A stretch of DNA of 64,000 nt. Origin: Paraburkholderia phytofirmans PsJN (lineage in GTDB: Bacteria; Pseudomonadota; Gammaproteobacteria; Burkholderiales; Burkholderiaceae). How positions within the stretch are numbered: the first letter of the stretch is position 1; each line of letters starts with the position of its first letter. Made by a program: the position numbers and the translations under genes. The DNA is taken from NCBI RefSeq assembly GCF_000020125.1, contig NC_010676.1:372001-436000 (forward strand), written 5' to 3'. The notes beneath the pieces were generated by a model. That model was not told the DNA's origin, ran no database searches, and was given only the letters and a program-made list of their open reading frames with translations. Positions 1 to 64,000 of the stretch are shown here, piece by piece.

Positions 1-41
1 GGAACGTGACAAGGCTGTCGGCCCCTTCCGCGCGGCGCACG

Positions 42-1142
42 ATGAAAGTCGACATCATCAACGTCAACTTCTACGACTGGAACGGCGAAACCGTCTACAA
101 GGGCGGGGCGGAACGCTATGTCTACGACCTCGCGGTCGTGCTCCATGGCATGAGGTGCGAGGTTCGTCTGTTGCAGAACGCCCGGGAGCCGTTCGAGCGC
201 GATTTTCGTGGCGTCAAGGTTGTCGGGGTCAAGGCCGCGGACAACTTTGATTTCGACATGATGTCGAGCAATTACGCCGAATATTGCGCGGATGTCGATC
301 TCATCATCGCGTCGCCGACTGAACTTGCCGCGTCGCTTGGAAAAACCAGGCGCGTCATCTCGATCAACCACGGCATTCATTGGGACGGCGCGTCCAATAA
401 CCTCGCAACATTCGACCGGGGCCGTTATGAAACGCTGTTCCGCGCGCTGCGCAACAGCGACCAATGCGTCTGTGTTGATACGAACTTTATCAACTGGGTG
501 CGCACCTATGACTGGGCGCTTGCCAACACGCTGACGTATGTCCCGAACTACGTCGATCTGGAGTCTTTCAGGAGCCAGCCGAAGAACTTCGAAGCGGAGG
601 AGTTGTGCGTTCTCCTGCCGCGCCGGCTGTATGAAGCGCGGGGTCTCTATCTGACCATCAACGCGTTCGATCTTCTGTTTTCGCGGCGCGCGGATATCCG
701 TCTGGTCCTGTGCGGTCAGGCGGTCGATCGTGATGCGGAAGCGGTGAAAGCGTTCATGGCGCGTCACTCGCAGCGGGTGACGTGGACCGAGTACGACATG
801 GAAGAGATGCACAAAGCCTATGTCGACAGCCATATCGTGCTGGTGCCGACCATGTATTCGGAAGGAACGTCACTGTCCTGCATCGAGGCTCTGGCGACCA
901 ATAACGCGGTCATCGCAACCAACGTCGGCGGATTGCCGAATCTGATCGTCGACGGCTATAACGGCAAGCTGATCCGCGCGGACTATATCGAGCTTGCGAC
1001 TGCTATCGAAGAACTGGCCGACGATCGAGTGAGGCTCGCCAGACTCGCGGCGCACGGACTCGAGTCTTCGGCCGCGTTCGCGAAGAAGGAATGGGAAAAC
1101 CGCTGGCGCGAAGTCATCGAAAGCACGCTGACCGTCGACTAG
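42..1142 (+). CDS. GT-B glycosyltransferase (family 4-like)
   Basis: Probable sugar transferase acting on a lipid-linked or polysaccharide acceptor at the cytoplasmic face of the membrane. The N-terminal half has the GT-B signature region with GGAERYVYDLA (donor family 1/4 style). The C-terminal half has EGTSLSCIEALA followed by NVGGLPNLIVDGYNG, the nucleotide-sugar binding EX7E region. It is about 366 residues if it starts at the ATG at 42, the normal size for GT4 enzymes. The frame is open upstream to the window edge, with a GTG at 6 also possible, so the true start could lie outside. Methyltransferase and UDP-GlcNAc 2-epimerase genes follow on the same strand, which places it in a surface polysaccharide cluster. 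Donor and acceptor cannot be read. Confidence 0.85.
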   Translation: MKVDIINVNFYDWNGETVYKGGAERYVYDLAVVLHGMRCEVRLLQNAREPFERDFRGVKVVGVKAADNFDFDMMSSNYAEYCADVDLIIASPTELAASLGKTRRVISINHGIHWDGASNNLATFDRGRYETLFRALRNSDQCVCVDTNFINWVRTYDWALANTLTYVPNYVDLESFRSQPKNFEAEELCVLLPRRLYEARGLYLTINAFDLLFSRRADIRLVLCGQAVDRDAEAVKAFMARHSQRVTWTEYDMEEMHKAYVDSHIVLVPTMYSEGTSLSCIEALATNNAVIATNVGGLPNLIVDGYNGKLIRADYIELATAIEELADDRVRLARLAAHGLESSAAFAKKEWENRWREVIESTLTVD

Positions 1143-1208
1143 GCATTTTTTCGACCCCATCGCGAACGCTCGCGCATTCAATGGAATGCGCAGACCAACA
1201 GGCCTTGT

Positions 1209-2396
1209 ATGACCGACATCAACTCGAAGCAATACTGGGATCATCGTTTCTCGACGGACTGGGTGTCTGCCGGCGGACATGGGCAAACGCGATTTTTCGC
1301 GACGCTTGCGGCCAAGCTGATGCCGGACTGGTTCAAGGACCTGGTGTTGCGCGAGCAATGGAATATTTGCGATTGGGGTTGTGCCGAGGGGCAGGGCGTA
1401 GACGAACTGAGCAAATGGCTTGGTGTGAACTCCATCACCGGTGTCGATATTTCGGAAGTGGCGATTGCGAAGGCCCAGGCGTTTTTCCCGCATAGACATT
1501 TCAAAGCGCAGTCTCTCGACAACCTGGACGACTACGACGTCATTTTTTCGTCGAATACGCTTGAACATTTCGACAGTCCGTTTGATGTCGTCGCGCGCCT
1601 GGCCGAGCACACGAAGCGCTTTCTGGTTCTGCTTCTGCCGTTTCAGGAATATGACCGGATTCCCGAGCATTTCTTCACGTTCGACCTGGACAACATTCCC
1701 GTCTGTCCGGTGCCCGGTTTCGCCGCGGTGGCCTGCCGCGTCGTCGATGCGGCAAAAATCAATATCGACTACTGGAACGGCAAGCAGATATTGGTCGTCT
1801 ATGCACGGCTCTCGGCGCTCGGACACACTCAGCCCGATCTGCGTAACTTTTTTACGGGCGACGATACCTACGAGGCGTTCGCGTTAGAACGTAGTCAAAG
1901 CATTGCTCAACAGCACGCCTCGGAGAGGGAGCAGTTCGCGGCGCAGCTTGCTCAAACGCATAGCGAGCATGCCGCGACCACCGCGCGACTCGAATCGACA
2001 GAGAATACGCTGCAGCAAGTATGCGCAGAACTCGATGCGCAGAAAGCAGCGCTGAAGCGCTCGCAAGAGACGCTCGCCGAACGGGATCAAGTGCTGGGCG
2101 AATTGAAGCAAGCGATCAGCGAGCGGGAGCAGACAGTCCGTGAACTAACACGAGCAATCACCGAACGCGACCAGACAATGGGCGAAGCGAGCCAGGAGTG
2201 CCGCGCTCTGTCTACGGAGATTGCTTCGCTTCATGCGTGCATCGAAAGATACGAAATCGAAGGCGAACAATGTGCGGCGTTGCTGACTGAAGCCCGAGCG
2301 CATGCGGACGCGGTCGAAAGGCAATTGAACACGATGCTGCGCTCGAAGACCTGGCGACTCAGAAGCGCGATCTGCCGGTTGGTCGGTAGAGCATGA
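1209..2396 (+). CDS. SAM-dependent methyltransferase with C-terminal coiled coil
   Basis: Class I methyltransferase domain in roughly residues 1-210. Motif I is seen as DWGCAEGQGVDEL, the acidic post-motif as GVDISEVAI, and motif IV-like FSSNTLEHFDSP follows. From about residue 215 to 375 the sequence is heptad-rich and dominated by E, Q, R, A and L, with repeated ERDQ/EREQ blocks, which predicts a long coiled coil. The end (residues 376-395) is basic. This architecture is seen in methyltransferases that modify or cap growing surface glycans, where the coiled coil can act as a ruler or scaffold; that role is inferred here. It lies 66 bp after the glycosyltransferase and just before the epimerase. 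The substrate is unknown. Confidence 0.8.
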   Translation: MTDINSKQYWDHRFSTDWVSAGGHGQTRFFATLAAKLMPDWFKDLVLREQWNICDWGCAEGQGVDELSKWLGVNSITGVDISEVAIAKAQAFFPHRHFKAQSLDNLDDYDVIFSSNTLEHFDSPFDVVARLAEHTKRFLVLLLPFQEYDRIPEHFFTFDLDNIPVCPVPGFAAVACRVVDAAKINIDYWNGKQILVVYARLSALGHTQPDLRNFFTGDDTYEAFALERSQSIAQQHASEREQFAAQLAQTHSEHAATTARLESTENTLQQVCAELDAQKAALKRSQETLAERDQVLGELKQAISEREQTVRELTRAITERDQTMGEASQECRALSTEIASLHACIERYEIEGEQCAALLTEARAHADAVERQLNTMLRSKTWRLRSAICRLVGRA

Positions 2397-2462
2397 CCAT
2401 GCGAAGGCCCGCCACCGGTGATACCCGCCTACCCTTTATCAAGTCCAATACCGGAAAACGCC

Positions 2463-3566
2463 GTGAAAAAACGTAAGATCATCGTCACCATCGGAACGCG
2501 TCCTGAAGCGGTAAAAATGGCGCCGCTCGTCAAGCAGCTGCAGCGCGAAGAATGGGCGGACTGCCGCGTGCTGGCAACAGCGCAACATCGCGGCATGCTC
2601 GACCAGGTGTTGCGGCTGTTCGAGATTGAAGCCGATATCGACCTCGATATCATGCAACCCAGTCAGTCTCTACCCATGCTGACCTCGCGGCTCATGGTCA
2701 GGCTCGACGATGTGCTTGCCGCCGAACAGCCCGACGTGCTGCTCGCGCAGGGCGACACGACTACTGTATTGACGGCGGCGCTGGCATCGTTTTACCGGCG
2801 CGTGCCGGTCGGGCATGTCGAAGCGGGATTGAGAACGGGCGATCTGTCGAATCCGTTTCCGGAAGAAATGAATCGTGTGGTCGCGAGCCGGCTGGCGCGC
2901 TGGCATTTCGCACCGACGGAGACCGCGAAAACGAATCTCCTCACGGAAGGTATCGATGCAGCGAACGTGTTCGTCACCGGCAACACGGTCATCGACGCGT
3001 TGCTGGACGTAGCCGCGCGGTGCGATGGCGCAACGCCTTTCAAGGGCGATAGCCGGCTGATTCTGGTGACCTCGCATCGTCGCGAGAATTTCGGCGAGGC
3101 GTTTCAGAACATCCTGCGAGCAATCAAAACGATCGCCGACAACAATCCCGACGTGCACGTCCTCTATCCCGTTCACCCGAATCCGAACGTACGTGAGACG
3201 GCATACGCCCAACTCGGCAATCATCCGCGGATCACGCTGTGCGAACCCCTGGATTACCTACCGTTCGTTGCGGCAATGAAGCGCGCTTATCTGATCCTGA
3301 CCGACTCCGGTGGCGTACAGGAAGAGGCGCCGGCGCTCGGCAAACCGGTGCTCGTGCTGCGGCGCGAGACAGAGCGCCCGGAGGCGGTCGCGCACGAGGT
3401 CGTCAGGCTCGTGGGCACCGAATACGCCGACATCGTCTCGAACACGCAACGGCTGCTCGACGACCCGGCCGAATACGGGCGCATGGCGCGAGGCGTGTCG
3501 CCGTACGGTGACGGCCAGGCGTCCGAACGAATCGTAAGCGTATTGAGAGATCATTTTCGGGTGTAG
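2463..3566 (+). CDS. wecB: UDP-N-acetylglucosamine 2-epimerase (non-hydrolysing)
   Basis: Interconverts UDP-GlcNAc and UDP-ManNAc, supplying ManNAc-type sugars for cell-surface polysaccharide. Family landmarks are all present: IGTRPEAVKMAPLVK at the N terminus, GDTTTVLTAALA, HVEAGLRTGD followed by PFPEEMNR, TGNTVIDAL, SHRRENFGE, HPNPNVRE and DSGGVQEEAPALGKPVLVLR. The length of about 367 residues is standard. The GTG at 2463 (followed by AAAAAACGT) has GGAA upstream and gives the usual K-K-R-K start. A GTG at 2418 in the same frame would add 15 residues not typical of the family. It is the last gene of the polysaccharide group; the next gene is convergent. Confidence 0.9.
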   Translation: MKKRKIIVTIGTRPEAVKMAPLVKQLQREEWADCRVLATAQHRGMLDQVLRLFEIEADIDLDIMQPSQSLPMLTSRLMVRLDDVLAAEQPDVLLAQGDTTTVLTAALASFYRRVPVGHVEAGLRTGDLSNPFPEEMNRVVASRLARWHFAPTETAKTNLLTEGIDAANVFVTGNTVIDALLDVAARCDGATPFKGDSRLILVTSHRRENFGEAFQNILRAIKTIADNNPDVHVLYPVHPNPNVRETAYAQLGNHPRITLCEPLDYLPFVAAMKRAYLILTDSGGVQEEAPALGKPVLVLRRETERPEAVAHEVVRLVGTEYADIVSNTQRLLDDPAEYGRMARGVSPYGDGQASERIVSVLRDHFRV

Positions 3567-3587
3567 CGCCATCTTGCGGCGGGGCGG

Positions 3588-4316
3588 TCATGCCTCGCTA
3601 TTCTGGCCTGCCTCGTTCAACGCAACGGTGAGCGCCGTCGCACCCGCCTGCGCCGGCAAGCTCGAGCGCACCGCGCGCAATACCGTGTCCTTGATAACCT
3701 CGCGCCAGTGGTCGAGCGACGCCTTGTCCATCAAAGGCTCGCCGAGAAACGCGCCCAACGTGTACTGATTGGCGTTATAGAAATAGCCAAGCGACGCGAT
3801 CATCAAATAGACGTCGCGCGCTTTGACGTCGCTGCGAAAGACCTGTTGTGCCTGACCCGCGTCCAGTAACTTTTGCACCACCGAAATCGCGTAGCCGGAA
3901 ATCTCCTTCAGCTTCAGCGATTTTTTCGCGTGCTTGCCCTGGTGCAGATTCTCGCTGGAGAGCAGCGTGACGAACTCGGGATGATCGAGGTAATACTGCC
4001 AGACGAATTCGACCATCTGTTCGAGTCCGTGCACAGGATCGTCCAGATCGAGATCGAGCTTGCTTTCCGCCTCGTTGAATTGCGTATAGATCGTTTCGAG
4101 AACTTCGACGAACAACTGTTCCTTGCTGCCGAAGTAGTAGTAGATCATGCGGTCGTGCGAGCGCGCGGCCTTTGAAATACTTTCCACGCGTCCGCTCGCA
4201 TAGCCCTGCTTGGCAAAGACCTTGATCGCCGCTTTCAGAATCTTGGCGCGCGTGTCCTGCGCCTGTTTCGCACGGATGCCGGTGGCGCCCGGCTTGCGGG
4301 CGGCGGTGGAACTCAT
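3588..4316 (-). CDS. TetR/AcrR family transcriptional regulator
   Basis: One-component repressor of 242 residues. The N-terminal helix-turn-helix spans about residues 20-70 (ARAKILKAAIKVFAKQGY, then SISKAARSHDRMIYYYFGSKEQLF). The C-terminal ligand domain resembles TetR proteins with a TetR_C-type tail (QMVEFVWQYYLDHPEFVTLLSSEN). It diverges from the long nicotinate-like operon beginning at 4702, and a perfect inverted repeat sits between the two, so it is the likely repressor of that operon. The effector would then be a pathway substrate or intermediate, which is inference from position only. It is convergent with the epimerase gene, leaving only about 20 bp between them. Confidence 0.88.
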   Translation of the reverse strand: MSSTAARKPGATGIRAKQAQDTRAKILKAAIKVFAKQGYASGRVESISKAARSHDRMIYYYFGSKEQLFVEVLETIYTQFNEAESKLDLDLDDPVHGLEQMVEFVWQYYLDHPEFVTLLSSENLHQGKHAKKSLKLKEISGYAISVVQKLLDAGQAQQVFRSDVKARDVYLMIASLGYFYNANQYTLGAFLGEPLMDKASLDHWREVIKDTVLRAVRSSLPAQAGATALTVALNEAGQNSEA

Positions 4317-4524
4317 GGCGGTCTCGGATCTCTTGTTAGCGTCGGGTTGAACGGCGTGCGCCGCGGCCGGCCAGGCGGGCGCGCGCCTTCATCATACAGC
4401 CCGCACGGACTGCTGCGGCATGCACTGCGCGATCATTCACTTCAGCGTAGATTGAAGCGTGCCTACGCTGTCAATAAAGCGGCGATGTGGCATTGCACCA
4501 ATCGCGCGCACGCCGGTAAATACG

Positions 4525-4553
4525 TTGCACAGACTAAATTGATCGAGTAGATT
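4525..4553 (+). promoter_or_regulatory. possible sigma-70 promoter of the nicotinate-like operon
   Basis: TTGCAC, a 17-bp gap, then TAGATT gives a weak match to the -35/-10 consensus. It lies directly upstream of the inverted repeat at 4567 and about 150 bp before the first gene. The placement is attractive, but the match is imperfect and the call is tentative. Confidence 0.3.
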
Positions 4554-4563
4554 TCTAACGAGT

Positions 4564-4587
4564 TTGGTGTAGCGGATACTACACGAA
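4564..4587. promoter_or_regulatory. inverted repeat, candidate TetR operator
   Basis: A perfect 6-bp inverted repeat, GTGTAG and CTACAC, is separated by 6 bp (4567-4584). Two further T/A pairs flank it outside one mismatch. It lies in the 385-bp gap between the divergent TetR gene and the operon starting at 4702, just after a possible -10 box, where a bound repressor would block transcription. The rest of the gap (4317-4524 and 4588-4701) shows nothing else I can support. Confidence 0.5.
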
Positions 4588-4701
4588 CGGTGAGTGACCG
4601 CAACATGGAAATCGGCGGATCACGCGAAAGTGCCTGAAAACAGGCACTATTCGTTAGCCGGAGCGGGACCGATTGTAATGTCGTCGTATGGGAACCCCAC
4701 C

Positions 4702-6306
4702 ATGACAGAACATACGAAGGTCGATTTCGGTGCGGACAGCGTCGACGGCGAAACCGCCTCGACGCCGGGTCCGACCGTGCTCGAGAAGGCCGCGCCGCGC
4801 AGCGAGCGGATGGCGTCGAACAAGATCGAATGCAATGCCTGCCCGGTGCTGTGTCAGATATCCGAGGGGCGCACCGGCGCGTGCGATCGTTATGCGAACG
4901 CGGATGGGCGGCTGATTCGCGTCGACCCGGTGGTGTTCCTGTCGCGCGCGTCTTCATCTTCAACGGCCGAGGCGAATGCCGCGATTGAATTCGGTGCATC
5001 TTCTGAATCTGAAGTGCAAGACTCCGCTGCCGGGCAGGCGTTGTTCGTGACCGGCGTCGGCGCTTCCTCTACCTATCCCGACTACAAGCCCGCGCCTTTT
5101 ATCGTCGCCTCGAAACTCGACGATGTCGACATGATCACGGTCGTCACCGAAGGCATTTTCAGCTACTGCAGTTTCAAGGTGAAGATCGACACCGACCGCT
5201 TCCTCGGGCCGGAGCAATCGAACGTGCGCTGCCACGGCGAAATTGTCGGCCATGTGACGACGGCGGAATACGGTTCGCAGATGCTGAGCCTCGGTGGCGT
5301 GCACCATCTCACAGGCGGCAGCAAGAAGGAAGGCCGCGTGACCTGCGACATGATGCTCGCGCTCGGCAACAAGGAAGCGGTGGAGTTGAGCATCGACGGC
5401 GGCGCGAGTCTCGTGATTCGCGCGGGCGCGGCGCCGATCGTCGACGGCGTCGAGGAGCAGCGCATGCGTGTGGGCTGCGGCTCGGCGACCATCGGCATCT
5501 TCGCGAAGCAATGGTTCGGTCACGCCGACGAAGTGGTGGTCGTCGACGATCACATCACCGGCGTGCTCACCGAACATCAGGCCGGGCGCTGCCTCGGCAT
5601 GACGCGCTCAGGCGTGAAGATTCGCGGACGCAAGTCGACGCCGGGCCGCTATTTCCAGGTGGCGAATCCGGGCACCGGCTGGGGCGGCACCGACATTCAG
5701 GACCCGCTGGCGATTGTCGAGGGCTTCGATCCCGCCGTCGCCAAACCCGGCATGCGCTTATTGATGGTGTCGACCACCGGCGAACACGCGCAGTGGTACG
5801 AACTGGATCAGAACCTCGTGCCGCGCGTCGCGGCGATGCCGGATACGGTGAGGCGCACGGTGGAGCGGATTGGCGAGAACTGCGAGCCTTCGCTCGCCAC
5901 CGTGCTGTTCCTCGGCGGCGCGGGCGGCAGTCTGCGAGCGGGCGCCACGGAGAACCCGGTGCTGCTCACGCGCGCGATCAAACAGAAGCTGGTCAACGTG
6001 ACCTGCGGCGGCGCGCCGGCTTATGTGTGGCCGGGTGGCGGGATCACCGTGATGGTCGACGTTGCGCGCATGCCGGACCGTTCGTTCGGCACGGTGCCGA
6101 CGCCGGCGATCGTCGCGCCGATCGAATTCACCATGACGTACGACGCGTATCGCGATCTCGGCGGTCATCTCGACGCGGTGCGTTCGTTGGAGAGCGTGCT
6201 CGCGAACGGGCCGGAACATACGGAAGGCGCGCCGCGCGCGCGCCGTACGCTGGCGCGCAATCCCGACAACCCGTGGCCGCCCGCCATGCCGCCGATGCTG
6301 GGCTGA
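4702..6306 (+). CDS. 6-hydroxynicotinate reductase-like iron-sulfur protein
   Basis: Matches the proteins named 6-hydroxynicotinate reductase in proteobacteria. The enzyme type reduces 6-hydroxynicotinate to 1,4,5,6-tetrahydro-6-oxonicotinate with reduced ferredoxin. A cysteine cluster near the N terminus (C44-x2-C47-x3-C51-x9-C61 in the 534-residue form) fits one [4Fe-4S] centre. The remainder is glycine-rich with no flavodoxin or Rossmann signature I recognise. The ATG at 4702 has GGAA seven bases upstream; an ATG at 4678 and a GTG at 4594 are in frame. It is first gene of the operon that also holds an enamidase-like gene and a molybdenum hydroxylase, which are the steps after and before this reaction. 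Assignment rests on recall of family sequence plus that context; the substrate could be a related heterocycle. Confidence 0.65.
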   Translation: MTEHTKVDFGADSVDGETASTPGPTVLEKAAPRSERMASNKIECNACPVLCQISEGRTGACDRYANADGRLIRVDPVVFLSRASSSSTAEANAAIEFGASSESEVQDSAAGQALFVTGVGASSTYPDYKPAPFIVASKLDDVDMITVVTEGIFSYCSFKVKIDTDRFLGPEQSNVRCHGEIVGHVTTAEYGSQMLSLGGVHHLTGGSKKEGRVTCDMMLALGNKEAVELSIDGGASLVIRAGAAPIVDGVEEQRMRVGCGSATIGIFAKQWFGHADEVVVVDDHITGVLTEHQAGRCLGMTRSGVKIRGRKSTPGRYFQVANPGTGWGGTDIQDPLAIVEGFDPAVAKPGMRLLMVSTTGEHAQWYELDQNLVPRVAAMPDTVRRTVERIGENCEPSLATVLFLGGAGGSLRAGATENPVLLTRAIKQKLVNVTCGGAPAYVWPGGGITVMVDVARMPDRSFGTVPTPAIVAPIEFTMTYDAYRDLGGHLDAVRSLESVLANGPEHTEGAPRARRTLARNPDNPWPPAMPPMLG

Positions 6307-6358
6307 CCGGGCGGACACCTGCAAGACACGTGACGAAAAGACGAACGCAACGCACACC

Positions 6359-7297
6359 ATGAACCCCACCCGCACCCGACTCGATGCGACCCGCTGGCAC
6401 TGGCAGCATGGGCCGATCGATCTGATCCTCAGCGCGGACGGCACGCCCCAGGCGGTGCAGGCCGCGTATGAGGCGTGCTGGGCGCGCTTTGTCGATGTGC
6501 TTGCGGAACTCGGGGGCGAACTGAAGCAGCTCAAGCAACCCGTTTCATCGCAAGCCGCGCTGCACGACAATGCATTGCAAGGCCCGGTTGCCCGCCGTAT
6601 GTGGTCGGCCTGCCATCCTCATCGCGCGCGCTACATCACGCCGATGGCCGCCGTGGCGGGCAGCGTGGCCGATGAGCTGATCACCGCATTTGCGCGCGAA
6701 GGCGTCTCACGTGCCTTCGTCAACAACGGCGGCGACATCGCGCTGTATCTGACCGAAGGCCAGCAATACCGCGTCGGCGTGTTCGCGGACCTGGCGTCGT
6801 TCTCGGCCGTGCGGCTGTCGCGCGATCAAGCGCTCGACGCCAATCTGACGCTCGACGCCAGCCTGGCCGTTCGCGGCATCGCGACGAGCGGCTGGCGTGG
6901 CCGCAGCTTCAGCCTCGGCATTGCCGACAGCGTCACCGTGCTCGCGCGCAACGCCGCCGCCGCCGACGCTGCCGCAACCGTTATCGCCAACGCTGTCGAT
7001 CTGGATCATGAGGGTATTCTGCGGCGGCCGGCTTCGTCGCTGAAAGACGAGAGCGACCTGGGCGACATGCTCGTCACGGTGGACGTACCGACGTTGCCGC
7101 AGCCGCTGGTCGATTTTGCGCTGGCACGTGGCGTCGAAGCCGCGCGGCGTTTGCTCGACCAAGGCTTGATCGAAGGCGCCGCGCTTTTTCTGCAAGGACG
7201 GGTGCGTGTCGCCGGCATTCATGACACAAGCGGTCTGGTCTTGCAGAGCGCGCAAACTAAAACGGAGGCTCCGTGTTTGAAATACGCCGCGTGCTGA
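6359..7297 (+). CDS. UPF0280 family protein (ApbE-like)
   Basis: About 312 residues resembling the UPF0280 family, which is distantly related to the ApbE flavin transferase. Visible family features are HPHRARYITPMAAVAGSVADEL, a NNGGDIALYL block, and a C-terminal region with SDLGDMLVTVDVP. No biochemical role is established for the family. It follows the reductase-like gene by 52 bp, and its 3' end overlaps the next gene by 25 bp, so it is translated as part of the same operon. ApbE attaches FMN covalently to proteins; a cofactor-handling role for the reductase next door is possible but is inference. Confidence 0.7.
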   Translation: MNPTRTRLDATRWHWQHGPIDLILSADGTPQAVQAAYEACWARFVDVLAELGGELKQLKQPVSSQAALHDNALQGPVARRMWSACHPHRARYITPMAAVAGSVADELITAFAREGVSRAFVNNGGDIALYLTEGQQYRVGVFADLASFSAVRLSRDQALDANLTLDASLAVRGIATSGWRGRSFSLGIADSVTVLARNAAAADAAATVIANAVDLDHEGILRRPASSLKDESDLGDMLVTVDVPTLPQPLVDFALARGVEAARRLLDQGLIEGAALFLQGRVRVAGIHDTSGLVLQSAQTKTEAPCLKYAAC

Positions 7298-7863
7298 CGC
7301 ACGTCGAAGACATCTTCCACGAGTTCGGCCCCGCGCCCGCGCAGCCACTCAGGCGCGGCGCGATTGCCGCGGTGATGACCAATCCGTTCGCCGGCCGTTA
7401 CGAAGCGAAAATCGAACACGCCATGGAAGCACTCAAGCCGATCGGCTTCGATATGGCGCAACGGCTGCTGGCGGCGATGGCGGTGCCGCATGCGTCGATC
7501 GAGAGTTACGGCAAGGGCGCGATTGTCGGCGCGCGCGGCGAACTCGAACATGGCGCGCTGTGGCATGTTCCCGGCGGCTATGCGATGCGCGAGTTGCTGG
7601 AGAAAAACGGCGTGCCCACCAACGCCATCGTGCCGTCGACGAAGAAAGTCGGCGCCCCGTCCACGGCGCTCGACGTGCCGCTCACCCACGTGAACGCGAG
7701 CTACGTGCGCAGCCATTTCGACGCGATCGAAGTGCGCGTGCCCGGCGCGCCCGCCGCGGACGAGCTGGTGTATATCCTCGTGATGAGCACGGGGCAGCGG
7801 GTGCATGCACGCGTCGGCGGCCTTGCGAAAGAGGCGATCGTGGGCAAGGACGGTTTGCGCTGA
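7273..7863 (+). CDS. amino acid synthesis (PF06684) family protein, copy 1
   Basis: A 196-residue member of the family labelled 'amino acid synthesis' (formerly DUF1185), whose function is not established. It starts at a GTG with a good ribosome binding site (ACGGAGG at 7261-7267) inside the end of the preceding gene. Shared blocks with the next gene are NPFAGRYEAKI, SYGKGAIVG with GELEHGA, TALDVPL, and YVRSHFDAIE near the C terminus, ending GKDGLR. No signal peptide or membrane segment is seen, so it is presumably cytoplasmic. Being paired with a paralogue within a heterocycle operon suggests a heteromer or two successive steps after ring opening; that is inference. Confidence 0.75.
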   Translation: MFEIRRVLTHVEDIFHEFGPAPAQPLRRGAIAAVMTNPFAGRYEAKIEHAMEALKPIGFDMAQRLLAAMAVPHASIESYGKGAIVGARGELEHGALWHVPGGYAMRELLEKNGVPTNAIVPSTKKVGAPSTALDVPLTHVNASYVRSHFDAIEVRVPGAPAADELVYILVMSTGQRVHARVGGLAKEAIVGKDGLR

Positions 7864-7936
7864 GCAGCGCCTGAATCACGCGCCGCGCTGAAGCATTGAA
7901 ACGAAGCAGAGCAAGCATCGAAACTCGGAGAGCGAA

Positions 7937-8521
7937 ATGGCAATCAAGCTTCGCAAGCTGGTCGTGCAAGTGGATGAAACACGCATTGAAATGGGCCAGG
8001 CCGTCGAGCCGCCGGCGCGCCGCGCGGTCGCGATCGCGGTGATCGATAATCCCTACGCCGGCCGCTACGAGGCCAAGCTCGACGCGCTGATCGAAGCCGG
8101 CGAAGAGTTGGGCGCGTTGCTCGGCAACAAGTGCGTGGAGGCGCTGGGCATCGCGCCAGGCGAGGCGCAAAGCTACGGCAAGGCGGCCATTGTCGGCGAG
8201 GCGGGCGAACTGGAACATGCCGCGGCGATTCTGCATCCCAAGCTCGGCGCGCCGCTGCGGATCGCGGTCGAAAAAGGCGCGGCGCTGGTGCCGTCGGCGA
8301 AAAAGATGGGCACGCTCGGCACCGCGATCGACGTGCCGCTCGGCCATAAAGACGCCGCCTTCGTGCGCAGCCATTTCGATGCGATCGAAGCGCGCGTATC
8401 GGACGCTCCTCGCGCGAATGAAATCGTCGTGGCCGTCGCGGTGACGGCATCGGGGCGGCCGCTGCCGCGCATCGGCGGCTTGCAGGTGAGCGAGATCAAG
8501 GGCGAAGACGGTTTGCGCTGA
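7937..8521 (+). CDS. amino acid synthesis (PF06684) family protein, copy 2
   Basis: A 194-residue paralogue of the gene immediately upstream, collinear over the full length. It shares NPYAGRYEAKL, QSYGKAAIVG, TAIDVPLGH, FVRSHFDAIEARV and the ending KGEDGLR. It begins at an ATG with GGAGAG seven to eight bases upstream. The two copies have diverged substantially, mainly in the middle third (residues about 60-120), so this is an old duplication, possibly forming two different subunits. It is probably cytoplasmic. The function of the family is unknown, and its position between the reductase-like gene and the ABC importer points to a catabolic enzyme. Confidence 0.75.
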   Translation: MAIKLRKLVVQVDETRIEMGQAVEPPARRAVAIAVIDNPYAGRYEAKLDALIEAGEELGALLGNKCVEALGIAPGEAQSYGKAAIVGEAGELEHAAAILHPKLGAPLRIAVEKGAALVPSAKKMGTLGTAIDVPLGHKDAAFVRSHFDAIEARVSDAPRANEIVVAVAVTASGRPLPRIGGLQVSEIKGEDGLR

Positions 8522-8696
8522 GGAGTTTGCATTCGGCGTTTTTGCCGGCGCCCCAAGGGACTTTCTTCGGGGCGTATTGTATTGTCCTGCCGTTGACGCG
8601 TGCGCGCATGGTGCCGCACGCGCTGCAATGTCTGCCGATCGCGTCGAATGCGCCAAAGCCGCGCCTTCGCTATTCGGCAAGCTGCCAAGGGTCGCG

Positions 8697-10637
8697 ATGC
8701 TTTCGAATTTGCTGGTTCAACTGGTCAACGGACTCGCCGACGCGTCGACGCTGTTTCTCGTCGCCGCCGGTTTGTCGCTGATCTTCGGCGTGACGCGCAT
8801 TGTCAACTTTGCGCACGGCTCGTTCTATATGTTCGGCATCTATGTGGCGTACAGCATCGCGAGCCGCTTCGGACATACGACGGGCGGCTTCTGGTTGTCG
8901 GTGCTGGCGGCGGCGCTGGTGGTCGCGGTGCTGGGCGCGCTGGTCGAGATGGTGGTTCTGCGGCGCATCTATCAGGCGCCCGAGTTGTTTCATCTGCTCG
9001 CCACCTTCGCGCTGGTGCTGATCTTTCGCGATGCCGCGCTGTGGCTGTGGGGTCCGGAAGACCTGTTCGGACCACGCGCGCCGCATCTGGCGGGCGCGGT
9101 GGATTTCCTCGGCCATCCGTTGCCGACCTACGACATCGCGTTGATCGTGATCGGGCCGGTGGTGTTGCTGCTGCTCTGGTACGCGCTGACACGCACGCGC
9201 TGGGGCACGCTGGTGCGCGCCGCAACGCAGGATCGCGAGATGCTCGGCGCGCTCGGTATCAATCAGGCGTGGCTGTTTACAGGCGTGTTTTTCGTCGGCG
9301 CGTTTCTCGCCGGTCTTGGCGGTGCGCTGCAAGGACCGCGCATGTCGGCGAATCTATCGCTGGATCTGGAGACGATCGGCAACGCGTTCGTCGTGGTCGT
9401 GGTCGGCGGCATGGGCTCGATTCCGGGGGCGTTCATTGCCGCGCTGATCATCGCGGAGATCAAGGCGCTGTGCATCGGCATCGGCCATGTGACGATCTTC
9501 GGCGTCGGGTTGTCGTTGAGCCGCTTCACGCTGGTAGCGGAATTCGTCGTGATGGCGGTCGTGCTGGTGGTGCGTCCGTGGGGCTTGCTCGGCCGCGCGA
9601 GCGCCGCGGTGCGCGGCATGGCGGCGCCGGAAACGCCTTTGCGTCCGGCGGGCAAACGTCTCAAGTGGCTGGCCGCTATCGCTTTGCTGGTGCTCGTGCT
9701 CGCGCCGTTGGCGGCCAACGCGTTTCCGTACATGCCCGTGCTGCTGGTCGAGATCCTGATCGCCGTGCTGTTCGCCACAAGCCTCCATTTCATCATGGGA
9801 CCGGGCGGCATGCATTCGTTCGGCCACGCTGCGTACTTCGGCTTGGGCGCATACGGCGCCGCGCTGTTCCTCAAAGTGCTGAATCTGCCGATGGAAGCCG
9901 CCTTGCTGCTCGGCCCGCTTTTGGCCGTGGCCGGCGCGCTGGTGTTCGGCTGGTTCTGCGTGCGCCTGTCCGGCGTGTATCTCGCGATGCTGACGTTAGC
10001 GTTCGCGCAGATCGTCTGGTCGGTCGTGTTCCAGTGGGACGACGTGACGGGCGGCAGCAACGGCATTCTCGGGTTGTGGCCGTCGAACTGGTTGTCCTCC
10101 CCGGTGGCCTTCTATTATGTGACGCTCGTCTGCGCTGTGATCGGCGTGTGGCTGTTGCGCAAGATGCTGTTCTCGCCGCTGGGTTACGCGATGCGTGCGT
10201 CGCGTGATTCGGTGCTGCGCGCCGAGGCGATCGGCATCGACGTGAAGCGCGTGCAATGGGCCGCGTTCGTGATCGCGTCGCTGTTCTGCGGGCTCGCCGG
10301 TTCGCTGTATGCGTTCTCCAAGGGCACGATTTCGCCGGAAGTGATCAGCGTGAGCCGTTCCGTGGACGGTCTCGTGATGGTGTTGCTCGGCGGTTTGCAG
10401 ACGCTCACCGGGCCAATCGTGGGCGCGGCTGTGTTCACGTGGTTGCAAGACACGGTCGCGCGCCAGACCGACTATTGGCAGGCGCTGCTGGGCTTCGCGA
10501 TCCTGCTGCTGGTAATTGCGTTTCCGCAGGGAATCGTCGGCTTCATTCGCGAGCGTTTCGGCGACGACAGTGCCGATTCCGCGGACAAGAGCGCCGTCTC
10601 ACCTTCCCGACGCGCCGCGATCAAGGAGGGGCTATGA
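8697..10637 (+). CDS. fused LivH-LivM type ABC transporter permease
   Basis: A single 646-residue inner-membrane protein joining both permeases of a branched-chain-amino-acid-type (HAAT) ABC importer. Residues 1 to about 300 are LivH-like (GLADASTLFLVAAGLSLIFG, then TRIVNFAHGSFYMFG, and GGMGSIPGAFIAA). Residues about 320-620 are LivM-like (GPGGMHSFGHAAYFGLGAYG, GVYLAMLTLAFAQI, GSLYAFSKG, and GGLQTLTGPIVGAA). The ATG at 8697 with AAGG just upstream is chosen over an open frame that begins at 8577. The stop overlaps the start of the LivG-like gene by ATGA. HAAT importers often carry aromatic or heterocyclic acids in Burkholderia; here the cargo is probably the substrate of the adjacent catabolic genes. 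Confidence 0.9.
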   Translation: MLSNLLVQLVNGLADASTLFLVAAGLSLIFGVTRIVNFAHGSFYMFGIYVAYSIASRFGHTTGGFWLSVLAAALVVAVLGALVEMVVLRRIYQAPELFHLLATFALVLIFRDAALWLWGPEDLFGPRAPHLAGAVDFLGHPLPTYDIALIVIGPVVLLLLWYALTRTRWGTLVRAATQDREMLGALGINQAWLFTGVFFVGAFLAGLGGALQGPRMSANLSLDLETIGNAFVVVVVGGMGSIPGAFIAALIIAEIKALCIGIGHVTIFGVGLSLSRFTLVAEFVVMAVVLVVRPWGLLGRASAAVRGMAAPETPLRPAGKRLKWLAAIALLVLVLAPLAANAFPYMPVLLVEILIAVLFATSLHFIMGPGGMHSFGHAAYFGLGAYGAALFLKVLNLPMEAALLLGPLLAVAGALVFGWFCVRLSGVYLAMLTLAFAQIVWSVVFQWDDVTGGSNGILGLWPSNWLSSPVAFYYVTLVCAVIGVWLLRKMLFSPLGYAMRASRDSVLRAEAIGIDVKRVQWAAFVIASLFCGLAGSLYAFSKGTISPEVISVSRSVDGLVMVLLGGLQTLTGPIVGAAVFTWLQDTVARQTDYWQALLGFAILLLVIAFPQGIVGFIRERFGDDSADSADKSAVSPSRRAAIKEGL

Positions 10638-11443
10638 GCTTGCTGCGCGTTTCTGGCCTCTGCAAATCGTTTGGCGGACTCAAGGCGGTGGACGATGTCT
10701 CGTTCGATCTCGAAGCCGGCCAATTGCTTGCCTTGCTCGGACCGAACGGCGCCGGCAAGTCGACCTGTTTCAACATGGTCAACGGACAGCTGCCGCCTTC
10801 GTCAGGATCGATCCGTCTCGACGGTCAGGAACTGGTCGGCATGCGTCCGCGCGATATCTGGCGACTGGGCGTGGGCCGCACGTTTCAGATCGCCGCGACT
10901 TTCAATTCCATGACCGTGATCGAGAACGTGCAAATGGCGCTGGTCTCGCGCGAACGCAAAACCTTCGGTCTATGGAAACCCGCCGGCGCGCGCTACGCCG
11001 ACGAAGCCCTCGCGCTGCTCGACCAGGTGGGTATGGCGTCGGACGCGCACCGCGCTTGCGGCGTGCTCGCTTATGGCGACGTGAAGCGTGTCGAACTCGC
11101 GATCGCGCTCGCCAACCGCCCGAAGCTGCTGCTGATGGACGAACCCACCGCCGGCATGGCGCCGAAGGAGCGCAATGAATTGATGGCGCTGACCAAACGC
11201 CTCGTCACCGAACACAAGATCGGCGTGCTGTTTACCGAACACAGCATGGACGTCGTATTCGCCTACGCCGATCGACTGATCGTGCTCGCGCGCGGCAAGC
11301 TGATCGCCGAAGGCGACGCCGACACCATTCGCAACGACCCGCGCGTGCAGGAAGTCTATTTCGGCACCGGCAAGACCTTCCAGCCGCACGCGCCGCTGCA
11401 CGACGCAGCGGGCGGCCATCAGGGACAAGGAGCGTTGCAATGA
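10634..11443 (+). CDS. ABC transporter ATP-binding protein, LivG type
   Basis: A 269-residue ATPase of the HAAT importer. It shows Walker A GPNGAGKST, a Q-loop region, a signature region in which the usual LSxGxxR is replaced by LAYGDVKRVELAIAL, Walker B LLLMDEP followed by TAGMAPKE, and the switch histidine in FTEHSMDVVF. The replaced signature (AYGD for SGGQ/SYGQ) is common in LivG proteins of this kind. The start is the ATG at 10634 with AAGGAGG upstream, overlapping the permease stop. It partners with the LivF-type gene that follows. Confidence 0.92.
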   Translation: MSLLRVSGLCKSFGGLKAVDDVSFDLEAGQLLALLGPNGAGKSTCFNMVNGQLPPSSGSIRLDGQELVGMRPRDIWRLGVGRTFQIAATFNSMTVIENVQMALVSRERKTFGLWKPAGARYADEALALLDQVGMASDAHRACGVLAYGDVKRVELAIALANRPKLLLMDEPTAGMAPKERNELMALTKRLVTEHKIGVLFTEHSMDVVFAYADRLIVLARGKLIAEGDADTIRNDPRVQEVYFGTGKTFQPHAPLHDAAGGHQGQGALQ

Positions 11444-12153
11444 GCGAGCCGATGCTGAAAGTCTCCGGCCTCAACGCGTTCTATGGCCGCGCGCATATTC
11501 TGTTCGACGTCGGCCTCGAAGTCGGGCGCGGCGAAGTCGTCGCGTTGATGGGCCGCAACGGCGCGGGCAAGTCCACCACGATGAAAGCGGTGATGGGTCT
11601 GCTGCCGCGCCGTCAGGGCGAAGTGAGTTTTCGCGGGCAGAACATCACGGCGCTGCCGCCGTACAAGATCGCGCGCATGGGCATGGGCTTCGTGCCCGAA
11701 GATCGACGCGTGTTCGCCGATCTGACCGTGATGGAAAACCTCGCCACGGGCCGCCAGCCGCCGCGCGACGGCGCACCGCAGTGGACGCCGGAAAAACTGT
11801 TCCGGCTCTTTCCCAATCTCGGCGAAATGCCGCAGCGGCCGGGCGGGCAGATGAGCGGCGGCGAGCAGCAGATGCTCACCGTGTCGCGCACGCTGATGGG
11901 CAATCCGTATCTGGTGCTGCTCGACGAGCCGTCCGAAGGCGTGGCGCCCGTGATCGTCGAACAGATGGCGAACATGATTCTCGAACTCAAGCGCGAAGGG
12001 CTGTCGATTCTGTTGTCCGAACAGAACCTGCACTTCGCCGAACTGGTCAGCGACCGCGCGTATGTGCTCGAAAAAGGGCAGATCCGTTTTGGCGGCACGA
12101 TCGGCGAACTCGCACAGAACGAAACAGTGAGGCGCGCTTATCTGAGCGTGTGA
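11440..12153 (+). CDS. ABC transporter ATP-binding protein, LivF type
   Basis: A 237-residue second ATPase of the importer. Walker A is GRNGAGKSTT, the signature is MSGGEQQMLTVSRTLMGNP, Walker B is LVLLDEP followed by SEGVAPVIVE, and the H-loop position reads SEQNLHFAE, which is a Gln-Asn in place of the more usual histidine and is typical of LivF. The start overlaps the LivG-type stop by ATGA, so the two are translationally coupled. It acts at the cytoplasmic face of the membrane with the fused permease. Confidence 0.92.
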   Translation: MSEPMLKVSGLNAFYGRAHILFDVGLEVGRGEVVALMGRNGAGKSTTMKAVMGLLPRRQGEVSFRGQNITALPPYKIARMGMGFVPEDRRVFADLTVMENLATGRQPPRDGAPQWTPEKLFRLFPNLGEMPQRPGGQMSGGEQQMLTVSRTLMGNPYLVLLDEPSEGVAPVIVEQMANMILELKREGLSILLSEQNLHFAELVSDRAYVLEKGQIRFGGTIGELAQNETVRRAYLSV

Positions 12154-12231
12154 TTTCTTCCATCGGCGCGCGCGAGTTGCATGCTGTGACACTTCGTGAG
12201 TGCCGGGCAGTCGTTGCGAAAGGAGAGGCAG

Positions 12232-13431
12232 ATGGCAGCAGAGACGTTGACAGGCTTGTCGGGCAAGGTCGCGGTAACCAACATCGGGCTGCTGTTATCG
12301 GGCGACATCGACCAGCCGATTCTCGACGCGGACACGCTCGTGATCGACGACGGCGTGATCGTCGCGGTCGGCAAGGAAAAGGACTGCGATCTCGAAGGCG
12401 CGCGCACGACGGTGGATTGCAAAGGCACGACGGTGGCGCCCGGTTTGATCGACTCGCATGTGCATCCCGTGTTCGGCGACTGGACGCCGCGGCAGAATCA
12501 GATGGGCTGGATCGAGTCGAATCTGAATGGCGGCGTCACCACGATGATTTCCGCCGGCGAAGTGCATTTGCCCGGCCGCCCGAAAGACGTGCTCGGCGTG
12601 AAGGCGCTTGCGATTACCGCGCAACGTTCGTTCGAAGGCATGCGCGGCGCCGGTGTCGGCGGCGGCGTGAAGGTGATGGCGGGCGCGCCGGTGATCGAGA
12701 AGGGCATGGTCGAAGAGGACTTCAAGGAGTTGTCCGAAGCCGGCGTGAAGCTGCTCGGCGAAATCGGCCTCGGCAGCGTGAAAGGCGGCGAGGAAGCCGC
12801 GCAAATGGTCGCGTGGGCACGCAAGTACGGCATTCAGAGCACGATTCACACAGGCGGTCCGTCGATTCCCGGCTCGGGCCTGATCGATCGCGACGTGGTG
12901 CTCGCGGCCGATGCGGACGTGATCGGCCACATCAACGGCGGGCATACGTCGCTTTCATACCGGCATGTTTGCGATCTGTGCGAGCAGTCGAGCCGCGCGC
13001 TGGAAATCGTCCACAACGGCAACGAACGGATCGCTTTGCTGACCGCGCGTCATGCAATCGAATTGAAGTGCCCGCACCGGATCATCCTCGGTACCGATAG
13101 TCCTGCCGGTTCCGGCGTGCAGCCGCTCGGCATCTTGCGCATGATCGCGCTGATTTCGAGTCTCGCCGACGTGCCCGCGGAAATCGCCTTCTGCTTCGCG
13201 ACCGGCAACACCGCGCGTCAGCGCAATCTGCGCCAGGGGCTGATTGAAGTGGGCCGTCCCGCCGACCTCGTGTTCATGGATCGCGCACAACATACGGCGG
13301 CCGATACGCTGCTCGAAAGCGTGCAACTCGGCGATATTCCGGGCGTGGGCATGGTGATGATCGACGGTCTGATCCGCTGCCGGCGCAGCCGTAATACCCC
13401 GCCGGCTACCGAAGTGCCGGTGGTGCTGTGA
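12232..13431 (+). CDS. enamidase-like amidohydrolase
   Basis: A 399-residue metal-dependent amidohydrolase very like enamidase of Eubacterium barkeri, which hydrolyses 1,4,5,6-tetrahydro-6-oxonicotinate to 2-formylglutarate and ammonia. Conserved blocks are GLIDSHVHP (first metal HxH), NGGVTTMISAGE, HLPGRPKDVLG, LLGEIGLGSVK (Glu/metal region), STIHTGGPSIPGS (second His), GHINGGHT (third His), and LGTDSPAGSGVQPLGILR (catalytic Asp). It ends with SRNTPPATE, as in the E. barkeri enzyme. The ATG at 12232 with AAAGGAGAGG upstream is preferred to the GTG at 12196. Its presence with a 6-hydroxynicotinate-reductase-like gene and a nicotinate-dehydrogenase-like pair is strong pathway context. Confidence 0.8.
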   Translation: MAAETLTGLSGKVAVTNIGLLLSGDIDQPILDADTLVIDDGVIVAVGKEKDCDLEGARTTVDCKGTTVAPGLIDSHVHPVFGDWTPRQNQMGWIESNLNGGVTTMISAGEVHLPGRPKDVLGVKALAITAQRSFEGMRGAGVGGGVKVMAGAPVIEKGMVEEDFKELSEAGVKLLGEIGLGSVKGGEEAAQMVAWARKYGIQSTIHTGGPSIPGSGLIDRDVVLAADADVIGHINGGHTSLSYRHVCDLCEQSSRALEIVHNGNERIALLTARHAIELKCPHRIILGTDSPAGSGVQPLGILRMIALISSLADVPAEIAFCFATGNTARQRNLRQGLIEVGRPADLVFMDRAQHTAADTLLESVQLGDIPGVGMVMIDGLIRCRRSRNTPPATEVPVVL

Positions 13432-13462
13432 GTACGTGTCGCATAGCCGCTCCGGCACGTTC

Positions 13463-13981
13463 ATGAACCGCCCCGCGCCTCTTCTGCTGAACGTGAACGG
13501 CGCGACGCATCTCGTCAGCGCCGACGCCGATACGCCGCTGCTCTATCTGCTGCGTAACGACCTCGCGCTGAACGGTCCGAAGTTCGGCTGCGGACTCGGC
13601 GAATGCGGCGCGTGCACCGTGTTGCTCGACGGCATGCCGACGCGCGCGTGCGTCACGACCGCGAAGGTCGCATTGGGCCGCGAAATCACCACGCTCGAAG
13701 GACTGGGCACACGGGCTGCGCTGCATCCGGTGCAGCAGGCGTTCATCGAAGAACAGGCCGCGCAGTGCGGCTATTGCCTGAACGGCATGATCATGACGGC
13801 CAAGGCGCTGCTCGATCGCGATCCGCATCCGAGCGTCGAGACGATCCGGCGCGAGCTGTCGCGCAATCTGTGCCGTTGCGGCACGCATGTCGAGATCGTG
13901 CGCGCGGTGCAGCGCGCCGCTGAATTGCTCGATGCGCAAGGCGCGGCGCGGGTAGCGGTGCACGAAGGAGTGCGCGCATGA
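13463..13981 (+). CDS. molybdenum hydroxylase 2Fe-2S subunit (NicA-like)
   Basis: A small iron-sulfur subunit of a xanthine-oxidase-family hydroxylase. The plant-type [2Fe-2S] ligands lie in GCGLGECGACTVLLDG plus a later Cys. The second cluster lies in QCGYCLNGMIMTAKALL and RNLCRCGTH. The 172-residue length (from the ATG at 13463; a GTG at 13436 is also in frame) matches NicA of nicotinate dehydrogenase and IorA-type subunits. There is no FAD subunit gene in the operon, which fits the family that passes electrons to fused cytochromes c. Its stop overlaps the start of the large subunit by ATGA. It should relay electrons from the molybdenum centre to the hemes. Confidence 0.85.
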   Translation: MNRPAPLLLNVNGATHLVSADADTPLLYLLRNDLALNGPKFGCGLGECGACTVLLDGMPTRACVTTAKVALGREITTLEGLGTRAALHPVQQAFIEEQAAQCGYCLNGMIMTAKALLDRDPHPSVETIRRELSRNLCRCGTHVEIVRAVQRAAELLDAQGAARVAVHEGVRA

Positions 13982-16900
13982 CCGGGCCGGATTTCAGCGT
14001 CGATCGACGCAGCGCACCGCCGTCGCGGCAGCAGCTCTACGATGCGCAGAGCGTGCTGATCGTCACGCGCGCGCCGCAGGCGCCGGTGAAGCCGGCGATC
14101 GGGCAGCCGGGCTCGCGCTCATCGTTCGTGCCGACTGAGGCGGACATGTTTCTCGTGGTGCGCGATGACGGCAGCGTGGTCGCGTTCAACGGTCACGTCG
14201 ATCTGGGCACGGGCATCGGCACGGCGCTCGCGCAGATCGTCGCGGAAGAACTGGATGTGCCGTTGACGCGCGTGTCGATTGTGCTCGGCCACACGCGTGA
14301 AGCGCCGAATCAGGGGCCGACGATTGCCAGCGCGACGATTCAGATTTCGGCGGTGCCGTTGAGGCACGCTGCGGCGCAGGCGCGGCAATTTCTGCTGGCG
14401 GAAGCGGCGGCGCGCTTCAATGTGAGCGTCGAGCAACTCGATGTGCGTGATGGCGTCGTTTATCGACGTGACGGCGGCGCGGCTGCGAAAGGCATTGGCT
14501 ACGGCGAGTTGATTAGCGGAAAACGCGTCGAATTGCAGCTCGCCACCGATGCGCCGTTGAAGTCGCCGGACACGTACAAGATCGTCGGCAAGAGCACGCC
14601 GCGCGTCGATATTCCGGCGAAGGCAACGGGCGAATTGAGTTTCGTGCACGACGTCCGCGTGCCCGGCATGTTGCATGGACGTGTGGTGCGGCCGCCGTAC
14701 GCCGGTGTCGCGCAAGGCGACTTCATGGGCAATAGTCTGCTGCAGGTGGATGAAGACTCGGTTAGCGAATTGCCCGGCATCGTCAAAGTGGTAGTGATTC
14801 GCGATTTCGTCGGCATCGTGGCTGAGCGTGAAGAAGTCGCGCAGCAGGCCGCGAAGCGGCTTCGCGTGCAATGGAAAGAGGTAGAAGGTTTGCCGTCGCT
14901 CGAAACCAGCGAGGAAGTGGAAGCGGCGTTGCGCGCGAATCCCGCCAAGCGGCGCGATCTGGTGATCGAAGGCGATGTCGATGCAGCGCTCGCGCAAGAC
15001 TCCGCCCGCACGCTGGAACGCACCTACGTATGGCCGTTTCAGATGCATGCGTCGATTGGGCCTTCTTGCGCGGTGGCCGATTATCGCGAAGGCGCTTTGA
15101 AGGTCTGGTCGGGCACGCAGAACCCGCATTCGTTGCGCGCCGATCTTGCTCTGCTGATGAGTATGGACGAAGCGCACATCGAAATCGTGCGGATGGAAGC
15201 GGCGGGCTGCTACGGCCGCAATTGCGCGGACGATGTCGCCGCCGACGCCGCATTGCTTTCGCGCGCCACCGGCAGTCCGGTGCGCGTTCAACTCTCGCGC
15301 GAAGACGAGCACGCGTGGGAACCGAAAGGCGCCGCGCAATTGATGGACGTGCGCGGCGCGCTGAATGCCGAAGGCGAACTGGCGGCCTACGACTTTGCGA
15401 CGCGTTATCCGTCCAACGATGCGCCGACGCTGGCATTGCTACTGACGGGCACAATTTCCGCGCAGCCACAGGTGTTCGAAATGGGCGACCGCACGGCGGT
15501 GCCGCCGTACGATTACCGCAGCATGCGCATCGTCTGCGACGACACGCCGCCGATCGTTCGGGCGTCGTGGTTGCGCGGCGTGTCCGCGTTGCCGAATACG
15601 TTCGCGCACGAGTCCTTCATCGATGAACTCGCGGTGGAAGCGGGCATCGATCCGGTCGAGTTTCGCCTGAAGCATCTGACCGATCCGCGAGCGATCGAAC
15701 TGGTCAAAGCGGTCGCGGAAAAAGCTGGCTGGGAAGCACGCAGCGCCGAGCGCAACGCCGAGCTTAAAGATGAGGAAGGCGACATCGCACGCGGGCGCGG
15801 CATCGCTTACGCCCGCTACGTGCACAGCAAATTTCCCGGCTTCGGTGCGGCATGGTCCGCATGGGTGGCCGATGTCGAAGTGAATCGCAAGAGCGGCGAT
15901 CTCGCGGTGACGCGCGTGGTGGTCGGCCAGGACACCGGCACGATGGTGAATCCCGACGGCGTGCGTCATCAGATTCACGGCAACGTGATCCAGACGACCA
16001 GCCGTGCGTTGAAAGAGCGCGTGACGTTCGGCGAGAACGCAGTGACGAGCCAGGAGTGGGGCGCGTATCCGATCCTCACCTTCCGCGAAGTACCCGTGAT
16101 CGACGTGGTGATGATGCCGCGCCACGGCGAGCCGCCGATGGGCGCGGGCGAATCCGCGTCGCTGCCCGGCGCGGCGGCGATTGCCAATGCGCTCTTCGAT
16201 GCCACGGGCGTGCGTTTTCGCCGGCCGCCGTTCACGCCGGAAACGATCCGCGCCGCGCTCGCCGATGCGCAAGCCGAAGACAAGGCGGCGCGCAGGAAGA
16301 AGCGCTGGCGGTTTGGGTTTTTAGGCGCGTTGGCGGCAGGAGCGGCGGGTTGGCTCGGCGCATTGTCGCTCGCGCCGCACGCTATCGCGCCGATCACGCC
16401 GCCGCTGGCGAGCGCGTTCGCGCCGGAGCTCGTGGCGCGCGGCAAGCTGCTGGCATCGCTCGGCAACTGCGCGGTTTGCCACACCGCGCACAACGGCGTG
16501 CCGAACGCCGGCGGCAAACCGCTCGATACGCCGTTCGGCACCGTGTACAGCACCAATATCACGCCGGACGGTCAGACCGGCATCGGCAACTGGTCGCTCG
16601 AAGCCTTCGTGCGGGCGATGCGGCAAGGCATCAGCCGCGATGGCCATCGCCTGTATCCGGCCTTTCCGTACACCTCGTTCCAGAACACTTCCGACGACGA
16701 TCTCAAAGCGCTGTATGCCTATCTGATGGCGCAAACGCCGGTGCGCTCACATCCGCCGGAAACGAAGCTCGCGTACCCGTTCAGCGTGCGTCCGCTGATG
16801 TCTGCCTGGAACGCTCTATTTCTCGGGCGCACGACGTTCACCGCCAGCACGACGCAAACCGCGCAATGGAATCGCGGCGCGTATCTGGTGAACGGACTCG

Positions 16901-17601
16901 GCCATTGCGGCGCGTGCCACACGCCGCGCAATGCATTTGGCGCCGAGAAAACCGGTGCGGCGTTCATGGGCGGCGGCATGGCGGACGGCTGGGAAGCGCC
17001 CGCGTTGTCGGCGCTCTCGACCGCACCCGTGCCCTGGAGCGAGGACGAACTTTTCAGCTACTTGCGCAATGGTCACGCGCCGCTGCACGGCGTCGCGGCC
17101 GGGCCGATGGCGCCGGTCGTCGGCGATCTGGCGGCGCTGCCCGACAGCGATATTCGCGCGATGGCCACGTATCTCGCGTCGCTCAATCCGTTGGAACCGA
17201 ACGCCGATCCCGTAGCGATGGCGCGTCAGTATGAACAGGCCAGCGCAATCTCGGGCGCGCCAGCGGGCCTCGGCGCGCGGCTTTTCGACGGCGCGTGCGC
17301 CGCATGTCATCACACGGGTGGCGGGCCGCAGTTGTTCGGCGCGCATCCTTCGCTGGCGCTCAACACGAATCTGCACAGCGCGACGCCCGATAATCTGATT
17401 CGCGTGATTCTCGACGGCATCGGCTCGCCTGCGCGGCCCGAACTCGGTACGATGCCGGCTTACCGCGACAGTTTCAACGACGTCCAGGTCGCCGAACTCG
17501 TGTCGTACCTGCGTCAGCAATTCGCCGGTGGCAAGCCCGCATGGCAGGACGTCGCGGCGAGGGTCGCCAGGATTCGCGCGACGCCGCGGCGGGCCGACTG
17601 A
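13978..17601 (+). CDS. molybdopterin hydroxylase fused to triheme cytochrome c (NicB-like)
   Basis: A 1207-residue large subunit. Residues about 1-770 are the molybdopterin-binding hydroxylase, with the catalytic glutamate in GAGE (Glu725) near the end of that part. A hydrophobic segment at about 783-805 probably anchors the C-terminal part at the membrane. Residues about 815-1200 carry three CxxCH heme motifs (C831AVCH, C977GACH, C1107AACH). This layout and length match NicB of Pseudomonas putida nicotinate dehydrogenase, which hydroxylates nicotinate to 6-hydroxynicotinate and feeds the respiratory chain. IorB-like aldehyde or isoquinoline hydroxylases share the fold, so the substrate is supported mainly by the neighbouring reductase-like and enamidase-like genes. 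Confidence 0.82.
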   Translation: MTGPDFSVDRRSAPPSRQQLYDAQSVLIVTRAPQAPVKPAIGQPGSRSSFVPTEADMFLVVRDDGSVVAFNGHVDLGTGIGTALAQIVAEELDVPLTRVSIVLGHTREAPNQGPTIASATIQISAVPLRHAAAQARQFLLAEAAARFNVSVEQLDVRDGVVYRRDGGAAAKGIGYGELISGKRVELQLATDAPLKSPDTYKIVGKSTPRVDIPAKATGELSFVHDVRVPGMLHGRVVRPPYAGVAQGDFMGNSLLQVDEDSVSELPGIVKVVVIRDFVGIVAEREEVAQQAAKRLRVQWKEVEGLPSLETSEEVEAALRANPAKRRDLVIEGDVDAALAQDSARTLERTYVWPFQMHASIGPSCAVADYREGALKVWSGTQNPHSLRADLALLMSMDEAHIEIVRMEAAGCYGRNCADDVAADAALLSRATGSPVRVQLSREDEHAWEPKGAAQLMDVRGALNAEGELAAYDFATRYPSNDAPTLALLLTGTISAQPQVFEMGDRTAVPPYDYRSMRIVCDDTPPIVRASWLRGVSALPNTFAHESFIDELAVEAGIDPVEFRLKHLTDPRAIELVKAVAEKAGWEARSAERNAELKDEEGDIARGRGIAYARYVHSKFPGFGAAWSAWVADVEVNRKSGDLAVTRVVVGQDTGTMVNPDGVRHQIHGNVIQTTSRALKERVTFGENAVTSQEWGAYPILTFREVPVIDVVMMPRHGEPPMGAGESASLPGAAAIANALFDATGVRFRRPPFTPETIRAALADAQAEDKAARRKKRWRFGFLGALAAGAAGWLGALSLAPHAIAPITPPLASAFAPELVARGKLLASLGNCAVCHTAHNGVPNAGGKPLDTPFGTVYSTNITPDGQTGIGNWSLEAFVRAMRQGISRDGHRLYPAFPYTSFQNTSDDDLKALYAYLMAQTPVRSHPPETKLAYPFSVRPLMSAWNALFLGRTTFTASTTQTAQWNRGAYLVNGLGHCGACHTPRNAFGAEKTGAAFMGGGMADGWEAPALSALSTAPVPWSEDELFSYLRNGHAPLHGVAAGPMAPVVGDLAALPDSDIRAMATYLASLNPLEPNADPVAMARQYEQASAISGAPAGLGARLFDGACAACHHTGGGPQLFGAHPSLALNTNLHSATPDNLIRVILDGIGSPARPELGTMPAYRDSFNDVQVAELVSYLRQQFAGGKPAWQDVAARVARIRATPRRAD

Positions 17602-17674
17602 CTCGCGAACCCCTTTCGAAATATCCGATAACAATGACCGCATTCCCGCAATCCTTTTGATAACGGAGAAACGC

Positions 17675-18883
17675 ATGACCACGCGCGCAGGATGGATCTC
17701 TCGCCTCATGGTGCCAACGGTGCTCTCGCTCGCCGCCTTGAGTGCGAGCGCACAGCAGACCATCAAGATCGGCGAGATCAACAGCTACAAGGCGCAGCCC
17801 GCCTTTCTCGGGCCTTACAAGAACGGCTGGAATCTCGCGCTCGACCAGGTGAACGCCGCGGGCGGCGTGCTCGGCAAACAGCTCGAAGTGGTGTCGCGCG
17901 ATGACAATGGCAATCCGGGCGACACGATTCGCGTCGCGCAGGAACTGATCGCGCGCGAGCAGGTGCAATTGCTGTTCGGCGGCTTTCTCTCGAACACCGG
18001 CCTCGCGCTGACTGACTTCGCCAAGCAGAAGAAGATTTTCTTCCTCGCCGCCGAGCCGCTGACCGACAAGATCGTCTGGGCCGATGGCAACAAATACACG
18101 TACCGTCTGCGGCCTTCGACGTATATGCAGGTGGCGATGCTGGTGCCGGAAGCCGCCAAGCTGCATAAGAAGCGCTGGGCACTCGTGTATCCGAACTACG
18201 AGTACGGGCAATCGGCGGTGGCGACCTTCAAGAAGCTGCTGACGGCGGCGCAGCCTGACGTGCAGTTCGTCGCCGAGCAGGCCACGCCGCTCGGCAACGT
18301 CGACGCGGGCGCGGTGACGCAGGCGATCGCCGACGCCAAGCCGGATGCGATCTTCAACGTGCTGTTCGGCGCCGACCTCGGCAAGTTCGTGCGTGAGGGC
18401 AATACTCGCGGGCTCTTCAAGGATCGCAGCGTGGTGTCGCTGCTGACGGGCGAGCCGGATTATCTCGACCCGCTAGGCGCCGAAGCGCCGACCGGCTGGA
18501 TCGTGACGGGCTATCCGTGGTACTCGATCGATACCGCAGCCAACAAGAAGTTCGTCGATGCGTATCAGGCCAAGTATCACGACTATCCGCGGCTCGGCTC
18601 GGTGGTGGGGTATTCGGCGTTGATGTCGATTGCAGCGGGCATCAAGAAGGCGGGGTCGGTCGATCCGGATAAGCTCGCCGCCGCGTTCAAGGGCCTCGGT
18701 GTGGACACGCCGTTCGGGCCGATCACCTATCGCGCGCAGGACAATCAGTCGACCATGGGCGCGTATGTCGGCGTGACGGGTTTGAAGGACGGCAAGGGCG
18801 TGATGACCTCGTACCGGTATATCGATGGCGCGAGCGTTCAGCCCTCGGATGCCGAGGTCAAGAAGCTGCGGCCTGCCGAGTAA
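17675..18883 (+). CDS. ABC transporter substrate-binding protein, LivK type
   Basis: A 402-residue periplasmic binding protein for the HAAT importer encoded upstream. It begins with a clear Sec signal peptide (basic start, hydrophobic core, cleavage after SASA, then QQTIKIGEI). The mature part has Peripla_BP_6 landmarks such as GGVLGKQLEVVSRDDNGNPGD and LLFGGFLSNTGLAL. The ATG at 17675 has a GGAG a few bases upstream. The gene follows the cytochrome-fused hydroxylase by 73 bp and is the last member of the operon. The ligand is inferred to be the operon's heterocyclic acid rather than a branched-chain amino acid. Confidence 0.88.
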   Translation: MTTRAGWISRLMVPTVLSLAALSASAQQTIKIGEINSYKAQPAFLGPYKNGWNLALDQVNAAGGVLGKQLEVVSRDDNGNPGDTIRVAQELIAREQVQLLFGGFLSNTGLALTDFAKQKKIFFLAAEPLTDKIVWADGNKYTYRLRPSTYMQVAMLVPEAAKLHKKRWALVYPNYEYGQSAVATFKKLLTAAQPDVQFVAEQATPLGNVDAGAVTQAIADAKPDAIFNVLFGADLGKFVREGNTRGLFKDRSVVSLLTGEPDYLDPLGAEAPTGWIVTGYPWYSIDTAANKKFVDAYQAKYHDYPRLGSVVGYSALMSIAAGIKKAGSVDPDKLAAAFKGLGVDTPFGPITYRAQDNQSTMGAYVGVTGLKDGKGVMTSYRYIDGASVQPSDAEVKKLRPAE

Positions 18884-19008
18884 GGTGCCGATGCCTGCGG
18901 CGCGCGGCGTCGCGGGCATCTGGAGCAAAACGCACCACGTCGCCGCACGGCGATCCACGGTGACCCGCCGCAGCGCGCGGCGGTGAGCAGTGCGCGGTGA
19001 GCGGAGGG

Positions 19009-19260
19009 CTACTCCTCCGCGTCGTGCTCGATCACGAATCGTTTCAGATAAGCCAATACGGCGGCTTCGACCGCGCGATGATCCGCGGTGCTTTTGGAGC
19101 CCGCATTTTCCTCGTCGCCGAACAGGGTGGACGGCGCGTTGTGCACATCCACTTCCTGGCCTTCGCGAAAGACGCGAATCTCGTGGACGTCTTCGGCGTA
19201 CTCGGCGATCCAGTGCACGCCCTCGATATGCGCGGCGGCACGTACGGTAGGTATCTTCAT
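19009..19260 (-). CDS. small conserved hypothetical protein
   Basis: An 83-residue acidic protein (MKIPTVRAAAHIEGVHW start) with a ribosome binding site GGGAG seven bases before the ATG. It has no signal peptide, membrane segment or recognised domain. The C-terminal half (HRAVEAAVLAYLKRFVIEHD) should form a helix. Codon use follows the surrounding genes, supporting a real gene. It is transcribed away from the ECF sigma gene. Function unknown. Confidence 0.6.
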   Translation of the reverse strand: MKIPTVRAAAHIEGVHWIAEYAEDVHEIRVFREGQEVDVHNAPSTLFGDEENAGSKSTADHRAVEAAVLAYLKRFVIEHDAEE

Positions 19261-19411
19261 GGACGTCTCCCGTCGGGCCGGACCACACGCCGACCCTTAC
19301 CAGCACCATACGCCGTCCGGATGAGCGGCGCGAGCGCTGTTGCACAGTTGCTCCAGCAAAGATTTTTCGCGCCCGCCACAATATTCGCGCGCCTGAAACG
19401 TCTTCAGGCGC

Positions 19412-19993
19412 ATGGAACCGCCACCCACTTCGCACACGATGACCGAACGAGACACCGACATCACCGCGACCGTGGTGCGTGAGCGCACGAGGCTCGTCAA
19501 TTTTATCCGGCGCCGAATTCGCGACCCAGACGATGCCGAGGACATTCTGCAGGATGTGTTCCACGAATTCGTGCAGGCTTACCGGCTTCCCGCGCCGATC
19601 GAACAGGCGAGTGCGTGGCTGTTCCGTGCCGCGCGCAATCGCATCGTCGATCGGTTTCGCAAGAAGAAAGAGCAGCCGCTGGCAGATCTGTCCGCGAGCG
19701 GAGACGACGCCGACAGTGAGTATCGCCTCGACCTCGACCTGCCGGCGCACGATGCGGGTCCCGAAGCCCTCTACGCGCGCGCTCTATTGCTGAAGGCCTT
19801 GCAGGACGCGCTCGATGAGTTGCCAGCGAATCAACGTGAGGTCTTTGTCGCGCACGAACTGGAGGGCCGGTCCTTCAAGGAGATGGCGGCGGAAAGCGGC
19901 GTCACGCTCAATACGTTGCTCGCGCGCAAACGCTATGCGGTCTTGCATCTGCGTGCGCGGCTGCAGGCCATTTGTGACGAACTGGGTATCTAA
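19412..19993 (+). CDS. ECF-type RNA polymerase sigma factor
   Basis: A 193-residue sigma-70 family factor of the extracytoplasmic-function class. Region 2 includes RLVNFIRRRIRDPDDAEDILQDVFHEF and ASAWLFRAARNRIVDRFRKKK. Region 4 includes LDELPANQREVFVAHELEGRSFKEMA with the helix-turn-helix ESGVTLNTLLARKRYAVL. The start could be the ATG at 19412 or the ATG at 19439. No anti-sigma factor of the usual ZAS type is adjacent. Instead a small membrane protein starts 12 bp downstream and may serve that purpose, which is inference. Confidence 0.88.
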   Translation: MEPPPTSHTMTERDTDITATVVRERTRLVNFIRRRIRDPDDAEDILQDVFHEFVQAYRLPAPIEQASAWLFRAARNRIVDRFRKKKEQPLADLSASGDDADSEYRLDLDLPAHDAGPEALYARALLLKALQDALDELPANQREVFVAHELEGRSFKEMAAESGVTLNTLLARKRYAVLHLRARLQAICDELGI

Positions 19994-20005
19994 AGGAGTT
20001 GGCGG

Positions 20006-20314
20006 ATGAATTTTCGAATCAGATGTGCGGGTAAGGCACTGCTTGTGGTGGTCGCTATCGGCGTGCTCGGCTGGGTGGTCATGACGCTATGGAATTGGGT
20101 GATTCCGGCGCTATTCGTCGGCGCTCGTGCGATCGACTTCGCCCATGCGTTGGGCTTGCTGGTTTTGAGCCGCATCCTGTTCGGCGGATTCCGCGGACAT
20201 GGCGGCTGGCGCGAACGGCGTCGCTGGCGCAAATGGGAAGCGATGACACCCGAAGAACGCGAGCATTTCCAGACGGCATGGCGATCGGGCCGCGACCGGC
20301 GGGCGGGAGATTGA
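20006..20314 (+). CDS. small membrane protein, conserved hypothetical
   Basis: A 102-residue protein with one strong membrane segment (residues about 10-35) and a second hydrophobic stretch (about 45-60). A basic, tryptophan-rich tail follows, with the block EAMTPEEREHFQTAWRSG. The tail block recurs in small membrane proteins encoded next to ECF sigma factors. The ATG at 20006 has AAAGGAG upstream, and the gene starts 12 bp after the sigma factor, so the two are likely cotranscribed. It could regulate the sigma factor, but no anti-sigma domain is visible. The ferredoxin gene follows with a gap of 2 bp. Confidence 0.7.
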   Translation: MNFRIRCAGKALLVVVAIGVLGWVVMTLWNWVIPALFVGARAIDFAHALGLLVLSRILFGGFRGHGGWRERRRWRKWEAMTPEEREHFQTAWRSGRDRRAGD

Positions 20315-20316
20315 AC

Positions 20317-20613
20317 ATGCGCGAGAAATCAGCGGCCGAGTGCAAACAGATGCCGGGCGTAATTGCACCGGTTGTCGACCTGACACGTTGCGAGGGAAAG
20401 GGCGATTGCATGGAGGTCTGCCCCGAGAATGTGTTTGAGATCCGGCGCATCGACGAGGCCGATTATCGCGGCCTCGATCTGATGCATCGCCTCAAGCTGC
20501 GCGTGCATGGAATGAAAGTCGCCTACACGCCCAATGCGCACGCCTGCCGGTCATGCGGGCTTTGCGTGACGGCGTGCCCTGAACGAGCGATCAAGCTGGC
20601 CAGAACGGCATAG
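20317..20613 (+). CDS. ferredoxin-type 4Fe-4S protein
   Basis: A 98-residue protein with two [4Fe-4S] motifs: CEGKGDCMEVCP near residue 25 and CRSCGLCVTACP near residue 75. They are separated by about 35 residues of linker rather than the compact spacing of bacterial 2[4Fe-4S] ferredoxins. The ATG at 20317 is 2 bp after the stop of the membrane protein, indicating cotranscription with the sigma factor group. It is cytoplasmic and presumably an electron carrier; no partner oxidoreductase is adjacent. It could supply reduced ferredoxin elsewhere, for example to the reductase-like protein of the upstream operon, but nothing in the sequence shows this. Confidence 0.82.
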   Translation: MREKSAAECKQMPGVIAPVVDLTRCEGKGDCMEVCPENVFEIRRIDEADYRGLDLMHRLKLRVHGMKVAYTPNAHACRSCGLCVTACPERAIKLARTA

Positions 20614-20705
20614 CGCCGCACGTTTTTAGCTGGTGACGCAGAGGCAGGGCCGTTGTCTGTCGTTTGATACGTCATCAGTATTTTCGGTCTCGTCAAGGAG
20701 CGCAT

Positions 20706-21422
20706 ATGGCTTCATCAACCACAGGTCTTTTGCAGCGGCTTCATGAACAGAGCCAGACAGAAGTGATAGCCCGCGCACGCGCGCAGTTCCAGGGATCGAG
20801 CCAGGAGTTCCAGGATCTTGCGGAGGAATACGAAATGCTCGCGCCGCGTCTGCGTGGCCGTTTCCTCGAAACGCTCGGGCTATCCAGCGAAGATTTCGAA
20901 GCCTCGCAAGGCACGCCGCTGTCGCTCGCCGTGTCGGCGGAAACGGGAAGGTTCTTGCGCAATATGGTGCTTTCGCACAAACCGGCCCGAATCCTCGAAC
21001 TCGGCAGTTCCTGCGGTGTGTCCACGCTGTATTTCGCCGAGGCGCTTCGCATGCTCGGCAGCGGCGTCGTTGTAGCGACCGAACTCGACGCTGTTAAATG
21101 CGCACAGCTTCGGGCCCACGTCAGAACGGCGGGCGTGCAAGCGTATGTCGACCTGCGGGAGGGTGATGTTTTCCAGACCGTTTCCGGACTGGACGGCACG
21201 TTCGACATGGTGTTTATCGACGTATGGGCCAGCTCCTATCTGAGTCTATTCAAGCAGATTGAACGGCTGTTACGACCCGGATCTATCGTTCTCGCCGACA
21301 ACATGTACACAGCCGAGGACGCCGTTCGGCCATACAAGCACTACCTTGACGGCAATCCGCGTTTCTCGACGACGACGCTGGACTTTGAATCAGGGGTCGA
21401 ATTTACGGTTGTCGTTTCGTAG
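20706..21422 (+). CDS. O-methyltransferase (family 3-like)
   Basis: A 238-residue class I SAM-dependent methyltransferase resembling catechol/caffeoyl-CoA O-methyltransferases. Motif I is RILELGSSCGVSTLYFAEAL, a post-motif acidic residue is VVATELD, and motif IV is FDMVFIDVW, followed by LLRPGSIVLADNM. The ATG at 20706 has AAGGAG eight bases upstream. It is monocistronic by appearance, with 92 bp from the ferredoxin gene. The substrate is unknown, and the family also includes tRNA uridine methyltransferases. Confidence 0.8.
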   Translation: MASSTTGLLQRLHEQSQTEVIARARAQFQGSSQEFQDLAEEYEMLAPRLRGRFLETLGLSSEDFEASQGTPLSLAVSAETGRFLRNMVLSHKPARILELGSSCGVSTLYFAEALRMLGSGVVVATELDAVKCAQLRAHVRTAGVQAYVDLREGDVFQTVSGLDGTFDMVFIDVWASSYLSLFKQIERLLRPGSIVLADNMYTAEDAVRPYKHYLDGNPRFSTTTLDFESGVEFTVVVS

Positions 21423-21590
21423 GCTGACGGGGAGCGGTGTTGCTGTGATGGTGAACTTGACCAAAATGTCACTGGCAATTGTTGAGGTCGGCTGGCTCCA
21501 GACGGCTTTTTTCAGCGTGATTCGCCTGCCGACGCCGTGCGGCACACGCGTTGCTGTATGACACAGGCCATACCCAACTGGAGAACCGTC

Positions 21591-22109
21591 ATGCCTGAAA
21601 AGAAAACGATCGAGCGTGCCAAGAGTGACAAGCGCGCCGGTAAAGCATCGAGCACCCAAGCGGGTGAATTCATCAAGGAACAGGTCGATAAGGTGCGTGC
21701 CGGCAAGCACGGCGTCAGGTCCGCCAAGCAGGCGATTGCGATCGGCCTTTCGGAAGCGCGCCGCGCGGGAGTCGCCGTGAAATCGCCGAAGAAGGGCACG
21801 GCGAGCGAGGCCACGCGCAAGAAAGCTGCGACGGATAACGCCGCGGGCCAGCACAAGAGCGCGACGAAGAAGAGCACGGAGTCGACTGCGAAGCGCTCGC
21901 GCGCCGCTACGAATGCGTTGAAGCGTGAAGGCAGCGCGGGCGCGTCGCGCGCGGCGCTGTCGAAGCAGACGAAGACCGCGGCAGCGAAACGCCCGGCGGC
22001 CAGCCGTTCGGCCGCGGCAAAGAAGGCGGCCGCGACGAAGGGGGCTGCAGGACGTTCAGCGGCGGCGAAGAAAGCTGCTCAGACACGGGCTTCGCGTACG
22101 CATCACTGA
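21591..22109 (+). CDS. histone H1-like lysine/alanine-rich protein
   Basis: A 172-residue, strongly basic protein. The first 70 residues are a mixed conserved domain (AGEFIKEQVDKVRAGKHGV, then SAKQAIAIGLSEARRAG). The rest is low-complexity Ala/Lys/Ser/Thr with repeated AAKKAA and SAAAKKA units, like the C-terminal tail of histone H1 and AlgP/Hc1 proteins. It is expected to bind DNA or nucleoid without sequence specificity. The ATG at 21591 has GGAGA upstream. Repeats in the tail make the length prone to variation between strains. Confidence 0.8.
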   Translation: MPEKKTIERAKSDKRAGKASSTQAGEFIKEQVDKVRAGKHGVRSAKQAIAIGLSEARRAGVAVKSPKKGTASEATRKKAATDNAAGQHKSATKKSTESTAKRSRAATNALKREGSAGASRAALSKQTKTAAAKRPAASRSAAAKKAAATKGAAGRSAAAKKAAQTRASRTHH

Positions 22110-22260
22110 GGTAAGTTGCAGTCGCGCGGCGCAGCCCGGCGGCCTGCCGAGTTAGGCTAGATCGACGGCCCGCCGCGCCTGGCGGCGGCCGCGCTGTCCC
22201 GCGCGATGCCGCCATCCTCTAAATGCTTGGTTCGAGCCTGTAAGGCGCAAAGCGCGCTCG

Positions 22261-22292
22261 AAAAAAAAAGGCGGCGCAAATCACGCGCCGCC
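22261..22292 (-). terminator. Rho-independent terminator of the aminotransferase gene
   Basis: GGCGGCGC and GCGCCGCC form a perfect 8-bp stem with a 7-nt loop (22270-22292). On the minus strand nine U residues follow. It lies 28 bp after the stop of the class III aminotransferase. Confidence 0.85.
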
Positions 22293-22319
22293 CTCTTCCT
22301 GCCGCTTATCGCAAGTTAA

Positions 22320-23648
22320 TTACTGCACAGTAGCCAGCACGTCGCCAACCGTCTTGAAGATATGCGCGATCTGCTCTTCATTGATGATGAGCGGCGGCGA
22401 GAACGCGAGAATATCGCCCGTAAAGCGCACCAGCACACCCGCCTCGAAACATTTGACGAACGCCTCGTAAGCCCGCGCGCCCGGTGCGCCGTCGCGCGAT
22501 TCCAGTTCCACGCCGGCGATCATGCCGAGGTTGCGCACGTCCTTCACGTGCTTGGCGCCGCGCAGCGAATGGGCTGCGGCTTCGAACGTCGGCGCGAGCG
22601 TTGCGGCGCGCTCAAACAGGCCTTCACGCTTGTACAGATCGAGCGTCGCGACCGCTGCGGCTGTCGCGACCGGATGGGCCGAATACGTGTAGCCGTGGAA
22701 CAGTTCAATGGCGCCTTGCGCGCCGCCGTTCACAATGCTGTCGTGGATCGTGCGGCTCGCGGCCACCGCGCCCATCGGGATCGCGGCATTGTTGATGGCC
22801 TTTGCCATCGTGATCAGGTCGGGCGTCACGCCGAAGTATTCGCTCGCCGTAGCCTTGCCGACGCGGCCGAACGCGGTGATCACTTCGTCAAAAATCAGCA
22901 GGATGCCGTGCTTCGTGCAGATCTCGCGCAGCTTTTGCAGATAGCCTTGCGGCGGAATCAGCACGCCCGTCGAGCCGGCCACCGGTTCGACGATCACGGC
23001 GGCAATGGTCGACGCGTCATGCAGCGTGACGATGCGTTCGAGTTCCTCGGCGAGATGCGCGCCCCAAGCCGGCTGGCCTTTCGTGAACGCGTTGTGTTCG
23101 AGATTATGGGTGTGCGGCAGATGATCGACCGCCGGCAGCAGCGCGCCCGAGAAGGTTTTGCGATTCGGTGCGATGCCGCCGACCGAAATGCCGCCGAAGC
23201 CCACGCCGTGATAGCCGCGCTCGCGCCCGATCAGTCGCGTGCGCTGGCCTTCGCCGCGCGAACGGTGGTAGGCGAGCGCGATTTTCAGGGCGGTATCGAC
23301 CGATTCCGAACCCGAGTTCGTGAAGAAGATGCGGTCGAGGCCTTCCGGCATCAGCTCGGCGACTTTCGTGGCTGCTTCGAAGGCGAGCGGGTGGCCCATC
23401 TGGAAGGTCGGCGCGAAGTCGAGCGTGGAGAGTTGCTCCGTGATCGCTGCAACGATTTCCTCGCGGCCATGGCCGGCATTCACGCACCACAGACCGGCAC
23501 AACCGTCGAGCACTTCACGCCCGTCCGTGCTGCGGTAGTACATGCCCTTGGCCGATTCCAGCAGGCGCGGCGCGGCCTTGAACTGGCGGTTGGCGGTGAA
23601 GGGCATCCAGAAAGACGACAGGTCGTCGATGACGGGGCGCGAAGTCAT
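22320..23648 (-). CDS. class III omega-amino acid:pyruvate aminotransferase
   Basis: A 442-residue PLP-dependent transaminase of the omega-amino acid (beta-alanine) to pyruvate type. The PLP lysine lies in ITMAKAINNAAIPMGAV, preceded by the cofactor-binding LLIFDEVITAFGR. The N-terminal FWMPFTANRQFK motif is typical of omega-amino-acid:pyruvate aminotransferases. The ATG at 23648 has GAGGAG six bases upstream; the open frame extends further to 23840 without family support. It diverges from a MocR regulator, which likely controls it. Taurine or beta-alanine are plausible donors, since taurine:pyruvate aminotransferases belong to this family, but the taurine locus here lies 20 kb away and has its own dehydrogenase. 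Confidence 0.88.
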   Translation of the reverse strand: MTSRPVIDDLSSFWMPFTANRQFKAAPRLLESAKGMYYRSTDGREVLDGCAGLWCVNAGHGREEIVAAITEQLSTLDFAPTFQMGHPLAFEAATKVAELMPEGLDRIFFTNSGSESVDTALKIALAYHRSRGEGQRTRLIGRERGYHGVGFGGISVGGIAPNRKTFSGALLPAVDHLPHTHNLEHNAFTKGQPAWGAHLAEELERIVTLHDASTIAAVIVEPVAGSTGVLIPPQGYLQKLREICTKHGILLIFDEVITAFGRVGKATASEYFGVTPDLITMAKAINNAAIPMGAVAASRTIHDSIVNGGAQGAIELFHGYTYSAHPVATAAAVATLDLYKREGLFERAATLAPTFEAAAHSLRGAKHVKDVRNLGMIAGVELESRDGAPGARAYEAFVKCFEAGVLVRFTGDILAFSPPLIINEEQIAHIFKTVGDVLATVQ

Positions 23649-23729
23649 GGTATCTCCTCGAATCGAAGTAGTCCCCCGGAAGGACTTCCTTCGGGGCATG
23701 GCGAAACTGTAGCGTTCGCGGTTTAATGG

Positions 23730-23795
23730 CGGCATAAACAGTTGACGCGGTGTGGCGCTAACTGTGTTGGTGAATCTTCGCCAACTGTGTCGATG
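23730..23795. promoter_or_regulatory. MocR operator: direct repeats plus inverted copy
   Basis: Two 17-bp direct repeats with core CAACTGTGT/TAACTGTGT lie at 23756-23772 and 23779-23795 (14 of 17 bases equal, period 23 bp). An inverted copy of the AACTGT core is at 23738-23743. The group lies between the divergent aminotransferase and MocR genes, about 110 bp from each start. Direct repeats about two helical turns apart are characteristic of MocR/GabR binding sites. Confidence 0.6.
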
Positions 23796-23906
23796 CGTGC
23801 CGTGGCAGGCGGGCAGGCTCGCTGGCACCGCATTTAGCACATACGCATTGTGCGCACGTATTCACACTTTCAGCCGCCCCGCGCGGCCCGCTTTTTTGTC
23901 CAGACC

Positions 23907-25322
23907 ATGATCGAACTACAACTCGAGCGCGACCGGCGCGCCGCTCCCACGCTCGTCGACCAGGTGGTGCAAGGCTTCGCGCGCGCCATCGAGGGGCAAT
24001 CGCTGCGCGCGGGCGCGCTGCTGCCGTCGGTGCGGCAACTGGCGCAAAGCCATGATCTGAGCACCTTCACGGTCACCGAGGCGTACAGCCGGCTGGTGTC
24101 GATGGGACTCGTGGTCGCGCGGCGCGGTTCCGGCTATCGCGTGGCGGCGCGCTCGCAGTCAGCGCGGGTCGCGGCGACCGACTGGCAGCCGCCGAGCATT
24201 ACCGCGACCTGGCTCCTGTCCGACGTATTCGCCGACCATTCGGTGCCGATCAAGGCGGGCGGCGGCTGGCTGCCGAACGAGTGGATCAACGAAACCGGTT
24301 TGCAGCACGCGCTGCGCGCCATGAGCCGGGTGCCCGCGGCGCGCCTCGGCGATTACGGGCATCCGTACGGATTCGCGCCGTTGCGCGAGCGGATCGCCGA
24401 GCAGCTCGACCGGCGCGGCTTACCGGTCGATGTGTCGAACATCCTGCTCACACAGGGCGCGACCCAAGGGCTCGATCTGATCGTGCGCACGCTGCTGCGA
24501 GCGGGCGACGCCGTGATCGTCGAAGATCCCGGTTATTGCAATCTGCTGCAGATTCTCAAGCTCGCCGGCCTCGTCGTGCATGGCGTGCCGCGCACGCCGG
24601 CGGGCGTCGATACGGACGTGCTGGAAGCGCTGGTTGCCGAGCACAAGCCGAAAGCGATCTTCGTCAACACGACGCTGCAGAATCCGACCGGCGCGACCTT
24701 CGGAATGTCCGCGGCGTTCCGCCTGCTGCAGATCGCCGAGCGTCAGCGCATGTGGGTGATCGAGGACGACGTGAGCCGCGAACTCGCGCCGTCCGGCGCG
24801 CCGCTGTTCGCGGCGATGGAAGGCTTGCAGCGCGTGCTGTACGTCGGCGGCTTTTCGAAGACGGTGACGCCGGGGCTGCGCTGCGGCTACGTGGTCGCCG
24901 AGCGCGCGGTGCTGCGCGAACTGGCGCGCACGAAAATGGCGGTGGGTTTGACGTCGTCGGAGGCGATCGAGCGGATCGTCGACAAGGTGCTGCTGGAGGG
25001 GCGCTACGCGCGTCACGTGGAAGCCGTCAACGAGCGCCTCAAGCTCGCGCACGCGACCGTTGAAGATCGGCTCGATTCGCTGGGTCTGGAACTGTTTCAC
25101 CGGCCGCGCGCCGGGCTGTTTTTGTGGGCGCGCTTGCCGATCGAAGCGGAGCGGGCCGGCGAAGTGGCGACGGCCGCACTCACACACGGTATCTGGCTCG
25201 CGCCGGGCTCTTACTTTCGTCCCGACGATGCTCCGAGCGCCTGGTTCCGCTTCAACGTACCGTATTCGACGGACGATGCGTTGTGGCGGTTTATCGAGCG
25301 AGTGGGGCAGGGGACGTTGTAG
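23907..25322 (+). CDS. MocR family GntR-aminotransferase regulator
   Basis: A 471-residue regulator with an N-terminal GntR winged helix (residues about 10-75, with AGALLPSVRQLAQSHDLSTFTVTEAYSRL) fused to a class I aminotransferase domain. The PLP lysine is in GGFSKTVTPGLRCGYV; TLQNPTGATF and VIEDDVSREL are other fold markers. Start at the ATG at 23907 gives the normal family N terminus (MIELQLERD). A GTG at 23850 would add 19 residues. It should bind PLP and an amino compound and switch the divergent aminotransferase gene, with autoregulation through the repeats between them. Confidence 0.88.
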   Translation: MIELQLERDRRAAPTLVDQVVQGFARAIEGQSLRAGALLPSVRQLAQSHDLSTFTVTEAYSRLVSMGLVVARRGSGYRVAARSQSARVAATDWQPPSITATWLLSDVFADHSVPIKAGGGWLPNEWINETGLQHALRAMSRVPAARLGDYGHPYGFAPLRERIAEQLDRRGLPVDVSNILLTQGATQGLDLIVRTLLRAGDAVIVEDPGYCNLLQILKLAGLVVHGVPRTPAGVDTDVLEALVAEHKPKAIFVNTTLQNPTGATFGMSAAFRLLQIAERQRMWVIEDDVSRELAPSGAPLFAAMEGLQRVLYVGGFSKTVTPGLRCGYVVAERAVLRELARTKMAVGLTSSEAIERIVDKVLLEGRYARHVEAVNERLKLAHATVEDRLDSLGLELFHRPRAGLFLWARLPIEAERAGEVATAALTHGIWLAPGSYFRPDDAPSAWFRFNVPYSTDDALWRFIERVGQGTL

Positions 25323-25331
25323 AGGCCGCGT

Positions 25332-25955
25332 TCAGGCCGACTGCCCGATCAGCTTCAGCGCGATCGGATACAGCGACAGCACCAGCAGCAGCGCCATCGC
25401 CACATTGAAGATGCGCAAGCGCTTCGGATCCGACAGCACCTGCCGCATGGCGGTGCCGAAACCCGCCCACAGGCAGATGCACGGAAAGCCGATCACGTAG
25501 AAGATCACCGCCATCGCGATAGCGTTCATGCTGTAGCTCTCGCTGAGGTGGATCGTCGTGGCGGCGGTCAGCACCATCATCCATGCCTTCGGATTGACCC
25601 ACTGGAAGGCGATCGCTTCGTAGAACTTCATGGGCCGGCGCTCGCCTTTTTTCATCTTCAGCTCACCCGAGGTACCGATCTTCCACGCGAGGTACAGCAG
25701 ATAAGCGACGCTCGCGACCTCGAGCACCGTGTACAGCACGGGGAAATGCACGAAGGCTTCCCCCAGACCGATCCCGACCGACAGCATCAACAGCACGACG
25801 CCAGCGCTGATGCCGGACAGATGCGGCAACGTGCGCCGAAATCCGAAGTTGACCCCGGAGGCCAGCAACATCGTGTTGTTCGGACCGGGCGTAATGGTGG
25901 TGACGAGCGCGAACAGGATGCCGGCAGGCAGCGCGCTGAGACTGAGGTATGACAT
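25332..25955 (-). CDS. LysE family amino acid exporter
   Basis: A 207-residue inner-membrane protein of the LysE/RhtB family, with about six hydrophobic segments. The N-terminal signature PGPNNTMLLASGVNFGFRRTLPHLSGI and the central EVASVAYLLYLAWKI are typical. The family exports amino acids such as homoserine, threonine, lysine or cysteine derivatives; specificity cannot be read here. The ATG at 25955 has GGAG six bases upstream. A perfect palindrome sits 53 bp before the start. It is convergent with the MocR gene (9 bp apart). Confidence 0.88.
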   Translation of the reverse strand: MSYLSLSALPAGILFALVTTITPGPNNTMLLASGVNFGFRRTLPHLSGISAGVVLLMLSVGIGLGEAFVHFPVLYTVLEVASVAYLLYLAWKIGTSGELKMKKGERRPMKFYEAIAFQWVNPKAWMMVLTAATTIHLSESYSMNAIAMAVIFYVIGFPCICLWAGFGTAMRQVLSDPKRLRIFNVAMALLLVLSLYPIALKLIGQSA

Positions 25956-26007
25956 GGCAAGCTCCGGTGTCGGTCGAAAGGACGTTGGAGCATTCTAGCG
26001 AGGGTTG

Positions 26008-26022
26008 CCGGTACAGTACCGG
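26008..26022. promoter_or_regulatory. palindrome upstream of lysE-like gene
   Basis: CCGGTAC and GTACCGG flank a single A, giving a perfect 15-bp palindrome, with extra CCGGTAC/GTACCG half-sites at about 26043 and 26094. Position 53-67 bp before the exporter start suits an operator. The 376-bp gap 25956-26331 also holds three tandem GGTGCC units (26057-26074) and the palindrome at 26243; otherwise I see nothing in it. Confidence 0.45.
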
Positions 26023-26242
26023 TACGCTTTGTGGGATGGTGTCCGGTACGGGTGACGGTGCCGGTGCCGGTGCCGCTCAATCAGTACCGAGCGCGAACTT
26101 CGCCAGGTCGGCGAGCTGACCATCTGCTGCCCCCGAGCCAACGGCCACCCTTTATCAGCACGGTTATATAGGTGGTATTCGCGTTGAACGCCTTGCTGGT
26201 GATTGCCTTCCGCCCTAACCTGAATCGGACATTCAACCACCC

Positions 26243-26259
26243 TCCAGCAGTTTGCTGGA
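26243..26259. promoter_or_regulatory. inverted repeat upstream of reductase-like gene
   Basis: TCCAGCA and TGCTGGA are separated by GTT, a perfect 7-bp inverted repeat 73 bp before the ATG at 26332. It is a possible operator for the reductase-like gene; no adjacent regulator gene points to a protein that would bind it. Confidence 0.35.
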
Positions 26260-26331
26260 CCGGCCATCTCATGCAATCCATACACCGACGAACTTCCGAT
26301 CGAGGAAGACGAAGGTCCTATTGGAGAAGAC

Positions 26332-27021
26332 ATGCACGACAAATTCCTCTCAGTCGTCGTTACACGGAAATGGCAACTTGCCGAGAGTTATCACGCCGTT
26401 GAACTTCAAACCAGATGCAGATCCGAACTGCCGTCGTTTGACGATGGGTCTTGCGTCACACTTGTTCGCGACGATGTCATCTGCAAAGAGAAAATATATC
26501 CCCTGTGCCGTTTTACTTCTCGGCCGCGTGCGTACGTCATCGCCGTGAGACAAGACGATGCCGACACGGATGCGAAAACAGCGGACATTTCGTTGAGTCA
26601 AGGCGACGAGGCGTTTATCGTGACGACACGCAGTCCTACGGTTATTTTGGACGGCCGTACCCAATCGTTACTGTTTGCGGGAGGTGTCGGCGCGGCGTCG
26701 ATCGCGGGGATTGCGACACGGCTGGCGTTGGCGGGGCAGAAATTCGAGTTGCACAACTTTGCCCGGTCTCCTGAACGAGCAGTCTTTCGGAATGAGCTAG
26801 ACGCGCTCAAAAGCGAAAGTCGGGTTTATCACCATTTTGGTCTGGATGCTGACCGACTGGAGCAGGCGACTTCTCACGCGATAAGCCCAGTGCAGGCTAA
26901 CACTCAGATTTACTGCAGTGGTCCGCCGGCGTTTATGGATCTCATCGAGCGTCAGGCTCGCGACTGGGTGTATCCGGCCAATATCCACAAAATTTTCCTG
27001 GGTGACAGAAGAAGCGCATAG
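26332..27021 (+). CDS. degenerate ferredoxin/oxygenase reductase-like protein
   Basis: A 229-residue protein related to the phthalate/vanillate oxygenase reductase family (FMN domain, NAD domain, then 2Fe-2S). Visible relics are YPLCRFTSRPRAYVIAV where the flavin motif RxYSL should be, LLFAGGVGAASIAG where GGIGITP is normal, ELHNFARSPERAVFRNEL, and IYCSGPPAFMDLI. The flavin and NAD signature residues are altered, and the C-terminal ferredoxin domain is absent because the frame ends after the NAD domain. The ATG has GGAGAAG upstream, so translation looks intact. Base composition is visibly AT-richer than the flanks. It may be a decayed or repurposed reductase; activity is doubtful. Confidence 0.6.
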   Translation: MHDKFLSVVVTRKWQLAESYHAVELQTRCRSELPSFDDGSCVTLVRDDVICKEKIYPLCRFTSRPRAYVIAVRQDDADTDAKTADISLSQGDEAFIVTTRSPTVILDGRTQSLLFAGGVGAASIAGIATRLALAGQKFELHNFARSPERAVFRNELDALKSESRVYHHFGLDADRLEQATSHAISPVQANTQIYCSGPPAFMDLIERQARDWVYPANIHKIFLGDRRSA

Positions 27022-27588
27022 TCGACGAACATGTGTGACGGCCCGCTTCTCAACGAAGGTGAGCCGAAAACGCACGGCCCTCCGGAAACCCCACGAAGCG
27101 CCACCTCAGAAGATCAATATCTCCGATTCATTTGATCAAGCTCCCGTTGCCTTGCGAGAAAAGCGGGAGCAGATTTGCCAGTGACCGACTGCACATCCCG
27201 GCTCGCTGCGAAAACTCCAGCATTGTCCATTTAGCTCGGTCGGCGGACTTTGGGCTTATGTGAAGCCTCTGCGTCTGGCTGAGCATCGGCCATTGCCAAC
27301 GCTCGGGCAGTCGCGTCCCGAAGCCGATACAAATGGCTTTTCCGACATTCGAAAGATCTCAGCGGGCCTGCTCGGCGTAGCACTCAGCTAGTGCCACTGC
27401 GTGCACGTCAGGCCAGCAAGCTCTGCAGCCTGATTTTCGATTTGTTCTCACCGCGCAAGACTGTTTGTACGGTGCGGGTATTCGAAACTCGAGACAACGC
27501 GCCTACATTCGGCTGTGTCGGACCATGAAGGATATGAAGACGAATGGTGCGGACAACAAACTGATGTTATCTACTGGAGAAATGAAAA
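27022..27588. other. gene-free 567-bp stretch in AT-richer patch
   Basis: No open frame of usable length or family motif is seen on either strand. Composition is similar to the reductase-like gene before it and lower in GC than the flanking chromosome. I see no terminal inverted repeats or target duplications that would mark an insertion sequence. It probably represents decayed coding sequence or non-coding insert; its identity is unknown. Confidence 0.5.
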
Positions 27589-27789
27589 ATGAAATTCTCG
27601 GTTAAAGATGAAATTCGCTCTGACGATATTCCGACTCTCGAACATGCGATGAAGACCGTCGACGCCGACGCGAAGGTCAACGTGGACATCGACACGAAGA
27701 CGGTCAGCGTTGATTCGTGGCTGATGCCGGAAGAGTTTCTCGTCGCTTTCGTCGATGAGGACTTTGACGCGACGATTGTTGAAGCATAA
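27589..27789 (+). CDS. heavy-metal-associated-like small protein without CxxC
   Basis: A 66-residue protein with the beta-alpha-beta-beta-alpha-beta pattern of HMA copper-chaperone domains: MKFSV as strand 1, PTLEHAMKTVDADAKV as helix 1 plus strand 2, TKTVSVDSWL as strand 3 and PEEFLVAFVDEDF as helix 2. In functional HMA proteins the first loop is M-T/x-C-x-x-C. Here it reads KDEIRSDDI, with no cysteine anywhere in the protein. The ATG at 27589 has GGAGA eight bases upstream. It may have lost metal binding and kept the fold for protein contact; it lies in the accessory patch next to the degenerate reductase. Confidence 0.6.
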   Translation: MKFSVKDEIRSDDIPTLEHAMKTVDADAKVNVDIDTKTVSVDSWLMPEEFLVAFVDEDFDATIVEA

Positions 27790-27926
27790 GCAGACATTTG
27801 CCTGGAATCGGCCGGGGCACGCGAACTATCTCGAAGTGCCGCATGGCGAGCCGCACTGTCTTTCTCAAGTCTTACTATTCACGCCGGGCGTGTTGCGCGC
27901 GGCGCAAATCGCGGCGACCGTGTCGG

Positions 27927-27950
27927 CACGCCACGCCACGCCACGCCACG
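27927..27950. repeat. CACGC tandem repeat
   Basis: Nearly five head-to-tail copies of the 5-bp unit CACGC lie between the HMA-like gene and the convergent SDR gene. No promoter or gene lies across it, so a phase-variation role is not indicated. Confidence 0.8.
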
Positions 27951-27975
27951 TCGCGGGCCGCGGATAGAACCTCCT

Positions 27976-28737
27976 TCAGGGAGTCGGCAGCGGGTTATCT
28001 AAAATCATCTGATTGAAATAATCCACAATGCCGTGCTCGTTCGGTCCCGCACTGGTCCGCAACTGCCTGGCGGCTTCTACGACGACTTCAGTCGTCGCGC
28101 TTTCGAGAAGCGCCATTATCTCCGCGATGAACGGCTCGACTTGCATCGCTCGCGGATCGCCGCTCTTATGGACAAGATCTGTGTCAACCCAAGGCGGGGC
28201 AATCTCCAACACGCGAACGGAAGTCTCGCGCAACGCAAAACGCTGAGAAAGCGAGTACGAGTGAATGGCGGCCTTGGTTGCCGAGTAGAGTGCCGCCATT
28301 GCCATCGGAATGTACGCGACAACCGAGCTATTGTTGATGATGACCGCCTCCGGTCGTGTCTTGAGGTGTTCGACGAATGCACCGCTGATCCGCGCGGGTC
28401 CCAGCAGATTGGTGTTGATTAAATGCACCGCCTGCGCGTCGTCGAAGGGGCCGGTTACATCGTCAAACGGCATGATTCCCGCATTGTTGATGACGACATT
28501 GAGCGACGGATATTTCGTGATCAACTCATTCGCGACATTTTGAATTTGCGCCGGGTCATCGACATCGAGCTCTACTGTGTCGATGCCCGGATTTGTGTTG
28601 GCGACGTCATCCAGCAAGGCCTTGCGGCGTCCGCTGACGATCACCTTGTTGCCTTTACGATGAAACGCCTCTGCAAGTGCCCGGCCGATACCCGAGGTGC
28701 CGCCGGTAATAAAGATCGTATTTCCGCTGAGTTTCAT
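27976..28737 (-). CDS. short-chain dehydrogenase/reductase (DltE-like)
   Basis: A 253-residue classical SDR. The NAD(P) motif is TGGTSGIG near residue 11, NNAGIMP follows at about 87, and the catalytic set is Ser in INNSSVVAYIP with YSATK further on. The C-terminal part (LRTSAGPNEHGIVDYFNQMI) resembles DltE-type SDRs. The ATG at 28737 has AAGGAA eight bases upstream, and the open frame to 28809 is not needed. It lies downstream of the NmrA-like gene on the same strand (40 bp), so both and possibly the TetR gene form one unit. Substrate unknown; probably a carbonyl compound. Confidence 0.85.
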   Translation of the reverse strand: MKLSGNTIFITGGTSGIGRALAEAFHRKGNKVIVSGRRKALLDDVANTNPGIDTVELDVDDPAQIQNVANELITKYPSLNVVINNAGIMPFDDVTGPFDDAQAVHLINTNLLGPARISGAFVEHLKTRPEAVIINNSSVVAYIPMAMAALYSATKAAIHSYSLSQRFALRETSVRVLEIAPPWVDTDLVHKSGDPRAMQVEPFIAEIMALLESATTEVVVEAARQLRTSAGPNEHGIVDYFNQMILDNPLPTP

Positions 28738-28777
28738 GATAACGGTTCCTTCTAACGATTCAGGCTGAACGATGCGC

Positions 28778-29656
28778 TTACTGGAACGCCTCGCGATTGG
28801 CGGCGACAAATGCGTCGATTGTTTGCGGCGCTTGTCCGGTGATCTTTTCGATCACGTCGTTGGTACCAGCGAAGATGCCGTTCTGGTAGTCGATTGCCAC
28901 TTCCAGAAAATGCTGGATCATGAATTCGGGCAGACCGTATGTTTCCAGATGCTTGCGATAGTCCTCGATGCTTGTCGGGCTGTAGACGATTTTGCGGCCC
29001 GACACATTGCCGACCGCGTCGGCGATCTCCTGCTGGCTGAGTTCGACGGGACCATACAGCGGGTACGTCTTGCCGATATGCGTTGACGGCTGAGCGAGAA
29101 TCGCTGCGATCACTCGCGCCTGGTCTTCGGCGGAGATCGGTGCATGGCGTCCGTTGCCGTAAGGAAGCGCAATCTTTCCTTCTTTCACGATGGGGTCGCG
29201 CACCCACGGAAACGTCAGCCATTCCGAGAAGAACGTGGGGCGGAGGTGGACGGTCGGCACGCCCGACCAGTCCAGAACACGCTCTGCGATCCAGTGATCG
29301 CGGGCAGCGTGACTCTTCGAGTCTTCGCGAGCGGAGATCTGCGACATGTTCACCACGACGTCGAGATTTGCGCGCCGCGCCGCGTCCGCGAAGTATGCGG
29401 TTGCCTGAATGAACCCCGGACGCACGGGATAGCACAGGTAGGCGCCCGAAACGCCCTCCGTGGCGCGTATCGCATCGTCGTGTTCCAGAAGATCACCCAC
29501 GATGACTTCGGCGCCGGCCTTTCGAAGCGCTGCGCTTCTTTCGTCCTCGCGGTGGACAAGGGCGCGAACGCCGTGACCGCCTTCAAGAAGGTGACGGACT
29601 GTGTGCACGCCAGTCTTGCCAGCGGCGGCTGTTACCAGATAGTTGCGTTGTTGCAT
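28778..29656 (-). CDS. NmrA-like NAD(P)-binding protein
   Basis: A 292-residue atypical SDR of the NmrA/quinone-oxidoreductase-2 type. It begins LVTAAAGKTGVHTVRHLLEGGHGVRAL (Rossmann glycine-rich loop) and continues with GDLLEHDDAIRATEGVSGAYL. No YxxxK catalytic pair is seen, typical of NmrA proteins that sense NAD(P) or reduce quinones. A palindrome lies about 105 bp upstream, and the TetR gene is immediately before it on the same strand. It is probably induced together with the SDR downstream by an electrophile or similar compound; that is inferred from context. Confidence 0.82.
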   Translation of the reverse strand: MQQRNYLVTAAAGKTGVHTVRHLLEGGHGVRALVHREDERSAALRKAGAEVIVGDLLEHDDAIRATEGVSGAYLCYPVRPGFIQATAYFADAARRANLDVVVNMSQISAREDSKSHAARDHWIAERVLDWSGVPTVHLRPTFFSEWLTFPWVRDPIVKEGKIALPYGNGRHAPISAEDQARVIAAILAQPSTHIGKTYPLYGPVELSQQEIADAVGNVSGRKIVYSPTSIEDYRKHLETYGLPEFMIQHFLEVAIDYQNGIFAGTNDVIEKITGQAPQTIDAFVAANREAFQ

Positions 29657-29760
29657 GATGTCGATGCTCCATTCTCAAGGTATGCGCACTCTTGGCGAGT
29701 GCCGGGGGCGGCGCATATCGATGCCTGGTCTGGCAGCGACATGTAGGTCTTTCATCTTCA

Positions 29761-29774
29761 TGTGTATATACACA
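29761..29774. promoter_or_regulatory. perfect 14-bp palindrome, candidate operator
   Basis: TGTGTAT followed by ATACACA is a perfect palindrome without spacer, about 105 bp before the NmrA-like gene and between it and the TetR gene. It differs from the inverted repeat before the TetR gene (30422), so two different regulators, or one with loose specificity, may act here. Confidence 0.45.
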
Positions 29775-29817
29775 GAAGCGGATAAATGTTTAGGCGAGGG
29801 TCGGGATTGCCAGTCGC

Positions 29818-30390
29818 CTAGATCGCGTCGAGATGTTGTTTGACTTGCTGCAGAACCGATGCCGAGGCGTCGCTGTCCGTAAGAATCCGGGACATGGTGA
29901 TGGCGCCGATCATCGCCGTTACCGCAAAGACGGCCTTCGACTCCGTCGCCTCAGACCGCTGCGGATCCAGTCGCTTCGCTACGACCTCAACGAGATCGCG
30001 GAAGCCTTGAGAAGCGGCCGCACGAGTGTTCTCGTCGCCATGCGACAACTCGCTGCCCATTCCCGCAAGCGGGCAGCCGCCCGAGACGTTGTCGCGGTGG
30101 CCGGTCGATACATATCGCTCGACGATGGCCCGAAAACCCTCTTCGACGTCGCTGTCGCTGGCCGCTTCTTCTAGCGTGGCGACGATGTTGGTCGCCGCGG
30201 TTGCGCAGGCTTCGGCAACCAGCTGATCTTTGGATTCGAAATGCCGGTAAAAGCCGCCGTGTGTGAGCCCGGCTTCAGACATGACGTCGGCCAAGCCCGT
30301 CGCGCTAATGCCGTTGAGCTGAAACTTGCGCGCTGCCACGTCGACGATTCGCTGCCGGGTTTCGGCGGTTTCGACCCTCGATTTCCTCAT
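29818..30390 (-). CDS. TetR/AcrR family regulator
   Basis: A 190-residue repressor. The HTH spans about residues 10-55 (TRQRIVDVAARKFQLNG, then LADVMSEAGLTHGGFYRHFESKDQLV). The remainder resembles the TetR subgroup with SGGCPLAGMGSELSHGD, often found next to SDR or NmrA genes responsive to electrophiles. It lies upstream of the NmrA-like and SDR genes on the same strand. An inverted repeat 32-53 bp before its start suggests autoregulation. Confidence 0.87.
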   Translation of the reverse strand: MRKSRVETAETRQRIVDVAARKFQLNGISATGLADVMSEAGLTHGGFYRHFESKDQLVAEACATAATNIVATLEEAASDSDVEEGFRAIVERYVSTGHRDNVSGGCPLAGMGSELSHGDENTRAAASQGFRDLVEVVAKRLDPQRSEATESKAVFAVTAMIGAITMSRILTDSDASASVLQQVKQHLDAI

Positions 30391-30421
30391 GATAGTGCTG
30401 GCTCCAGGACGATTCGTTGAT

Positions 30422-30443
30422 TTAGATGTTAGTCATCATCTAA
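30422..30443. promoter_or_regulatory. inverted repeat, candidate TetR operator
   Basis: TTAGATG and CATCTAA, a perfect 7-bp inverted repeat, are separated by 8 bp. The 22-bp length and AT-rich arms are typical of TetR operators. It lies 32-53 bp upstream of the TetR start at 30390, where binding would overlap the promoter. Confidence 0.55.
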
Positions 30444-30536
30444 TTGAATGTCAAGGGAAGTAGGCGAAATTCGCTGCGTCTTTTTTCTGCGCATGCGGAT
30501 TTGCCGGACTGGGGCCGGCTCTAAGGAGCGAGCAGC

Positions 30537-30566
30537 AAAATAAAAGGGCACCGCGTTGCGGTGCCC
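30537..30566 (-). terminator. Rho-independent terminator of the SDR gene
   Basis: GGGCACCGC and GCGGTGCCC form a perfect 9-bp stem with a 3-nt loop (30546-30566). A U-rich run follows on the minus strand, 8 bp after the stop of the SDR gene at 30574. Confidence 0.85.
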
Positions 30567-30573
30567 GATGAGT

Positions 30574-31284
30574 TTAACGACCGGCGCTCTGGCCACCGTC
30601 CACGTGCAGGATTTCTCCCGTGATGAACGGTGCGGTATCGAGGAACAGAATCGCATCGGCGATATCGCTCGCCTCGCCCATGTGCCCGAGCGGATGGAAG
30701 GCACCCAGCGCTTCATGGGTTTCCGGCGCGTGCATCGGCGTCTTGATGATCCCCGGCGCGACGGCGTTCACGCGAATCCCTTTCTTCGCGTACTCGATCG
30801 CCAGCGACTTCGTGGCGGCGTTCAGACCACCCTTCGTCAGGGCTGCCAGTACCGAGTATCCGCCACTGATCGCGTTGTCGGCGGTGCTGGAGGTGACGCT
30901 GACCACGTGACCGCTCGAATGCTTTTCCATTTCGGCGACGGCTAGCTGCGTGATATGGAAGAAGCCCGTCATATTCACGTTCACCACCGCGGCGTAGTCT
31001 TGCGCGGTGTGTTCGGTGAAAGGCTTGCCGATATAAATGCCGGCGTTGTTCACCAGCGTGTCGATCCGGCCAAATCGCGCGACGCCTTCGGTAATGACGC
31101 GACGGGCGGTTGCCGGGTCGCCGATATCGCCGGCGATGCAGAGGATGTTCGGGTCGTCGGACGGCTTGATCGACCGTGAGTTCGCGACAATGCGATAGTC
31201 GAGCTTGCGAAACGCCTTGACGACTTCGGCGCCGATGCCTTGCGACGCGCCGGTAACGACGACAACCTTCTGCGACTTGCTCAT
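30574..31284 (-). CDS. SDR family protein with altered catalytic Tyr
   Basis: A 236-residue SDR. The cofactor motif is TGASQGIG, then NNAGIYIGKP, and RVNAVAPGIIKTPMH after the active site. The catalytic Ser is present in VTSSTADN, and the Lys is in LTKGGLNAATKSLA. The position four residues before that Lys, normally Tyr, is Ala; the nearest Tyr is eight residues before. It ends GEILHVDGGQSAGR, as in classical SDRs. Possibly non-catalytic or with displaced Tyr, although a whole SDR subgroup may share this. It ends in a clear terminator and appears monocistronic. Confidence 0.85.
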   Translation of the reverse strand: MSKSQKVVVVTGASQGIGAEVVKAFRKLDYRIVANSRSIKPSDDPNILCIAGDIGDPATARRVITEGVARFGRIDTLVNNAGIYIGKPFTEHTAQDYAAVVNVNMTGFFHITQLAVAEMEKHSSGHVVSVTSSTADNAISGGYSVLAALTKGGLNAATKSLAIEYAKKGIRVNAVAPGIIKTPMHAPETHEALGAFHPLGHMGEASDIADAILFLDTAPFITGEILHVDGGQSAGR

Positions 31285-31362
31285 GCTTTACCCAGAAAAT
31301 TTTTCATTCGGTTTCGAAGCCGATCGGCCTAACAGCTCCGATCAGCATTAAACGCCGACACG

Positions 31363-31394
31363 TTGATTCAGGTTTCGCTTAAACCTGCAATCAA
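31363..31394. other. long imperfect hairpin overlapping a stop codon
   Basis: TTGATTCAGGTTT and AAACCTGCAATCAA pair over 13 bp with one bulged base and a 5-nt loop. The right arm covers the stop codon of the minus-strand oxidoreductase gene (31391). No U run follows, so it is a weak terminator at best; it may protect the mRNA 3' end. Confidence 0.5.
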
Positions 31395-32143
31395 CCGTTC
31401 TTTGCGCGCGCGAACCACTGGTCGAGACTGACGCGGCCAATCCGTGCATCGCCGAGCGGCACGAGCGATTGTTCCTCGACGCGGTCGCCGTAATACAGCG
31501 CATCGCGATCCGTCACCACCGGGCGCGCGTCGCCCACCGACTTCAGAAAACGCGAGACGATCTCCGCGAAGGGTGCGCGGTCCGGGCCGGCAATCTCGAC
31601 CGTGCCGTTTTGCGGCGCAGCGAGCGCGACCTGCGCAAGGTTGGCGACGACGTCATCCACGGCGATCGGTTGAAACAGTCCTTCGCCGATACGCACCGTG
31701 CCGTCGACCGTGCTGAAATCCGCGATACCGCCGATGAACTCCATGAACTGCGTCGCGCGCACGATCGTGTACGGCACGCCGGCTGCCCGGATCAATTCCT
31801 CCTGCGCGACCTTGGCAGCGAAATACGCGTTCTTCGGCGAGCGGTCGCAGCCGACGATGGAGAGCGCCACGTGATGGCGCACTCCCGCAGCCGCTTCGGC
31901 CTTGCCAAGATTGCGCGCCGAAGTGCGGAAGAAGTCGAGTACCGCCTGCGGCTCCCATGACGGCGCGTTTGTCACATCCATTACGACGTCCGCGCCCACG
32001 AGCGCATTGCTCAGACCCTCGCCGGTCACAGCGTTGACACCAGTACGCGGCGACGCAGCGACCGCTTCATGGCCTGCTTCGCCCAGCAGCGTGACAAGAC
32101 GCGATCCGATCAGGCCGGACCCACCGATTACGACGATTTTCAT
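31391..32143 (-). CDS. NAD(P)H-binding SDR-like protein (NmrA type)
   Basis: A 250-residue atypical SDR starting MKIVVIGGSGLIGSRLVTLLGEAGH, with AASPRTGVN for cofactor phosphate contact and NALVGADVVMDVTNAP. TIVRATQFMEFIGGIADF and the C-terminal EIAGPDRAPFAEIVSRFL match the NAD(P)-binding family that includes sugar epimerase-like and LysR-linked oxidoreductases. The ATG at 32143 has GGAGAA seven bases upstream. It diverges from the MocR gene at 32332; a candidate operator lies between them. Substrate unknown. Confidence 0.85.
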   Translation of the reverse strand: MKIVVIGGSGLIGSRLVTLLGEAGHEAVAASPRTGVNAVTGEGLSNALVGADVVMDVTNAPSWEPQAVLDFFRTSARNLGKAEAAAGVRHHVALSIVGCDRSPKNAYFAAKVAQEELIRAAGVPYTIVRATQFMEFIGGIADFSTVDGTVRIGEGLFQPIAVDDVVANLAQVALAAPQNGTVEIAGPDRAPFAEIVSRFLKSVGDARPVVTDRDALYYGDRVEEQSLVPLGDARIGRVSLDQWFARAKNG

Positions 32144-32268
32144 GGCAAATTCTCCAGATGAGAGTGAATGAACGCGGGGCGCCCGGCGAGTGTCGTATCG
32201 CGCGAAATGGTTCGCCGCCGTCTCATCGCGTGAGGCCATTGTGGAAGAATCATGGTCGATCGAAAAGT

Positions 32269-32288
32269 GCCAAGAATCGACGATCCGA
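32269..32288. promoter_or_regulatory. candidate MocR operator, copy 1
   Basis: This 20-bp block matches the block at 35175-35194 at 18 of 20 positions; the core is GAATCGACGATCC, nearly palindromic. It lies between the divergent SDR-like gene and the MocR gene, 44-63 bp before the MocR start. A further AAGAATC copy is 27 bp away at 32245. Confidence 0.5.
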
Positions 32289-32331
32289 CTAGTACAAACC
32301 GCTTGCTGCTTCCCTTGTCCGCGAGAGAGTC

Positions 32332-33861
32332 ATGACCGTTCCAACGCCCGCTTTGACCATTGAAATCGACCGGCAGCAGCAGTTGCCGATCTATCTGCAA
32401 ATCTGCGAGCGTTTCAGAACCGCGATCGCCGCGGGGCATCTGCGTCCCGGCGATCGCGTGCCCGCGCTGCGCGGCCTCGCCACGCAGCTGAACACAGCCC
32501 GTGGCACCGTTGAACTCGCCTACACGATTCTCGTCGACGAGGGCTACCTGCAGATGCGCGGCGCGGCGGGCACGTTCGTATCGGCGTCGCTGCCGGCCTC
32601 GGTGACGCGCTCGTCGCGGGCGCAAGGCGTTCAGGCCGCGCGCGCCAGACAAGGCGCTGCAGGAGCAGACTCGCCGCAGCCGCCGCCTGAATCGCGCGAT
32701 GGCCGAGCGGCGCCGCGCCAGGCGGCCCTCACGGTCGCCATGAGCGGCGAGCCGCGGCCGTTGCAGCCGGGGCTGCCCGCGCTCGACGCATTTCCGCGCA
32801 AGGTATGGAACCGGCTCGTTGCACAGCGTGCGCGCAGCGGTGAACGCGCGATGCTCGCGTATCCGGATCCGTCCGGCTACCGGCCGCTGCGCGAACATAT
32901 CGCCACGTATCTCGGGCTGTCGCGCGGCGTGACCTGCTTGCCGGAACAGGTGTTCGTCACCGGCGGCTTCCGCGCGACGCTCGAACTCGTGTTGCGCAGT
33001 CTCGCCCGCGCGGACGATCGCGTGTGGTTCGAGGATCCCGGCTATCTGCTCGCGCGCGATTTTCTGACCGAGACCGGCGTGCAGCTCGTGCCGGTGCCGG
33101 TGGATGGCGAAGGCATCGACGTCGAGCGCGGCACGCTGCTGGATGCGCAGGCGCGCTTCGCCGTGGTCACGCCGTCGCACCAGAGCCCGCTCGGGCACAC
33201 GCTGTCGCTCGCAAGACGCATGGCGCTGCTGGACTGGGCAGGGAAGGCTTCCCGCTGGATTATCGAAGACGACTACGACAGCGAGTTCCGTTATCTGGGC
33301 CGGCCATTGCCGGCTTTGAAGAGTCTCGACCGGCGCGACCGCGTGATCTATTGCGGCACGTTCAGCAAGGTGATGTTTCCCGGTTTGCGGCTAGCGTATG
33401 TGGTGGTGCCGGAGCGCGCCGTCGAGCGCGTCGGGAAGGTGGCGCACAGCATGAACGCCGGATCGCCGATGCTTCTGCAAGCGGCCGTCGCGGATTTCAT
33501 TGCGCAGGGGCATTTTGCGCGGCATCTGAAGCGCATGCGCGCGTTGTACGCCGAGCGGCGCGTATTGATCGTGCATGCGTTGGAGAAGGCGTTCGGTGAA
33601 CGGCTGATCGTCGATTTGCCGCCGGGTGGCATTCAGTTCGCGGTGCAGTTCGCCGAAGGCCCCGATGGCCCGGTCGACGATGTCGCCGTCGCCGCGCGTG
33701 CCCGCAAGGCGGGGCTCGCGGTGCTGCCGCTTTCGATCTGGCACGCGAATAGCCGGGCGCGGCGCACGCGGCGCGGGTTGGTGATGGGCTTCGCGAACAT
33801 CGCCGATGCGGATGAAGCAGGCCGTCTCGCGCGAACGTTGCGCGCGTGTCTGGACGGTTGA
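32332..33861 (+). CDS. MocR (PdxR-like) GntR-aminotransferase regulator
   Basis: A 509-residue regulator. An N-terminal GntR winged helix (residues about 15-80, LPIYLQICERFRTAIAAGHLRPGDRVPALRGLA in two pieces) is joined by a Pro/Arg/Ala-rich linker (about 90-140) to a class I aminotransferase domain. PLP fold markers are TPSHQSPLG, IIEDDYDSEFRY and CGTFSKVMFPGLRLAYV with the Schiff-base lysine. The ATG at 32332 fits the family start. It diverges from the SDR-like gene at 32143. An operator-like block between them recurs before the GNAT/azoreductase pair, so both units are likely targets. Confidence 0.88.
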   Translation: MTVPTPALTIEIDRQQQLPIYLQICERFRTAIAAGHLRPGDRVPALRGLATQLNTARGTVELAYTILVDEGYLQMRGAAGTFVSASLPASVTRSSRAQGVQAARARQGAAGADSPQPPPESRDGRAAPRQAALTVAMSGEPRPLQPGLPALDAFPRKVWNRLVAQRARSGERAMLAYPDPSGYRPLREHIATYLGLSRGVTCLPEQVFVTGGFRATLELVLRSLARADDRVWFEDPGYLLARDFLTETGVQLVPVPVDGEGIDVERGTLLDAQARFAVVTPSHQSPLGHTLSLARRMALLDWAGKASRWIIEDDYDSEFRYLGRPLPALKSLDRRDRVIYCGTFSKVMFPGLRLAYVVVPERAVERVGKVAHSMNAGSPMLLQAAVADFIAQGHFARHLKRMRALYAERRVLIVHALEKAFGERLIVDLPPGGIQFAVQFAEGPDGPVDDVAVAARARKAGLAVLPLSIWHANSRARRTRRGLVMGFANIADADEAGRLARTLRACLDG

Positions 33862-33964
33862 AGCACGGGATATGTACCGGGTTTCGAATTGACGCGGCGC
33901 AGCGCGGCACGCTTTCGCACAAGGCGACAGAAACGCTTTGGCATCGCATTTCGTCCGGCGTGCG

Positions 33965-33985
33965 CTATGCCCTATGCCCTATGCG
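33965..33985. repeat. CTATGCC tandem repeat over azoreductase stop
   Basis: Three 7-bp units (CTATGCC, CTATGCC, CTATGCG) span the stop codon of the azoreductase gene. A change of copy number would alter the C-terminal residues only. Confidence 0.7.
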
Positions 33986-34653
33986 CTCCGTGCAGTACTA
34001 CCGGCCGCCGTCCTCGCGCATCGGGAAGCCTGCGCGGCAAGCGAGACGAACACTGCGTCGCCGGTAAGCTGAACGCGCGCCGCATCGAGCGCTTTGGCCA
34101 CAGTCGCTTCGCCCATCACGAGCCCCTGCAAAAGAAGAAACTGCACGCTGTGAATGCCGATCGAGCCGAGCGCGTAGCGCAGATACGGGGTCAGGAAATC
34201 CGTCTGCCGCGCGCGTTCGCCGCTATGCACACCGCCCGAACCGACGATCACGATGGTCGGCCGGTCGCGCATCAGTCCAACCTTGCCCTCCGGCGTCGAG
34301 GCGAACGTGCGATGAATGCGCAGCGTGTAATCGATCCACAGCTTGAGCGCTGCCGGGACCGTGAAGTTGTGCATCGGCGTGTTGATGATGAGCGCATCCG
34401 TGGTTTCGATTTCACCGATCAGTTGCTCGGAGACATCGAAATGCGCCGTATCCGGCGCGCGCGACGTGACGGCGCGTGCGTAATCGCGGGCGATCGGCGG
34501 CAGCGGCGCGGCCGCCAGGTCGCGCTCGACCACGGTGATGGCCGAGGCGGCGGGTGCGGCGTGCCCGTGCAGCATGCCGACGATTTCGTCGGCGAAACGG
34601 TAGCCGTGGCTCGCTTCACCATGCGGGCTGGCATTGATCAGCAAGATTCTCAT
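33979..34653 (-). CDS. azoR: FMN-dependent NADH azoreductase/quinone reductase
   Basis: A 224-residue flavodoxin-fold oxidoreductase. The FMN phosphate loop is LLINASPHGEASHGY near the N terminus, PMHNFTVPAALKLWIDY is the flavin-ring region (normally PMYNFxxPxxLK), and VGSGGVHSGE follows. It reduces azo dyes and quinones with NAD(P)H; the quinone role is more likely physiologically. The last 20 residues are an Ala/Arg/Ser tail beyond the usual length and end inside a tandem repeat. Its ATG overlaps the GNAT stop by ATGA, so the two genes are coupled. Confidence 0.85.
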   Translation of the reverse strand: MRILLINASPHGEASHGYRFADEIVGMLHGHAAPAASAITVVERDLAAAPLPPIARDYARAVTSRAPDTAHFDVSEQLIGEIETTDALIINTPMHNFTVPAALKLWIDYTLRIHRTFASTPEGKVGLMRDRPTIVIVGSGGVHSGERARQTDFLTPYLRYALGSIGIHSVQFLLLQGLVMGEATVAKALDAARVQLTGDAVFVSLAAQASRCARTAAGSTARSA

Positions 34654-35117
34654 GGCGTGAGCGCGCTAGCAGGGGAAAGAGGGGCGAGGGGCTCGACGAA
34701 GTGCATGCCTCGCGCGAGCAGCCCGTTACGGAAATAAAAGCGCTGCGCAAGCGGCATGTGCAGACCCGTGTCGAGCACGAATTGCACGCAGCCCGCTTCG
34801 CGCGCAATCTGCCGTACCGCGTCGAGCAGTTGCGCGCCGATGCCGTCACGTTGCAGCTTGCCATCCACCACGAGATCGTCGACATAGACGAAGCGGCCGT
34901 ACAGCAGATTGGTCAGGATGCGATAACCGGCGAGGCCGACGATGCCGCTCGCGTCGGAAGCAGCGAGCAGGCGATAGCCGTCGGCATGCTGTCTGGCCAC
35001 CTGTGCGGCGAACGAATGCGCGTCGGTGAGATGCGGTCGCAACTGACGCATGACGTCGAATGCGGGGAGCAGTAACTCGGGCGTGTCGAGGTGAACGAAG
35101 CGAAGCGAGGCGGGCAT
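34650..35117 (-). CDS. GNAT family N-acetyltransferase
   Basis: A 155-residue acetyltransferase. Motif A is VYVDDLVVDGKLQRDGIGAQLLDAV (acetyl-CoA loop RDGIGA), preceded by GLAGYRI and followed by FVLDTGLHMPLAQRFYFRNGL. An ATG at 35117 has GGAG six bases upstream and is preferred; an ATG at 35129 is also in frame. First gene of a two-gene unit with the azoreductase. The substrate is not known; small-molecule amine acetylation is typical. The block at 35171 upstream is a likely operator for the MocR protein at 32332. Confidence 0.8.
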   Translation of the reverse strand: MPASLRFVHLDTPELLLPAFDVMRQLRPHLTDAHSFAAQVARQHADGYRLLAASDASGIVGLAGYRILTNLLYGRFVYVDDLVVDGKLQRDGIGAQLLDAVRQIAREAGCVQFVLDTGLHMPLAQRFYFRNGLLARGMHFVEPLAPLSPASALTP

Positions 35118-35170
35118 AGGCGTCTCCATGAGGAACGACGCTCACGATATCCCGCGCACGGCTTGGTCGG

Positions 35171-35202
35171 TAGAGCCAAGAATCGGCGATTCGATTGAGC
35201 CA
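35171..35202. promoter_or_regulatory. candidate MocR operator, copy 2
   Basis: The perfect 13-bp palindrome GAATCG-G-CGATTC (35180-35192) is embedded in two direct half-sites GAGCCA (35173 and 35197, 24 bp apart). The block 35175-35194 equals that at 32269 at 18 of 20 positions. It lies about 55-85 bp before the GNAT start. Confidence 0.5.
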
Positions 35203-35234
35203 TCGGGCGTCGTTTCGCGTCGGTCGTCAGCTTT

Positions 35235-36149
35235 CTAACCCGTTCTCGTCAACGCGACGATAAAGTCGAGAAATACTCTCGTCCTGGCCGGCGTGTGATG
35301 TCGCGACGGATGGTACGCATAGAGCGGGAAGCGCTCGTCCGGCCAGTCCGGGAACAGGTTGACGAGCCGTCCCTCGCGGATCAGGTGCTCGCCGCCGAGC
35401 AGCAGCATCTGCGCGACGCCGGAGCCGGCCAGGCACGCGTTGAGGAGCGCGCTCGGATCATTCACCGTAAGCCGTCCATTCGTCTCGACAACGATCTTCT
35501 TGCGCTTGCGATGAAACTCCCACGGATACGGTTTGCCGGTATCCGGGTTCCGGAATTCAAGACACCTGTGCATTCCGAGCCCCAGTTCCTGAGGCTCCGC
35601 CGGCCGCCCCCTGCGAGCGAGGTACGAGGGCGCTGCGACGGTGACCACCGCGGTATCGAGGAGCTTTCGCGCAATCAGACTGGATGAGCGAGGTTCGCCG
35701 AACCGCAAGGCCAGATCGAAGCCGTCCATGACGAGATCGCCGAGCTGATCTCTGGCGATCAGTTCGAGTTCGAGCTCAGGATGCGCGTCCATGAATTCAT
35801 CGAGCTTCGGGCCCAGAATGATCCGCGAGAAAACCGGGTCGAGATTGATGCGCAGCTTCCCGCGCACTGTCGCGGCGCCTCCTGCCGCGGCTGCGGCCGC
35901 TTCCTCCATGCCCCTCAGGTGCGGCATGACCTGCTCGTAGAAGCGCCGTCCCTCTTCCGTGAGGGAAACGGCGCGAGTCGTCCGATTGAATAGCCGTGTT
36001 TTGAGCCGTTTTTCGAGTCGAGCGATGGCGCGGCTAACTCCTGGCGGCGACATGCCCAACAATTCGGAAGCGGCCGCGAACGTCCCCGCATCGACGACAG
36101 CGGCAAATACGCTGATACCGCTAGAGAGATTCTCACTGGACGATCTCAT
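35235..36149 (-). CDS. LysR family transcriptional regulator
   Basis: A 304-residue LysR-type regulator with the HTH in residues about 10-60 (SVFAAVVDAGTFAAASELLGMSPPGVSRAIARLEKRL). The C-terminal effector domain has the PBP2 CrgA-like pattern (GKLRINLDPVFSRIILGPKL, then DLALRFGEP). The ATG at 36149 is chosen as closest to the usual family start; ATGs at 36191 and 36203 are in frame. It diverges from the NmrA-like gene at 36334 and is the likely regulator of that gene. Confidence 0.87.
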   Translation of the reverse strand: MRSSSENLSSGISVFAAVVDAGTFAAASELLGMSPPGVSRAIARLEKRLKTRLFNRTTRAVSLTEEGRRFYEQVMPHLRGMEEAAAAAAGGAATVRGKLRINLDPVFSRIILGPKLDEFMDAHPELELELIARDQLGDLVMDGFDLALRFGEPRSSSLIARKLLDTAVVTVAAPSYLARRGRPAEPQELGLGMHRCLEFRNPDTGKPYPWEFHRKRKKIVVETNGRLTVNDPSALLNACLAGSGVAQMLLLGGEHLIREGRLVNLFPDWPDERFPLYAYHPSRHHTPARTRVFLDFIVALTRTG

Positions 36150-36333
36150 GGGCGCTGCATCCTGGTCATTGACTGCCTCCGCACAGTGCATCAAAAACCG
36201 CACTATGCCGTATTAGTAACCACGAGTCACTTCACAAGTGTCATTCATGTCATTTAGTTTCTCATCGCGTTTGCCCACAATCCATCCCGACAGTGCGTTT
36301 CAACGTTATTTATCTACGCGAGGAGAAGCTGCA

Positions 36334-37197
36334 ATGTATGCAATCACAGGGATAACAGGGAAGGTCGGCGGCGCGGTAGCGCGCACGTTGCTCGCCGCGG
36401 GCCAGCCGGTGCGCGCGGTTGTACGCGATGCCACCCGGGCACGCTCGTGGGCTGAACGCGGATGTGAAGTGGTGACCGCCAACATGGACAATGCGGGCTC
36501 GCTTACCGCCGCTTTCGAGGGCACGCAAGGCGTCTTCATTCTGCCGCCGCCGGAGTTCGATCCGTCGCCCGGCTTTCCCGAGGCGCGCGCTGTCATTGAC
36601 GCCGTGCGCGGTGCGCTTCAATCGGTGGCGCCCGGCAAGGTGGTTTGCCTGTCGACGATCGGCGCGCACGCCACCGAAACCAATCTGCTCACGCAACTTA
36701 CGCTGATGGAGCAGGCGCTTCGCGATTTGCCGATGCCCGTGACTTTTTTGCGTCCCGGCTGGTTCATGGAAAACGCCGCATGGGACGTTGCGCCGGCGCG
36801 GGACAACGGAGTGATCTCCAGCTTTCTGCAACCGCTCGACAGGGCTGTGCCGATGGTCGCGACCGCGGACGTCGGTCGCGTTGCCGCGCAACTGCTTCTG
36901 CAGACCTGGCGCGGCGTGCGTGTCGTCGAGTTGGAAGGGCAACGCGTGAGCCCGAACGATCTGGCGCAGACATTTGCCAAGGTGCTCGGTTGCCCGGTTC
37001 GTGCGGAGGCGGTGCCGCGCGAAACATGGGACGCGCTGTTTCGATCTCAAGGTATGAAGGAGCCGTTGCCGCGTATGCGCATGCTCGACGGATTCAATGA
37101 AGGCTGGATCTGTTTTGAGGGCGACCCAGCCGACATCGTCAAGGGCGAAGTGGAGCTGGAGACCGTTCTGCGAGATCTCGTCTCGCAGTCGGTCTAA
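36334..37197 (+). CDS. NmrA-like NAD(P)-binding oxidoreductase
   Basis: A 287-residue atypical SDR. MYAITGITGKVGGAVARTLLAAGQPVRAVVRD is the Rossmann start, GCEVVTANMDNAGSLTAAFEGTQGVFILPPPEF follows, and FLRPGWFMENAAWD is the NmrA-type core. There is no YxxxK pair. The ATG at 36334 has AGGAGAAG upstream, and the open frame from 36238 is not needed. It diverges from the LysR gene. A VOC protein follows 203 bp downstream. Function is probably quinone or aldehyde related, or redox sensing. Confidence 0.85.
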   Translation: MYAITGITGKVGGAVARTLLAAGQPVRAVVRDATRARSWAERGCEVVTANMDNAGSLTAAFEGTQGVFILPPPEFDPSPGFPEARAVIDAVRGALQSVAPGKVVCLSTIGAHATETNLLTQLTLMEQALRDLPMPVTFLRPGWFMENAAWDVAPARDNGVISSFLQPLDRAVPMVATADVGRVAAQLLLQTWRGVRVVELEGQRVSPNDLAQTFAKVLGCPVRAEAVPRETWDALFRSQGMKEPLPRMRMLDGFNEGWICFEGDPADIVKGEVELETVLRDLVSQSV

Positions 37198-37400
37198 AGA
37201 TCGGCTCATGGTCTGAGCGACGGGCGAGAAAACGTGAGCAAGCCGCGCGCAAGTTGGCGTCGCATGTGCGGAAACGCCCGTAGCACGGGCCTGAGCGGCC
37301 GATAGCGCGAGCCGGGCGATGCGAGTATGGAATGTGAGCTTTTACTCGTAACATCCTCCGTACGGAACGCAGCGAGCGATCCGATTCAACGGAGATCGAC

Positions 37401-37805
37401 ATGACCGATATCACCACCAGCATGAAGCTCAATCACATGAGCTTCCCTTCATCCGATGTGAGCGCCACCGCCACCTTTTTCGAGAACCATCTAGGCTGTA
37501 CGGTTGCCGCGCGAGGGACGAGCTGGTTTCTGAAACGCCCCGGTTTCGACATCGTGATCGATGACGCCGCCGGCCATCCGGTCGAGTGGCCGCACAACTT
37601 TCATATCGGCTTCGAGCTGGCTTCTCTCGACGAGGTTCGCGCGCTCTACGAGCAGATGGCCGGCGCCGGCGTCGTGATGAAGACCGGCGTGTTCAAGCAT
37701 GAGCGCGGCTCGCGGTTTTTCTGCGAGGTGCCCGGTGGCGTTCTCGTCGAAATCAACACGCGTTCGGACGCCGACGAGAAATATCGCGGCACTTTCGACC
37801 TCTAA
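37401..37805 (+). CDS. VOC/glyoxalase family protein
   Basis: A 134-residue vicinal oxygen chelate fold protein. LNHMSFPSSDVSATATFFENHLGC at the start carries the metal His, NFHIGFELAS the second, and RFFCEVPGGVLVEINTR near the end holds the Glu ligand. Size and layout match single-domain glyoxalase/bleomycin-resistance proteins. The ATG has GGAGA upstream. The reaction is not known. It is convergent with the alpha/beta hydrolase gene. Confidence 0.82.
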   Translation: MTDITTSMKLNHMSFPSSDVSATATFFENHLGCTVAARGTSWFLKRPGFDIVIDDAAGHPVEWPHNFHIGFELASLDEVRALYEQMAGAGVVMKTGVFKHERGSRFFCEVPGGVLVEINTRSDADEKYRGTFDL

Positions 37806-37846
37806 TGTTCCTCGACGACCCTGCCGCGAAACGCTGAATGCCGGAA

Positions 37847-38698
37847 TCAGAAGTTGACGAACGCCTGCACGAGCCGGTTAAAAGCGCCGGCGTTCGACAC
37901 ATTCATGCCGTGCGACGCACCGGCGATGGTTTGCCGCTCCGCATAATCGATCCACTCCGCGAGCTTGTCGACGTTGTTGCGGAACATGCGCGGGCTGCGC
38001 TGGCCGTCGATCAGCAGCGTCCTGCACTTCACGCCGCGCGCGGTTTCGCGGGAATAGGCGGGCAACGGATCGCGGAGCTGCTTGGGCAGCGTGCCCGCGT
38101 TGTCGATCGCCATGGTGCGGAACGCAACCGGGCTCTTGCGCCACGCTCCGGGCATGCTCACCGAGTCCACGAAAAGCTCCAGGCCCGCGTCGATCTGCTG
38201 GCTCTCGATGAGTTCAGCAACGCGCGCGCGCAGCACATTGGTCGTGGCCGGCAAAGTCGCGTCCGGCATGCCGTCGATCTGCAACGGCCCGCCTGGATCG
38301 GCGAGCGTCAGCGTTTTTACGAGCCGCGGATAGTCGCGGGCAACATGAAACGCCACGCAGCCGCCACGCGAATGGCCGACCAGATGCACGGGCCCAAGAT
38401 CGATCGCCTCGATGAATTCGGCCAATTCGCCGACATGCGTCTGCCAGCCGAACTCGCCCTGAATGCACGCCTCGCTGGCTGGCCAGTAGTGGCTCAGGCT
38501 CACCGAGATGCAGCGGAAATGCTGCGAGAGCGCTGCCGTCTGCGCATTCCAGTAGCGGTAGTCGCACAGCGAGCCGTGCACGAACACGAGCGGCTCGCCT
38601 TCTCCGCACTCGACATACGGCACGCAGATGCCCGATGCGATGGTCGCAAACGACAGTTCGGGCACGGCAAGCACTGAGAGGTCGGTACGGGCGTTCAT
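37847..38698 (-). CDS. alpha/beta hydrolase
   Basis: A 283-residue hydrolase. The oxyanion region is PLVFVHGSLCDYRYW, the nucleophile elbow is GHSRGG (Ser in VHLVGHSRGGCVAFHVA), the acid is probably in RTLLIDGQRSP, and the His is in IAGASHGMNV. Such enzymes cleave esters, lactones or C-C bonds. The ATG at 38698 has GGAG seven bases upstream. It diverges from a LysR gene that likely regulates it. No signal peptide is seen. Confidence 0.87.
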   Translation of the reverse strand: MNARTDLSVLAVPELSFATIASGICVPYVECGEGEPLVFVHGSLCDYRYWNAQTAALSQHFRCISVSLSHYWPASEACIQGEFGWQTHVGELAEFIEAIDLGPVHLVGHSRGGCVAFHVARDYPRLVKTLTLADPGGPLQIDGMPDATLPATTNVLRARVAELIESQQIDAGLELFVDSVSMPGAWRKSPVAFRTMAIDNAGTLPKQLRDPLPAYSRETARGVKCRTLLIDGQRSPRMFRNNVDKLAEWIDYAERQTIAGASHGMNVSNAGAFNRLVQAFVNF

Positions 38699-38721
38699 GG
38701 ACTGGCTCCTTTGCGGCCACT

Positions 38722-39645
38722 ATGCCCCATGTCGCAACTTTAGAAAATCGCGTAATATTGATCGAATCTATCTACTTTTCTGATACCAGCCCTTTGAAAG
38801 CTCTCGACTTGGACGTGATGACCATGATCGTCGCCGTTGCCGACGCCGGCAACATCAGCCGGGCGGCGGAGGTCGTGCATCGGTCGCAATCGGCGGTGAG
38901 CATGCAGATCAAGACGCTCGAGACCGCGCTGGGCAAGCCGTTGTTCGTGCGCAAGCCGCGAAACGTGGTGCCCACGCAAGACGGCGAAGTCCTGCTGACC
39001 TACGCTCGCCGCATGCTCGCCTTACGCGACGAGGCGTGGGCGGCGGTGGTTCGGCCGGACGTGACGGGGCGCGTGAGCATCGGCGTGCCGGACGATTACG
39101 CGTCGTCGCTGCTGCCGCCGATCCTCAAGAAGTTTTCCGCGACCTATCCGAAGGTGGAGATTCAGGTCGTCGGTTTGCCGAGCGTCGCGCTCGCGCCGAT
39201 GGTGAAAGACGGCTCCGTCGATCTAGTGTGCGCGACGCGAGTCAAGGGTTTGTCGGGCGAATTCATCCGCCATGAACCCATGGAATGGGCGGCCGCGCCG
39301 AGCGCCGATGAAATATGGCGCGAACGGCCGTTGCCGATCGCCGTGTTCCTGCCGGGCAGCGTCGCGCGCGAGAACGCGATTCGCAGCCTGGAGCGCGCGA
39401 AGATTCCCTACCGCACCTCGTATGAAAGCCCGAGTCTGCTGGGGCTGCTGTCGATGGCCGAAGCAGGCCTCGCGATCGTGCCGCTCGCGCGCTGCGCGGT
39501 GCCGGCACACTTCACGCTGCTTGGGCGCGCGCACGGCTTGCCCGAAATCACCGCGCTGGAAATGGTGCTGGCGCGCAGCACGGCTTCGAATCGTCCGCCG
39601 TGCGATTTTCTGGCGGAGAAGATTGTCTCCGAGTTGAGGCGCTAG
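38722..39645 (+). CDS. LysR family transcriptional regulator
   Basis: A LysR regulator with the HTH region LDVMTMIVAVADAGNISRAAEVVHRSQSAVSMQIKTLE. The effector domain starts with GRVSIGVPDDYASSLLPPIL. The start is uncertain. The ATG at 38722 gives 307 residues but leaves only 23 bp to the divergent hydrolase gene. A TTG at 38794 or ATG at 38818 would leave room for a shared promoter and match the family start better. It likely controls the divergent alpha/beta hydrolase. Confidence 0.85.
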   Translation: MPHVATLENRVILIESIYFSDTSPLKALDLDVMTMIVAVADAGNISRAAEVVHRSQSAVSMQIKTLETALGKPLFVRKPRNVVPTQDGEVLLTYARRMLALRDEAWAAVVRPDVTGRVSIGVPDDYASSLLPPILKKFSATYPKVEIQVVGLPSVALAPMVKDGSVDLVCATRVKGLSGEFIRHEPMEWAAAPSADEIWRERPLPIAVFLPGSVARENAIRSLERAKIPYRTSYESPSLLGLLSMAEAGLAIVPLARCAVPAHFTLLGRAHGLPEITALEMVLARSTASNRPPCDFLAEKIVSELRR

Positions 39646-39676
39646 CTTTCTTGGCGTGCGTTCCGGTTGGCCGGAT

Positions 39677-40609
39677 TCATGCGCCGACTTCCGCGGCTTT
39701 GAGCGCCGCTCTGGCAATGGACTCGTCTTCGCGATCGAACATGCCGATCAGAACGATCTGCGATTGAGCGCAAGTGCGGGCCGGCGACGCGATGATCACC
39801 ACGCGGTTGCCGACCACATGCAGTTCATGCAATGCGCCGTCGCTCTCCAGTCGGACAAAACCTTTCGCACGCAACAGCTTCGCCGAGAAACTGCGCAGCG
39901 CTTCTTTGAGTTTCTTGCGGCTCAGGTACGCGTTGGTGACAAATGAAAAGCTGCACAGATCGCGCGGGGTAGGAGAGGCGGACAGTGGCATCGCGCCGAT
40001 AGAACGCGCGGGCAGTGGATGCCCCTCTTCGAAGACCAGACCGAGCGGCACGGCTGCGTGCGTCGTTTGCACAATGACACGGCTGTTAGCCAACGCTTCA
40101 ACCCGCGCTTTGACAGCCTCGCGCGCGGGCTCGCCAAGCAGATCCATCTTGTTCAGCACGATGGCGGTGGCGCCCGCGATCTGCCGCTGCGCGATGTCGC
40201 CGACATAAGGATCGGCCAGCGTCTCTTCGACTCGCTCCGCATCCACCAGCACGACAATGCCGTCCAGACGAAACGCGCGATCGAGCAAGCCGATCTGCGC
40301 GATACGCACCGGGTCGGATACGCCGCTCGCTTCGATGATCAGAAGATCGGGTGCGTCAGTGCGCGAACTTATGGCAAGCAGTGCCTCGACCAGCCGGCCG
40401 CCGATCGAACAGCAGACGCAGCCGTTTTCCAGATTGATCACGTCGTCGGTGCGCTGGCGGATCAGCGAAGCGTCGATATTGATCGAGCCGAAGTCGTTGA
40501 CGAGAACGGTGATGCGCCGCGATCCGGCATTGCTCAGAATATGGTTGAGCAGCGTCGTCTTTCCGGCGCCGAGATAGCCGCCGATGACGACGAGCGGAAT
40601 CGCGTTCAT
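39677..40609 (-). CDS. CobW-like GTPase metallochaperone (COG0523)
   Basis: A 310-residue GTPase. Walker A is GGYLGAGKTTLLNHIL, the switch region carries ENGCVCCSIGG with the metal-binding CxCC motif, IIEASGVSDP follows, and the guanine motif is VLNKMDLLG. A short CobW_C domain ends the protein. COG0523 proteins deliver Zn or other metals to client enzymes. Its ATG overlaps the stop of the upstream amidohydrolase by ATGA, so it probably loads that metalloenzyme; this is inference. Last gene of the four-gene minus-strand operon. Confidence 0.87.
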   Translation of the reverse strand: MNAIPLVVIGGYLGAGKTTLLNHILSNAGSRRITVLVNDFGSINIDASLIRQRTDDVINLENGCVCCSIGGRLVEALLAISSRTDAPDLLIIEASGVSDPVRIAQIGLLDRAFRLDGIVVLVDAERVEETLADPYVGDIAQRQIAGATAIVLNKMDLLGEPAREAVKARVEALANSRVIVQTTHAAVPLGLVFEEGHPLPARSIGAMPLSASPTPRDLCSFSFVTNAYLSRKKLKEALRSFSAKLLRAKGFVRLESDGALHELHVVGNRVVIIASPARTCAQSQIVLIGMFDREDESIARAALKAAEVGA

Positions 40610-42264
40610 CCCGCCGGCGCCTGGAAAATGCGGCCGCCGAGCACCGTGCCCCACACTTCCAGATCCTTCAGACGTTGCGGCGCGACTTCGGCGGGGTCTT
40701 CCGCGAGCACCGCGAAATCCGCGAATTTGCCGACTTCGATACTGCCTACCAGGTGATCCATCTTGAGCGTATAAGCGGCGCCAAGCGTGATCGCGCGCAG
40801 CGCGTCGGCGATCGGCACGCGTTCGTTCGCACCGAGCACGCGCCCCGACGCCGTTTCGCGCTGCGACGCGCACCATGCGGTGAAGAGCGGATTGAGCGGC
40901 GTGATGGGCGCGTCGGAATGAAACGCAAATGGAATGCCCAGGCGGCGCGCCGATTCCGCCGCGTTCATGCGATTCGCGCGGTCCGCGCCCATGGTCTGCG
41001 TATAGTGCGCGTCGCCCCAGTAATAGATGTGGTTCGAAAAGAAATTGATGCACAGGCCGAGGCTCGCCGCGCGCGCGAGCTGGCTCGCGTCCGCCATCTG
41101 GCAGTGCTGCAGCGTATGCCGGTGATCGCGTCGCGGATGAAGCGTGAGAAGCCGCTCGAACGCGTCGAGCACGAGCTCGGTCGCCTCGTCGCCGTTGGTG
41201 TGCACGTGCAGTTGCAGGCCCGCTTCGTGAAACGGCGTGAACACTTCGACGAACTGGCTCGGCGGAATCAGCCATAAACCGTTGGGCTTACCGTTCAGAT
41301 AGCCGGGCCATTTCAGGCGCGCGGTGAAGCCTTGGATCGAACCGTCGACGATAAACTTGACGGGCCCGAAGTGAAGCTTCGGCGTGGCGGTTTCCATCGC
41401 CGAGAGCACCCGTTGGGCGCCGCCTTCAGGGCTGCGCTGCGGCGCGAAGGCGGGCACGATACGCACGGGAAAATCCGCGCTCGCGGTCACTTCGCGCAGA
41501 TTGCGATTACCGGTTTCGGAGAAGTCGTTGACCAGATCGGTGGCGGTCGTCACACCGGCGAGTTGCGCGACGCGGCCGAAATTCCAGATCGCCTTCGTGC
41601 TTTCGCTCGCGGCGATCGAGAGGCCGGCACCGATCACGCGGTAGACCGGGAACATGGCGGCGAACTCCTGCAACTCGCCGGTCGGCTGTCCGCTCTCGTC
41701 TTTGTCGATGCCGTCGATATCCGTTTCTTCGTCGATGCCGGCGCGCGCGAGCATCGGCGAATTGACGTTCATCAGGTGCACGCTCGCATGCAGGATCACG
41801 ATGGGCCGCTCGGCCGACACCGTGTCCAGTTCGCGCACGCTCAGGCGTTGGGTGCCGAAGAAGATCGGATCGAAGCCCCACGCGAGCAGCGGAGCGTCGG
41901 CCGATGCCATTTCGGCTTGCGCCGCCTTCAGGCGCTCGATCACGGCGTCCAGCGATGTCAGGCCTGGCCAGCGCCGGCCGTCTGGGCCACGGCGGTCGTA
42001 GTAGCCGACATAGACGGCGTCCCACATCGCGCCTTCCATCAAGTGGCAATGGCCTTCGACAAAGCCCGGCATCAACACTTTATCGCTGAACGTATCGACG
42101 ATTTCGGCATCGCCCCATTGCTTCACGTCGTCAGCGCCGCCTACCGAGAGAATCTTGCCGTCGCGAATCGCCACGTGCGTCGCATAGGGCTGCATGGGAT
42201 TCATCGTCACGATCTTCTTCGCGACGAAGACTTGTGTAGGGCACTTTTCTTCTCGTTGAGTCAT
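40606..42264 (-). CDS. YtcJ-like metal-dependent amidohydrolase
   Basis: A 552-residue amidohydrolase_3 enzyme. Metal ligands lie in GFVEGHCHLMEGA (HxH) and in HVHTNGDEA and HTLQHCQMA; the catalytic Asp is in FHSDAPITPLNP. KFIVDGSIQGFTARL is the YtcJ-type substrate loop. Family members hydrolyse N-substituted amides and related bonds. It is flanked by a sodium symporter and a CobW metallochaperone in one operon. A candidate TauR operator lies in front of the operon, so an N-acyl taurine or similar conjugate is an attractive substrate, which is inference only. Confidence 0.85.
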   Translation of the reverse strand: MTQREEKCPTQVFVAKKIVTMNPMQPYATHVAIRDGKILSVGGADDVKQWGDAEIVDTFSDKVLMPGFVEGHCHLMEGAMWDAVYVGYYDRRGPDGRRWPGLTSLDAVIERLKAAQAEMASADAPLLAWGFDPIFFGTQRLSVRELDTVSAERPIVILHASVHLMNVNSPMLARAGIDEETDIDGIDKDESGQPTGELQEFAAMFPVYRVIGAGLSIAASESTKAIWNFGRVAQLAGVTTATDLVNDFSETGNRNLREVTASADFPVRIVPAFAPQRSPEGGAQRVLSAMETATPKLHFGPVKFIVDGSIQGFTARLKWPGYLNGKPNGLWLIPPSQFVEVFTPFHEAGLQLHVHTNGDEATELVLDAFERLLTLHPRRDHRHTLQHCQMADASQLARAASLGLCINFFSNHIYYWGDAHYTQTMGADRANRMNAAESARRLGIPFAFHSDAPITPLNPLFTAWCASQRETASGRVLGANERVPIADALRAITLGAAYTLKMDHLVGSIEVGKFADFAVLAEDPAEVAPQRLKDLEVWGTVLGGRIFQAPAG

Positions 42265-42297
42265 AGGTCAGTGATTGAAGTTCGTTTCAGCCGGATT

Positions 42298-43683
42298 TCA
42301 ACTGAGTGCGTGCGCACGGCTCGGTTTCGCGGTGAGGTTCACGGCGGTCAGCACCAGCAGATTCACGCCGAGGCATACCAGTCCCAGATTGAAGCCGCCG
42401 AGATCGATCTGCATCACGTACAGGATGACCGCCAGCAACTGCCCGGTCAACATGCCTGAGGCAATCGCGGACGGCCGCACGCGCAGTCCGAACAGAACGA
42501 CCATCACGCCGGGGAAGAATTGCGTCACGCCGTAATACGTGGTGTTGATCAGCGTGAGCATCAGATTCGGCGTGAGCAGCGTCATCACGATCGACACCAG
42601 CAGATACAGCACGATCACCACTTTCGCGCTCGTCTTCTGGCGAGCTTCCGGCATGCCCGGCAGCAGATTGCGTGTCACGATCGGCCCGATCGCGAGACAG
42701 ATGCCGGCCAGCACGAGCAAACCCGACAGCGACGCACCGGCCGCGACGAGTCCGAGCAGCCAGCCCGGCAGCAAACGGATCGCGGCAGCGAAGAACGCTT
42801 CGTTAGGCGAGGCGAGATGCAGGTTCTGACTGATCGCGTAGTACGACGCGACCACGAGAAACGGATACATCAGCATGTAAAGCGGCATGGCGACCTGCGT
42901 GCGGCGGATCGTGTTCGCGCTTTTCGCGGTAAAGAAGTTCTGCACCGCGAACGGCATGACGTAGAAGCCGAGCGACTGGAACAGCATGGTGCTCATCGAG
43001 AAGGTCAACTGGTGCGAATTCATCCGGTTGCTAACGTGCTGGCTGGCGGCATGAAAGACCTCGGTCACGCCGACTTCCATCGACACGGCAACGCCGGTGA
43101 CGACGATCGCGACGACCATCAGGATATCCTTCAGCACGGCGATATAAGCCGATGCCCGCACGCCGGCGATTGCGATATAGGTGAAGGCGAGCAACGCCGC
43201 GAACAGAATCAGATACAGCGGTTTGAAGTTCCACCCGAGTCCGTTCAACGCGGCGACGAGTCCGGTGAACTGCAACTGGCCCCACGGCAGCAGAAAGACG
43301 ATCGCGGAGCCCGCGACGATCAGTTCGAGCGCGCGGCTCTGAAAATGCCCCTTGAACAGATCGGGCAGGGTGATCGCGTTATAGCGCTTGCCGGCTTGCC
43401 AGATCTTCGGGCCGATGAAATAGCCGACGGGATAGGCCAGCAGAATGTAGCCGAGAAACCAGACGCCGTAGGTCGGTCCCTTCGCATAGATGCCGCCCGG
43501 AAAACCTACCATCGTGCCGATGCTGTAGATCTCGCCGGCCGCGAGGAAGAACACGAGGTAGGCGCCGAACTGCCGCGACGCCACGAAGAAGTCATGCACG
43601 CTTTGCGGACCACGTCCCTTGTTCGAACGGATCGCGAGGTAAAGCGAGAAAGCGAGGAAGCCGAGAAAGACTGCGGTGGCCAT
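42298..43683 (-). CDS. sodium:solute symporter family transporter
   Basis: A 461-residue inner-membrane protein of the SSS family with about twelve hydrophobic segments. Early features are FFVASRQFGAYLVFFLAAGEIYSIG and GFPGGIYAKGPTYGVWFLGY. These place it near the pantothenate/proline-type symporters found with DUF3311 partners. The ATG at 43683 has AGGAGTG upstream. It follows the DUF3311 gene and precedes the amidohydrolase, so it should import that enzyme's substrate. The cargo is not known. Confidence 0.87.
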   Translation of the reverse strand: MATAVFLGFLAFSLYLAIRSNKGRGPQSVHDFFVASRQFGAYLVFFLAAGEIYSIGTMVGFPGGIYAKGPTYGVWFLGYILLAYPVGYFIGPKIWQAGKRYNAITLPDLFKGHFQSRALELIVAGSAIVFLLPWGQLQFTGLVAALNGLGWNFKPLYLILFAALLAFTYIAIAGVRASAYIAVLKDILMVVAIVVTGVAVSMEVGVTEVFHAASQHVSNRMNSHQLTFSMSTMLFQSLGFYVMPFAVQNFFTAKSANTIRRTQVAMPLYMLMYPFLVVASYYAISQNLHLASPNEAFFAAAIRLLPGWLLGLVAAGASLSGLLVLAGICLAIGPIVTRNLLPGMPEARQKTSAKVVIVLYLLVSIVMTLLTPNLMLTLINTTYYGVTQFFPGVMVVLFGLRVRPSAIASGMLTGQLLAVILYVMQIDLGGFNLGLVCLGVNLLVLTAVNLTAKPSRAHALS

Positions 43684-43695
43684 CCGGACACTCCT

Positions 43696-43905
43696 TTAGC
43701 TGTTTTGCGGGTGGGACTCGTCGTGGCGGCAGTCGAACACGCGCCAGCAGATCATCAGGCACCCGGAGGTGAGGATGAACCACGCGAAGATCCAGGCATA
43801 GATGAACGGCACGCCCAGCACGAAGCGATCGACGGACGCCACCCACGGCAGCAGGCCGACCACGCCAAGATAGGGAATGCCGAGTCCGATAAACAGTTTG
43901 AGCAC
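43696..43905 (-). CDS. DUF3311 small membrane protein
   Basis: A 69-residue protein with two membrane segments (IGLGIPYLGVVGLLPWV and FIYAWIFAWFILTSGCLMICW). It is typically encoded beside a sodium:solute symporter, probably as an accessory subunit. GAGGAG sits five bases before a GTG at 43905, which I take as the start; an ATG at 43923 would place that ribosome binding site inside the gene. First gene of the operon; a TauR-like operator lies 62 bp upstream. Confidence 0.75.
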   Translation of the reverse strand: MLKLFIGLGIPYLGVVGLLPWVASVDRFVLGVPFIYAWIFAWFILTSGCLMICWRVFDCRHDESHPQNS

Positions 43906-43966
43906 GTTAACTCCTCGCAGCATGTGGCCAATGCCCTCAGTGTTGCCGAACAAAAAAACAGAACCA

Positions 43967-43997
43967 TAGAGCCAGTTGGCGGGAGTCGATGAGTCCA
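43967..43997. promoter_or_regulatory. 31-bp motif, candidate TauR operator, site 1
   Basis: TAGAGCCAG, six bases, GGAGTCG, one base, TGAGTCCA. Half-sites GAGCC and GAGTC are 22 bp apart, two helical turns. The same pattern occurs at 56116 and 59223. It lies between the divergent DUF3311 gene (62 bp) and the TauX-like gene (192 bp). Confidence 0.65.
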
Positions 43998-44188
43998 ATT
44001 CAGCAGATGCCGCAGACTCCGCGAGACCCGTGTCACGGCGCGCTGCACCAGGCGAAAGCACCTCACTGGACCTACCGGCTAAAAACCCCCCTGCCTACAA
44101 TTTCCTCACGAAATCGCCGGCCACCGGCGGCGTCTCATGCCTTATCGAAACGAACGCGAAAGCGATAGTCATCCAGGAGGAGAAAGCA

Positions 44189-44599
44189 ATGGCTCAAACA
44201 CAGACCCCGCTGCAGCACGTCACGGCCGAAACACTGGCCGCGTTTTCCGATGCATTCAATCGTCATGACGCAAACGCGTTGATGACCTTCATGACCGACG
44301 ATTGCGTGTTCGATGCAGCGGGCGGTCCGGAAGTCTTCGGCACGCGCTTCGTGGGCCGCGAGGCAACGCGCGCGGCGTTCGAAGCCGTCTTCAAGACCTT
44401 TCCCGACGCGCATTGGGGGCAAGGCCGTCATTACGTGAGCGGCGAGCGCGGCGTGTCCGAGTGGGTGTTCACGGGAACGCACGCGGAAGGCTGGCGCATC
44501 GAGGCGGAAGGTTGCGACCTGTTCGAATTCCGCGACGGCCTCATCGCGGTCAAGCGGGCCTTCCGCAAGGAACGTCCGAAGCAGAACCTCGCACGCTGA
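44189..44599 (+). CDS. tauX: SnoaL/NTF2-like protein, probable taurine dehydrogenase small subunit
   Basis: A 136-residue NTF2-fold protein (AFSDAFNRHDANALMTFMTDDCVFDAAGG, then HAEGWRIEAEGCDLFEFRDGLI). The ATG at 44189 has AGGAGG upstream. It is directly followed by an FAD oxidoreductase of about 51 kDa. A small protein of this kind next to such an enzyme matches the TauX/TauY taurine dehydrogenase pair as I recall it. A 31-bp motif shared with tauA and the aldehyde dehydrogenase supports this. By fold alone it could be any SnoaL-like protein. Confidence 0.6.
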   Translation: MAQTQTPLQHVTAETLAAFSDAFNRHDANALMTFMTDDCVFDAAGGPEVFGTRFVGREATRAAFEAVFKTFPDAHWGQGRHYVSGERGVSEWVFTGTHAEGWRIEAEGCDLFEFRDGLIAVKRAFRKERPKQNLAR

Positions 44600-44612
44600 T
44601 CGGGAGCTTCAC

Positions 44613-46028
44613 ATGGAGCACAGTGAAATCGAACGGGTCGCGCAAGGCATGCCGTCCGGCCGCGCAGACGATACGCGCTACGACCCGGCGTACGACCCGC
44701 TGGTGTCGCCCGGGCCGGGCTGGGGCAAGCAATACGCGCCGACCTACTGGGTTGCGACCGCGGGCACGCCGCCCGAAGACGATGGCCCGATCACCGCGGA
44801 TGTCGACGTGGATGTGGCGATCATTGGCGGCGGCTATACCGGGCTCGCCACGGCGCTCTGTCTCGCGCGGGAGCACGGCATCAAGGCTGTCGTGCTGGAA
44901 GCCAACAAGACGAGCTGGGGCTGCAGCAGCCGCAACGGCGGCCAAGGTCAGAACGCCTCGGGCCGGCTGTCGCGTTCGCAATGGATCGAGCGCTGGGGTA
45001 AAGACGTCGCGTTGAAAATGCACGACGAGATTCAGGAAGGTTTCGATAATTTCAAGTCGCTGGTCGCGGAGATCGATTGCGATCCGCAACCCGGTGGCCA
45101 CTTTCTGATCGCGCACCGGCCGCGCATCATGCAGAAGCTCGCCGCCGAGGCCAAAGTCTGGAAGGACGTGTTCGGCTATCCGTCCGAGCTGATCGACAAG
45201 CAGACCTTCCAGCGCGAATACGTCAACGATCACGAAGCAGCGGGCGCGCTGCACGAGCCCGAAGGCATCGGCATTCATGCGTTGAAGCTCGCCTTCGGTT
45301 ATCTGCGGCTGGCCCGCGAAGCGGGCGCCAAGGTGCATCCGGCGAGCCCGGTGCTCGGCTGGGAAACGATCAACGGTGTGCATCATTTGCGCACGCCTGG
45401 CGGCATCGTGCGGGCACGCGCGGTCGGCATTGCAACGGGCGCGTACACGGCGCAAACGCTGCACAACTCGCTGCGCAGCCGCATCATGCCGATCCTGTCG
45501 AATTCGATGGTCACGCGGCCGCTCACGAAGCAGGAAATCGACGCGTGCAACTTTCGCACGACCCAGGTGCTGACCGATACGCGCACGCTGCGCTTCTACT
45601 ATCGTTTTCTGCCGGACAACCGTTTGCAGATCGGCAGCCGTTCCGCGATCACCGGCGCCGACGCGCCCAATTCGCGCCATTACGATCTGCTGATGGAAGG
45701 CATGTTGCGCAAGTTTCCGGCCCTGCGCGGCGTCGCGATCGATTATTCATGGTGGGGCTGGGTGGACGTCAGCCACGACATGATGCCGCGCGTGTATCAG
45801 CCGGATCCGATGCAGACCGTGTACTACGCGCTCGGCTACGGCGGCAACGGCGTGTCGTATTCGCAGCAGGCCGGGCGGCGGCTGGCCGAACGCATCGCGG
45901 GAAAGGGCGCGAAACAGACGTTGCCGATCTTCACGTCGCCATTGCCCGGGCACCCGTTCGCGCCATTCCGGCGAATCGGCCAGCGGATGCTGTATCAACT
46001 GTATTTCCGGCGCGACGAAAAACCGTGA
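44613..46028 (+). CDS. tauY: FAD-dependent amine oxidoreductase, probable taurine dehydrogenase large subunit
   Basis: A 471-residue DAO-family flavoprotein resembling gamma-glutamylputrescine oxidase. The FAD motif is VAIIGGGYTGLATALCLARE at about residue 67, SSRNGGQGQNASG follows (flavin attachment/ring region of the family), and GYGGNGVSYSQQAGRRLAE closes the FAD site. In the taurine reading it would deaminate taurine to sulfoacetaldehyde with electrons to the respiratory chain. Evidence is the TauX-like partner 13 bp upstream, the shared operator, and Xsc, Pta and TauABC within 15 kb. A PuuB-type polyamine oxidase is the main alternative. Confidence 0.6.
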   Translation: MEHSEIERVAQGMPSGRADDTRYDPAYDPLVSPGPGWGKQYAPTYWVATAGTPPEDDGPITADVDVDVAIIGGGYTGLATALCLAREHGIKAVVLEANKTSWGCSSRNGGQGQNASGRLSRSQWIERWGKDVALKMHDEIQEGFDNFKSLVAEIDCDPQPGGHFLIAHRPRIMQKLAAEAKVWKDVFGYPSELIDKQTFQREYVNDHEAAGALHEPEGIGIHALKLAFGYLRLAREAGAKVHPASPVLGWETINGVHHLRTPGGIVRARAVGIATGAYTAQTLHNSLRSRIMPILSNSMVTRPLTKQEIDACNFRTTQVLTDTRTLRFYYRFLPDNRLQIGSRSAITGADAPNSRHYDLLMEGMLRKFPALRGVAIDYSWWGWVDVSHDMMPRVYQPDPMQTVYYALGYGGNGVSYSQQAGRRLAERIAGKGAKQTLPIFTSPLPGHPFAPFRRIGQRMLYQLYFRRDEKP

Positions 46029-46297
46029 TGCAGCGGGCGGAACATTGCCCGCGCGCCGTGCGGCGCTGAACTTGCAACCGGCAACTTGCCGTTCGCACTG
46101 CGCAAACGGCACACCAAACAGCGCTCCAACCGGTGCACACTTGCACCATGCGCGAGAGTCGCGCGGTGCTTCATAAAAAATCCTGGGCGGGACGCATGGG
46201 CGTCCTCGCCCCATCCAGTATTGACGACGATAGGACTCGGGCGGCCGCGAAAGCAGGACGGCCCGGTCCGCGATCGGATAACGGAATTGGAGGTGAC

Positions 46298-47728
46298 ATG
46301 CAGCGATCTACAGACACAACGGAATTGAAGGCGGGCCTCAAACAGCGCCACATGACGATGATCGCGCTCGGCGGCGTGATCGGCGCGGGGCTCTTCGTCG
46401 GCAGCGGCGTGGTCGTGCAGCAGGCTGGCCCCGCCGCGGTGCTGTCGTTTCTGATCACCGGCGCGCTGGTCGTGCTGGTCATGCGGATGCTCGGCGAAAT
46501 GGCCTGCGCGATGCCGGCCGTCGGTTCGTTCTACGAATACGCGCGGCTCGCGTTCGGCGGCAAGCGCGCGTCCGGCAACCTCGCCGGTTTTCTGACCGGC
46601 TGGATGTACTGGTATTTCTGGGTCATCGTCGTCGCGGTGGAGGCCGTGGCCGGGGCGAAACTCGTGCAGTTTTGGCTACCGGACGTTCCCGCGTGGGCGA
46701 TCAGTCTCGTGTTGCTGGTCACGCTCACGGCGACCAACCTGGTCTCGGTCGGCAGCTACGGTGAATTCGAGTTCTGGTTCGCGTCGATCAAGGTCGCGGC
46801 GATCATGGTGTTCCTGTTTCTCGGCGGCATGTATGTGCTGGGACTGTGGCCCGCGGCGAAGCACGTCACCGCCGTTCTGCCGACGCTGCTTTCGCACGGC
46901 GGCTTGATGCCGAAGGGAATCGGACCCGTGCTGAGCGGCGCGGTTGCGGCCACGGGCTTTTACTTCGGCGCGGAGATCGTCACGATCGCGGCGGCCGAAG
47001 CGCAGGAGCCCGCCAAAGCCGTCGCCAAAGCGACGAACTCGGTGATCACGCGCGTGCTGGTTTTTTATGTCGGCTCGATCCTGCTCGTCGTCGCGCTGGT
47101 GCCGTGGAATTCCCCGAAGATGGCGACGCCGTATGTGAGCGCGCTCGATGCCATGGGTATTCCCGCCGCCGCCAGCGTCATGAATGCCATCGTGCTGACC
47201 GCGGTGCTGTCTGCGCTCAATTCAGGCCTCTATGCCGCGTCGCGGATGATCTTCGCGCTGACACGCCACGGCGACGCGCCCGCCGCACTCGCCAAGGTCA
47301 ATCGTCGCGGCGTGCCGGTTCGGGCGATTCTGATCGGCACCGTGTTCGGCTATGCGTCGGTGGTGATGTCGTACGTGTCGCCGGATACGGTTTTCGCCTT
47401 CCTCGTGAATTCGTACGGCACGGTGGCGATTTTCGTCTACGTGCTGATCGCGATCTCGCAATTGAAACTGCGCGCTCGCATCGAACGGGATGCGCCGGAG
47501 AAGCTGCGCGTCCGGATGTGGTGCTACCCGTACCTCACGTGGGTCGCGATCATCGGCATGGTCGGCATTCTGGTGGCGATGGCGTTCATTCCCGAGCAAC
47601 GTCAACCGTTGTGGTTCGGAGTCGCGAGCCTAGGCGTGTTGCTGCTCGCTTATCTGCTGCGCGTCCGTAAACCCGATGCCGGGTTCGGCGAACCGGACAC
47701 GCTGGAATACCGGCATCACCATCACTAA
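46298..47728 (+). CDS. amino acid permease (GABA/APC type)
   Basis: A 476-residue APC superfamily transporter with about twelve membrane segments. The start LKQRHMTMIALGGVIGAGLFVGSGVVVQQAGPA is diagnostic of the AAT/GABA permease branch, and VGSFYEYARLAFG follows. The ATG at 46298 has GGAGGTGAC upstream. It lies 269 bp after the flavoprotein gene on the same strand; no operator-like site is seen between. It could carry GABA, taurine, beta-alanine or another omega-amino acid. It ends with a His-rich tail. Confidence 0.85.
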   Translation: MQRSTDTTELKAGLKQRHMTMIALGGVIGAGLFVGSGVVVQQAGPAAVLSFLITGALVVLVMRMLGEMACAMPAVGSFYEYARLAFGGKRASGNLAGFLTGWMYWYFWVIVVAVEAVAGAKLVQFWLPDVPAWAISLVLLVTLTATNLVSVGSYGEFEFWFASIKVAAIMVFLFLGGMYVLGLWPAAKHVTAVLPTLLSHGGLMPKGIGPVLSGAVAATGFYFGAEIVTIAAAEAQEPAKAVAKATNSVITRVLVFYVGSILLVVALVPWNSPKMATPYVSALDAMGIPAAASVMNAIVLTAVLSALNSGLYAASRMIFALTRHGDAPAALAKVNRRGVPVRAILIGTVFGYASVVMSYVSPDTVFAFLVNSYGTVAIFVYVLIAISQLKLRARIERDAPEKLRVRMWCYPYLTWVAIIGMVGILVAMAFIPEQRQPLWFGVASLGVLLLAYLLRVRKPDAGFGEPDTLEYRHHHH

Positions 47729-47868
47729 TGTCGGCGTCAGGCTGCGAATGCAAAAAAACGAGATGATTTGTATCGAAAAAAGAAAGTGCGTATGATGGCT
47801 CGACAAGGCCGCGCTGCCAGCCATGCTAGGCGCCGGCCTTCGTCGTGACGAAGCGCGAGGAGAGCGTA

Positions 47869-48858
47869 GTGACCGATATCGTGACAGGCAAGCCGGACCG
47901 GATGGTCTCGGTGCGCACGTTGTTTGGCATCGACTCAGGCTTGATGGTGCCGGCCTTCAGCGAACGGGACGACCACGTTCCCGAAATCGACGAGGTGTAT
48001 CGCTTCAATCCAGAAGTGACGCTGGCGATTCTCGCCGGCTTCATGCGCGAGCGCCGCGTGATGGTGCAGGGTCTGCACGGCACGGGCAAATCCACGCACA
48101 TCGAACAGGTCGCGGCCCGCCTGAACTGGCCGTGCGTGCGCGTGAATCTCGACGGGCATATCAGCCGTCTCGATCTGGTGGGCAAAGACGCGATCATCGT
48201 GCGCGACGACGTGCAGATCACCGAATTCCAGGAAGGTATCGTGCCGTGGGCGCTGCAACGTCCCATGGCGTTGATCTTCGACGAATACGACGCGGGCCGT
48301 CCCGACGTGATGTTCGTGATCCAGCGCATTCTCGAGCGCGACGGCAAATTCACGCTGCTCGATCAGAACCGCGTGATTCATCCGCATCCGTATTTCCGGC
48401 TGTTCGCTACGACCAACACGGTCGGCCTGGGCAATCTGAACGGTCTTTACCACGGCACGCAGTTGTTGAATCACGCGCAGCTGGACCGTTGGAACGTGGT
48501 CGCCACGCTCAACTATCTGCCGCGTGCCGAGGAAGCCGGCATCGTGCTGGCGCGCGTGCCCGAACTCGCCGACGAGGCCGGCCGCGCGCTGATCGAGTCG
48601 ATGATCAGTGTGGCGGAACTGACGCGCAAAGGCTTCGCCACTGGCGATCTGTCCACGCTGATGTCGCCGCGCACCGTGATCGACTGGGCGGAAAATTGCC
48701 AGATCTTCCGCGACCCGGCGATGGCGTTTCGCCTGACCTTCGTCAACAAATGCGACGAAGCAGAGCGGCCCATCGTGGCCGAGTATTTTCAGCGCTGCTT
48801 CGATAGGGAACTGGAAAGCGCGGCGGAGCGCGAGATGCGCTCGACGGTGCCGCAATGA
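47869..48858 (+). CDS. CobS-like AAA+ ATPase
   Basis: A 329-residue AAA+ protein of the cobaltochelatase CobS/MoxR type. Walker A is VQGLHGTGKST, Walker B is MALIFDEYDAG, sensor 1 is LFATTNTVG, and GLYHGTQLLNHAQLDRW follows. The GTG at 47869 has AGGAG upstream and is preferred to the GTG at 47845. CobS with CobT and CobN inserts cobalt into hydrogenobyrinate; no CobN is in this window. The next gene, a CobT-like VWA protein, overlaps its stop (ATGATG), so the two form a complex. Its target here may be another metal or protein. Confidence 0.8.
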   Translation: MTDIVTGKPDRMVSVRTLFGIDSGLMVPAFSERDDHVPEIDEVYRFNPEVTLAILAGFMRERRVMVQGLHGTGKSTHIEQVAARLNWPCVRVNLDGHISRLDLVGKDAIIVRDDVQITEFQEGIVPWALQRPMALIFDEYDAGRPDVMFVIQRILERDGKFTLLDQNRVIHPHPYFRLFATTNTVGLGNLNGLYHGTQLLNHAQLDRWNVVATLNYLPRAEEAGIVLARVPELADEAGRALIESMISVAELTRKGFATGDLSTLMSPRTVIDWAENCQIFRDPAMAFRLTFVNKCDEAERPIVAEYFQRCFDRELESAAEREMRSTVPQ

Positions 48859-50591
48859 TGCCTGCCGAGCGGCAAGCGGCACGCCGCGCCGAACAGCGTC
48901 AGAACCTGTGCGCGGCGGCGGTGCGCGCATTGACCGGGGACGCGGAGTTGCATTACCGCGCCGGCCGCTTATTCCGTGGTCTGCGTCCGGTGCATCTGCA
49001 TGCGCCGCATCTGCGCATGGACGCGCAACCAGACGATCTGCGTTCCCTGCGCGGCGCCGCGGACGGCGCAGCATTACGCCTCACGCATTCCGACGCGAAG
49101 CTCCACGCGAGTCTGTGTCCAGCCGAACCGGCGGAGCCGGTGGAGCGACTGCTGTTCGAGCTGTTCGAGCAGTTACGTTGCGAAGCGCTTGTGCCGGCCA
49201 GCATGCCGGGACTCGCGCAGAATCTGCGCCATCGTTTCGAAACGTGGTCGCGCGCTTTCTATCGGACCGGGTGGACCGACGGCCACCTCGGCATTCTGCT
49301 TTACACCGTGGCGCAGATCGTCTGGTCGCGTCTGTCGGGCTGGCCCGTGCTGGAAGAAACAGAAGGTCTGATCGAAGCCACGCGCGCCGCGATCACACCG
49401 ACCTTGGGCGTACCGCTCGCGGCGCTGCGGCGGCATCGAACGGAGCAGGGCGAGTTTGCAATTCATGCGCTCGAATTGGCGCGTCTCGTCAGCCAGATGA
49501 TGCGTGACGCCCGCGCGCAGTCCGTCGAAGGAGAAGACGAGCAGGCACCGGAAGACGACGAAGCCGTGCGGTCCATGTTCGCGCTCTGGTTCGATACCGA
49601 CGAAGGCGAGCAGGTCGACATGGGCCTCGCCGCCACCGGCGACAGCCGCGTGCTCAGAGACGCGGAGCATCGCTACCTGGCGTACACCACGCGCTACGAT
49701 CGCGAGTTCATGCCGGGCTCGCGCATTCGCAGCGAGTTGCTGACCGAATACCGCGACCAGCTCGACAAGCGCATTGCCGCGCAGCGCATCAACGTGCCGC
49801 GACTCGCGTATGCGCTCAAGGCGGCGCTCGCGGTGCCGCAACGCGACGGCTGGTCGTTCGGCGAAGAGCACGGCCGCATCGACGGCCGGCGTCTCGCGCA
49901 GCTGGTCAGCTCGCCGGCCGAGCGGCGTTTGTTTCTGCTCGAACGGTACAAGCCGCTCGCCGATTGCGTGGTGAGCTTTCTCATCGATTGTTCGGGTTCG
50001 ATGCGCACGTATATCGAGCCGGTGGCGCTGCTGGTGGACGTGCTCACTCGCGCGCTCGATCAGGCGGGTGTCGCCAGCGAGGTGCTGGGTTTCTCGACCG
50101 GCGCCTGGAATGGCGGCCGCGCGCGGCAAGATTGGCTGGCCGGCGGGCGGCCGTCTCATCCTGGGCGGCTCAACGAGGTCGCTCACCTCGTCTTCAAGGA
50201 TGCGGCGACGAGTTGGCGGCGTGCTCGCGCCGACATCGCCGCATTGTTCAAGGCCGATCTGTTTCGCGAAGGCGTGGACGGCGAAGCGGTCGACTGGGCC
50301 TGCACGCGGCTGCGAACGCGTGCCGAGGCGCGGCGGATTCTCGTCGTGATCTCGGACGGCAGCCCGATGGACAGCGCCACCGCTCAGGTCAACGACACCT
50401 ACTATCTCGACAACCACCTGAAGCAAGTCGTCGAACGCAACGAAGCCGCGCGCGATGTCGAGTTGCTGGGCCTGGGCGTCGGACTCGATCTCAGTCCTTA
50501 TTACCGCCGTTGCCTTGCGGTCGATCTGTCCACGCCGCCCGACATGCCGTTGTTTACGGAACTCGTTGGCTGGATCGGCGCGCGGCGCTAG
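48855..50591 (+). CDS. CobT-like VWA-domain protein
   Basis: A 578-residue protein like cobaltochelatase subunit CobT. The N-terminal part (1-200) is a mostly helical CobT domain. The acidic linker near residue 215-235 (SVEGEDEQAPEDDEAV) is typical. The VWA domain at about 370-570 has the MIDAS motif FLIDCSGSMRTY and VISDGSPMDSA. It overlaps the CobS-like gene and presumably binds it as an ATPase-driven metal-insertion or remodelling module. There is no obvious link to sulfonate breakdown. CobN may be encoded elsewhere. Confidence 0.8.
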   Translation: MMPAERQAARRAEQRQNLCAAAVRALTGDAELHYRAGRLFRGLRPVHLHAPHLRMDAQPDDLRSLRGAADGAALRLTHSDAKLHASLCPAEPAEPVERLLFELFEQLRCEALVPASMPGLAQNLRHRFETWSRAFYRTGWTDGHLGILLYTVAQIVWSRLSGWPVLEETEGLIEATRAAITPTLGVPLAALRRHRTEQGEFAIHALELARLVSQMMRDARAQSVEGEDEQAPEDDEAVRSMFALWFDTDEGEQVDMGLAATGDSRVLRDAEHRYLAYTTRYDREFMPGSRIRSELLTEYRDQLDKRIAAQRINVPRLAYALKAALAVPQRDGWSFGEEHGRIDGRRLAQLVSSPAERRLFLLERYKPLADCVVSFLIDCSGSMRTYIEPVALLVDVLTRALDQAGVASEVLGFSTGAWNGGRARQDWLAGGRPSHPGRLNEVAHLVFKDAATSWRRARADIAALFKADLFREGVDGEAVDWACTRLRTRAEARRILVVISDGSPMDSATAQVNDTYYLDNHLKQVVERNEAARDVELLGLGVGLDLSPYYRRCLAVDLSTPPDMPLFTELVGWIGARR

Positions 50592-50612
50592 GGCGCTTGG
50601 GTCCGCGGCCGC

Positions 50613-51374
50613 CTAGCGGAGCAGCTGCTGCAACGCATGCAGGATCAGCGAACCGCCGATCACCACCAGAATCGCGTACGCGATGCGGCGCGTCATCACA
50701 CTCGACAGCGGCGGCGGATACTGCCGCGCTACAAGCGTCATCAGCGCGACGACCGGGACTGCGAACGCGGCTTGCATCCAGAGATCGGCGTCGAGTTGGC
50801 CCAGGTACGCGCTGAACATCGTGCGAATGGTCGACGTCACCGTAAAGATCACAATCAACGCGTAGCGGATCTGCACGAGCGAGAGCGGCTGGCGATAGAA
50901 CTGAAAAATCAACGGCGGCCCGGATACGCCGAACATCCCGCTCAGCAGACCGCCAAAGAGGCCGCTAACAAAAAAACTTCGGTTGCCTGAGCGGCAAGCG
51001 AGCGGTGTGGGCCGCAGCGCCGCGCTCAAGCCCCCATACAGCACCACGGCGCCCAGCAGTAGCTGCAACATGCTTGACGCTGCATTGCTCAACAGATCCA
51101 GCACCAGCACGCCCGCTACTACCGACGGCAGAATGCCCAACGTAGCGGCGCCCACCGCCCGCCAGTCGATGTGATGCAGTTTGCCGGGCAAGGCAGTCGC
51201 GCTGTTGGCGAGCGTCACGAGGCTCAGCAACGCGGCGAGACTCGTCACCGGCGCGAGGTCCAGGCCGCTGGCGGCGCCGATCACGATCATGCTCAGGCCG
51301 AAGCCGGTGATGGTTTGAAAATAGCTCGCGACGCCCATCAGCGCGAGCAGAGGCAGCAACTTTTGAACGATCAT
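50613..51374 (-). CDS. TauE/SafE family sulfite exporter
   Basis: A 253-residue inner-membrane protein with about eight hydrophobic segments. The family signatures are GVASYFQTITGFGLSMIVIG near the N terminus and SGLFGGLLSGMFGVSGPPLIFQFY in the middle. The family includes exporters of sulfite and sulfoacetate in taurine users. The ATG at 51374 overlaps the Pta stop by ATGA, so it is coupled to xsc-pta and would expel the sulfite that Xsc releases. Confidence 0.85.
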   Translation of the reverse strand: MIVQKLLPLLALMGVASYFQTITGFGLSMIVIGAASGLDLAPVTSLAALLSLVTLANSATALPGKLHHIDWRAVGAATLGILPSVVAGVLVLDLLSNAASSMLQLLLGAVVLYGGLSAALRPTPLACRSGNRSFFVSGLFGGLLSGMFGVSGPPLIFQFYRQPLSLVQIRYALIVIFTVTSTIRTMFSAYLGQLDADLWMQAAFAVPVVALMTLVARQYPPPLSSVMTRRIAYAILVVIGGSLILHALQQLLR

Positions 51375-52405
51375 GTATGAGACGGCGTGAGGGCGTCGGG
51401 ATGCGTGAGCGCGGCTTGTGCCTGGACCGCGGTGACGGCGGTGACGTAGTAGATGTCGTCCGCGCTGCAACCGCGCGAGAGGTCGTTGGCGGGCTTGCGC
51501 AGGCCTTGCAGCAAAGGGCCGATCGCCTTCGCGCCGCCGATCCGCTCGGCCAGCTTGTAGCCGATATTGCCCGCCTCGAGACTCGGAAACACCAGCACGT
51601 TGGCGTGGCCTTCCACCTGCGAATGCTTGACCTTGCGCAGCGCGATTTCGGAGACGATAGCCGCGTCGAGTTGCACGTCGCCGTCGATCGCGAGATGCGG
51701 GCGGCGTTCCTGCACGATGTGGGTTGCGTTGACCACTTTGTCGACTGCCGCATGATGCGCGCTGCCGCTCGTCGAAAACGACAGCATGGCCACGCGCGGC
51801 TCATCCATCAGCAGGCTTCTTGCGCTGTCCGCCGCGGCCATCGCGATCTCCGCGAGTTGGGCGGCATCGGGTTCCACTACGAGCGCGCAGTCGGAAAAGA
51901 TCAGGCCGCCCTTGAGCGTGTGGAACGGCTCGCACAGCATCATCAGAAAGAAACTCGAGACGAGCTTGAACGACGGCGCAATGCCGATGATCTGGATCGC
52001 AGTGCGCACCACGTCGGCGGTGGTATTGACCGCGCCGGACACGGAACCGTCGGCATGGCCGAGACGCACCATCAGGTTCGCGAAGCACAGCGGGTTGAGG
52101 ATTTCTTTCCGCGCCTGTTCGAGCGTCATGCCTTTCTTGCTGCGCAATGCGAACAGTTCGTCGGCATATGACGATGCGAGCGCCGAAGTAGCAGGGTCCA
52201 CCAATTCCATACCGGATAGATCGACGTCGAAGCCGGCGGCAGCCTCGCGGATACGCGTGGCGTCGCCCACCAGCAGAATGCGCGCAATGCCTTCTCGGGT
52301 CGCGCGTTGCGCCGCCTGCAACACGCGCGGATCCTCGGCCTCGCTCAGCACGATGCGCATCGGCGAACGGCGCGCTTGTTCAATGATGCGGTTGATGGCT
52401 TTCAT
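51371..52405 (-). CDS. pta: phosphate acetyltransferase
   Basis: A 344-residue phosphotransacetylase of the short type, lacking the N-terminal regulatory domain of E. coli Pta. Blocks seen are IVLSEAEDPRVLQAAQRA, LMVRLGHADGSVSGAVNTTADVVR, MMLCEPFHTLKGGLIFSDCALV, FSTSGSA, VLVFPSLEAGNIGYKLAERIGGA and GLRKPANDLSRGC. It converts the acetyl phosphate made by Xsc to acetyl-CoA. The ATG at 52405 is chosen; the frame upstream to 52633 is not family sequence. Placement between xsc and the exporter gene is standard for taurine users. Confidence 0.9.
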   Translation of the reverse strand: MKAINRIIEQARRSPMRIVLSEAEDPRVLQAAQRATREGIARILLVGDATRIREAAAGFDVDLSGMELVDPATSALASSYADELFALRSKKGMTLEQARKEILNPLCFANLMVRLGHADGSVSGAVNTTADVVRTAIQIIGIAPSFKLVSSFFLMMLCEPFHTLKGGLIFSDCALVVEPDAAQLAEIAMAAADSARSLLMDEPRVAMLSFSTSGSAHHAAVDKVVNATHIVQERRPHLAIDGDVQLDAAIVSEIALRKVKHSQVEGHANVLVFPSLEAGNIGYKLAERIGGAKAIGPLLQGLRKPANDLSRGCSADDIYYVTAVTAVQAQAALTHPDALTPSHT

Positions 52406-52450
52406 AAGCGTGGCCGAGTGGAGAAATAGCGAGAACCTTGAACGAAGAAG

Positions 52451-52491
52451 CCGGAGACAGCGCGCGTGAAAAGAATGCGCGCTGTTTCCGG
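52451..52491. other. long hairpin between xsc and pta
   Basis: CCGGAGACAGCGCGC and GCGCGCTGTTTCCGG pair over 14 of 15 positions with an 11-nt loop. It lies in the xsc-pta gap with a second strong hairpin next to it. No U run follows, so it is more likely an mRNA-stabilising or attenuating structure than a simple terminator. Confidence 0.55.
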
Positions 52492-52503
52492 CCAGTGAGC
52501 GCG

Positions 52504-52535
52504 GCGGCCTCGGTCCGTTTGAACACCGAGGCCGC
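52504..52535. other. second hairpin between xsc and pta
   Basis: GCGGCCTCGGT and ACCGAGGCCGC form a perfect 11-bp stem with a 10-nt loop, 19 bp after the xsc stop. No U run follows on the minus strand. Together with the hairpin at 52451 it may separate expression of xsc from pta. Confidence 0.55.
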
Positions 52536-52553
52536 GCGCGCCGCATAACACGC

Positions 52554-54386
52554 TCAGACGTAGTCCTTGTACTTGTCGAGCATGCGCACCGGCTTGGAGA
52601 GCGCGTCGCGGCGGAACGGATCGCCCAGTTCACGCGTGCACATGATTTCGATGATGGTGGTCTTGCCGTGATTCATCTGCGCGTCGATCGCGCGCTTGAG
52701 CGCCGGGCCCACGTCTTCGAGACGATCCACCACGATGCCTTCGGCGCCCATCGCGCGGGCAATCGCCGCAAAGCTCTGGTTGTCGAGTTCACCGGCGACG
52801 AAGCGGCGGTTGTAGAAGTCCACCTGGTTCTTCTTCTCCGCGCCCCACTGGCGATTGTGGAACACCACGGCCGTCACCGGGATGTTGTGGCGCACGCAAG
52901 TCATGGTTTCCATCAGGCTCATGCCCCATGCGCCATCGCCCGCATACGACACGGCCGGACGATGCGGCGCGGCAACCTTGGCGCCGATGATGGTCGGAAA
53001 CGCGTAACCGCAATTGCCCCAGCTCATCGCCGCGAAAAAGCTGCGCGGCTTGTTGAAGCGCAGATAGCTGTTGGCCACCGAGTTGATGTTGCCGATGTCG
53101 GTCGAGACCATGACGTCTTCAGGCATGGCCTTTTCCAGTTCGCGCAGCACCTGGCGCGGATGCAGGTAGGTGCCGCCGCCAGGCGTGCGCTCCTGCTTCT
53201 GCTCCTCGATCATGTCGAGACTGTAGGCGTCGCGCTCGTGCGTCCAGTCGTCGAGTTCCTTCTCCCAGGCGGCTTTCTCGGATGCGATCTGAGCGCCGCG
53301 TTCCTCGCGCGTGGCGTCGCTTGCGAGTTTGCGTCCCGCAAGGCGTTCGGTCAGCGCGACGGCGGCAGCTTTCGCGTCGCCGCAGATACCCACCGAAATC
53401 TTCTTCACGAGGCCAAGCATCTTGTGATCGGCATCGATCTGGATGATCTTCGCGTTGGTCGGCCAGTAGTCCATGCCGTGCTGCGGCAGCGTGCCGAACG
53501 GTCCGAGGCGCGAGCCGAGCGCAATGACGACGTCGGCGCGCGACAGTAGCTTCATGGCCGCTTTCGAGCCTTGATAGCCGAGCGGGCCGCACCACAGCGG
53601 ATGGTTGGCGGGGAAAGAATCGTTGTGCAGATAGCTGTTGACGACCGGTGCGTTCAAACGTTCGGCGAGCGCCTTGCATTCTTCGATCGCATCGGCCATC
53701 ACCACGCCGCCGCCGGAAATGATCACCGGGAATTTGGCTTGCGCGAGCAGCTCTGCCGCTTCGTTCAGGCTTTGCTCACCGCCCGCGCCGCGATCGAGAC
53801 GCTGCGGCTGAGGAATTTCCACCTTGACCTGACCATAGAAATAGTCGCGCGGAATGTTGAGCTGGGTCGGTCCCATTTCCGCCATCGCGCGGTCGAAGCA
53901 GCGGCCCGTGAATTCGGCCATGCGGGCCGGATGGGTGACGTGGCCTTGATACTTGGTGAACTCCTGGAACATGGGCAGCTGCTTGGCTTCCTGGAAGCCG
54001 CCCAGACCGATGCCCATGGTGCCGGCCTCCGGCGTGACGATCACGACCGGGCTGTGGGCCCAATAGGCCGCGGCAATGGCGGTGACGCAGTTGCTGATGC
54101 CCGGGCCGTTCTGGCCGATCACCACGCCGTGACGCCCCGAGACACGCGAATAGCCGTCGGCCATGTGACCGGCGCCTTGCTCGTGCACGACCGGAATCAG
54201 GCGGATGCCGGCGGGCGCGAAGATGTCCATGGCGTCCATGAAGGCGGAGCCCATGATGCCGAACATATCGGTCACGCCGTTGGCCGCCAGGGTTTCGACA
54301 AACGCTTCCGACGGCGTCATGGCCTGCGGGCCACTGGCACGGTTGTCGGCGGTCGCGTCGCGCGGGGAAGGATTCTGCTCGCTCAT
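52554..54386 (-). CDS. xsc: sulfoacetaldehyde acetyltransferase
   Basis: A 610-residue thiamine diphosphate enzyme that cleaves sulfoacetaldehyde with phosphate to acetyl phosphate and sulfite. The Xsc-specific start is TPSEAFVETLAANGVTDMFGIMGSAFMDAMDIF, with the catalytic Glu in VVHEQGAGHMADGYSR. The ThDP motif lies in YAGDGAWGMSLMETMTCVRHNIPVTAVVFHN (GDG...N). The ATG at 54386 has GGAGAC upstream and gives a 22-residue extension before the core. It is followed by pta and the TauE-like gene. Its upstream gap carries a motif shared with the IclR/GMC promoter. Confidence 0.93.
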   Translation of the reverse strand: MSEQNPSPRDATADNRASGPQAMTPSEAFVETLAANGVTDMFGIMGSAFMDAMDIFAPAGIRLIPVVHEQGAGHMADGYSRVSGRHGVVIGQNGPGISNCVTAIAAAYWAHSPVVIVTPEAGTMGIGLGGFQEAKQLPMFQEFTKYQGHVTHPARMAEFTGRCFDRAMAEMGPTQLNIPRDYFYGQVKVEIPQPQRLDRGAGGEQSLNEAAELLAQAKFPVIISGGGVVMADAIEECKALAERLNAPVVNSYLHNDSFPANHPLWCGPLGYQGSKAAMKLLSRADVVIALGSRLGPFGTLPQHGMDYWPTNAKIIQIDADHKMLGLVKKISVGICGDAKAAAVALTERLAGRKLASDATREERGAQIASEKAAWEKELDDWTHERDAYSLDMIEEQKQERTPGGGTYLHPRQVLRELEKAMPEDVMVSTDIGNINSVANSYLRFNKPRSFFAAMSWGNCGYAFPTIIGAKVAAPHRPAVSYAGDGAWGMSLMETMTCVRHNIPVTAVVFHNRQWGAEKKNQVDFYNRRFVAGELDNQSFAAIARAMGAEGIVVDRLEDVGPALKRAIDAQMNHGKTTIIEIMCTRELGDPFRRDALSKPVRMLDKYKDYV

Positions 54387-54410
54387 GGGGTGTCTCCAGC
54401 TCTTTGAGAT

Positions 54411-54425
54411 AAGTGGAACAAAAAA
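54411..54425. promoter_or_regulatory. motif upstream of xsc shared with the IclR/GMC intergenic region
   Basis: AAGTGGAACAAAAAA here and AAGTGAAACAAAAAA at 62718 differ at one position in 15. It lies 25 bp before the xsc start. It could be an IclR-type half-site. A further candidate (GGAACGTTTTGTATC) is at 54496-54510. Confidence 0.35.
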
Positions 54426-54573
54426 TACCGAAAAATGCTTGGTGTCTGAAATGTAGGTCAGTGGTTTGCGTCAGTCAACCAAAATTCAAATAAATGGAAC
54501 GTTTTGTATCAAAAATTTTTCGTTTCGCGAGGATGCGGTTTGCGTTCTGGCAGTGGCGACCGCTGCCGCAGCC

Positions 54574-56031
54574 TTACTGCCACGGCAACGAGTACGTCTT
54601 GACGTTGGTAAAGCTCTTGATCGCTTCCTGAACGCCTTCCTTGTAGCCGAGCCCCGAGTCCTTGATGCCGCCGAACGGCGTCAGTTCGAGCCGATAGCCC
54701 GGCACCTCGCGCACGTTCACGCTGCCCACTTCCAGTTCCGCGATAAACCGCGTGATGTAGTCGAGCCGGTTCGTGCAGACGGACGAGGACAGGCCGTAAT
54801 CGGTGGAGTTAGAGAGTCGGATCGCTTCGTCGATATCGCGGAAACGAATGACCGGCGAAACCGGCCCGAAGGTTTCATAGCGAACGAGCGGCATATCGGC
54901 CGTGACGTGATCGACCACGGTCGGCGAATAGAGAGCGCCGCGGCGCACGTTGCCGAGCAGCAGCTTCGCGCCGCGGCTCACGGCGTCGTTGACTTGCGCT
55001 TCGAAGAACTTCGCGGAGTCTTCGTCGATCACAGTGCCCATGTCGGTGGCGGGATCGGCCGGGTCGTCGTAGCGTATTGCGCGGGTCTTCTCCACCAGCA
55101 GTTCGACAAAGCGGTCCGCCACCGCCTCATGCACGAGCATCCGCTTGATGGCGGTGCAGCGCTGCCCCGAGTTCTTGTACGAGCCGGAAACGGCCAGCGT
55201 GCTCGCTTCGTCGAGGTCCGCGTCTTCCATCACGATGATCGGATCGTTGCCGCCCAGTTCTAGAACCGCGCGCCGGTAACCCATCTTGTTCGCGATGTAT
55301 TTGCCGATAGCGACGCCGCCCGTGAACGTAATCAGGTCGACGCGCGGGTTCGTGATGAGTTCGTCGGCGATATCTTTCGGGTCGCCTGTCACCACCTGTA
55401 GCATCTGTTGCGGCAGGCCGGCGCTGTAGAGGATCTCGGCGAGCAGACAGGTGGACAGCGGCACCTTCTCCGACGGCTTGACGACGATCCGGTTATTGGT
55501 GGCGATGGATGGCACGATCTTATGCGCCACCTGGTTCATCGGATGATTGAACGGCGTGATCGCGCAGATCACGCCGAGCAGCGGCTCGCGCTGCGTGTAG
55601 ACGCGGCGCTGTTTGCCGTGTGGTGTCAGATCGCACGAGAAGATCTGGCCGTCATCCTTTAGCGCCTCGTTGGCGCCGAAGACCAATACGTCGCTGACGC
55701 GGCCCGCTTCGTATAACGAATCCTTTTTGCAGAGCCCCGATTCCGCGGTGATCAGGTCGGCGATTTCGTTTGTCCGTTCGCGCACGATATCCGCCGCGCG
55801 CCGCAGGATCTGCGCGCGCTCATAGCGTGTGAGTTTGGCGCGATACGCGTGAGCGTACTCGAAGGCATGGCGCACGTCGTCCACGGTGGCGTTCGGGACG
55901 GTGCCGACCAGTTCGCGCGTATAGGGGTTGAATACCTCGATGACCTCAGCGCGCGTCACCCTTTCCCCGCCGATGCGCATGGCCTCGTGGCGAACGGCAG
56001 AAGGCATCCGTGGTTTGAAAATGGCGTTCAC
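54574..56031 (-). CDS. phosphonoacetaldehyde/sulfoacetaldehyde dehydrogenase
   Basis: A 485-residue NAD(P)-dependent aldehyde dehydrogenase closely resembling PhnY phosphonoacetaldehyde dehydrogenase. Catalytic Cys is in KNSGQRCTAIKRM, Glu in AVLELGGNDP, Asn in ITPFNHPMNQVAHK, and the C-terminal PGYRLELTPFGGIKDSGLG is as in PhnY. Phosphonoacetaldehyde and sulfoacetaldehyde are near-isosteric. Located between tauC and xsc, with a candidate TauR operator 85 bp upstream, it likely oxidises sulfoacetaldehyde to sulfoacetate. No phosphonate genes are adjacent. Start is a GTG at 56031. Confidence 0.75.
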   Translation of the reverse strand: MNAIFKPRMPSAVRHEAMRIGGERVTRAEVIEVFNPYTRELVGTVPNATVDDVRHAFEYAHAYRAKLTRYERAQILRRAADIVRERTNEIADLITAESGLCKKDSLYEAGRVSDVLVFGANEALKDDGQIFSCDLTPHGKQRRVYTQREPLLGVICAITPFNHPMNQVAHKIVPSIATNNRIVVKPSEKVPLSTCLLAEILYSAGLPQQMLQVVTGDPKDIADELITNPRVDLITFTGGVAIGKYIANKMGYRRAVLELGGNDPIIVMEDADLDEASTLAVSGSYKNSGQRCTAIKRMLVHEAVADRFVELLVEKTRAIRYDDPADPATDMGTVIDEDSAKFFEAQVNDAVSRGAKLLLGNVRRGALYSPTVVDHVTADMPLVRYETFGPVSPVIRFRDIDEAIRLSNSTDYGLSSSVCTNRLDYITRFIAELEVGSVNVREVPGYRLELTPFGGIKDSGLGYKEGVQEAIKSFTNVKTYSLPWQ

Positions 56032-56115
56032 GCGGCCCCCTGGCTGGATTGACGATGGTGGAAAGTAAATGTCTTACCGTTGAGGTCGATAGTGCCGTTG
56101 GGCACGCCAACGGGG

Positions 56116-56146
56116 TAGAGCCAGCTTGGAGGAGTCGCTGAGTCCA
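56116..56146. promoter_or_regulatory. 31-bp motif, candidate TauR operator, site 2
   Basis: TAGAGCCAG, six bases, GGAGTCG, one base, TGAGTCCA: identical to site 1 (43967) in all 24 defined positions. It lies 85-115 bp upstream of the aldehyde dehydrogenase start, and would control that gene and possibly xsc-pta. Confidence 0.65.
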
Positions 56147-56169
56147 GCGCCGTGTCGCTGCAGCGCATG

Positions 56170-56201
56170 CGAAAAGAGAAAGGGCCCAATGAAGGGCCCT
56201 T
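56170..56201 (-). terminator. Rho-independent terminator after tauC
   Basis: AAGGGCCC and GGGCCCTT pair perfectly over 8 bp with a 6-nt loop (56180-56201). A U-rich tract follows on the minus strand. It lies 26 bp after the tauC stop and ends the tauABC operon before the dehydrogenase promoter. Confidence 0.75.
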
Positions 56202-56226
56202 GTCAGCGGAATACGGTGAAGCCTTC

Positions 56227-57147
56227 TCAAACCTTCCCTTTCCACGGCACCAGCACGCGCTCGATATAACGCATCAGCAAATCGAAGCACAGCGCAAAGA
56301 AGCCGATCACGATGATCCCCATGATCACCACGTCGCTCGCCAGAAATTCCGCCGCGTTGAGCACCATGAAACCGAGGCCGCTGTTCGAGGCGACCATTTC
56401 AGCGGCCACCAGCGTCGTCCAGCCCACGCCGATGCCGATTCGCATGCCGGTAAAGATCTCCGGCATCGCCGACTTCAGGATCACGTACAGCACCACTTGC
56501 GTGCGCGAGGCGCCCATCGAGTAGGCGGCGTGAATCTGTTCGATCGACACCGAGCGCACGCCTGCGCGCGCCGCAATCGCGAGCGGCGCGAAGATCGCGA
56601 GATAGATCAGCAGCACCTTCGAAAATTCGCCGATGCCGAACCAGATGATGATGAGCGGCAAATAGGCGAGCGGCGGCAACGGCCGGTAGAACTCGATCGG
56701 CGGATCGAACGCACCGCGCGCGAAGCGCGACACGCCCATCATCACGCCGACGGGTATCGCCGTCACACAGGCGAGCGCGAACGCGCCGAACACGCGCAGC
56801 AAGCTGATGCCGGTGTGCTGCGCGAGCGTCGAATTGGCGAAACCTTCCGTGGCGACATAGATGAACTTCGCGTAGACGGCCTGCGGCGATGGCAGGAACA
56901 ACGGCTTGATCCAGTGCAGATTGGTCGCCGCGAACCAGAGCGCGATGAACGCGGCGACCGTGATCAGGCTCGTGGCGACGCTGCTGCCTTGCCCGGGCAC
57001 GCCGAACGTGTCGCCGGGCCTGGCGGGCTTCTTCGCGAGCATACGAGGTCCGCGGCCCGGTCTGCGGGGCGGCTCGATCGGCGAGTTCGTCTCCATTTGC
57101 GCGGCCTCGCCGTGCAACACGGCATGAGCGGATTTAGAACTAAACAT
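56227..57147 (-). CDS. tauC: taurine-type ABC transporter permease
   Basis: A 306-residue inner-membrane permease of the nitrate/sulfonate/taurine class. It has a 60-residue cytoplasmic N-terminal stretch, then about six hydrophobic segments. The EAA loop reads [38 protein letters not shown] and the C-terminal part has [17 protein letters not shown]. The ATG at 57147 has GGAG upstream and overlaps the tauB stop by a few bases. Works with TauA and TauB for taurine import. Confidence 0.88.
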
Positions 57148-57955
57148 GAGCGACTCCGGCCTCGGCGGCATGCATTTTCTCGTCGCCGTAGATGATGTTG
57201 AGAACCTGCTCGCGCATTGCGATGAAATCGGGACTCGATTTGATCGCCCGTGCGTCGCGCGATTCGAGAAAACGGCGGTTGAAGTCCAGTTCGTAGGTAT
57301 GCGTGATACGGCCGGGACGCGGCGACATCACGATGAGCCGGCTCGCAAGGAACAGTGCTTCCTCCACACTGTGCGTGATGAAGAAGAACATCTTGTTGGT
57401 CTTCTTCCACACGTCGAGCAGAAGCTCCTGAATGGTCTCGCGAGTGAGCGCGTCGAGCGCGGCCATCGGCTCGTCCATCAGCAGCATCGCCGGATCGCAG
57501 GTGAGCGCGCGGGCAATCCCGACGCGCTGCTGCATGCCGCCGGAGAGCTGGTAGATCATGTGCTTGTGGAAGTCCTGCAAGCCCACCAGCGCAAGATTGC
57601 GCACGGCAATTTCGCGCCGTTGCGCGCGTGGCACGCCTTGCAGCTTGAGGCCGAATTCCGCGTTGTCGATCACGTTGAGCCATGGCAACAGCGCATGCTT
57701 CTGGAACACCACGCCGCGGTCCGCCCCCGGCCCCGCAATAGGTTCGCCGCCGAGCAGCAACTCGCCGCGGCTCGGCGCGATGAAACCGGCCATCAGCGAT
57801 AACAGCGTGGTCTTGCCGCAGCCCGACGCACCCAGCGCGACCACGAAGTCACCCGAGCGGATGGTCAGGTTGATATCGTCGAGCGCCTGCACGGTCTGGC
57901 CGGGGCGCCGCCCCGGAAATACCACGCTCACGTTCCTGACAGTCATGTTTTCCAT
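57140..57955 (-). CDS. tauB: taurine-type ABC transporter ATP-binding protein
   Basis: A 271-residue ATPase. Walker A is [19 protein letters not shown], signature [19 protein letters not shown], Walker B is [13 protein letters not shown], and the switch His is in [15 protein letters not shown]. All are typical of the TauB/SsuB class. The ATG at 57955 has GGGAGG upstream. Lies between tauA and tauC in one operon. It drives uptake at the inner face of the membrane. Confidence 0.9.
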
Positions 57956-57988
57956 GTTGCCTCCCTATCCCCAAGAATCACGGTTACG

Positions 57989-59047
57989 TCATTTGAGCTG
58001 CGCGGCGGCTTCAGCATAGGCCGGCGTCACGAATTTGGAGTAGTCCGGCAACACGGTGCCGATCTGCTTCTGGCTCTTCAGGAACTCCGAGGTGTCCTTC
58101 AGCGCGAGCGCGGCGCGGCTCGTCGTACCGCCGCCCAGCCATTGCGCGGATGCCTGTTCGCTAAGCGTGGGGAACGCATAGAGCGCCAGCGAGGCCGGCA
58201 CGTCAGCCGGCGAGCCGCCGATCATCTTCGCGATGGCGGCGGCTTGCGGCGAGCTCGCGTTCCATTGCGAAGGATTGCTGCGGTATTGCTGGTCGGCGTC
58301 GGCGATCGCCTTGACGAGTTTGGCCATGAAGTCCTTGTGTTCCTCGCCCCATTTGCGATCGACCGCAATGCCGTCGAAGGTCGGCTTGCCGAGTTTCGAA
58401 AGGTCGCCGGAGGTGATCAACACCTTGCCGCTTTTCTTCAGTTCGGCGAGTGCGGGGTCCCACACATAGGCGGCGTCGATATCGCCGCGCGACCAGGCCG
58501 CGACGATCTGATTGGGCTGCATGTTGAGAATCTTCAGGTCGGACGGATTGATGCCCCAGTGCTGCAGCGCGAACATGGTGTGATAGTGGGTCGTCGAAAC
58601 GAACGGCACGCCGATGGTCTTGCCCTTCAGGTCCGCGGGCTTGGTGATGCCGGAACCGTTGCGCACCACCATCGCTTCGGCCTGGTTGATGTTGTCGAGG
58701 ATCCAGAAGAGTTGCAGATCGAGGCCCTGACTCACGGCCGCCGCGAGCGGGCTGGAACCGATCACGCCGACCTTGACGTCGCCGGATGCGAGCGCGGTCG
58801 CCACTTTTGCCCCGGATTCGAATTGCCGCCAGTTGATCTTGTAACCCGTGGCCTTTTCGATCGACCCGTTCGCGATGCCGACCACCCAGGGGTCGACGAT
58901 CTGCTGGTAGGCGATCGTGATTTCCTTGTCTTCAGCGTGGGCGGGCGTCGTGGCGAAACACGCCGTGGCGGCGCAAACCAGCGACAGGACGCAGCGCGCC
59001 GTCCATTGGAACCACGGCCGCAATGTCGAGTTTTTATGGCGTTTCAT
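57989..59047 (-). CDS. tauA: taurine ABC transporter substrate-binding protein
   Basis: A 352-residue periplasmic protein with a Sec signal peptide (basic start KRHKN, hydrophobic core, cleavage near AHA). The mature start EDKEITIAYQQIVDPWVVGIANG and GVPFVSTTHYHTMFALQHWGI are characteristic of TauA. The ATG at 59047 is used; a GTG at 59059 is in frame. First gene of tauABC. The 3' neighbour of the 321-bp gap shared with tauR, in which a candidate TauR operator lies 176 bp upstream. Confidence 0.9.
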   Translation of the reverse strand: MKRHKNSTLRPWFQWTARCVLSLVCAATACFATTPAHAEDKEITIAYQQIVDPWVVGIANGSIEKATGYKINWRQFESGAKVATALASGDVKVGVIGSSPLAAAVSQGLDLQLFWILDNINQAEAMVVRNGSGITKPADLKGKTIGVPFVSTTHYHTMFALQHWGINPSDLKILNMQPNQIVAAWSRGDIDAAYVWDPALAELKKSGKVLITSGDLSKLGKPTFDGIAVDRKWGEEHKDFMAKLVKAIADADQQYRSNPSQWNASSPQAAAIAKMIGGSPADVPASLALYAFPTLSEQASAQWLGGGTTSRAALALKDTSEFLKSQKQIGTVLPDYSKFVTPAYAEAAAQLK

Positions 59048-59222
59048 AATAGGTCTCACAATAGGTGTGAAGGTGTGAACAGCGGTTTGATCAGCGGTTT
59101 AAACAACGGGTTTCAACAGCGGCTGCCGGTGGAGCATGGAACTCGTATGACCACGAGGGGTGCTTGTCCCAATCGCCTCGGACGGGGTGAGTCGAGTATC
59201 GTCATTAAAAAATAGAGCAAGT

Positions 59223-59253
59223 TAGTGCCAGACGGCGCCGATCGTTGAGTCCA
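59223..59253. promoter_or_regulatory. 31-bp motif, candidate TauR operator, site 3
   Basis: TAGTGCCAG, six bases, CCGATCG, one base, TGAGTCCA: matches sites 1 and 2 at 20 of 24 defined positions with the same spacing. An extra half-site TAGAGCAAG is at 59213. It lies in the 321-bp tauA-tauR gap; I see nothing else I can support in that gap. Confidence 0.6.
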
Positions 59254-59368
59254 CATCGGCGCGCCGAACCGTTCTGGCCGGCCCGCGCCGTCGCCGCTCA
59301 CGCGGCAGAAGGCCGTCACGCGCAGCGTCGGCGTGACTGGTGCGGCTCTTTCACTTTCAGGAGGAAGC

Positions 59369-60895
59369 ATGTCCAGCCGTACAGCGACGGCGCTTTGGAC
59401 GCAGCGGTTCCAGCGTCCAACCGACTCGAACATGAGCCTGCAAGGGCAGATCCGCCAGATGCTGGTGGCCGCGATTCTGGACGGCCAGCTGCCGCCGCAG
59501 ACCGCGCTGCCGTCCAGCCGGGAACTGGCCGATCAACTGAGCGTCGCGAGAAATACGGTCGTGCTGGCGTACCAGCAACTCGTGGAGGAGGGCTATCTGA
59601 TTTCGCGCGAGCGCAGCGGGCACTTCGTCAATCCAGCGATGCTGGAGGGACGCCACGGCTTCAAAGCGGTGCACACGGTGCCCGGCAGCGAGCAGGAGCA
59701 CGCGAGCGCGCGCCCCGATTGGGCCCAGCGTGTACAACGGCGGCCGTCCGCGCAGCGCAACATCGTCAAGCCCGGCAACTGGCAGGATTACGAATTTCCC
59801 TTTATCTACGGGCAATTCGACCAGTCGCTCTTTCCGACCAACGACTGGCGCGAATGCTGTATGAAGTCACTGTCGGTGATGGAGATCCGCAACTGGGCGC
59901 CCGATCTGATCGGCCGCGACGACGACACGCTGATCCAGCAGATCCGCACGCGCGTACTGCCGCGCCGCGGCGTGTTTGCGATGCCGGATGAGATCGTCAT
60001 CACGATGGGCTGCCAACAGGCGTTATATCTGATCGCCGATCTGCTGGCGCGCGAACGCACCACGGTAGGCTTTGAGAACCCCGGCTATCCGGACGCGCGC
60101 AATATCTTCGAGAACCGCAACGCGCAACTGATACCGCTGCCGGTCGATGAAGGCGGCGTGCGCCCGGTCGACGACGCGCACCTGTTCGCCCAATGCGACT
60201 ACGTGTACGTGACGCCGAGCCACCAGTGCCCCACTACGGCCACCATGCCGATCGAACGCCGGCATGCCTTGCTCGAACTCGCGCAGAAGCACGACTTCGT
60301 GCTGATCGAAGACGACTACGAAAGCGAAAACAATTTCTCGGGCCTGCCGCATCCGGCGCTCAAGAGTCTGGACAAGGCCGACCGTGTGATCTACATCGGC
60401 AGTCTGTCGAAGACGTTCGCGCCCGGCCTGCGGCTCGGCTATATCGTCGGTCCGCGCGAACTGGTGCAGGAATTGCGCGCGTTGCGCCGGCTCATGGTGC
60501 GGCATCCGGCAGCCTACATTCAGCGCGCGTTCGCGACGTTTCTCTCGCTCGGTCATCACGACGCACTGCTGCGCCGGCTGGCCCACGCTTATCGCGAGCG
60601 CGCGCTGGCGCTGATGGCGGCGCTCGATACCCACATGCCCGAAGCGCGTCACATCCCGATTACGGGCGGGGCCTCATGCTGGGTGCAAGGTCCGCCCTGG
60701 CTCGACGCCGTGCGTCTTGCAGACGACGCCGAACAGCACGGCATTCTGATCGAATTGGGCGGCGTGTTCTTCATGGACGGCCTGGAGCAGAAGAACTGCT
60801 TCCGGATGGGCTTTTCTGCGATCAAGCTCGACAAGATCGACGCCGGCGTGCGCCTGCTGGCCGAACTCGTGCGCAAGCAGAAGCCCGCGCTTTAA
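59369..60895 (+). CDS. tauR: TauR-like MocR family regulator
   Basis: A 508-residue GntR-aminotransferase regulator. The winged helix is in residues about 22-90 (ILDGQLPPQTALPSSRELADQLSVARNTVVLAYQQL). The PLP domain carries IEDDYESENNF and IGSLSKTFAPGLRLGYIVG with the Schiff-base Lys. The ATG at 59369 has GAGGAAG upstream. It diverges from tauABC, where TauR activators of taurine genes sit in other proteobacteria. Half-sites of the 31-bp motif 22 bp apart suit the MocR mode of binding direct repeats. Taurine or a derived Schiff base with PLP would be the effector. Confidence 0.88.
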   Translation: MSSRTATALWTQRFQRPTDSNMSLQGQIRQMLVAAILDGQLPPQTALPSSRELADQLSVARNTVVLAYQQLVEEGYLISRERSGHFVNPAMLEGRHGFKAVHTVPGSEQEHASARPDWAQRVQRRPSAQRNIVKPGNWQDYEFPFIYGQFDQSLFPTNDWRECCMKSLSVMEIRNWAPDLIGRDDDTLIQQIRTRVLPRRGVFAMPDEIVITMGCQQALYLIADLLARERTTVGFENPGYPDARNIFENRNAQLIPLPVDEGGVRPVDDAHLFAQCDYVYVTPSHQCPTTATMPIERRHALLELAQKHDFVLIEDDYESENNFSGLPHPALKSLDKADRVIYIGSLSKTFAPGLRLGYIVGPRELVQELRALRRLMVRHPAAYIQRAFATFLSLGHHDALLRRLAHAYRERALALMAALDTHMPEARHIPITGGASCWVQGPPWLDAVRLADDAEQHGILIELGGVFFMDGLEQKNCFRMGFSAIKLDKIDAGVRLLAELVRKQKPAL

Positions 60896-60937
60896 CCGCG
60901 TCCGAAGTCAAAGACGCGCGTTAAGGACGTCAAGGCA

Positions 60938-61798
60938 TCAGAAGGTTGCCGCGAGTTCCTTGGCGGCTTCCTGAAGGCGCGGCACGAATTCGAGCGCGCG
61001 AGAGAGCGGTGCGCGCGAGACCGGCGCATGCACGGCGATTGCCGCGATACAGGTGCCGTTCTCATCGATCACCGGCGCCGCGACGCACACGATGCCGGCC
61101 AGAAACTCCTCGTTATCGATTGCAATACGCTTGTGCGCGGTGCGGTCGAGTTCCGCCTCCAGCAGTTCCGGATCGGTAATGGTGTTCTGCGTGAAGCGTT
61201 CGAGCTTCAGCGCGCGCACCAGCGCCGAGCGTTGTTCGCGCGGCAGCATGGCGAGCAGCAGCTTGCCGCTCGCGCTGCAATACGCGGGCACGTGCGAGCC
61301 GGGTTTGAGATCGAGCCGCAACGGCCACGGCGCTTCCATGCGGTCGAGGTACAACACCTCGGTTTCGTGCAGCATGGTGAGATTGCAGGTCTCGCCGAGA
61401 TCGGCCACCAGACGCGCGAGGATCGCATGACGCAGGCGCCGCGCGCCGGAATGCATCACCACACCCAACGCAAGCTGTGCGAGCCGCGGTCCGATCACAT
61501 ACGCGTTTTTCTGGCCGGGCTCGCGAATCACGAGCCCGCCCGCCTCGAGCGAAGCGAGCATGCGATGCAGCGACGCCTTGGGCAGCGCCACGTCTTGCGC
61601 GATGTCGGCAAGCGAAACCGGGCCGTCCGAGTTGACGAGGTGTTCGAGCAACGCAAACGCGCGCAGCGTCGGAGTATCCGCTTTGGTCATGCCTGCCGTT
61701 CCGGAAAATGGATCGGCGTCATTGTACAACCCGGCCTCGGGCCGCCCGGCCTTGGCGCCGCGGGCCGGGGACTCTGCCGTGTCTAACGGTTCGCTCAT
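60938..61798 (-). CDS. IclR family regulator 1
   Basis: A 286-residue IclR-type regulator. The winged helix is in about residues 45-110 (LRAFALLEHLVNSDGPVSLADIAQDVALPKASLHRMLASLEAGGL), and the effector domain follows, with the GETCNLTMLHETEVLYLDRME and PAYCSASGKLLLAMLP motifs. The start may be the ATG at 61798 (GAGG eight bases upstream) or at 61819, which would overlap the preceding gene's stop. Collinear paralogue of the next gene; the two are tandem on the minus strand. Confidence 0.85.
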   Translation of the reverse strand: MSEPLDTAESPARGAKAGRPEAGLYNDADPFSGTAGMTKADTPTLRAFALLEHLVNSDGPVSLADIAQDVALPKASLHRMLASLEAGGLVIREPGQKNAYVIGPRLAQLALGVVMHSGARRLRHAILARLVADLGETCNLTMLHETEVLYLDRMEAPWPLRLDLKPGSHVPAYCSASGKLLLAMLPREQRSALVRALKLERFTQNTITDPELLEAELDRTAHKRIAIDNEEFLAGIVCVAAPVIDENGTCIAAIAVHAPVSRAPLSRALEFVPRLQEAAKELAATF

Positions 61799-61808
61799 GG
61801 GAAAGGCC

Positions 61809-62645
61809 TCAGCGCTCATGGTACGGATGCTCCGCGGAAGGGCCGGCGGATAACAGCGGAGCCAGCTTCAACGCTGCGTCCTTGAGCTTCGGCACGGCCT
61901 TGAGCAGGTCGTTCAGACTCGCTCGCGCGGTCGGCGCGTGAATCGCCAACGCGGCCAGCACATGCCCGGCGGCGGCGTCGCGCACCGGCACCGCAACCGC
62001 CACCATGCCACGCACCAGCTCCTCGTTGTCGATGCCGATTCCGCGCGCGGCGAGCCGGTCGAGTTCCGCTTCGAGCAGATTCAGTTCCGTCAATGTACCT
62101 TGCGTTCTGCGCTCCAGCGTCAGCCGCGCGAGCACGGGACGGCGCTCGGCCGGCGGCATCTGCGACAGGAACAGCTTGCCGCTCGCGGTGCAGTGCAACG
62201 GCACACGCGTGCCGGGCTGCAGGTGCAGCCGCAGCGGTTCGGTGGTCTCCACGCGTTCGAGATAGAGGACGGTGTCGCGGTCCAGCGCGGTGAGATTGCA
62301 GGTCTCGCCGAGCGCGTCCACCAGCGAGCGCAGCAGCGAACGGCAGGCGCGCCCGAACGTGTTGTTGGATAGCGTGGTGAGCGCGAGCTGTGCCGCTTTC
62401 GGACCCAGCGTGATGCCACGGTCCGTGCCGCGCGAATCGGGTAAATGCATCACGTAGCCCTGCGTTTCAAGCGATTCGATCAGCCGCATCAGCGTGGCCT
62501 TGGGAATGTGCAGGCGCAGCGAGAGTTGCGAAAGCGAAAACGGCTGTCCCGCGCCCGCGAGTTGCTCGAGCACGGCCAATGCGCGCAGCGCCCGGGAATC
62601 CTCGGCGAGAGGTTCACCGCGTGGGGACGAGCAAAGTGCTTGCAT
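61809..62645 (-). CDS. IclR family regulator 2
   Basis: A 278-residue IclR-type regulator, with the HTH LRALAVLEQLAGAGQPFSLSQLSLRLHIPKATLMRLIESLETQGYV and effector motifs GETCNLTALDRDTVLYLERVE and PLHCTASGKLFLSQMP. The ATG at 62645 has AGGAAG upstream; longer frames to 62834 would run through the promoter region. It diverges from the GMC oxidoreductase gene with inverted repeats between, so it probably regulates that gene. Confidence 0.85.
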   Translation of the reverse strand: MQALCSSPRGEPLAEDSRALRALAVLEQLAGAGQPFSLSQLSLRLHIPKATLMRLIESLETQGYVMHLPDSRGTDRGITLGPKAAQLALTTLSNNTFGRACRSLLRSLVDALGETCNLTALDRDTVLYLERVETTEPLRLHLQPGTRVPLHCTASGKLFLSQMPPAERRPVLARLTLERRTQGTLTELNLLEAELDRLAARGIGIDNEELVRGMVAVAVPVRDAAAGHVLAALAIHAPTARASLNDLLKAVPKLKDAALKLAPLLSAGPSAEHPYHER

Positions 62646-62717
62646 ACGCTTCCTGGCTGTCGATCGGTGGCTGTCCGACGTCCGCGTACGCCGCGCGGGC
62701 CGGCCGGTCATTTCTAA

Positions 62718-62786
62718 AAGTGAAACAAAAAACGCTGTTTCTGTTTCAGATGAACCGATAGTAGCGGGAATTTCTTGAACAGGAAA
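62718..62786. promoter_or_regulatory. inverted repeats between IclR and GMC genes
   Basis: TGAAACA (62721) and TGTTTCA (62742) are inverted with 14 bp between; GAAACA and TGTTTC at 62722 and 62736 are also inverted with 8 bp between. A near-palindrome TTTCTTG...CAGGAAA is at 62771-62786. Such GAAAC/GTTTC arms are usual in IclR operators. Confidence 0.45.
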
Positions 62787-62850
62787 CGGGCTGAACATAA
62801 ATTTCAACGAAACATACCGTTTTTTATAAAACATGTAGGAGACAGGTCAC

Positions 62851-64000
62851 ATGGCAGACCGATTCGACTTCGTCGTCGTCGGCGCGGGATCCGCGGGTTG
62901 CGTGCTGGCGAACCGGCTTTCCGAAGGCGGCCGCTACTCGGTGTGTCTACTCGAAGCCGGGCCGGCCGACCGTTTCATGTGGATTCATATCCCCATCGGC
63001 TATGGCAAGACGATGTTTCACCCGGTCTACAACTGGGGCTTCTATACCGATCCCGATCCGAACATGCACAATCGCCGGCTCTATTGGCCGCGTGGCCGTA
63101 CGCTGGGCGGCAGCAGTTCGATCAACGGTCTGATCTATGTGCGCGGACAACGGGACGATTACGACAACTGGGCGCGACTCGGCAATCGCGGCTGGAGTTG
63201 GCAAGACTGCCTGCCGTATTTCAAACGGCTGGAGCATAACGAACTGGGCGAAGGGCCGACGCGCGGTGTCGACGGACCGCTGTGGGCCTCGACGATCAAA
63301 CAGCGCCACGAACTGGTGGATGCGTTTATCGAGGCATCGAATTCGTTAGGCGTGGCAAGCATCGACGACTTCAATACGGGCGATCAGGAAGGCGTCGGCT
63401 ACTATCAGCTGACCACGCGCCGCGGGTTTCGCTGCTCGACGGCTGTTGCTTATCTCAAACCCGCGCGGCAGCGCCAGAACCTGCATGTGGAAACCGACGC
63501 GATGGCCTCGAAGATTCTTTTCGAAGGCACCCGCGCCTGCGGCGTGCAGTATCGGCAACACGGCGAGTTGCGCGAAGTGCGCGCCAATCGCGAAGTGATC
63601 CTGACCGCCGGTGCATTGCAGTCCCCGCAATTGCTGCAACTGTCCGGCGTGGGACCGGCCGCGCTACTGCGCGAGTTCGGCATTCCCGTGGTGGCCAATC
63701 GCGCGGGCGTTGGCGAGAATTTGCAGGACCATCTGCAAATCCGTCTGATCTATGAAGTGACGAAGCCGATCACGACCAACGATCAACTGCGTTCATGGAC
63801 GGGCCGCGCGAAGATGGGCCTGCAATGGGCGCTGATGCGCAGCGGCCCGCTCGCGGTCGGTATCAACCAGGGTGGCATGTTCTGCCGCGCGCTGCCTGAA
63901 GAATCGGCGACACCGGATACCCAGTTCCATTTCTCGACGCTGTCGGCGGATTCCGCGGGCGGCAACGTCCACGACTTTCCCGGTTGTACGTACTCGATCT
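62851..64000 (+). CDS. GMC family oxidoreductase (choline dehydrogenase-like), 3' truncated by window
   Basis: The first 383 codons of a flavin-dependent glucose-methanol-choline oxidoreductase. The FAD motif is DFVVVGAGSAGCVLANRLSEGG, the first GMC signature is in RGRTLGGSSSINGLIYVRGQ, and VILTAGALQSPQLLQLSGVGP is the second. It opens at an ATG with AGGAGAC about 10 bases upstream and stays open to the end of the window, so the catalytic His region lies outside. It diverges from the IclR gene. The family oxidises alcohols; the substrate here is not known. Confidence 0.9.
   Translation, partial: MADRFDFVVVGAGSAGCVLANRLSEGGRYSVCLLEAGPADRFMWIHIPIGYGKTMFHPVYNWGFYTDPDPNMHNRRLYWPRGRTLGGSSSINGLIYVRGQRDDYDNWARLGNRGWSWQDCLPYFKRLEHNELGEGPTRGVDGPLWASTIKQRHELVDAFIEASNSLGVASIDDFNTGDQEGVGYYQLTTRRGFRCSTAVAYLKPARQRQNLHVETDAMASKILFEGTRACGVQYRQHGELREVRANREVILTAGALQSPQLLQLSGVGPAALLREFGIPVVANRAGVGENLQDHLQIRLIYEVTKPITTNDQLRSWTGRAKMGLQWALMRSGPLAVGINQGGMFCRALPEESATPDTQFHFSTLSADSAGGNVHDFPGCTYSI

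Follow-up and report, generated by a model that had tools for sequence, protein, structure and literature searches.

Four promoters of a taurine gene cluster in Paraburkholderia phytofirmans share a predicted TauR operator and include that of a candidate N-acetyltaurine module

TauR of R. capsulatus reportedly controls tpa-type taurine genes. It has been described as acting through direct repeats of CTGGACYTAA and as an activator of taurine genes (Wiethaus 2008, via PMC5320631), and in 2016 TauR regulons were predicted in further bacteria, including Burkholderia (Suvorova and Rodionov; PMC5320631). According to the main text of that report, the betaproteobacterial regulons are similar to those of Alphaproteobacteria (tauABC, tauXY, xsc, pta, tauE), those of Burkholderia also contain GabP and a putative aldehyde dehydrogenase, and those of Comamonadaceae contain COG523 and COG1574 proteins together with an OppABCDF transporter. 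The locus analysed here has in common with these regulons a MocR-type TauR and a conserved direct-repeat motif, and this type of regulon, including the Burkholderia aldehyde dehydrogenase, is already known from that work. What is added is a fourth site, the polarity of the sites, and the reading of an associated gene pair as NaaS-NaaT with a DUF3311/SLC5 symporter.

The window, by which we mean the whole 64,000-nucleotide stretch of P. phytofirmans PsJN that was analysed, contains a regulator gene at 59369..60895 (plus strand) whose product joins a GntR winged helix-turn-helix (Pfam, residues 25-87) to a fold-type-I aminotransferase domain (Aminotran_1_2, residues 206-492), the arrangement of a MocR-type protein, and matches GabR structures over residues 25-501. 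In NCBIfam it scored 353.8 against the PdxR cut-off of 320, with no TauR model among the 25 of 75 families listed; gene context and motif favour its identification as TauR, and we refer to the gene as tauR. Two IclR-family proteins are encoded beside it (60938-61819 and 61809-62834). On the minus strand lie tauA for the taurine-binding protein (57989..59047; TIGR01729, 408.7 bits, cut-off 304), tauB for the ABC ATPase (57140..57955; best model PRK11248, a taurine ATPase, 338.9 bits, below its cut-off of 357) and tauC for the permease (56227..57171; best model PRK10160 TauC, 309 bits, below its cut-off of 342). These are followed on the same strand by an aldehyde dehydrogenase gene (54574..56031), xsc for sulfoacetaldehyde acetyltransferase (52554..54386; TIGR03457, 1084.8 bits), pta for phosphate acetyltransferase (51371..52411) and a gene for a tauE-like sulfite exporter (50613..51401; Pfam TauE, 61 bits, no NCBIfam model). 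The aldehyde dehydrogenase belongs to the phosphonoacetaldehyde dehydrogenase family (TIGR03250, 887.1 bits, cut-off 635.65) and scored 378 with the SafD model, below the cut-off of 700; here it probably acts on sulfoacetaldehyde. The plus strand carries tauX (44189..44599; SnoaL-like, Pfam SnoaL_2) and tauY (44613..46028; FAD oxidoreductase, Pfam DAO), both named by context as subunits of a presumed taurine dehydrogenase, by which the regulon differs from that of R. capsulatus TauR, and then a gene for a GabP-like amino acid permease (46274..47728, start approximate; GABAperm, 543 bits, below its cut-off of 678).

The first-pass annotation had reported three copies of a 31-bp motif in this cluster, two of them equal at all 24 defined bases. 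A pattern scan confirmed these two at 43967..43997 and 56116..56146 (in plus-strand letters), with 0 of 24 mismatches each; when up to three mismatches were allowed they were the sole matches in the window, against none in 100 shuffles, and again the only ones in the 8.21-Mb genome. The copy at 59223..59253 has the same spacing as the others, but 19 rather than the reported 20 of its 24 defined bases are identical (five mismatches). All three copies are real and lie upstream of genes; the count was short by one, a fourth site at 44044..44074 in reverse orientation having been overlooked. A core pattern derived from the sites of relatives and of the window matched the 8.2-Mb genome exactly at three places (43967, 56116 and 59223); with one mismatch it found the 44044 site and three positions elsewhere, and a reversed control pattern gave five. 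Model R1, which contains the 43967, 56116 and 59223 sites and, like the core pattern, was built after the sites were known, returned four sites at E < 0.05 in this genome, all within the taurine cluster, the next match being at E = 1.45. The 44044 site, absent from the training of R1, was among the four (E = 0.013), and the genome scan revealed no crowd of unrelated or intragenic copies. A weight matrix trained on 34 sites of relatives, with all four window sites held out, gave these sites 35.1, 34.4, 33.4 and 26.1 bits (the last being the 44044 site) and the next best window position 7.5 bits; in 8.2 Mb of simulated sequence two positions reached 16 bits or more and none reached 18. Chance origin of the four sites is excluded. 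Identity of two copies at 24 defined bases is what would be expected of duplicated DNA, and the repeats could in principle be mobile or fortuitous and without regulatory function. However, the two otherwise identical copies have different N6 and N1 spacers, the 59223 and 44044 copies have diverged yet keep the same core, and orthologous promoters across Paraburkholderia, Caballeronia, Trinickia and Burkholderia preserve this core. Together with the genome scans and the held-out matrix scores, the co-occurrence in 97 genomes described below rules out such a repeat, for which we see next to no probability.

Read toward the controlled gene, the consensus of the sites is cTGGnC[TC][CA]A[GA]CGA-N10-CTGGnnCTA, in which two outer boxes (box 1, cTGGnC[TC][CA]A; box 3, CTGGnnCTA) stand in direct orientation with a conserved CGA between them. 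The half-sites had been described as direct repeats 22 bp apart. Direct repeats they are, in agreement with the R. capsulatus TauR repeat CTGGACYTAA, but the column similarity of the outer boxes was 7.55 at a shift of 23 and 2.27 at a shift of 22, which rules out the 22-bp spacing and sets the TGG...A cores 23 bp apart; the lower figure arose because GAG had been aligned. Both the middle CGA and the 23-bp spacing were measured in this analysis and not taken from R. capsulatus. The sites precede the first genes of transcription units with a single polarity, such that the gene-proximal box touches the −35 region or extends into it, while a −10-like element follows at a near-fixed distance. In an alignment of 75 thinned promoters the −10-like columns 53-60 were enriched, and the window has a −10-like TACAAT at 44096..44101 (plus strand), 22-27 bases beyond the 44044 site; the −10 match of the window's aldehyde dehydrogenase promoter is weak. 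An activator would suit an operator that lies just upstream of the −35 region, or at it, where the −35 hexamers are poor, and the predicted placement of the sites agrees with activator geometry. A protein bound over or next to the −35 region could also block RNA polymerase, in which case TauR would mainly repress at these sites and be relieved by taurine. This we consider unlikely, because the TauR proteins already known are activators of taurine genes, as PMC5320631 states with reference to Wiethaus 2008, and because the operator position with poor −35 hexamers suits activation.

The polarity of the sites bears on which gene each one serves. Sites were found before tauABC, before tauXY and before the aldehyde dehydrogenase gene just upstream of xsc-pta-tauE. 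The 59223..59253 site (minus strand), in the divergent tauA/tauR gap, is the predicted tauABC operator, and the 56116..56146 site (minus strand) is the predicted operator of the aldehyde dehydrogenase gene, from which read-through into xsc-pta-tauE is possible; xsc has a promoter-like TTGACT-N17-TACATT of its own upstream, so the 56116 site may not alone govern xsc. The 44044..44074 site (TGCACCAGGCGAAAGCACCTCACTGGACCTA, plus strand, one mismatch to the core) is the predicted tauX operator. The 43967..43997 site (TGGACTCATCGACTCCCGCCAACTGGCTCTA, minus strand) points toward the gene for a DUF3311 small membrane protein (43696..43905, minus strand; PF11755, 66.5 bits; its GTG start inferred from locus L023). 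The earlier reading of 43967 as a tauX site did not hold, since its polarity is toward DUF3311 and tauX has its own site. With the fourth site in front of tauX, 43967 most likely serves, as judged from site orientation, a DUF3311-SSF-amidohydrolase-CobW operon. It could still be argued that 43967 controls tauX, with DUF3311 under some other control or none: the site lies inside the 283-bp gap common to the two genes, and activators sometimes work both ways. Against this, every testable DUF3311 gene (16 of 16) and tauX gene (22 of 22) in the genus genomes had a site directed at it (loci L124-L163), the 44044 site is directed at tauX, and in loci L019 and L021-L023 a site precedes DUF3311 although tauX sits about 5 kb off behind tauR with a site of its own. 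These observations speak against 43967 as the tauX operator; we reject that reading and regard control of tauX from this site as improbable.

To relate the sites to the regulator, 97 genomes of the genus were scanned with Infernal, whose stricter filters lost weak matches and whose matches were listed to E ~0.39. Strong sites were present in 34 of 34 genomes with TauR and in 1 of 63 without (Fisher p = 2e-25, phylogeny ignored). At E ≤ 0.01 there were 94 matches, 87 of them on the contig that carries TauR and no more than 35 kb away from it; the remaining seven comprise six in draft genomes that have TauR on a different contig and one orphan, in genome G055, where a strong site occurs although TauR is absent (the best MocR protein is 36% identical). 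Of the 35 genomes that carry strong sites, the surrounding regions were examined in 24, namely 23 TauR genomes and G055. A site was counted for a gene if it lay within 350 bp, in two locus sets, L124-L163 from the genus genomes and L003-L082 from relatives, which partly cover the same species and are independent neither of each other nor of the training sites. In the first set all DUF3311 (16/16), tauX (22/22), aldehyde dehydrogenase (5/5) and tauA (10/10) genes had a site; in the second the counts were 4/4, 36/36, 14/23 and 31/33, respectively. Genes of the first set without a site within 350 bp, most of them internal to operons, were those for the amidohydrolase (0/14), CobW (0/5), gabP (0/16), cobS and cobT (0/20 each), tauE (0/13), pta (0/21), tauB and tauC (0/10 each) and IclR (0/7). 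No site was directed at the start of tauR itself (0/23 in L124-L163 and 0/80 in L003-L082), so that the shared divergent gap is all that speaks for autoregulation. Of 212 sites scoring at least 16 bits, 174 had a recognised gene start no more than 450 bp away; 33 of the other 38 sit in the gap beside tauR, next to a gene that was outside the query set or whose start went unrecognised. Fifteen of the 80 TauR loci (14 Caballeronia, one Burkholderia turbans) had no site inside the stretch examined, and tauX, tauY and DUF3311 were not found in those stretches. In a Caballeronia whose genes are arranged similarly, the DUF3311 promoter has a 31.1-bit site and lies outside those stretches, which explains the 15 loci only partly.

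The claim that the motif ties genes 15 kb apart to TauR is thus supported by this co-occurrence and by the confinement of the sites to the cluster. The motif could instead be the operator of a different regulator that accompanies the cluster, such as either of the two IclR-family proteins or a LysR protein: IclR genes flank many such clusters, and IclR-family matches are clear. The 23-bp-spaced direct repeat, however, matches the published TauR repeat, the site accompanies TauR in all 34 genomes, and the better candidate for an IclR-type protein is another element, the palindrome CGGAAC-N5-GTTCCG located close to where xsc and cobS begin, leaving little likelihood for a regulator other than TauR. 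In our judgement the motif is very probably the operator of the 59369 protein and defines a four-promoter taurine regulon, in which TauR would bind the sites and respond to taurine. A TauR dimer would lie across both outer boxes, with the gene-proximal CTGGnnCTA at the −35 region and the −10-like element about 22-25 bp beyond. Carrying PLP and charged with taurine, TauR would keep RNA polymerase at four promoters that are weak by themselves. The first would drive tauABC for uptake; the second the aldehyde dehydrogenase gene and, if transcription reads through, possibly xsc-pta-tauE; the third tauXY-gabP-cobST; and the fourth DUF3311-SSF-NaaS-NaaT, whose products would import and hydrolyse N-acetyltaurine and so yield more taurine. 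Such a site is an ordinary kind of switch and leaves unchanged how MocR regulators work. For Burkholderiaceae, this reading would supply a sharp TauR operator with its promoter geometry, and it corrects the gene-to-site assignment.

The N-acetyltaurine genes naaS-naaT of Cupriavidus necator H16 are said to have been described by Denger in 2011. The naa gene names in C. necator we take to be naaR-O-P-S-T; if naaO and naaP encode a DUF3311 protein and a symporter, that transporter has already been proposed. In Ruegeria pomeroyi the naaS-naaT genes belong to SPO0657-0664 in the account given by PMC4334477, and an adjacent amidohydrolase and putative metallochaperone occur in the window as well: an amidohydrolase gene (40606..42264, minus strand; Amidohydro_3, 242.9 bits, no NCBIfam model above cut-off; synteny with loci L177, L178 and L199) adjoins one for a CobW-type GTPase (39677..40606, minus strand; cobW, 153.3 bits) in a taurine context. 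This pair may be NaaS, an N-acetyltaurine amidohydrolase, and its metallochaperone NaaT, with the DUF3311 protein and the sodium:solute symporter (SLC5/SSF; 42298..43683, minus strand; PF00474, 66 bits) as a candidate importer. The R. pomeroyi arrangement, in which LysR and a five-gene ABC transporter accompany the pair, is also seen in Paracoccus sp. TOH (L199), whose amidohydrolase is 51% identical to the window's and whose locus has no TauR-type site (best 8.9 bits); in the window, by contrast, DUF3311 and an SLC5 symporter would serve as the transporter, in an operon with a TauR-type site. A DUF3311 gene and an SLC5 symporter gene (MctP) also occur in Sinorhizobium fredii NGR234, where both are lowered in the same regulator mutant, and MctP is presented there as a pyruvate symporter under RpuS/R (PMC9100948); the window's symporter scored 167 bits with the NCBIfam MctP equivalog, against a cut-off of 625. 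The main text of PMC5320631 contains none of the terms 'acetyltaurine', 'amidohydrolase', 'DUF3311' or 'symporter', and it attributes the presence of the aldehyde dehydrogenase and of Opp to a link with GABA, whereas the window's aldehyde dehydrogenase matches phosphonoacetaldehyde dehydrogenase and Opp has the same gene composition as the N-acetyltaurine transporter. We lean, by a narrow balance, toward a wider reading in which TauR of Burkholderiaceae took over an N-acetyltaurine module (DUF3311-SLC5, NaaS, NaaT) that elsewhere lies beside LysR and partly an ABC transporter, and would switch on the import and cleavage of a taurine conjugate, thereby replenishing its own inducer; the COG1574, COG523 and OppABCDF members of earlier regulons would then be N-acetyltaurine genes, and a second, palindromic operator would couple xsc to cobST. 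The transporter and amidohydrolase genes, earlier explained differently or left aside, would thereby gain a candidate function in N-acetyltaurine import and cleavage. As a separate observation, the cobS-cobT-like AAA+/VWA pair, which in the window lies downstream of tauXY-gabP (47845..50591, plus strand), recurs next to taurine genes in many relatives.

The first-pass annotation described three copies of a 31-bp motif, an observation that is correct apart from small numerical errors. The pattern TAGAGCCAG-N6-GGAGTCG-N-TGAGTCCA occurs at 43967 (DUF3311/tauX gap) and 56116 (ahead of an aldehyde dehydrogenase gene) with no mismatch at either place, as claimed, and with up to three mismatches allowed these remain its only occurrences in the whole genome (8,214,658 bases). 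The copy at 59223 (tauA/tauR gap) retains the same spacing but carries five mismatches, agreeing at 19 rather than 20 of 24 positions; the coordinates and intergenic placement of all three copies were as annotated. The 80 best of the 147 loci in a TauR protein scan, all titled as Burkholderiaceae, were taken for comparison, and in many of them sites recur at the same positions between tauA and tauR and before the aldehyde dehydrogenase gene. Read toward the controlled gene, the consensus of 57 distinct sites (the window's included) is cTGGnC[TC][CA]A[GA]CGA-N10-CTGGnnCTA, with 11 of 31 columns invariant. The outer boxes are indeed direct repeats, but the distance of 22 bp did not hold: when the matrix was compared with itself, a 23-position shift gave the highest similarity (7.55), and similarity at 22 was weak (2.27).

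Three places in the genome match the core TGnnCnnAnCGA-N10-CTGGnnCTA exactly, and they are these same sites; allowing one mismatch adds a site before tauX and three others on contig C3, compared with five for a reversed control pattern. The annotation had set many copies in unrelated places against a regulon. A genome scan with R1, a model built from 37 sites, returned four sites at E < 0.05 (three of them belonging to its training sites), and the next match had E = 1.45.

The fourth of these sites, at 44044-44074 on the forward strand (TGCACCAGGCGAAAGCACCTCACTGGACCTA), brings the number of copies above the three annotated. It lies 114 bp from the start of tauX; in relatives the tauX site is 89-130 bp upstream (about 310 bp in one case). 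It has one mismatch to the core, was recovered by R1, which was built without it (E = 0.013), and scores 26.1 bits with a matrix trained without the window's sites, against 33.4-35.1 bits for the other three and 7.5 bits for the window's next-highest position. It is the counterpart of the relatives' tauX site, and with it the DUF3311-tauX gap holds two back-to-back sites, one aimed at each gene, an arrangement also present in related genomes G022, G025 and G065.

Across 97 genomes of the genus, R1 gave 94 matches at E <= 0.01, of which 87 lie on TauR's contig within 35 kb, six on other contigs of TauR-bearing drafts and one in G055, a genome lacking TauR. The site is present in 34/34 genomes with TauR (E <= 1e-150) versus 1/63 others, relatedness being ignored. 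The orphan G055 site (L163, 9261-9291) is strong and adjoins a 3-hydroxyisobutyrate-dehydrogenase-like gene; no taurine genes were recognised around it in the 12.4 kb fetched. Fifteen of the 80 TauR loci (14 Caballeronia, one Burkholderia turbans) have no site within the stretch fetched, and their TauR proteins are 68-70% identical. In the part of an alignment shown, six of these 15 TauR proteins read VSRNTVV within the presumed recognition helix, versus VARNTVV in the 12 others shown.

The protein encoded at 59369 combines a GntR DNA-binding domain with an aminotransferase-like domain and matches GabR structures across residues 25-501 of its 508. Its score of 353.8 bits on the NCBIfam PdxR model (cut-off 320) calls for caution over its identity. 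We nevertheless favour TauR, given its taurine context, the motif itself and the repeat CTGGACYTAA published for TauR (PMC5320631). The sites, as putative operators, and their genes constitute a probable TauR regulon of an already known kind, to which are added a fourth site, the polarity and geometry of the sites and, plausibly, an N-acetyltaurine branch.

Genes were scored as carrying a site when one of at least 16 bits lay no more than 350 bp upstream, both in regions of 24 genomes of the genus (L124-L163) and in the TauR-scan loci (L003-L082), two sets that share species. In the genus regions a site preceded DUF3311 (16/16), tauX (22/22), the aldehyde dehydrogenase gene (5/5), tauA (10/10), tauY (12/23), xsc (2/21) and the SSF symporter gene (1/15). 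None preceded the genes for the amidohydrolase (0/14), CobW (0/5) and IclR (0/7), or gabP (0/16), cobS (0/20), cobT (0/20), tauE (0/13), pta (0/21), tauC (0/10) and tauB (0/10), and none pointed in tauR's own direction (0/23). The TauR-scan loci gave DUF3311 4/4, tauX 36/36, tauA 31/33, aldehyde dehydrogenase 14/23, tauY 12/21, SSF 1/4 and xsc 3/58, with 0 for all other genes. A tauY or xsc with a site is mostly the first gene of its unit, and the SSF matches are the DUF3311 site, visible across that short gene. The DUF3311 operon still has its site where it lies next to tauC, about 5 kb from tauX (L019, L021-L023). Sites of 37.9 and 31.1 bits stand ahead of DUF3311-SSF-amidohydrolase-CobW operons on a Burkholderia multivorans plasmid and in Caballeronia sp. 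NK8, respectively. On the plasmid (L201), the operon behind that site is followed on the same strand by TauD/TfdA and ABC transporter genes, and this may be a sulfur-scavenging form of the module. In two genomes (L125, 9807; L153, 4257) an extra site of 25.4 bits lies about 1 kb further upstream than the one for DUF3311; in L125 it is aimed, 45 bp off, at the gene of an exporter in the TauE/SafE family (8958-9761; 88 bits with Pfam TauE), a probable additional regulon member.

In 75 thinned promoters, -10-like sequences were enriched in columns 53-60, 22-29 bases beyond the proximal box. The window has TACAAT (tauX), TACTCG (tauA) and AACACT (DUF3311), and a weak counterpart, CACTATC, at the aldehyde dehydrogenase promoter. 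If the spacer has its usual length of 17 bases, the -35 hexamer sits at the end of CTGGnnCTA or immediately beyond it, and we infer a layout in which an activator would touch polymerase.

The products of the DUF3311 operon are DUF3311 itself, a symporter of the SLC5 family, an amidohydrolase (Amidohydro_3) and a GTPase of the CobW type. Sinorhizobium fredii MctP offers an earlier example of a DUF3311 gene adjoining one for an SLC5 symporter (PMC9100948). In Ruegeria pomeroyi, naaS (N-acetyltaurine amidohydrolase) and naaT (putative metallochaperone) are annotated as adjacent, neighboured by the LysR gene naaR and a five-gene ABC transporter (PMC4334477). Paracoccus sp. TOH has this layout, and its amidohydrolase is 51% identical to the window's. 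G333 and G234, from another family of the order, show the order xsc, pta, site, ABC transporter genes, amidohydrolase (60%), CobW, second site, tauXY, tauR, tauCBA. The first site scores 20.2 and 16.2 bits by matrix and was not recovered by R1 at E <= 1; the second, between CobW and tauXY, scores 33.1 and 31.4 bits (R1 E = 0.005 and 0.024). At locus L177 the ABC genes encode a family-5 binding protein and permease (Pfam) and ATPases (similarity to TauB). These ABC-amidohydrolase-CobW genes look like the COG1574/COG523/OppABCDF members of the Comamonadaceae TauR regulon that a 2016 study linked to GABA metabolism (PMC5320631), for which an N-acetyltaurine reading fits better. Synteny and regulon membership make the window's amidohydrolase and CobW plausible candidates for NaaS and NaaT. 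The amidohydrolase was found at E <= 1e-120 in 11/250 genomes of the order-wide sample, its own counted; in two of the other ten, G333 and G234, the strongest R1 match lies about 1.1 kb away, before tauX, and the remaining eight have no R1 match adjoining it. In G229 the DUF3311-SSF-amidohydrolase-CobW operon is divergent from a LysR gene, a position without a TauR-type site.

With 887 bits against a cut-off of 636, the aldehyde dehydrogenase encoded behind the 56116 site is a member of the phosphonoacetaldehyde dehydrogenase family, whose substrate is a phosphorus analogue of sulfoacetaldehyde. The 2016 study related such enzymes to GabD (PMC5320631). Its gene, xsc, pta and tauE all lie on the same strand, and xsc has a promoter-like TTGACT-N17-TACATT of its own. 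In L012, L033 and L148 a site stands ahead of xsc, and a homology search found no aldehyde dehydrogenase there.

A palindrome, CGGAAC-N5-GTTCCG, lies near the xsc start in 39/79 loci of the two sets with at most one mismatch and 53/79 with at most two, and about 27-41 bp upstream of cobS in 7/53 and 20/53, the latter including one fragment match far from the start. Elsewhere, with at most two mismatches, it precedes IclR (6/44), tauA (3/43), tauR (3/103), cobT (2/48), SSF (1/19), tauY (1/45), pta (1/79) and tauB (1/43), and none of the remaining genes. The window's copy before xsc is degenerate (near 54414-54430; best match three mismatches), and that before cobS has five. The flanking IclR proteins may use this palindrome as their operator, in which case it would couple xsc to cobST. 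The CobS-CobT-like pair (47845-50591), which resembles a chelatase, is downstream of tauXY-gabP and stands beside taurine genes in many relatives too. The gene for CobN lies about 720 kb from the pair, and another CobS-like protein (39%) is encoded at a different place; on the NCBIfam models CobS is slightly below its cut-off and CobT far below its own.
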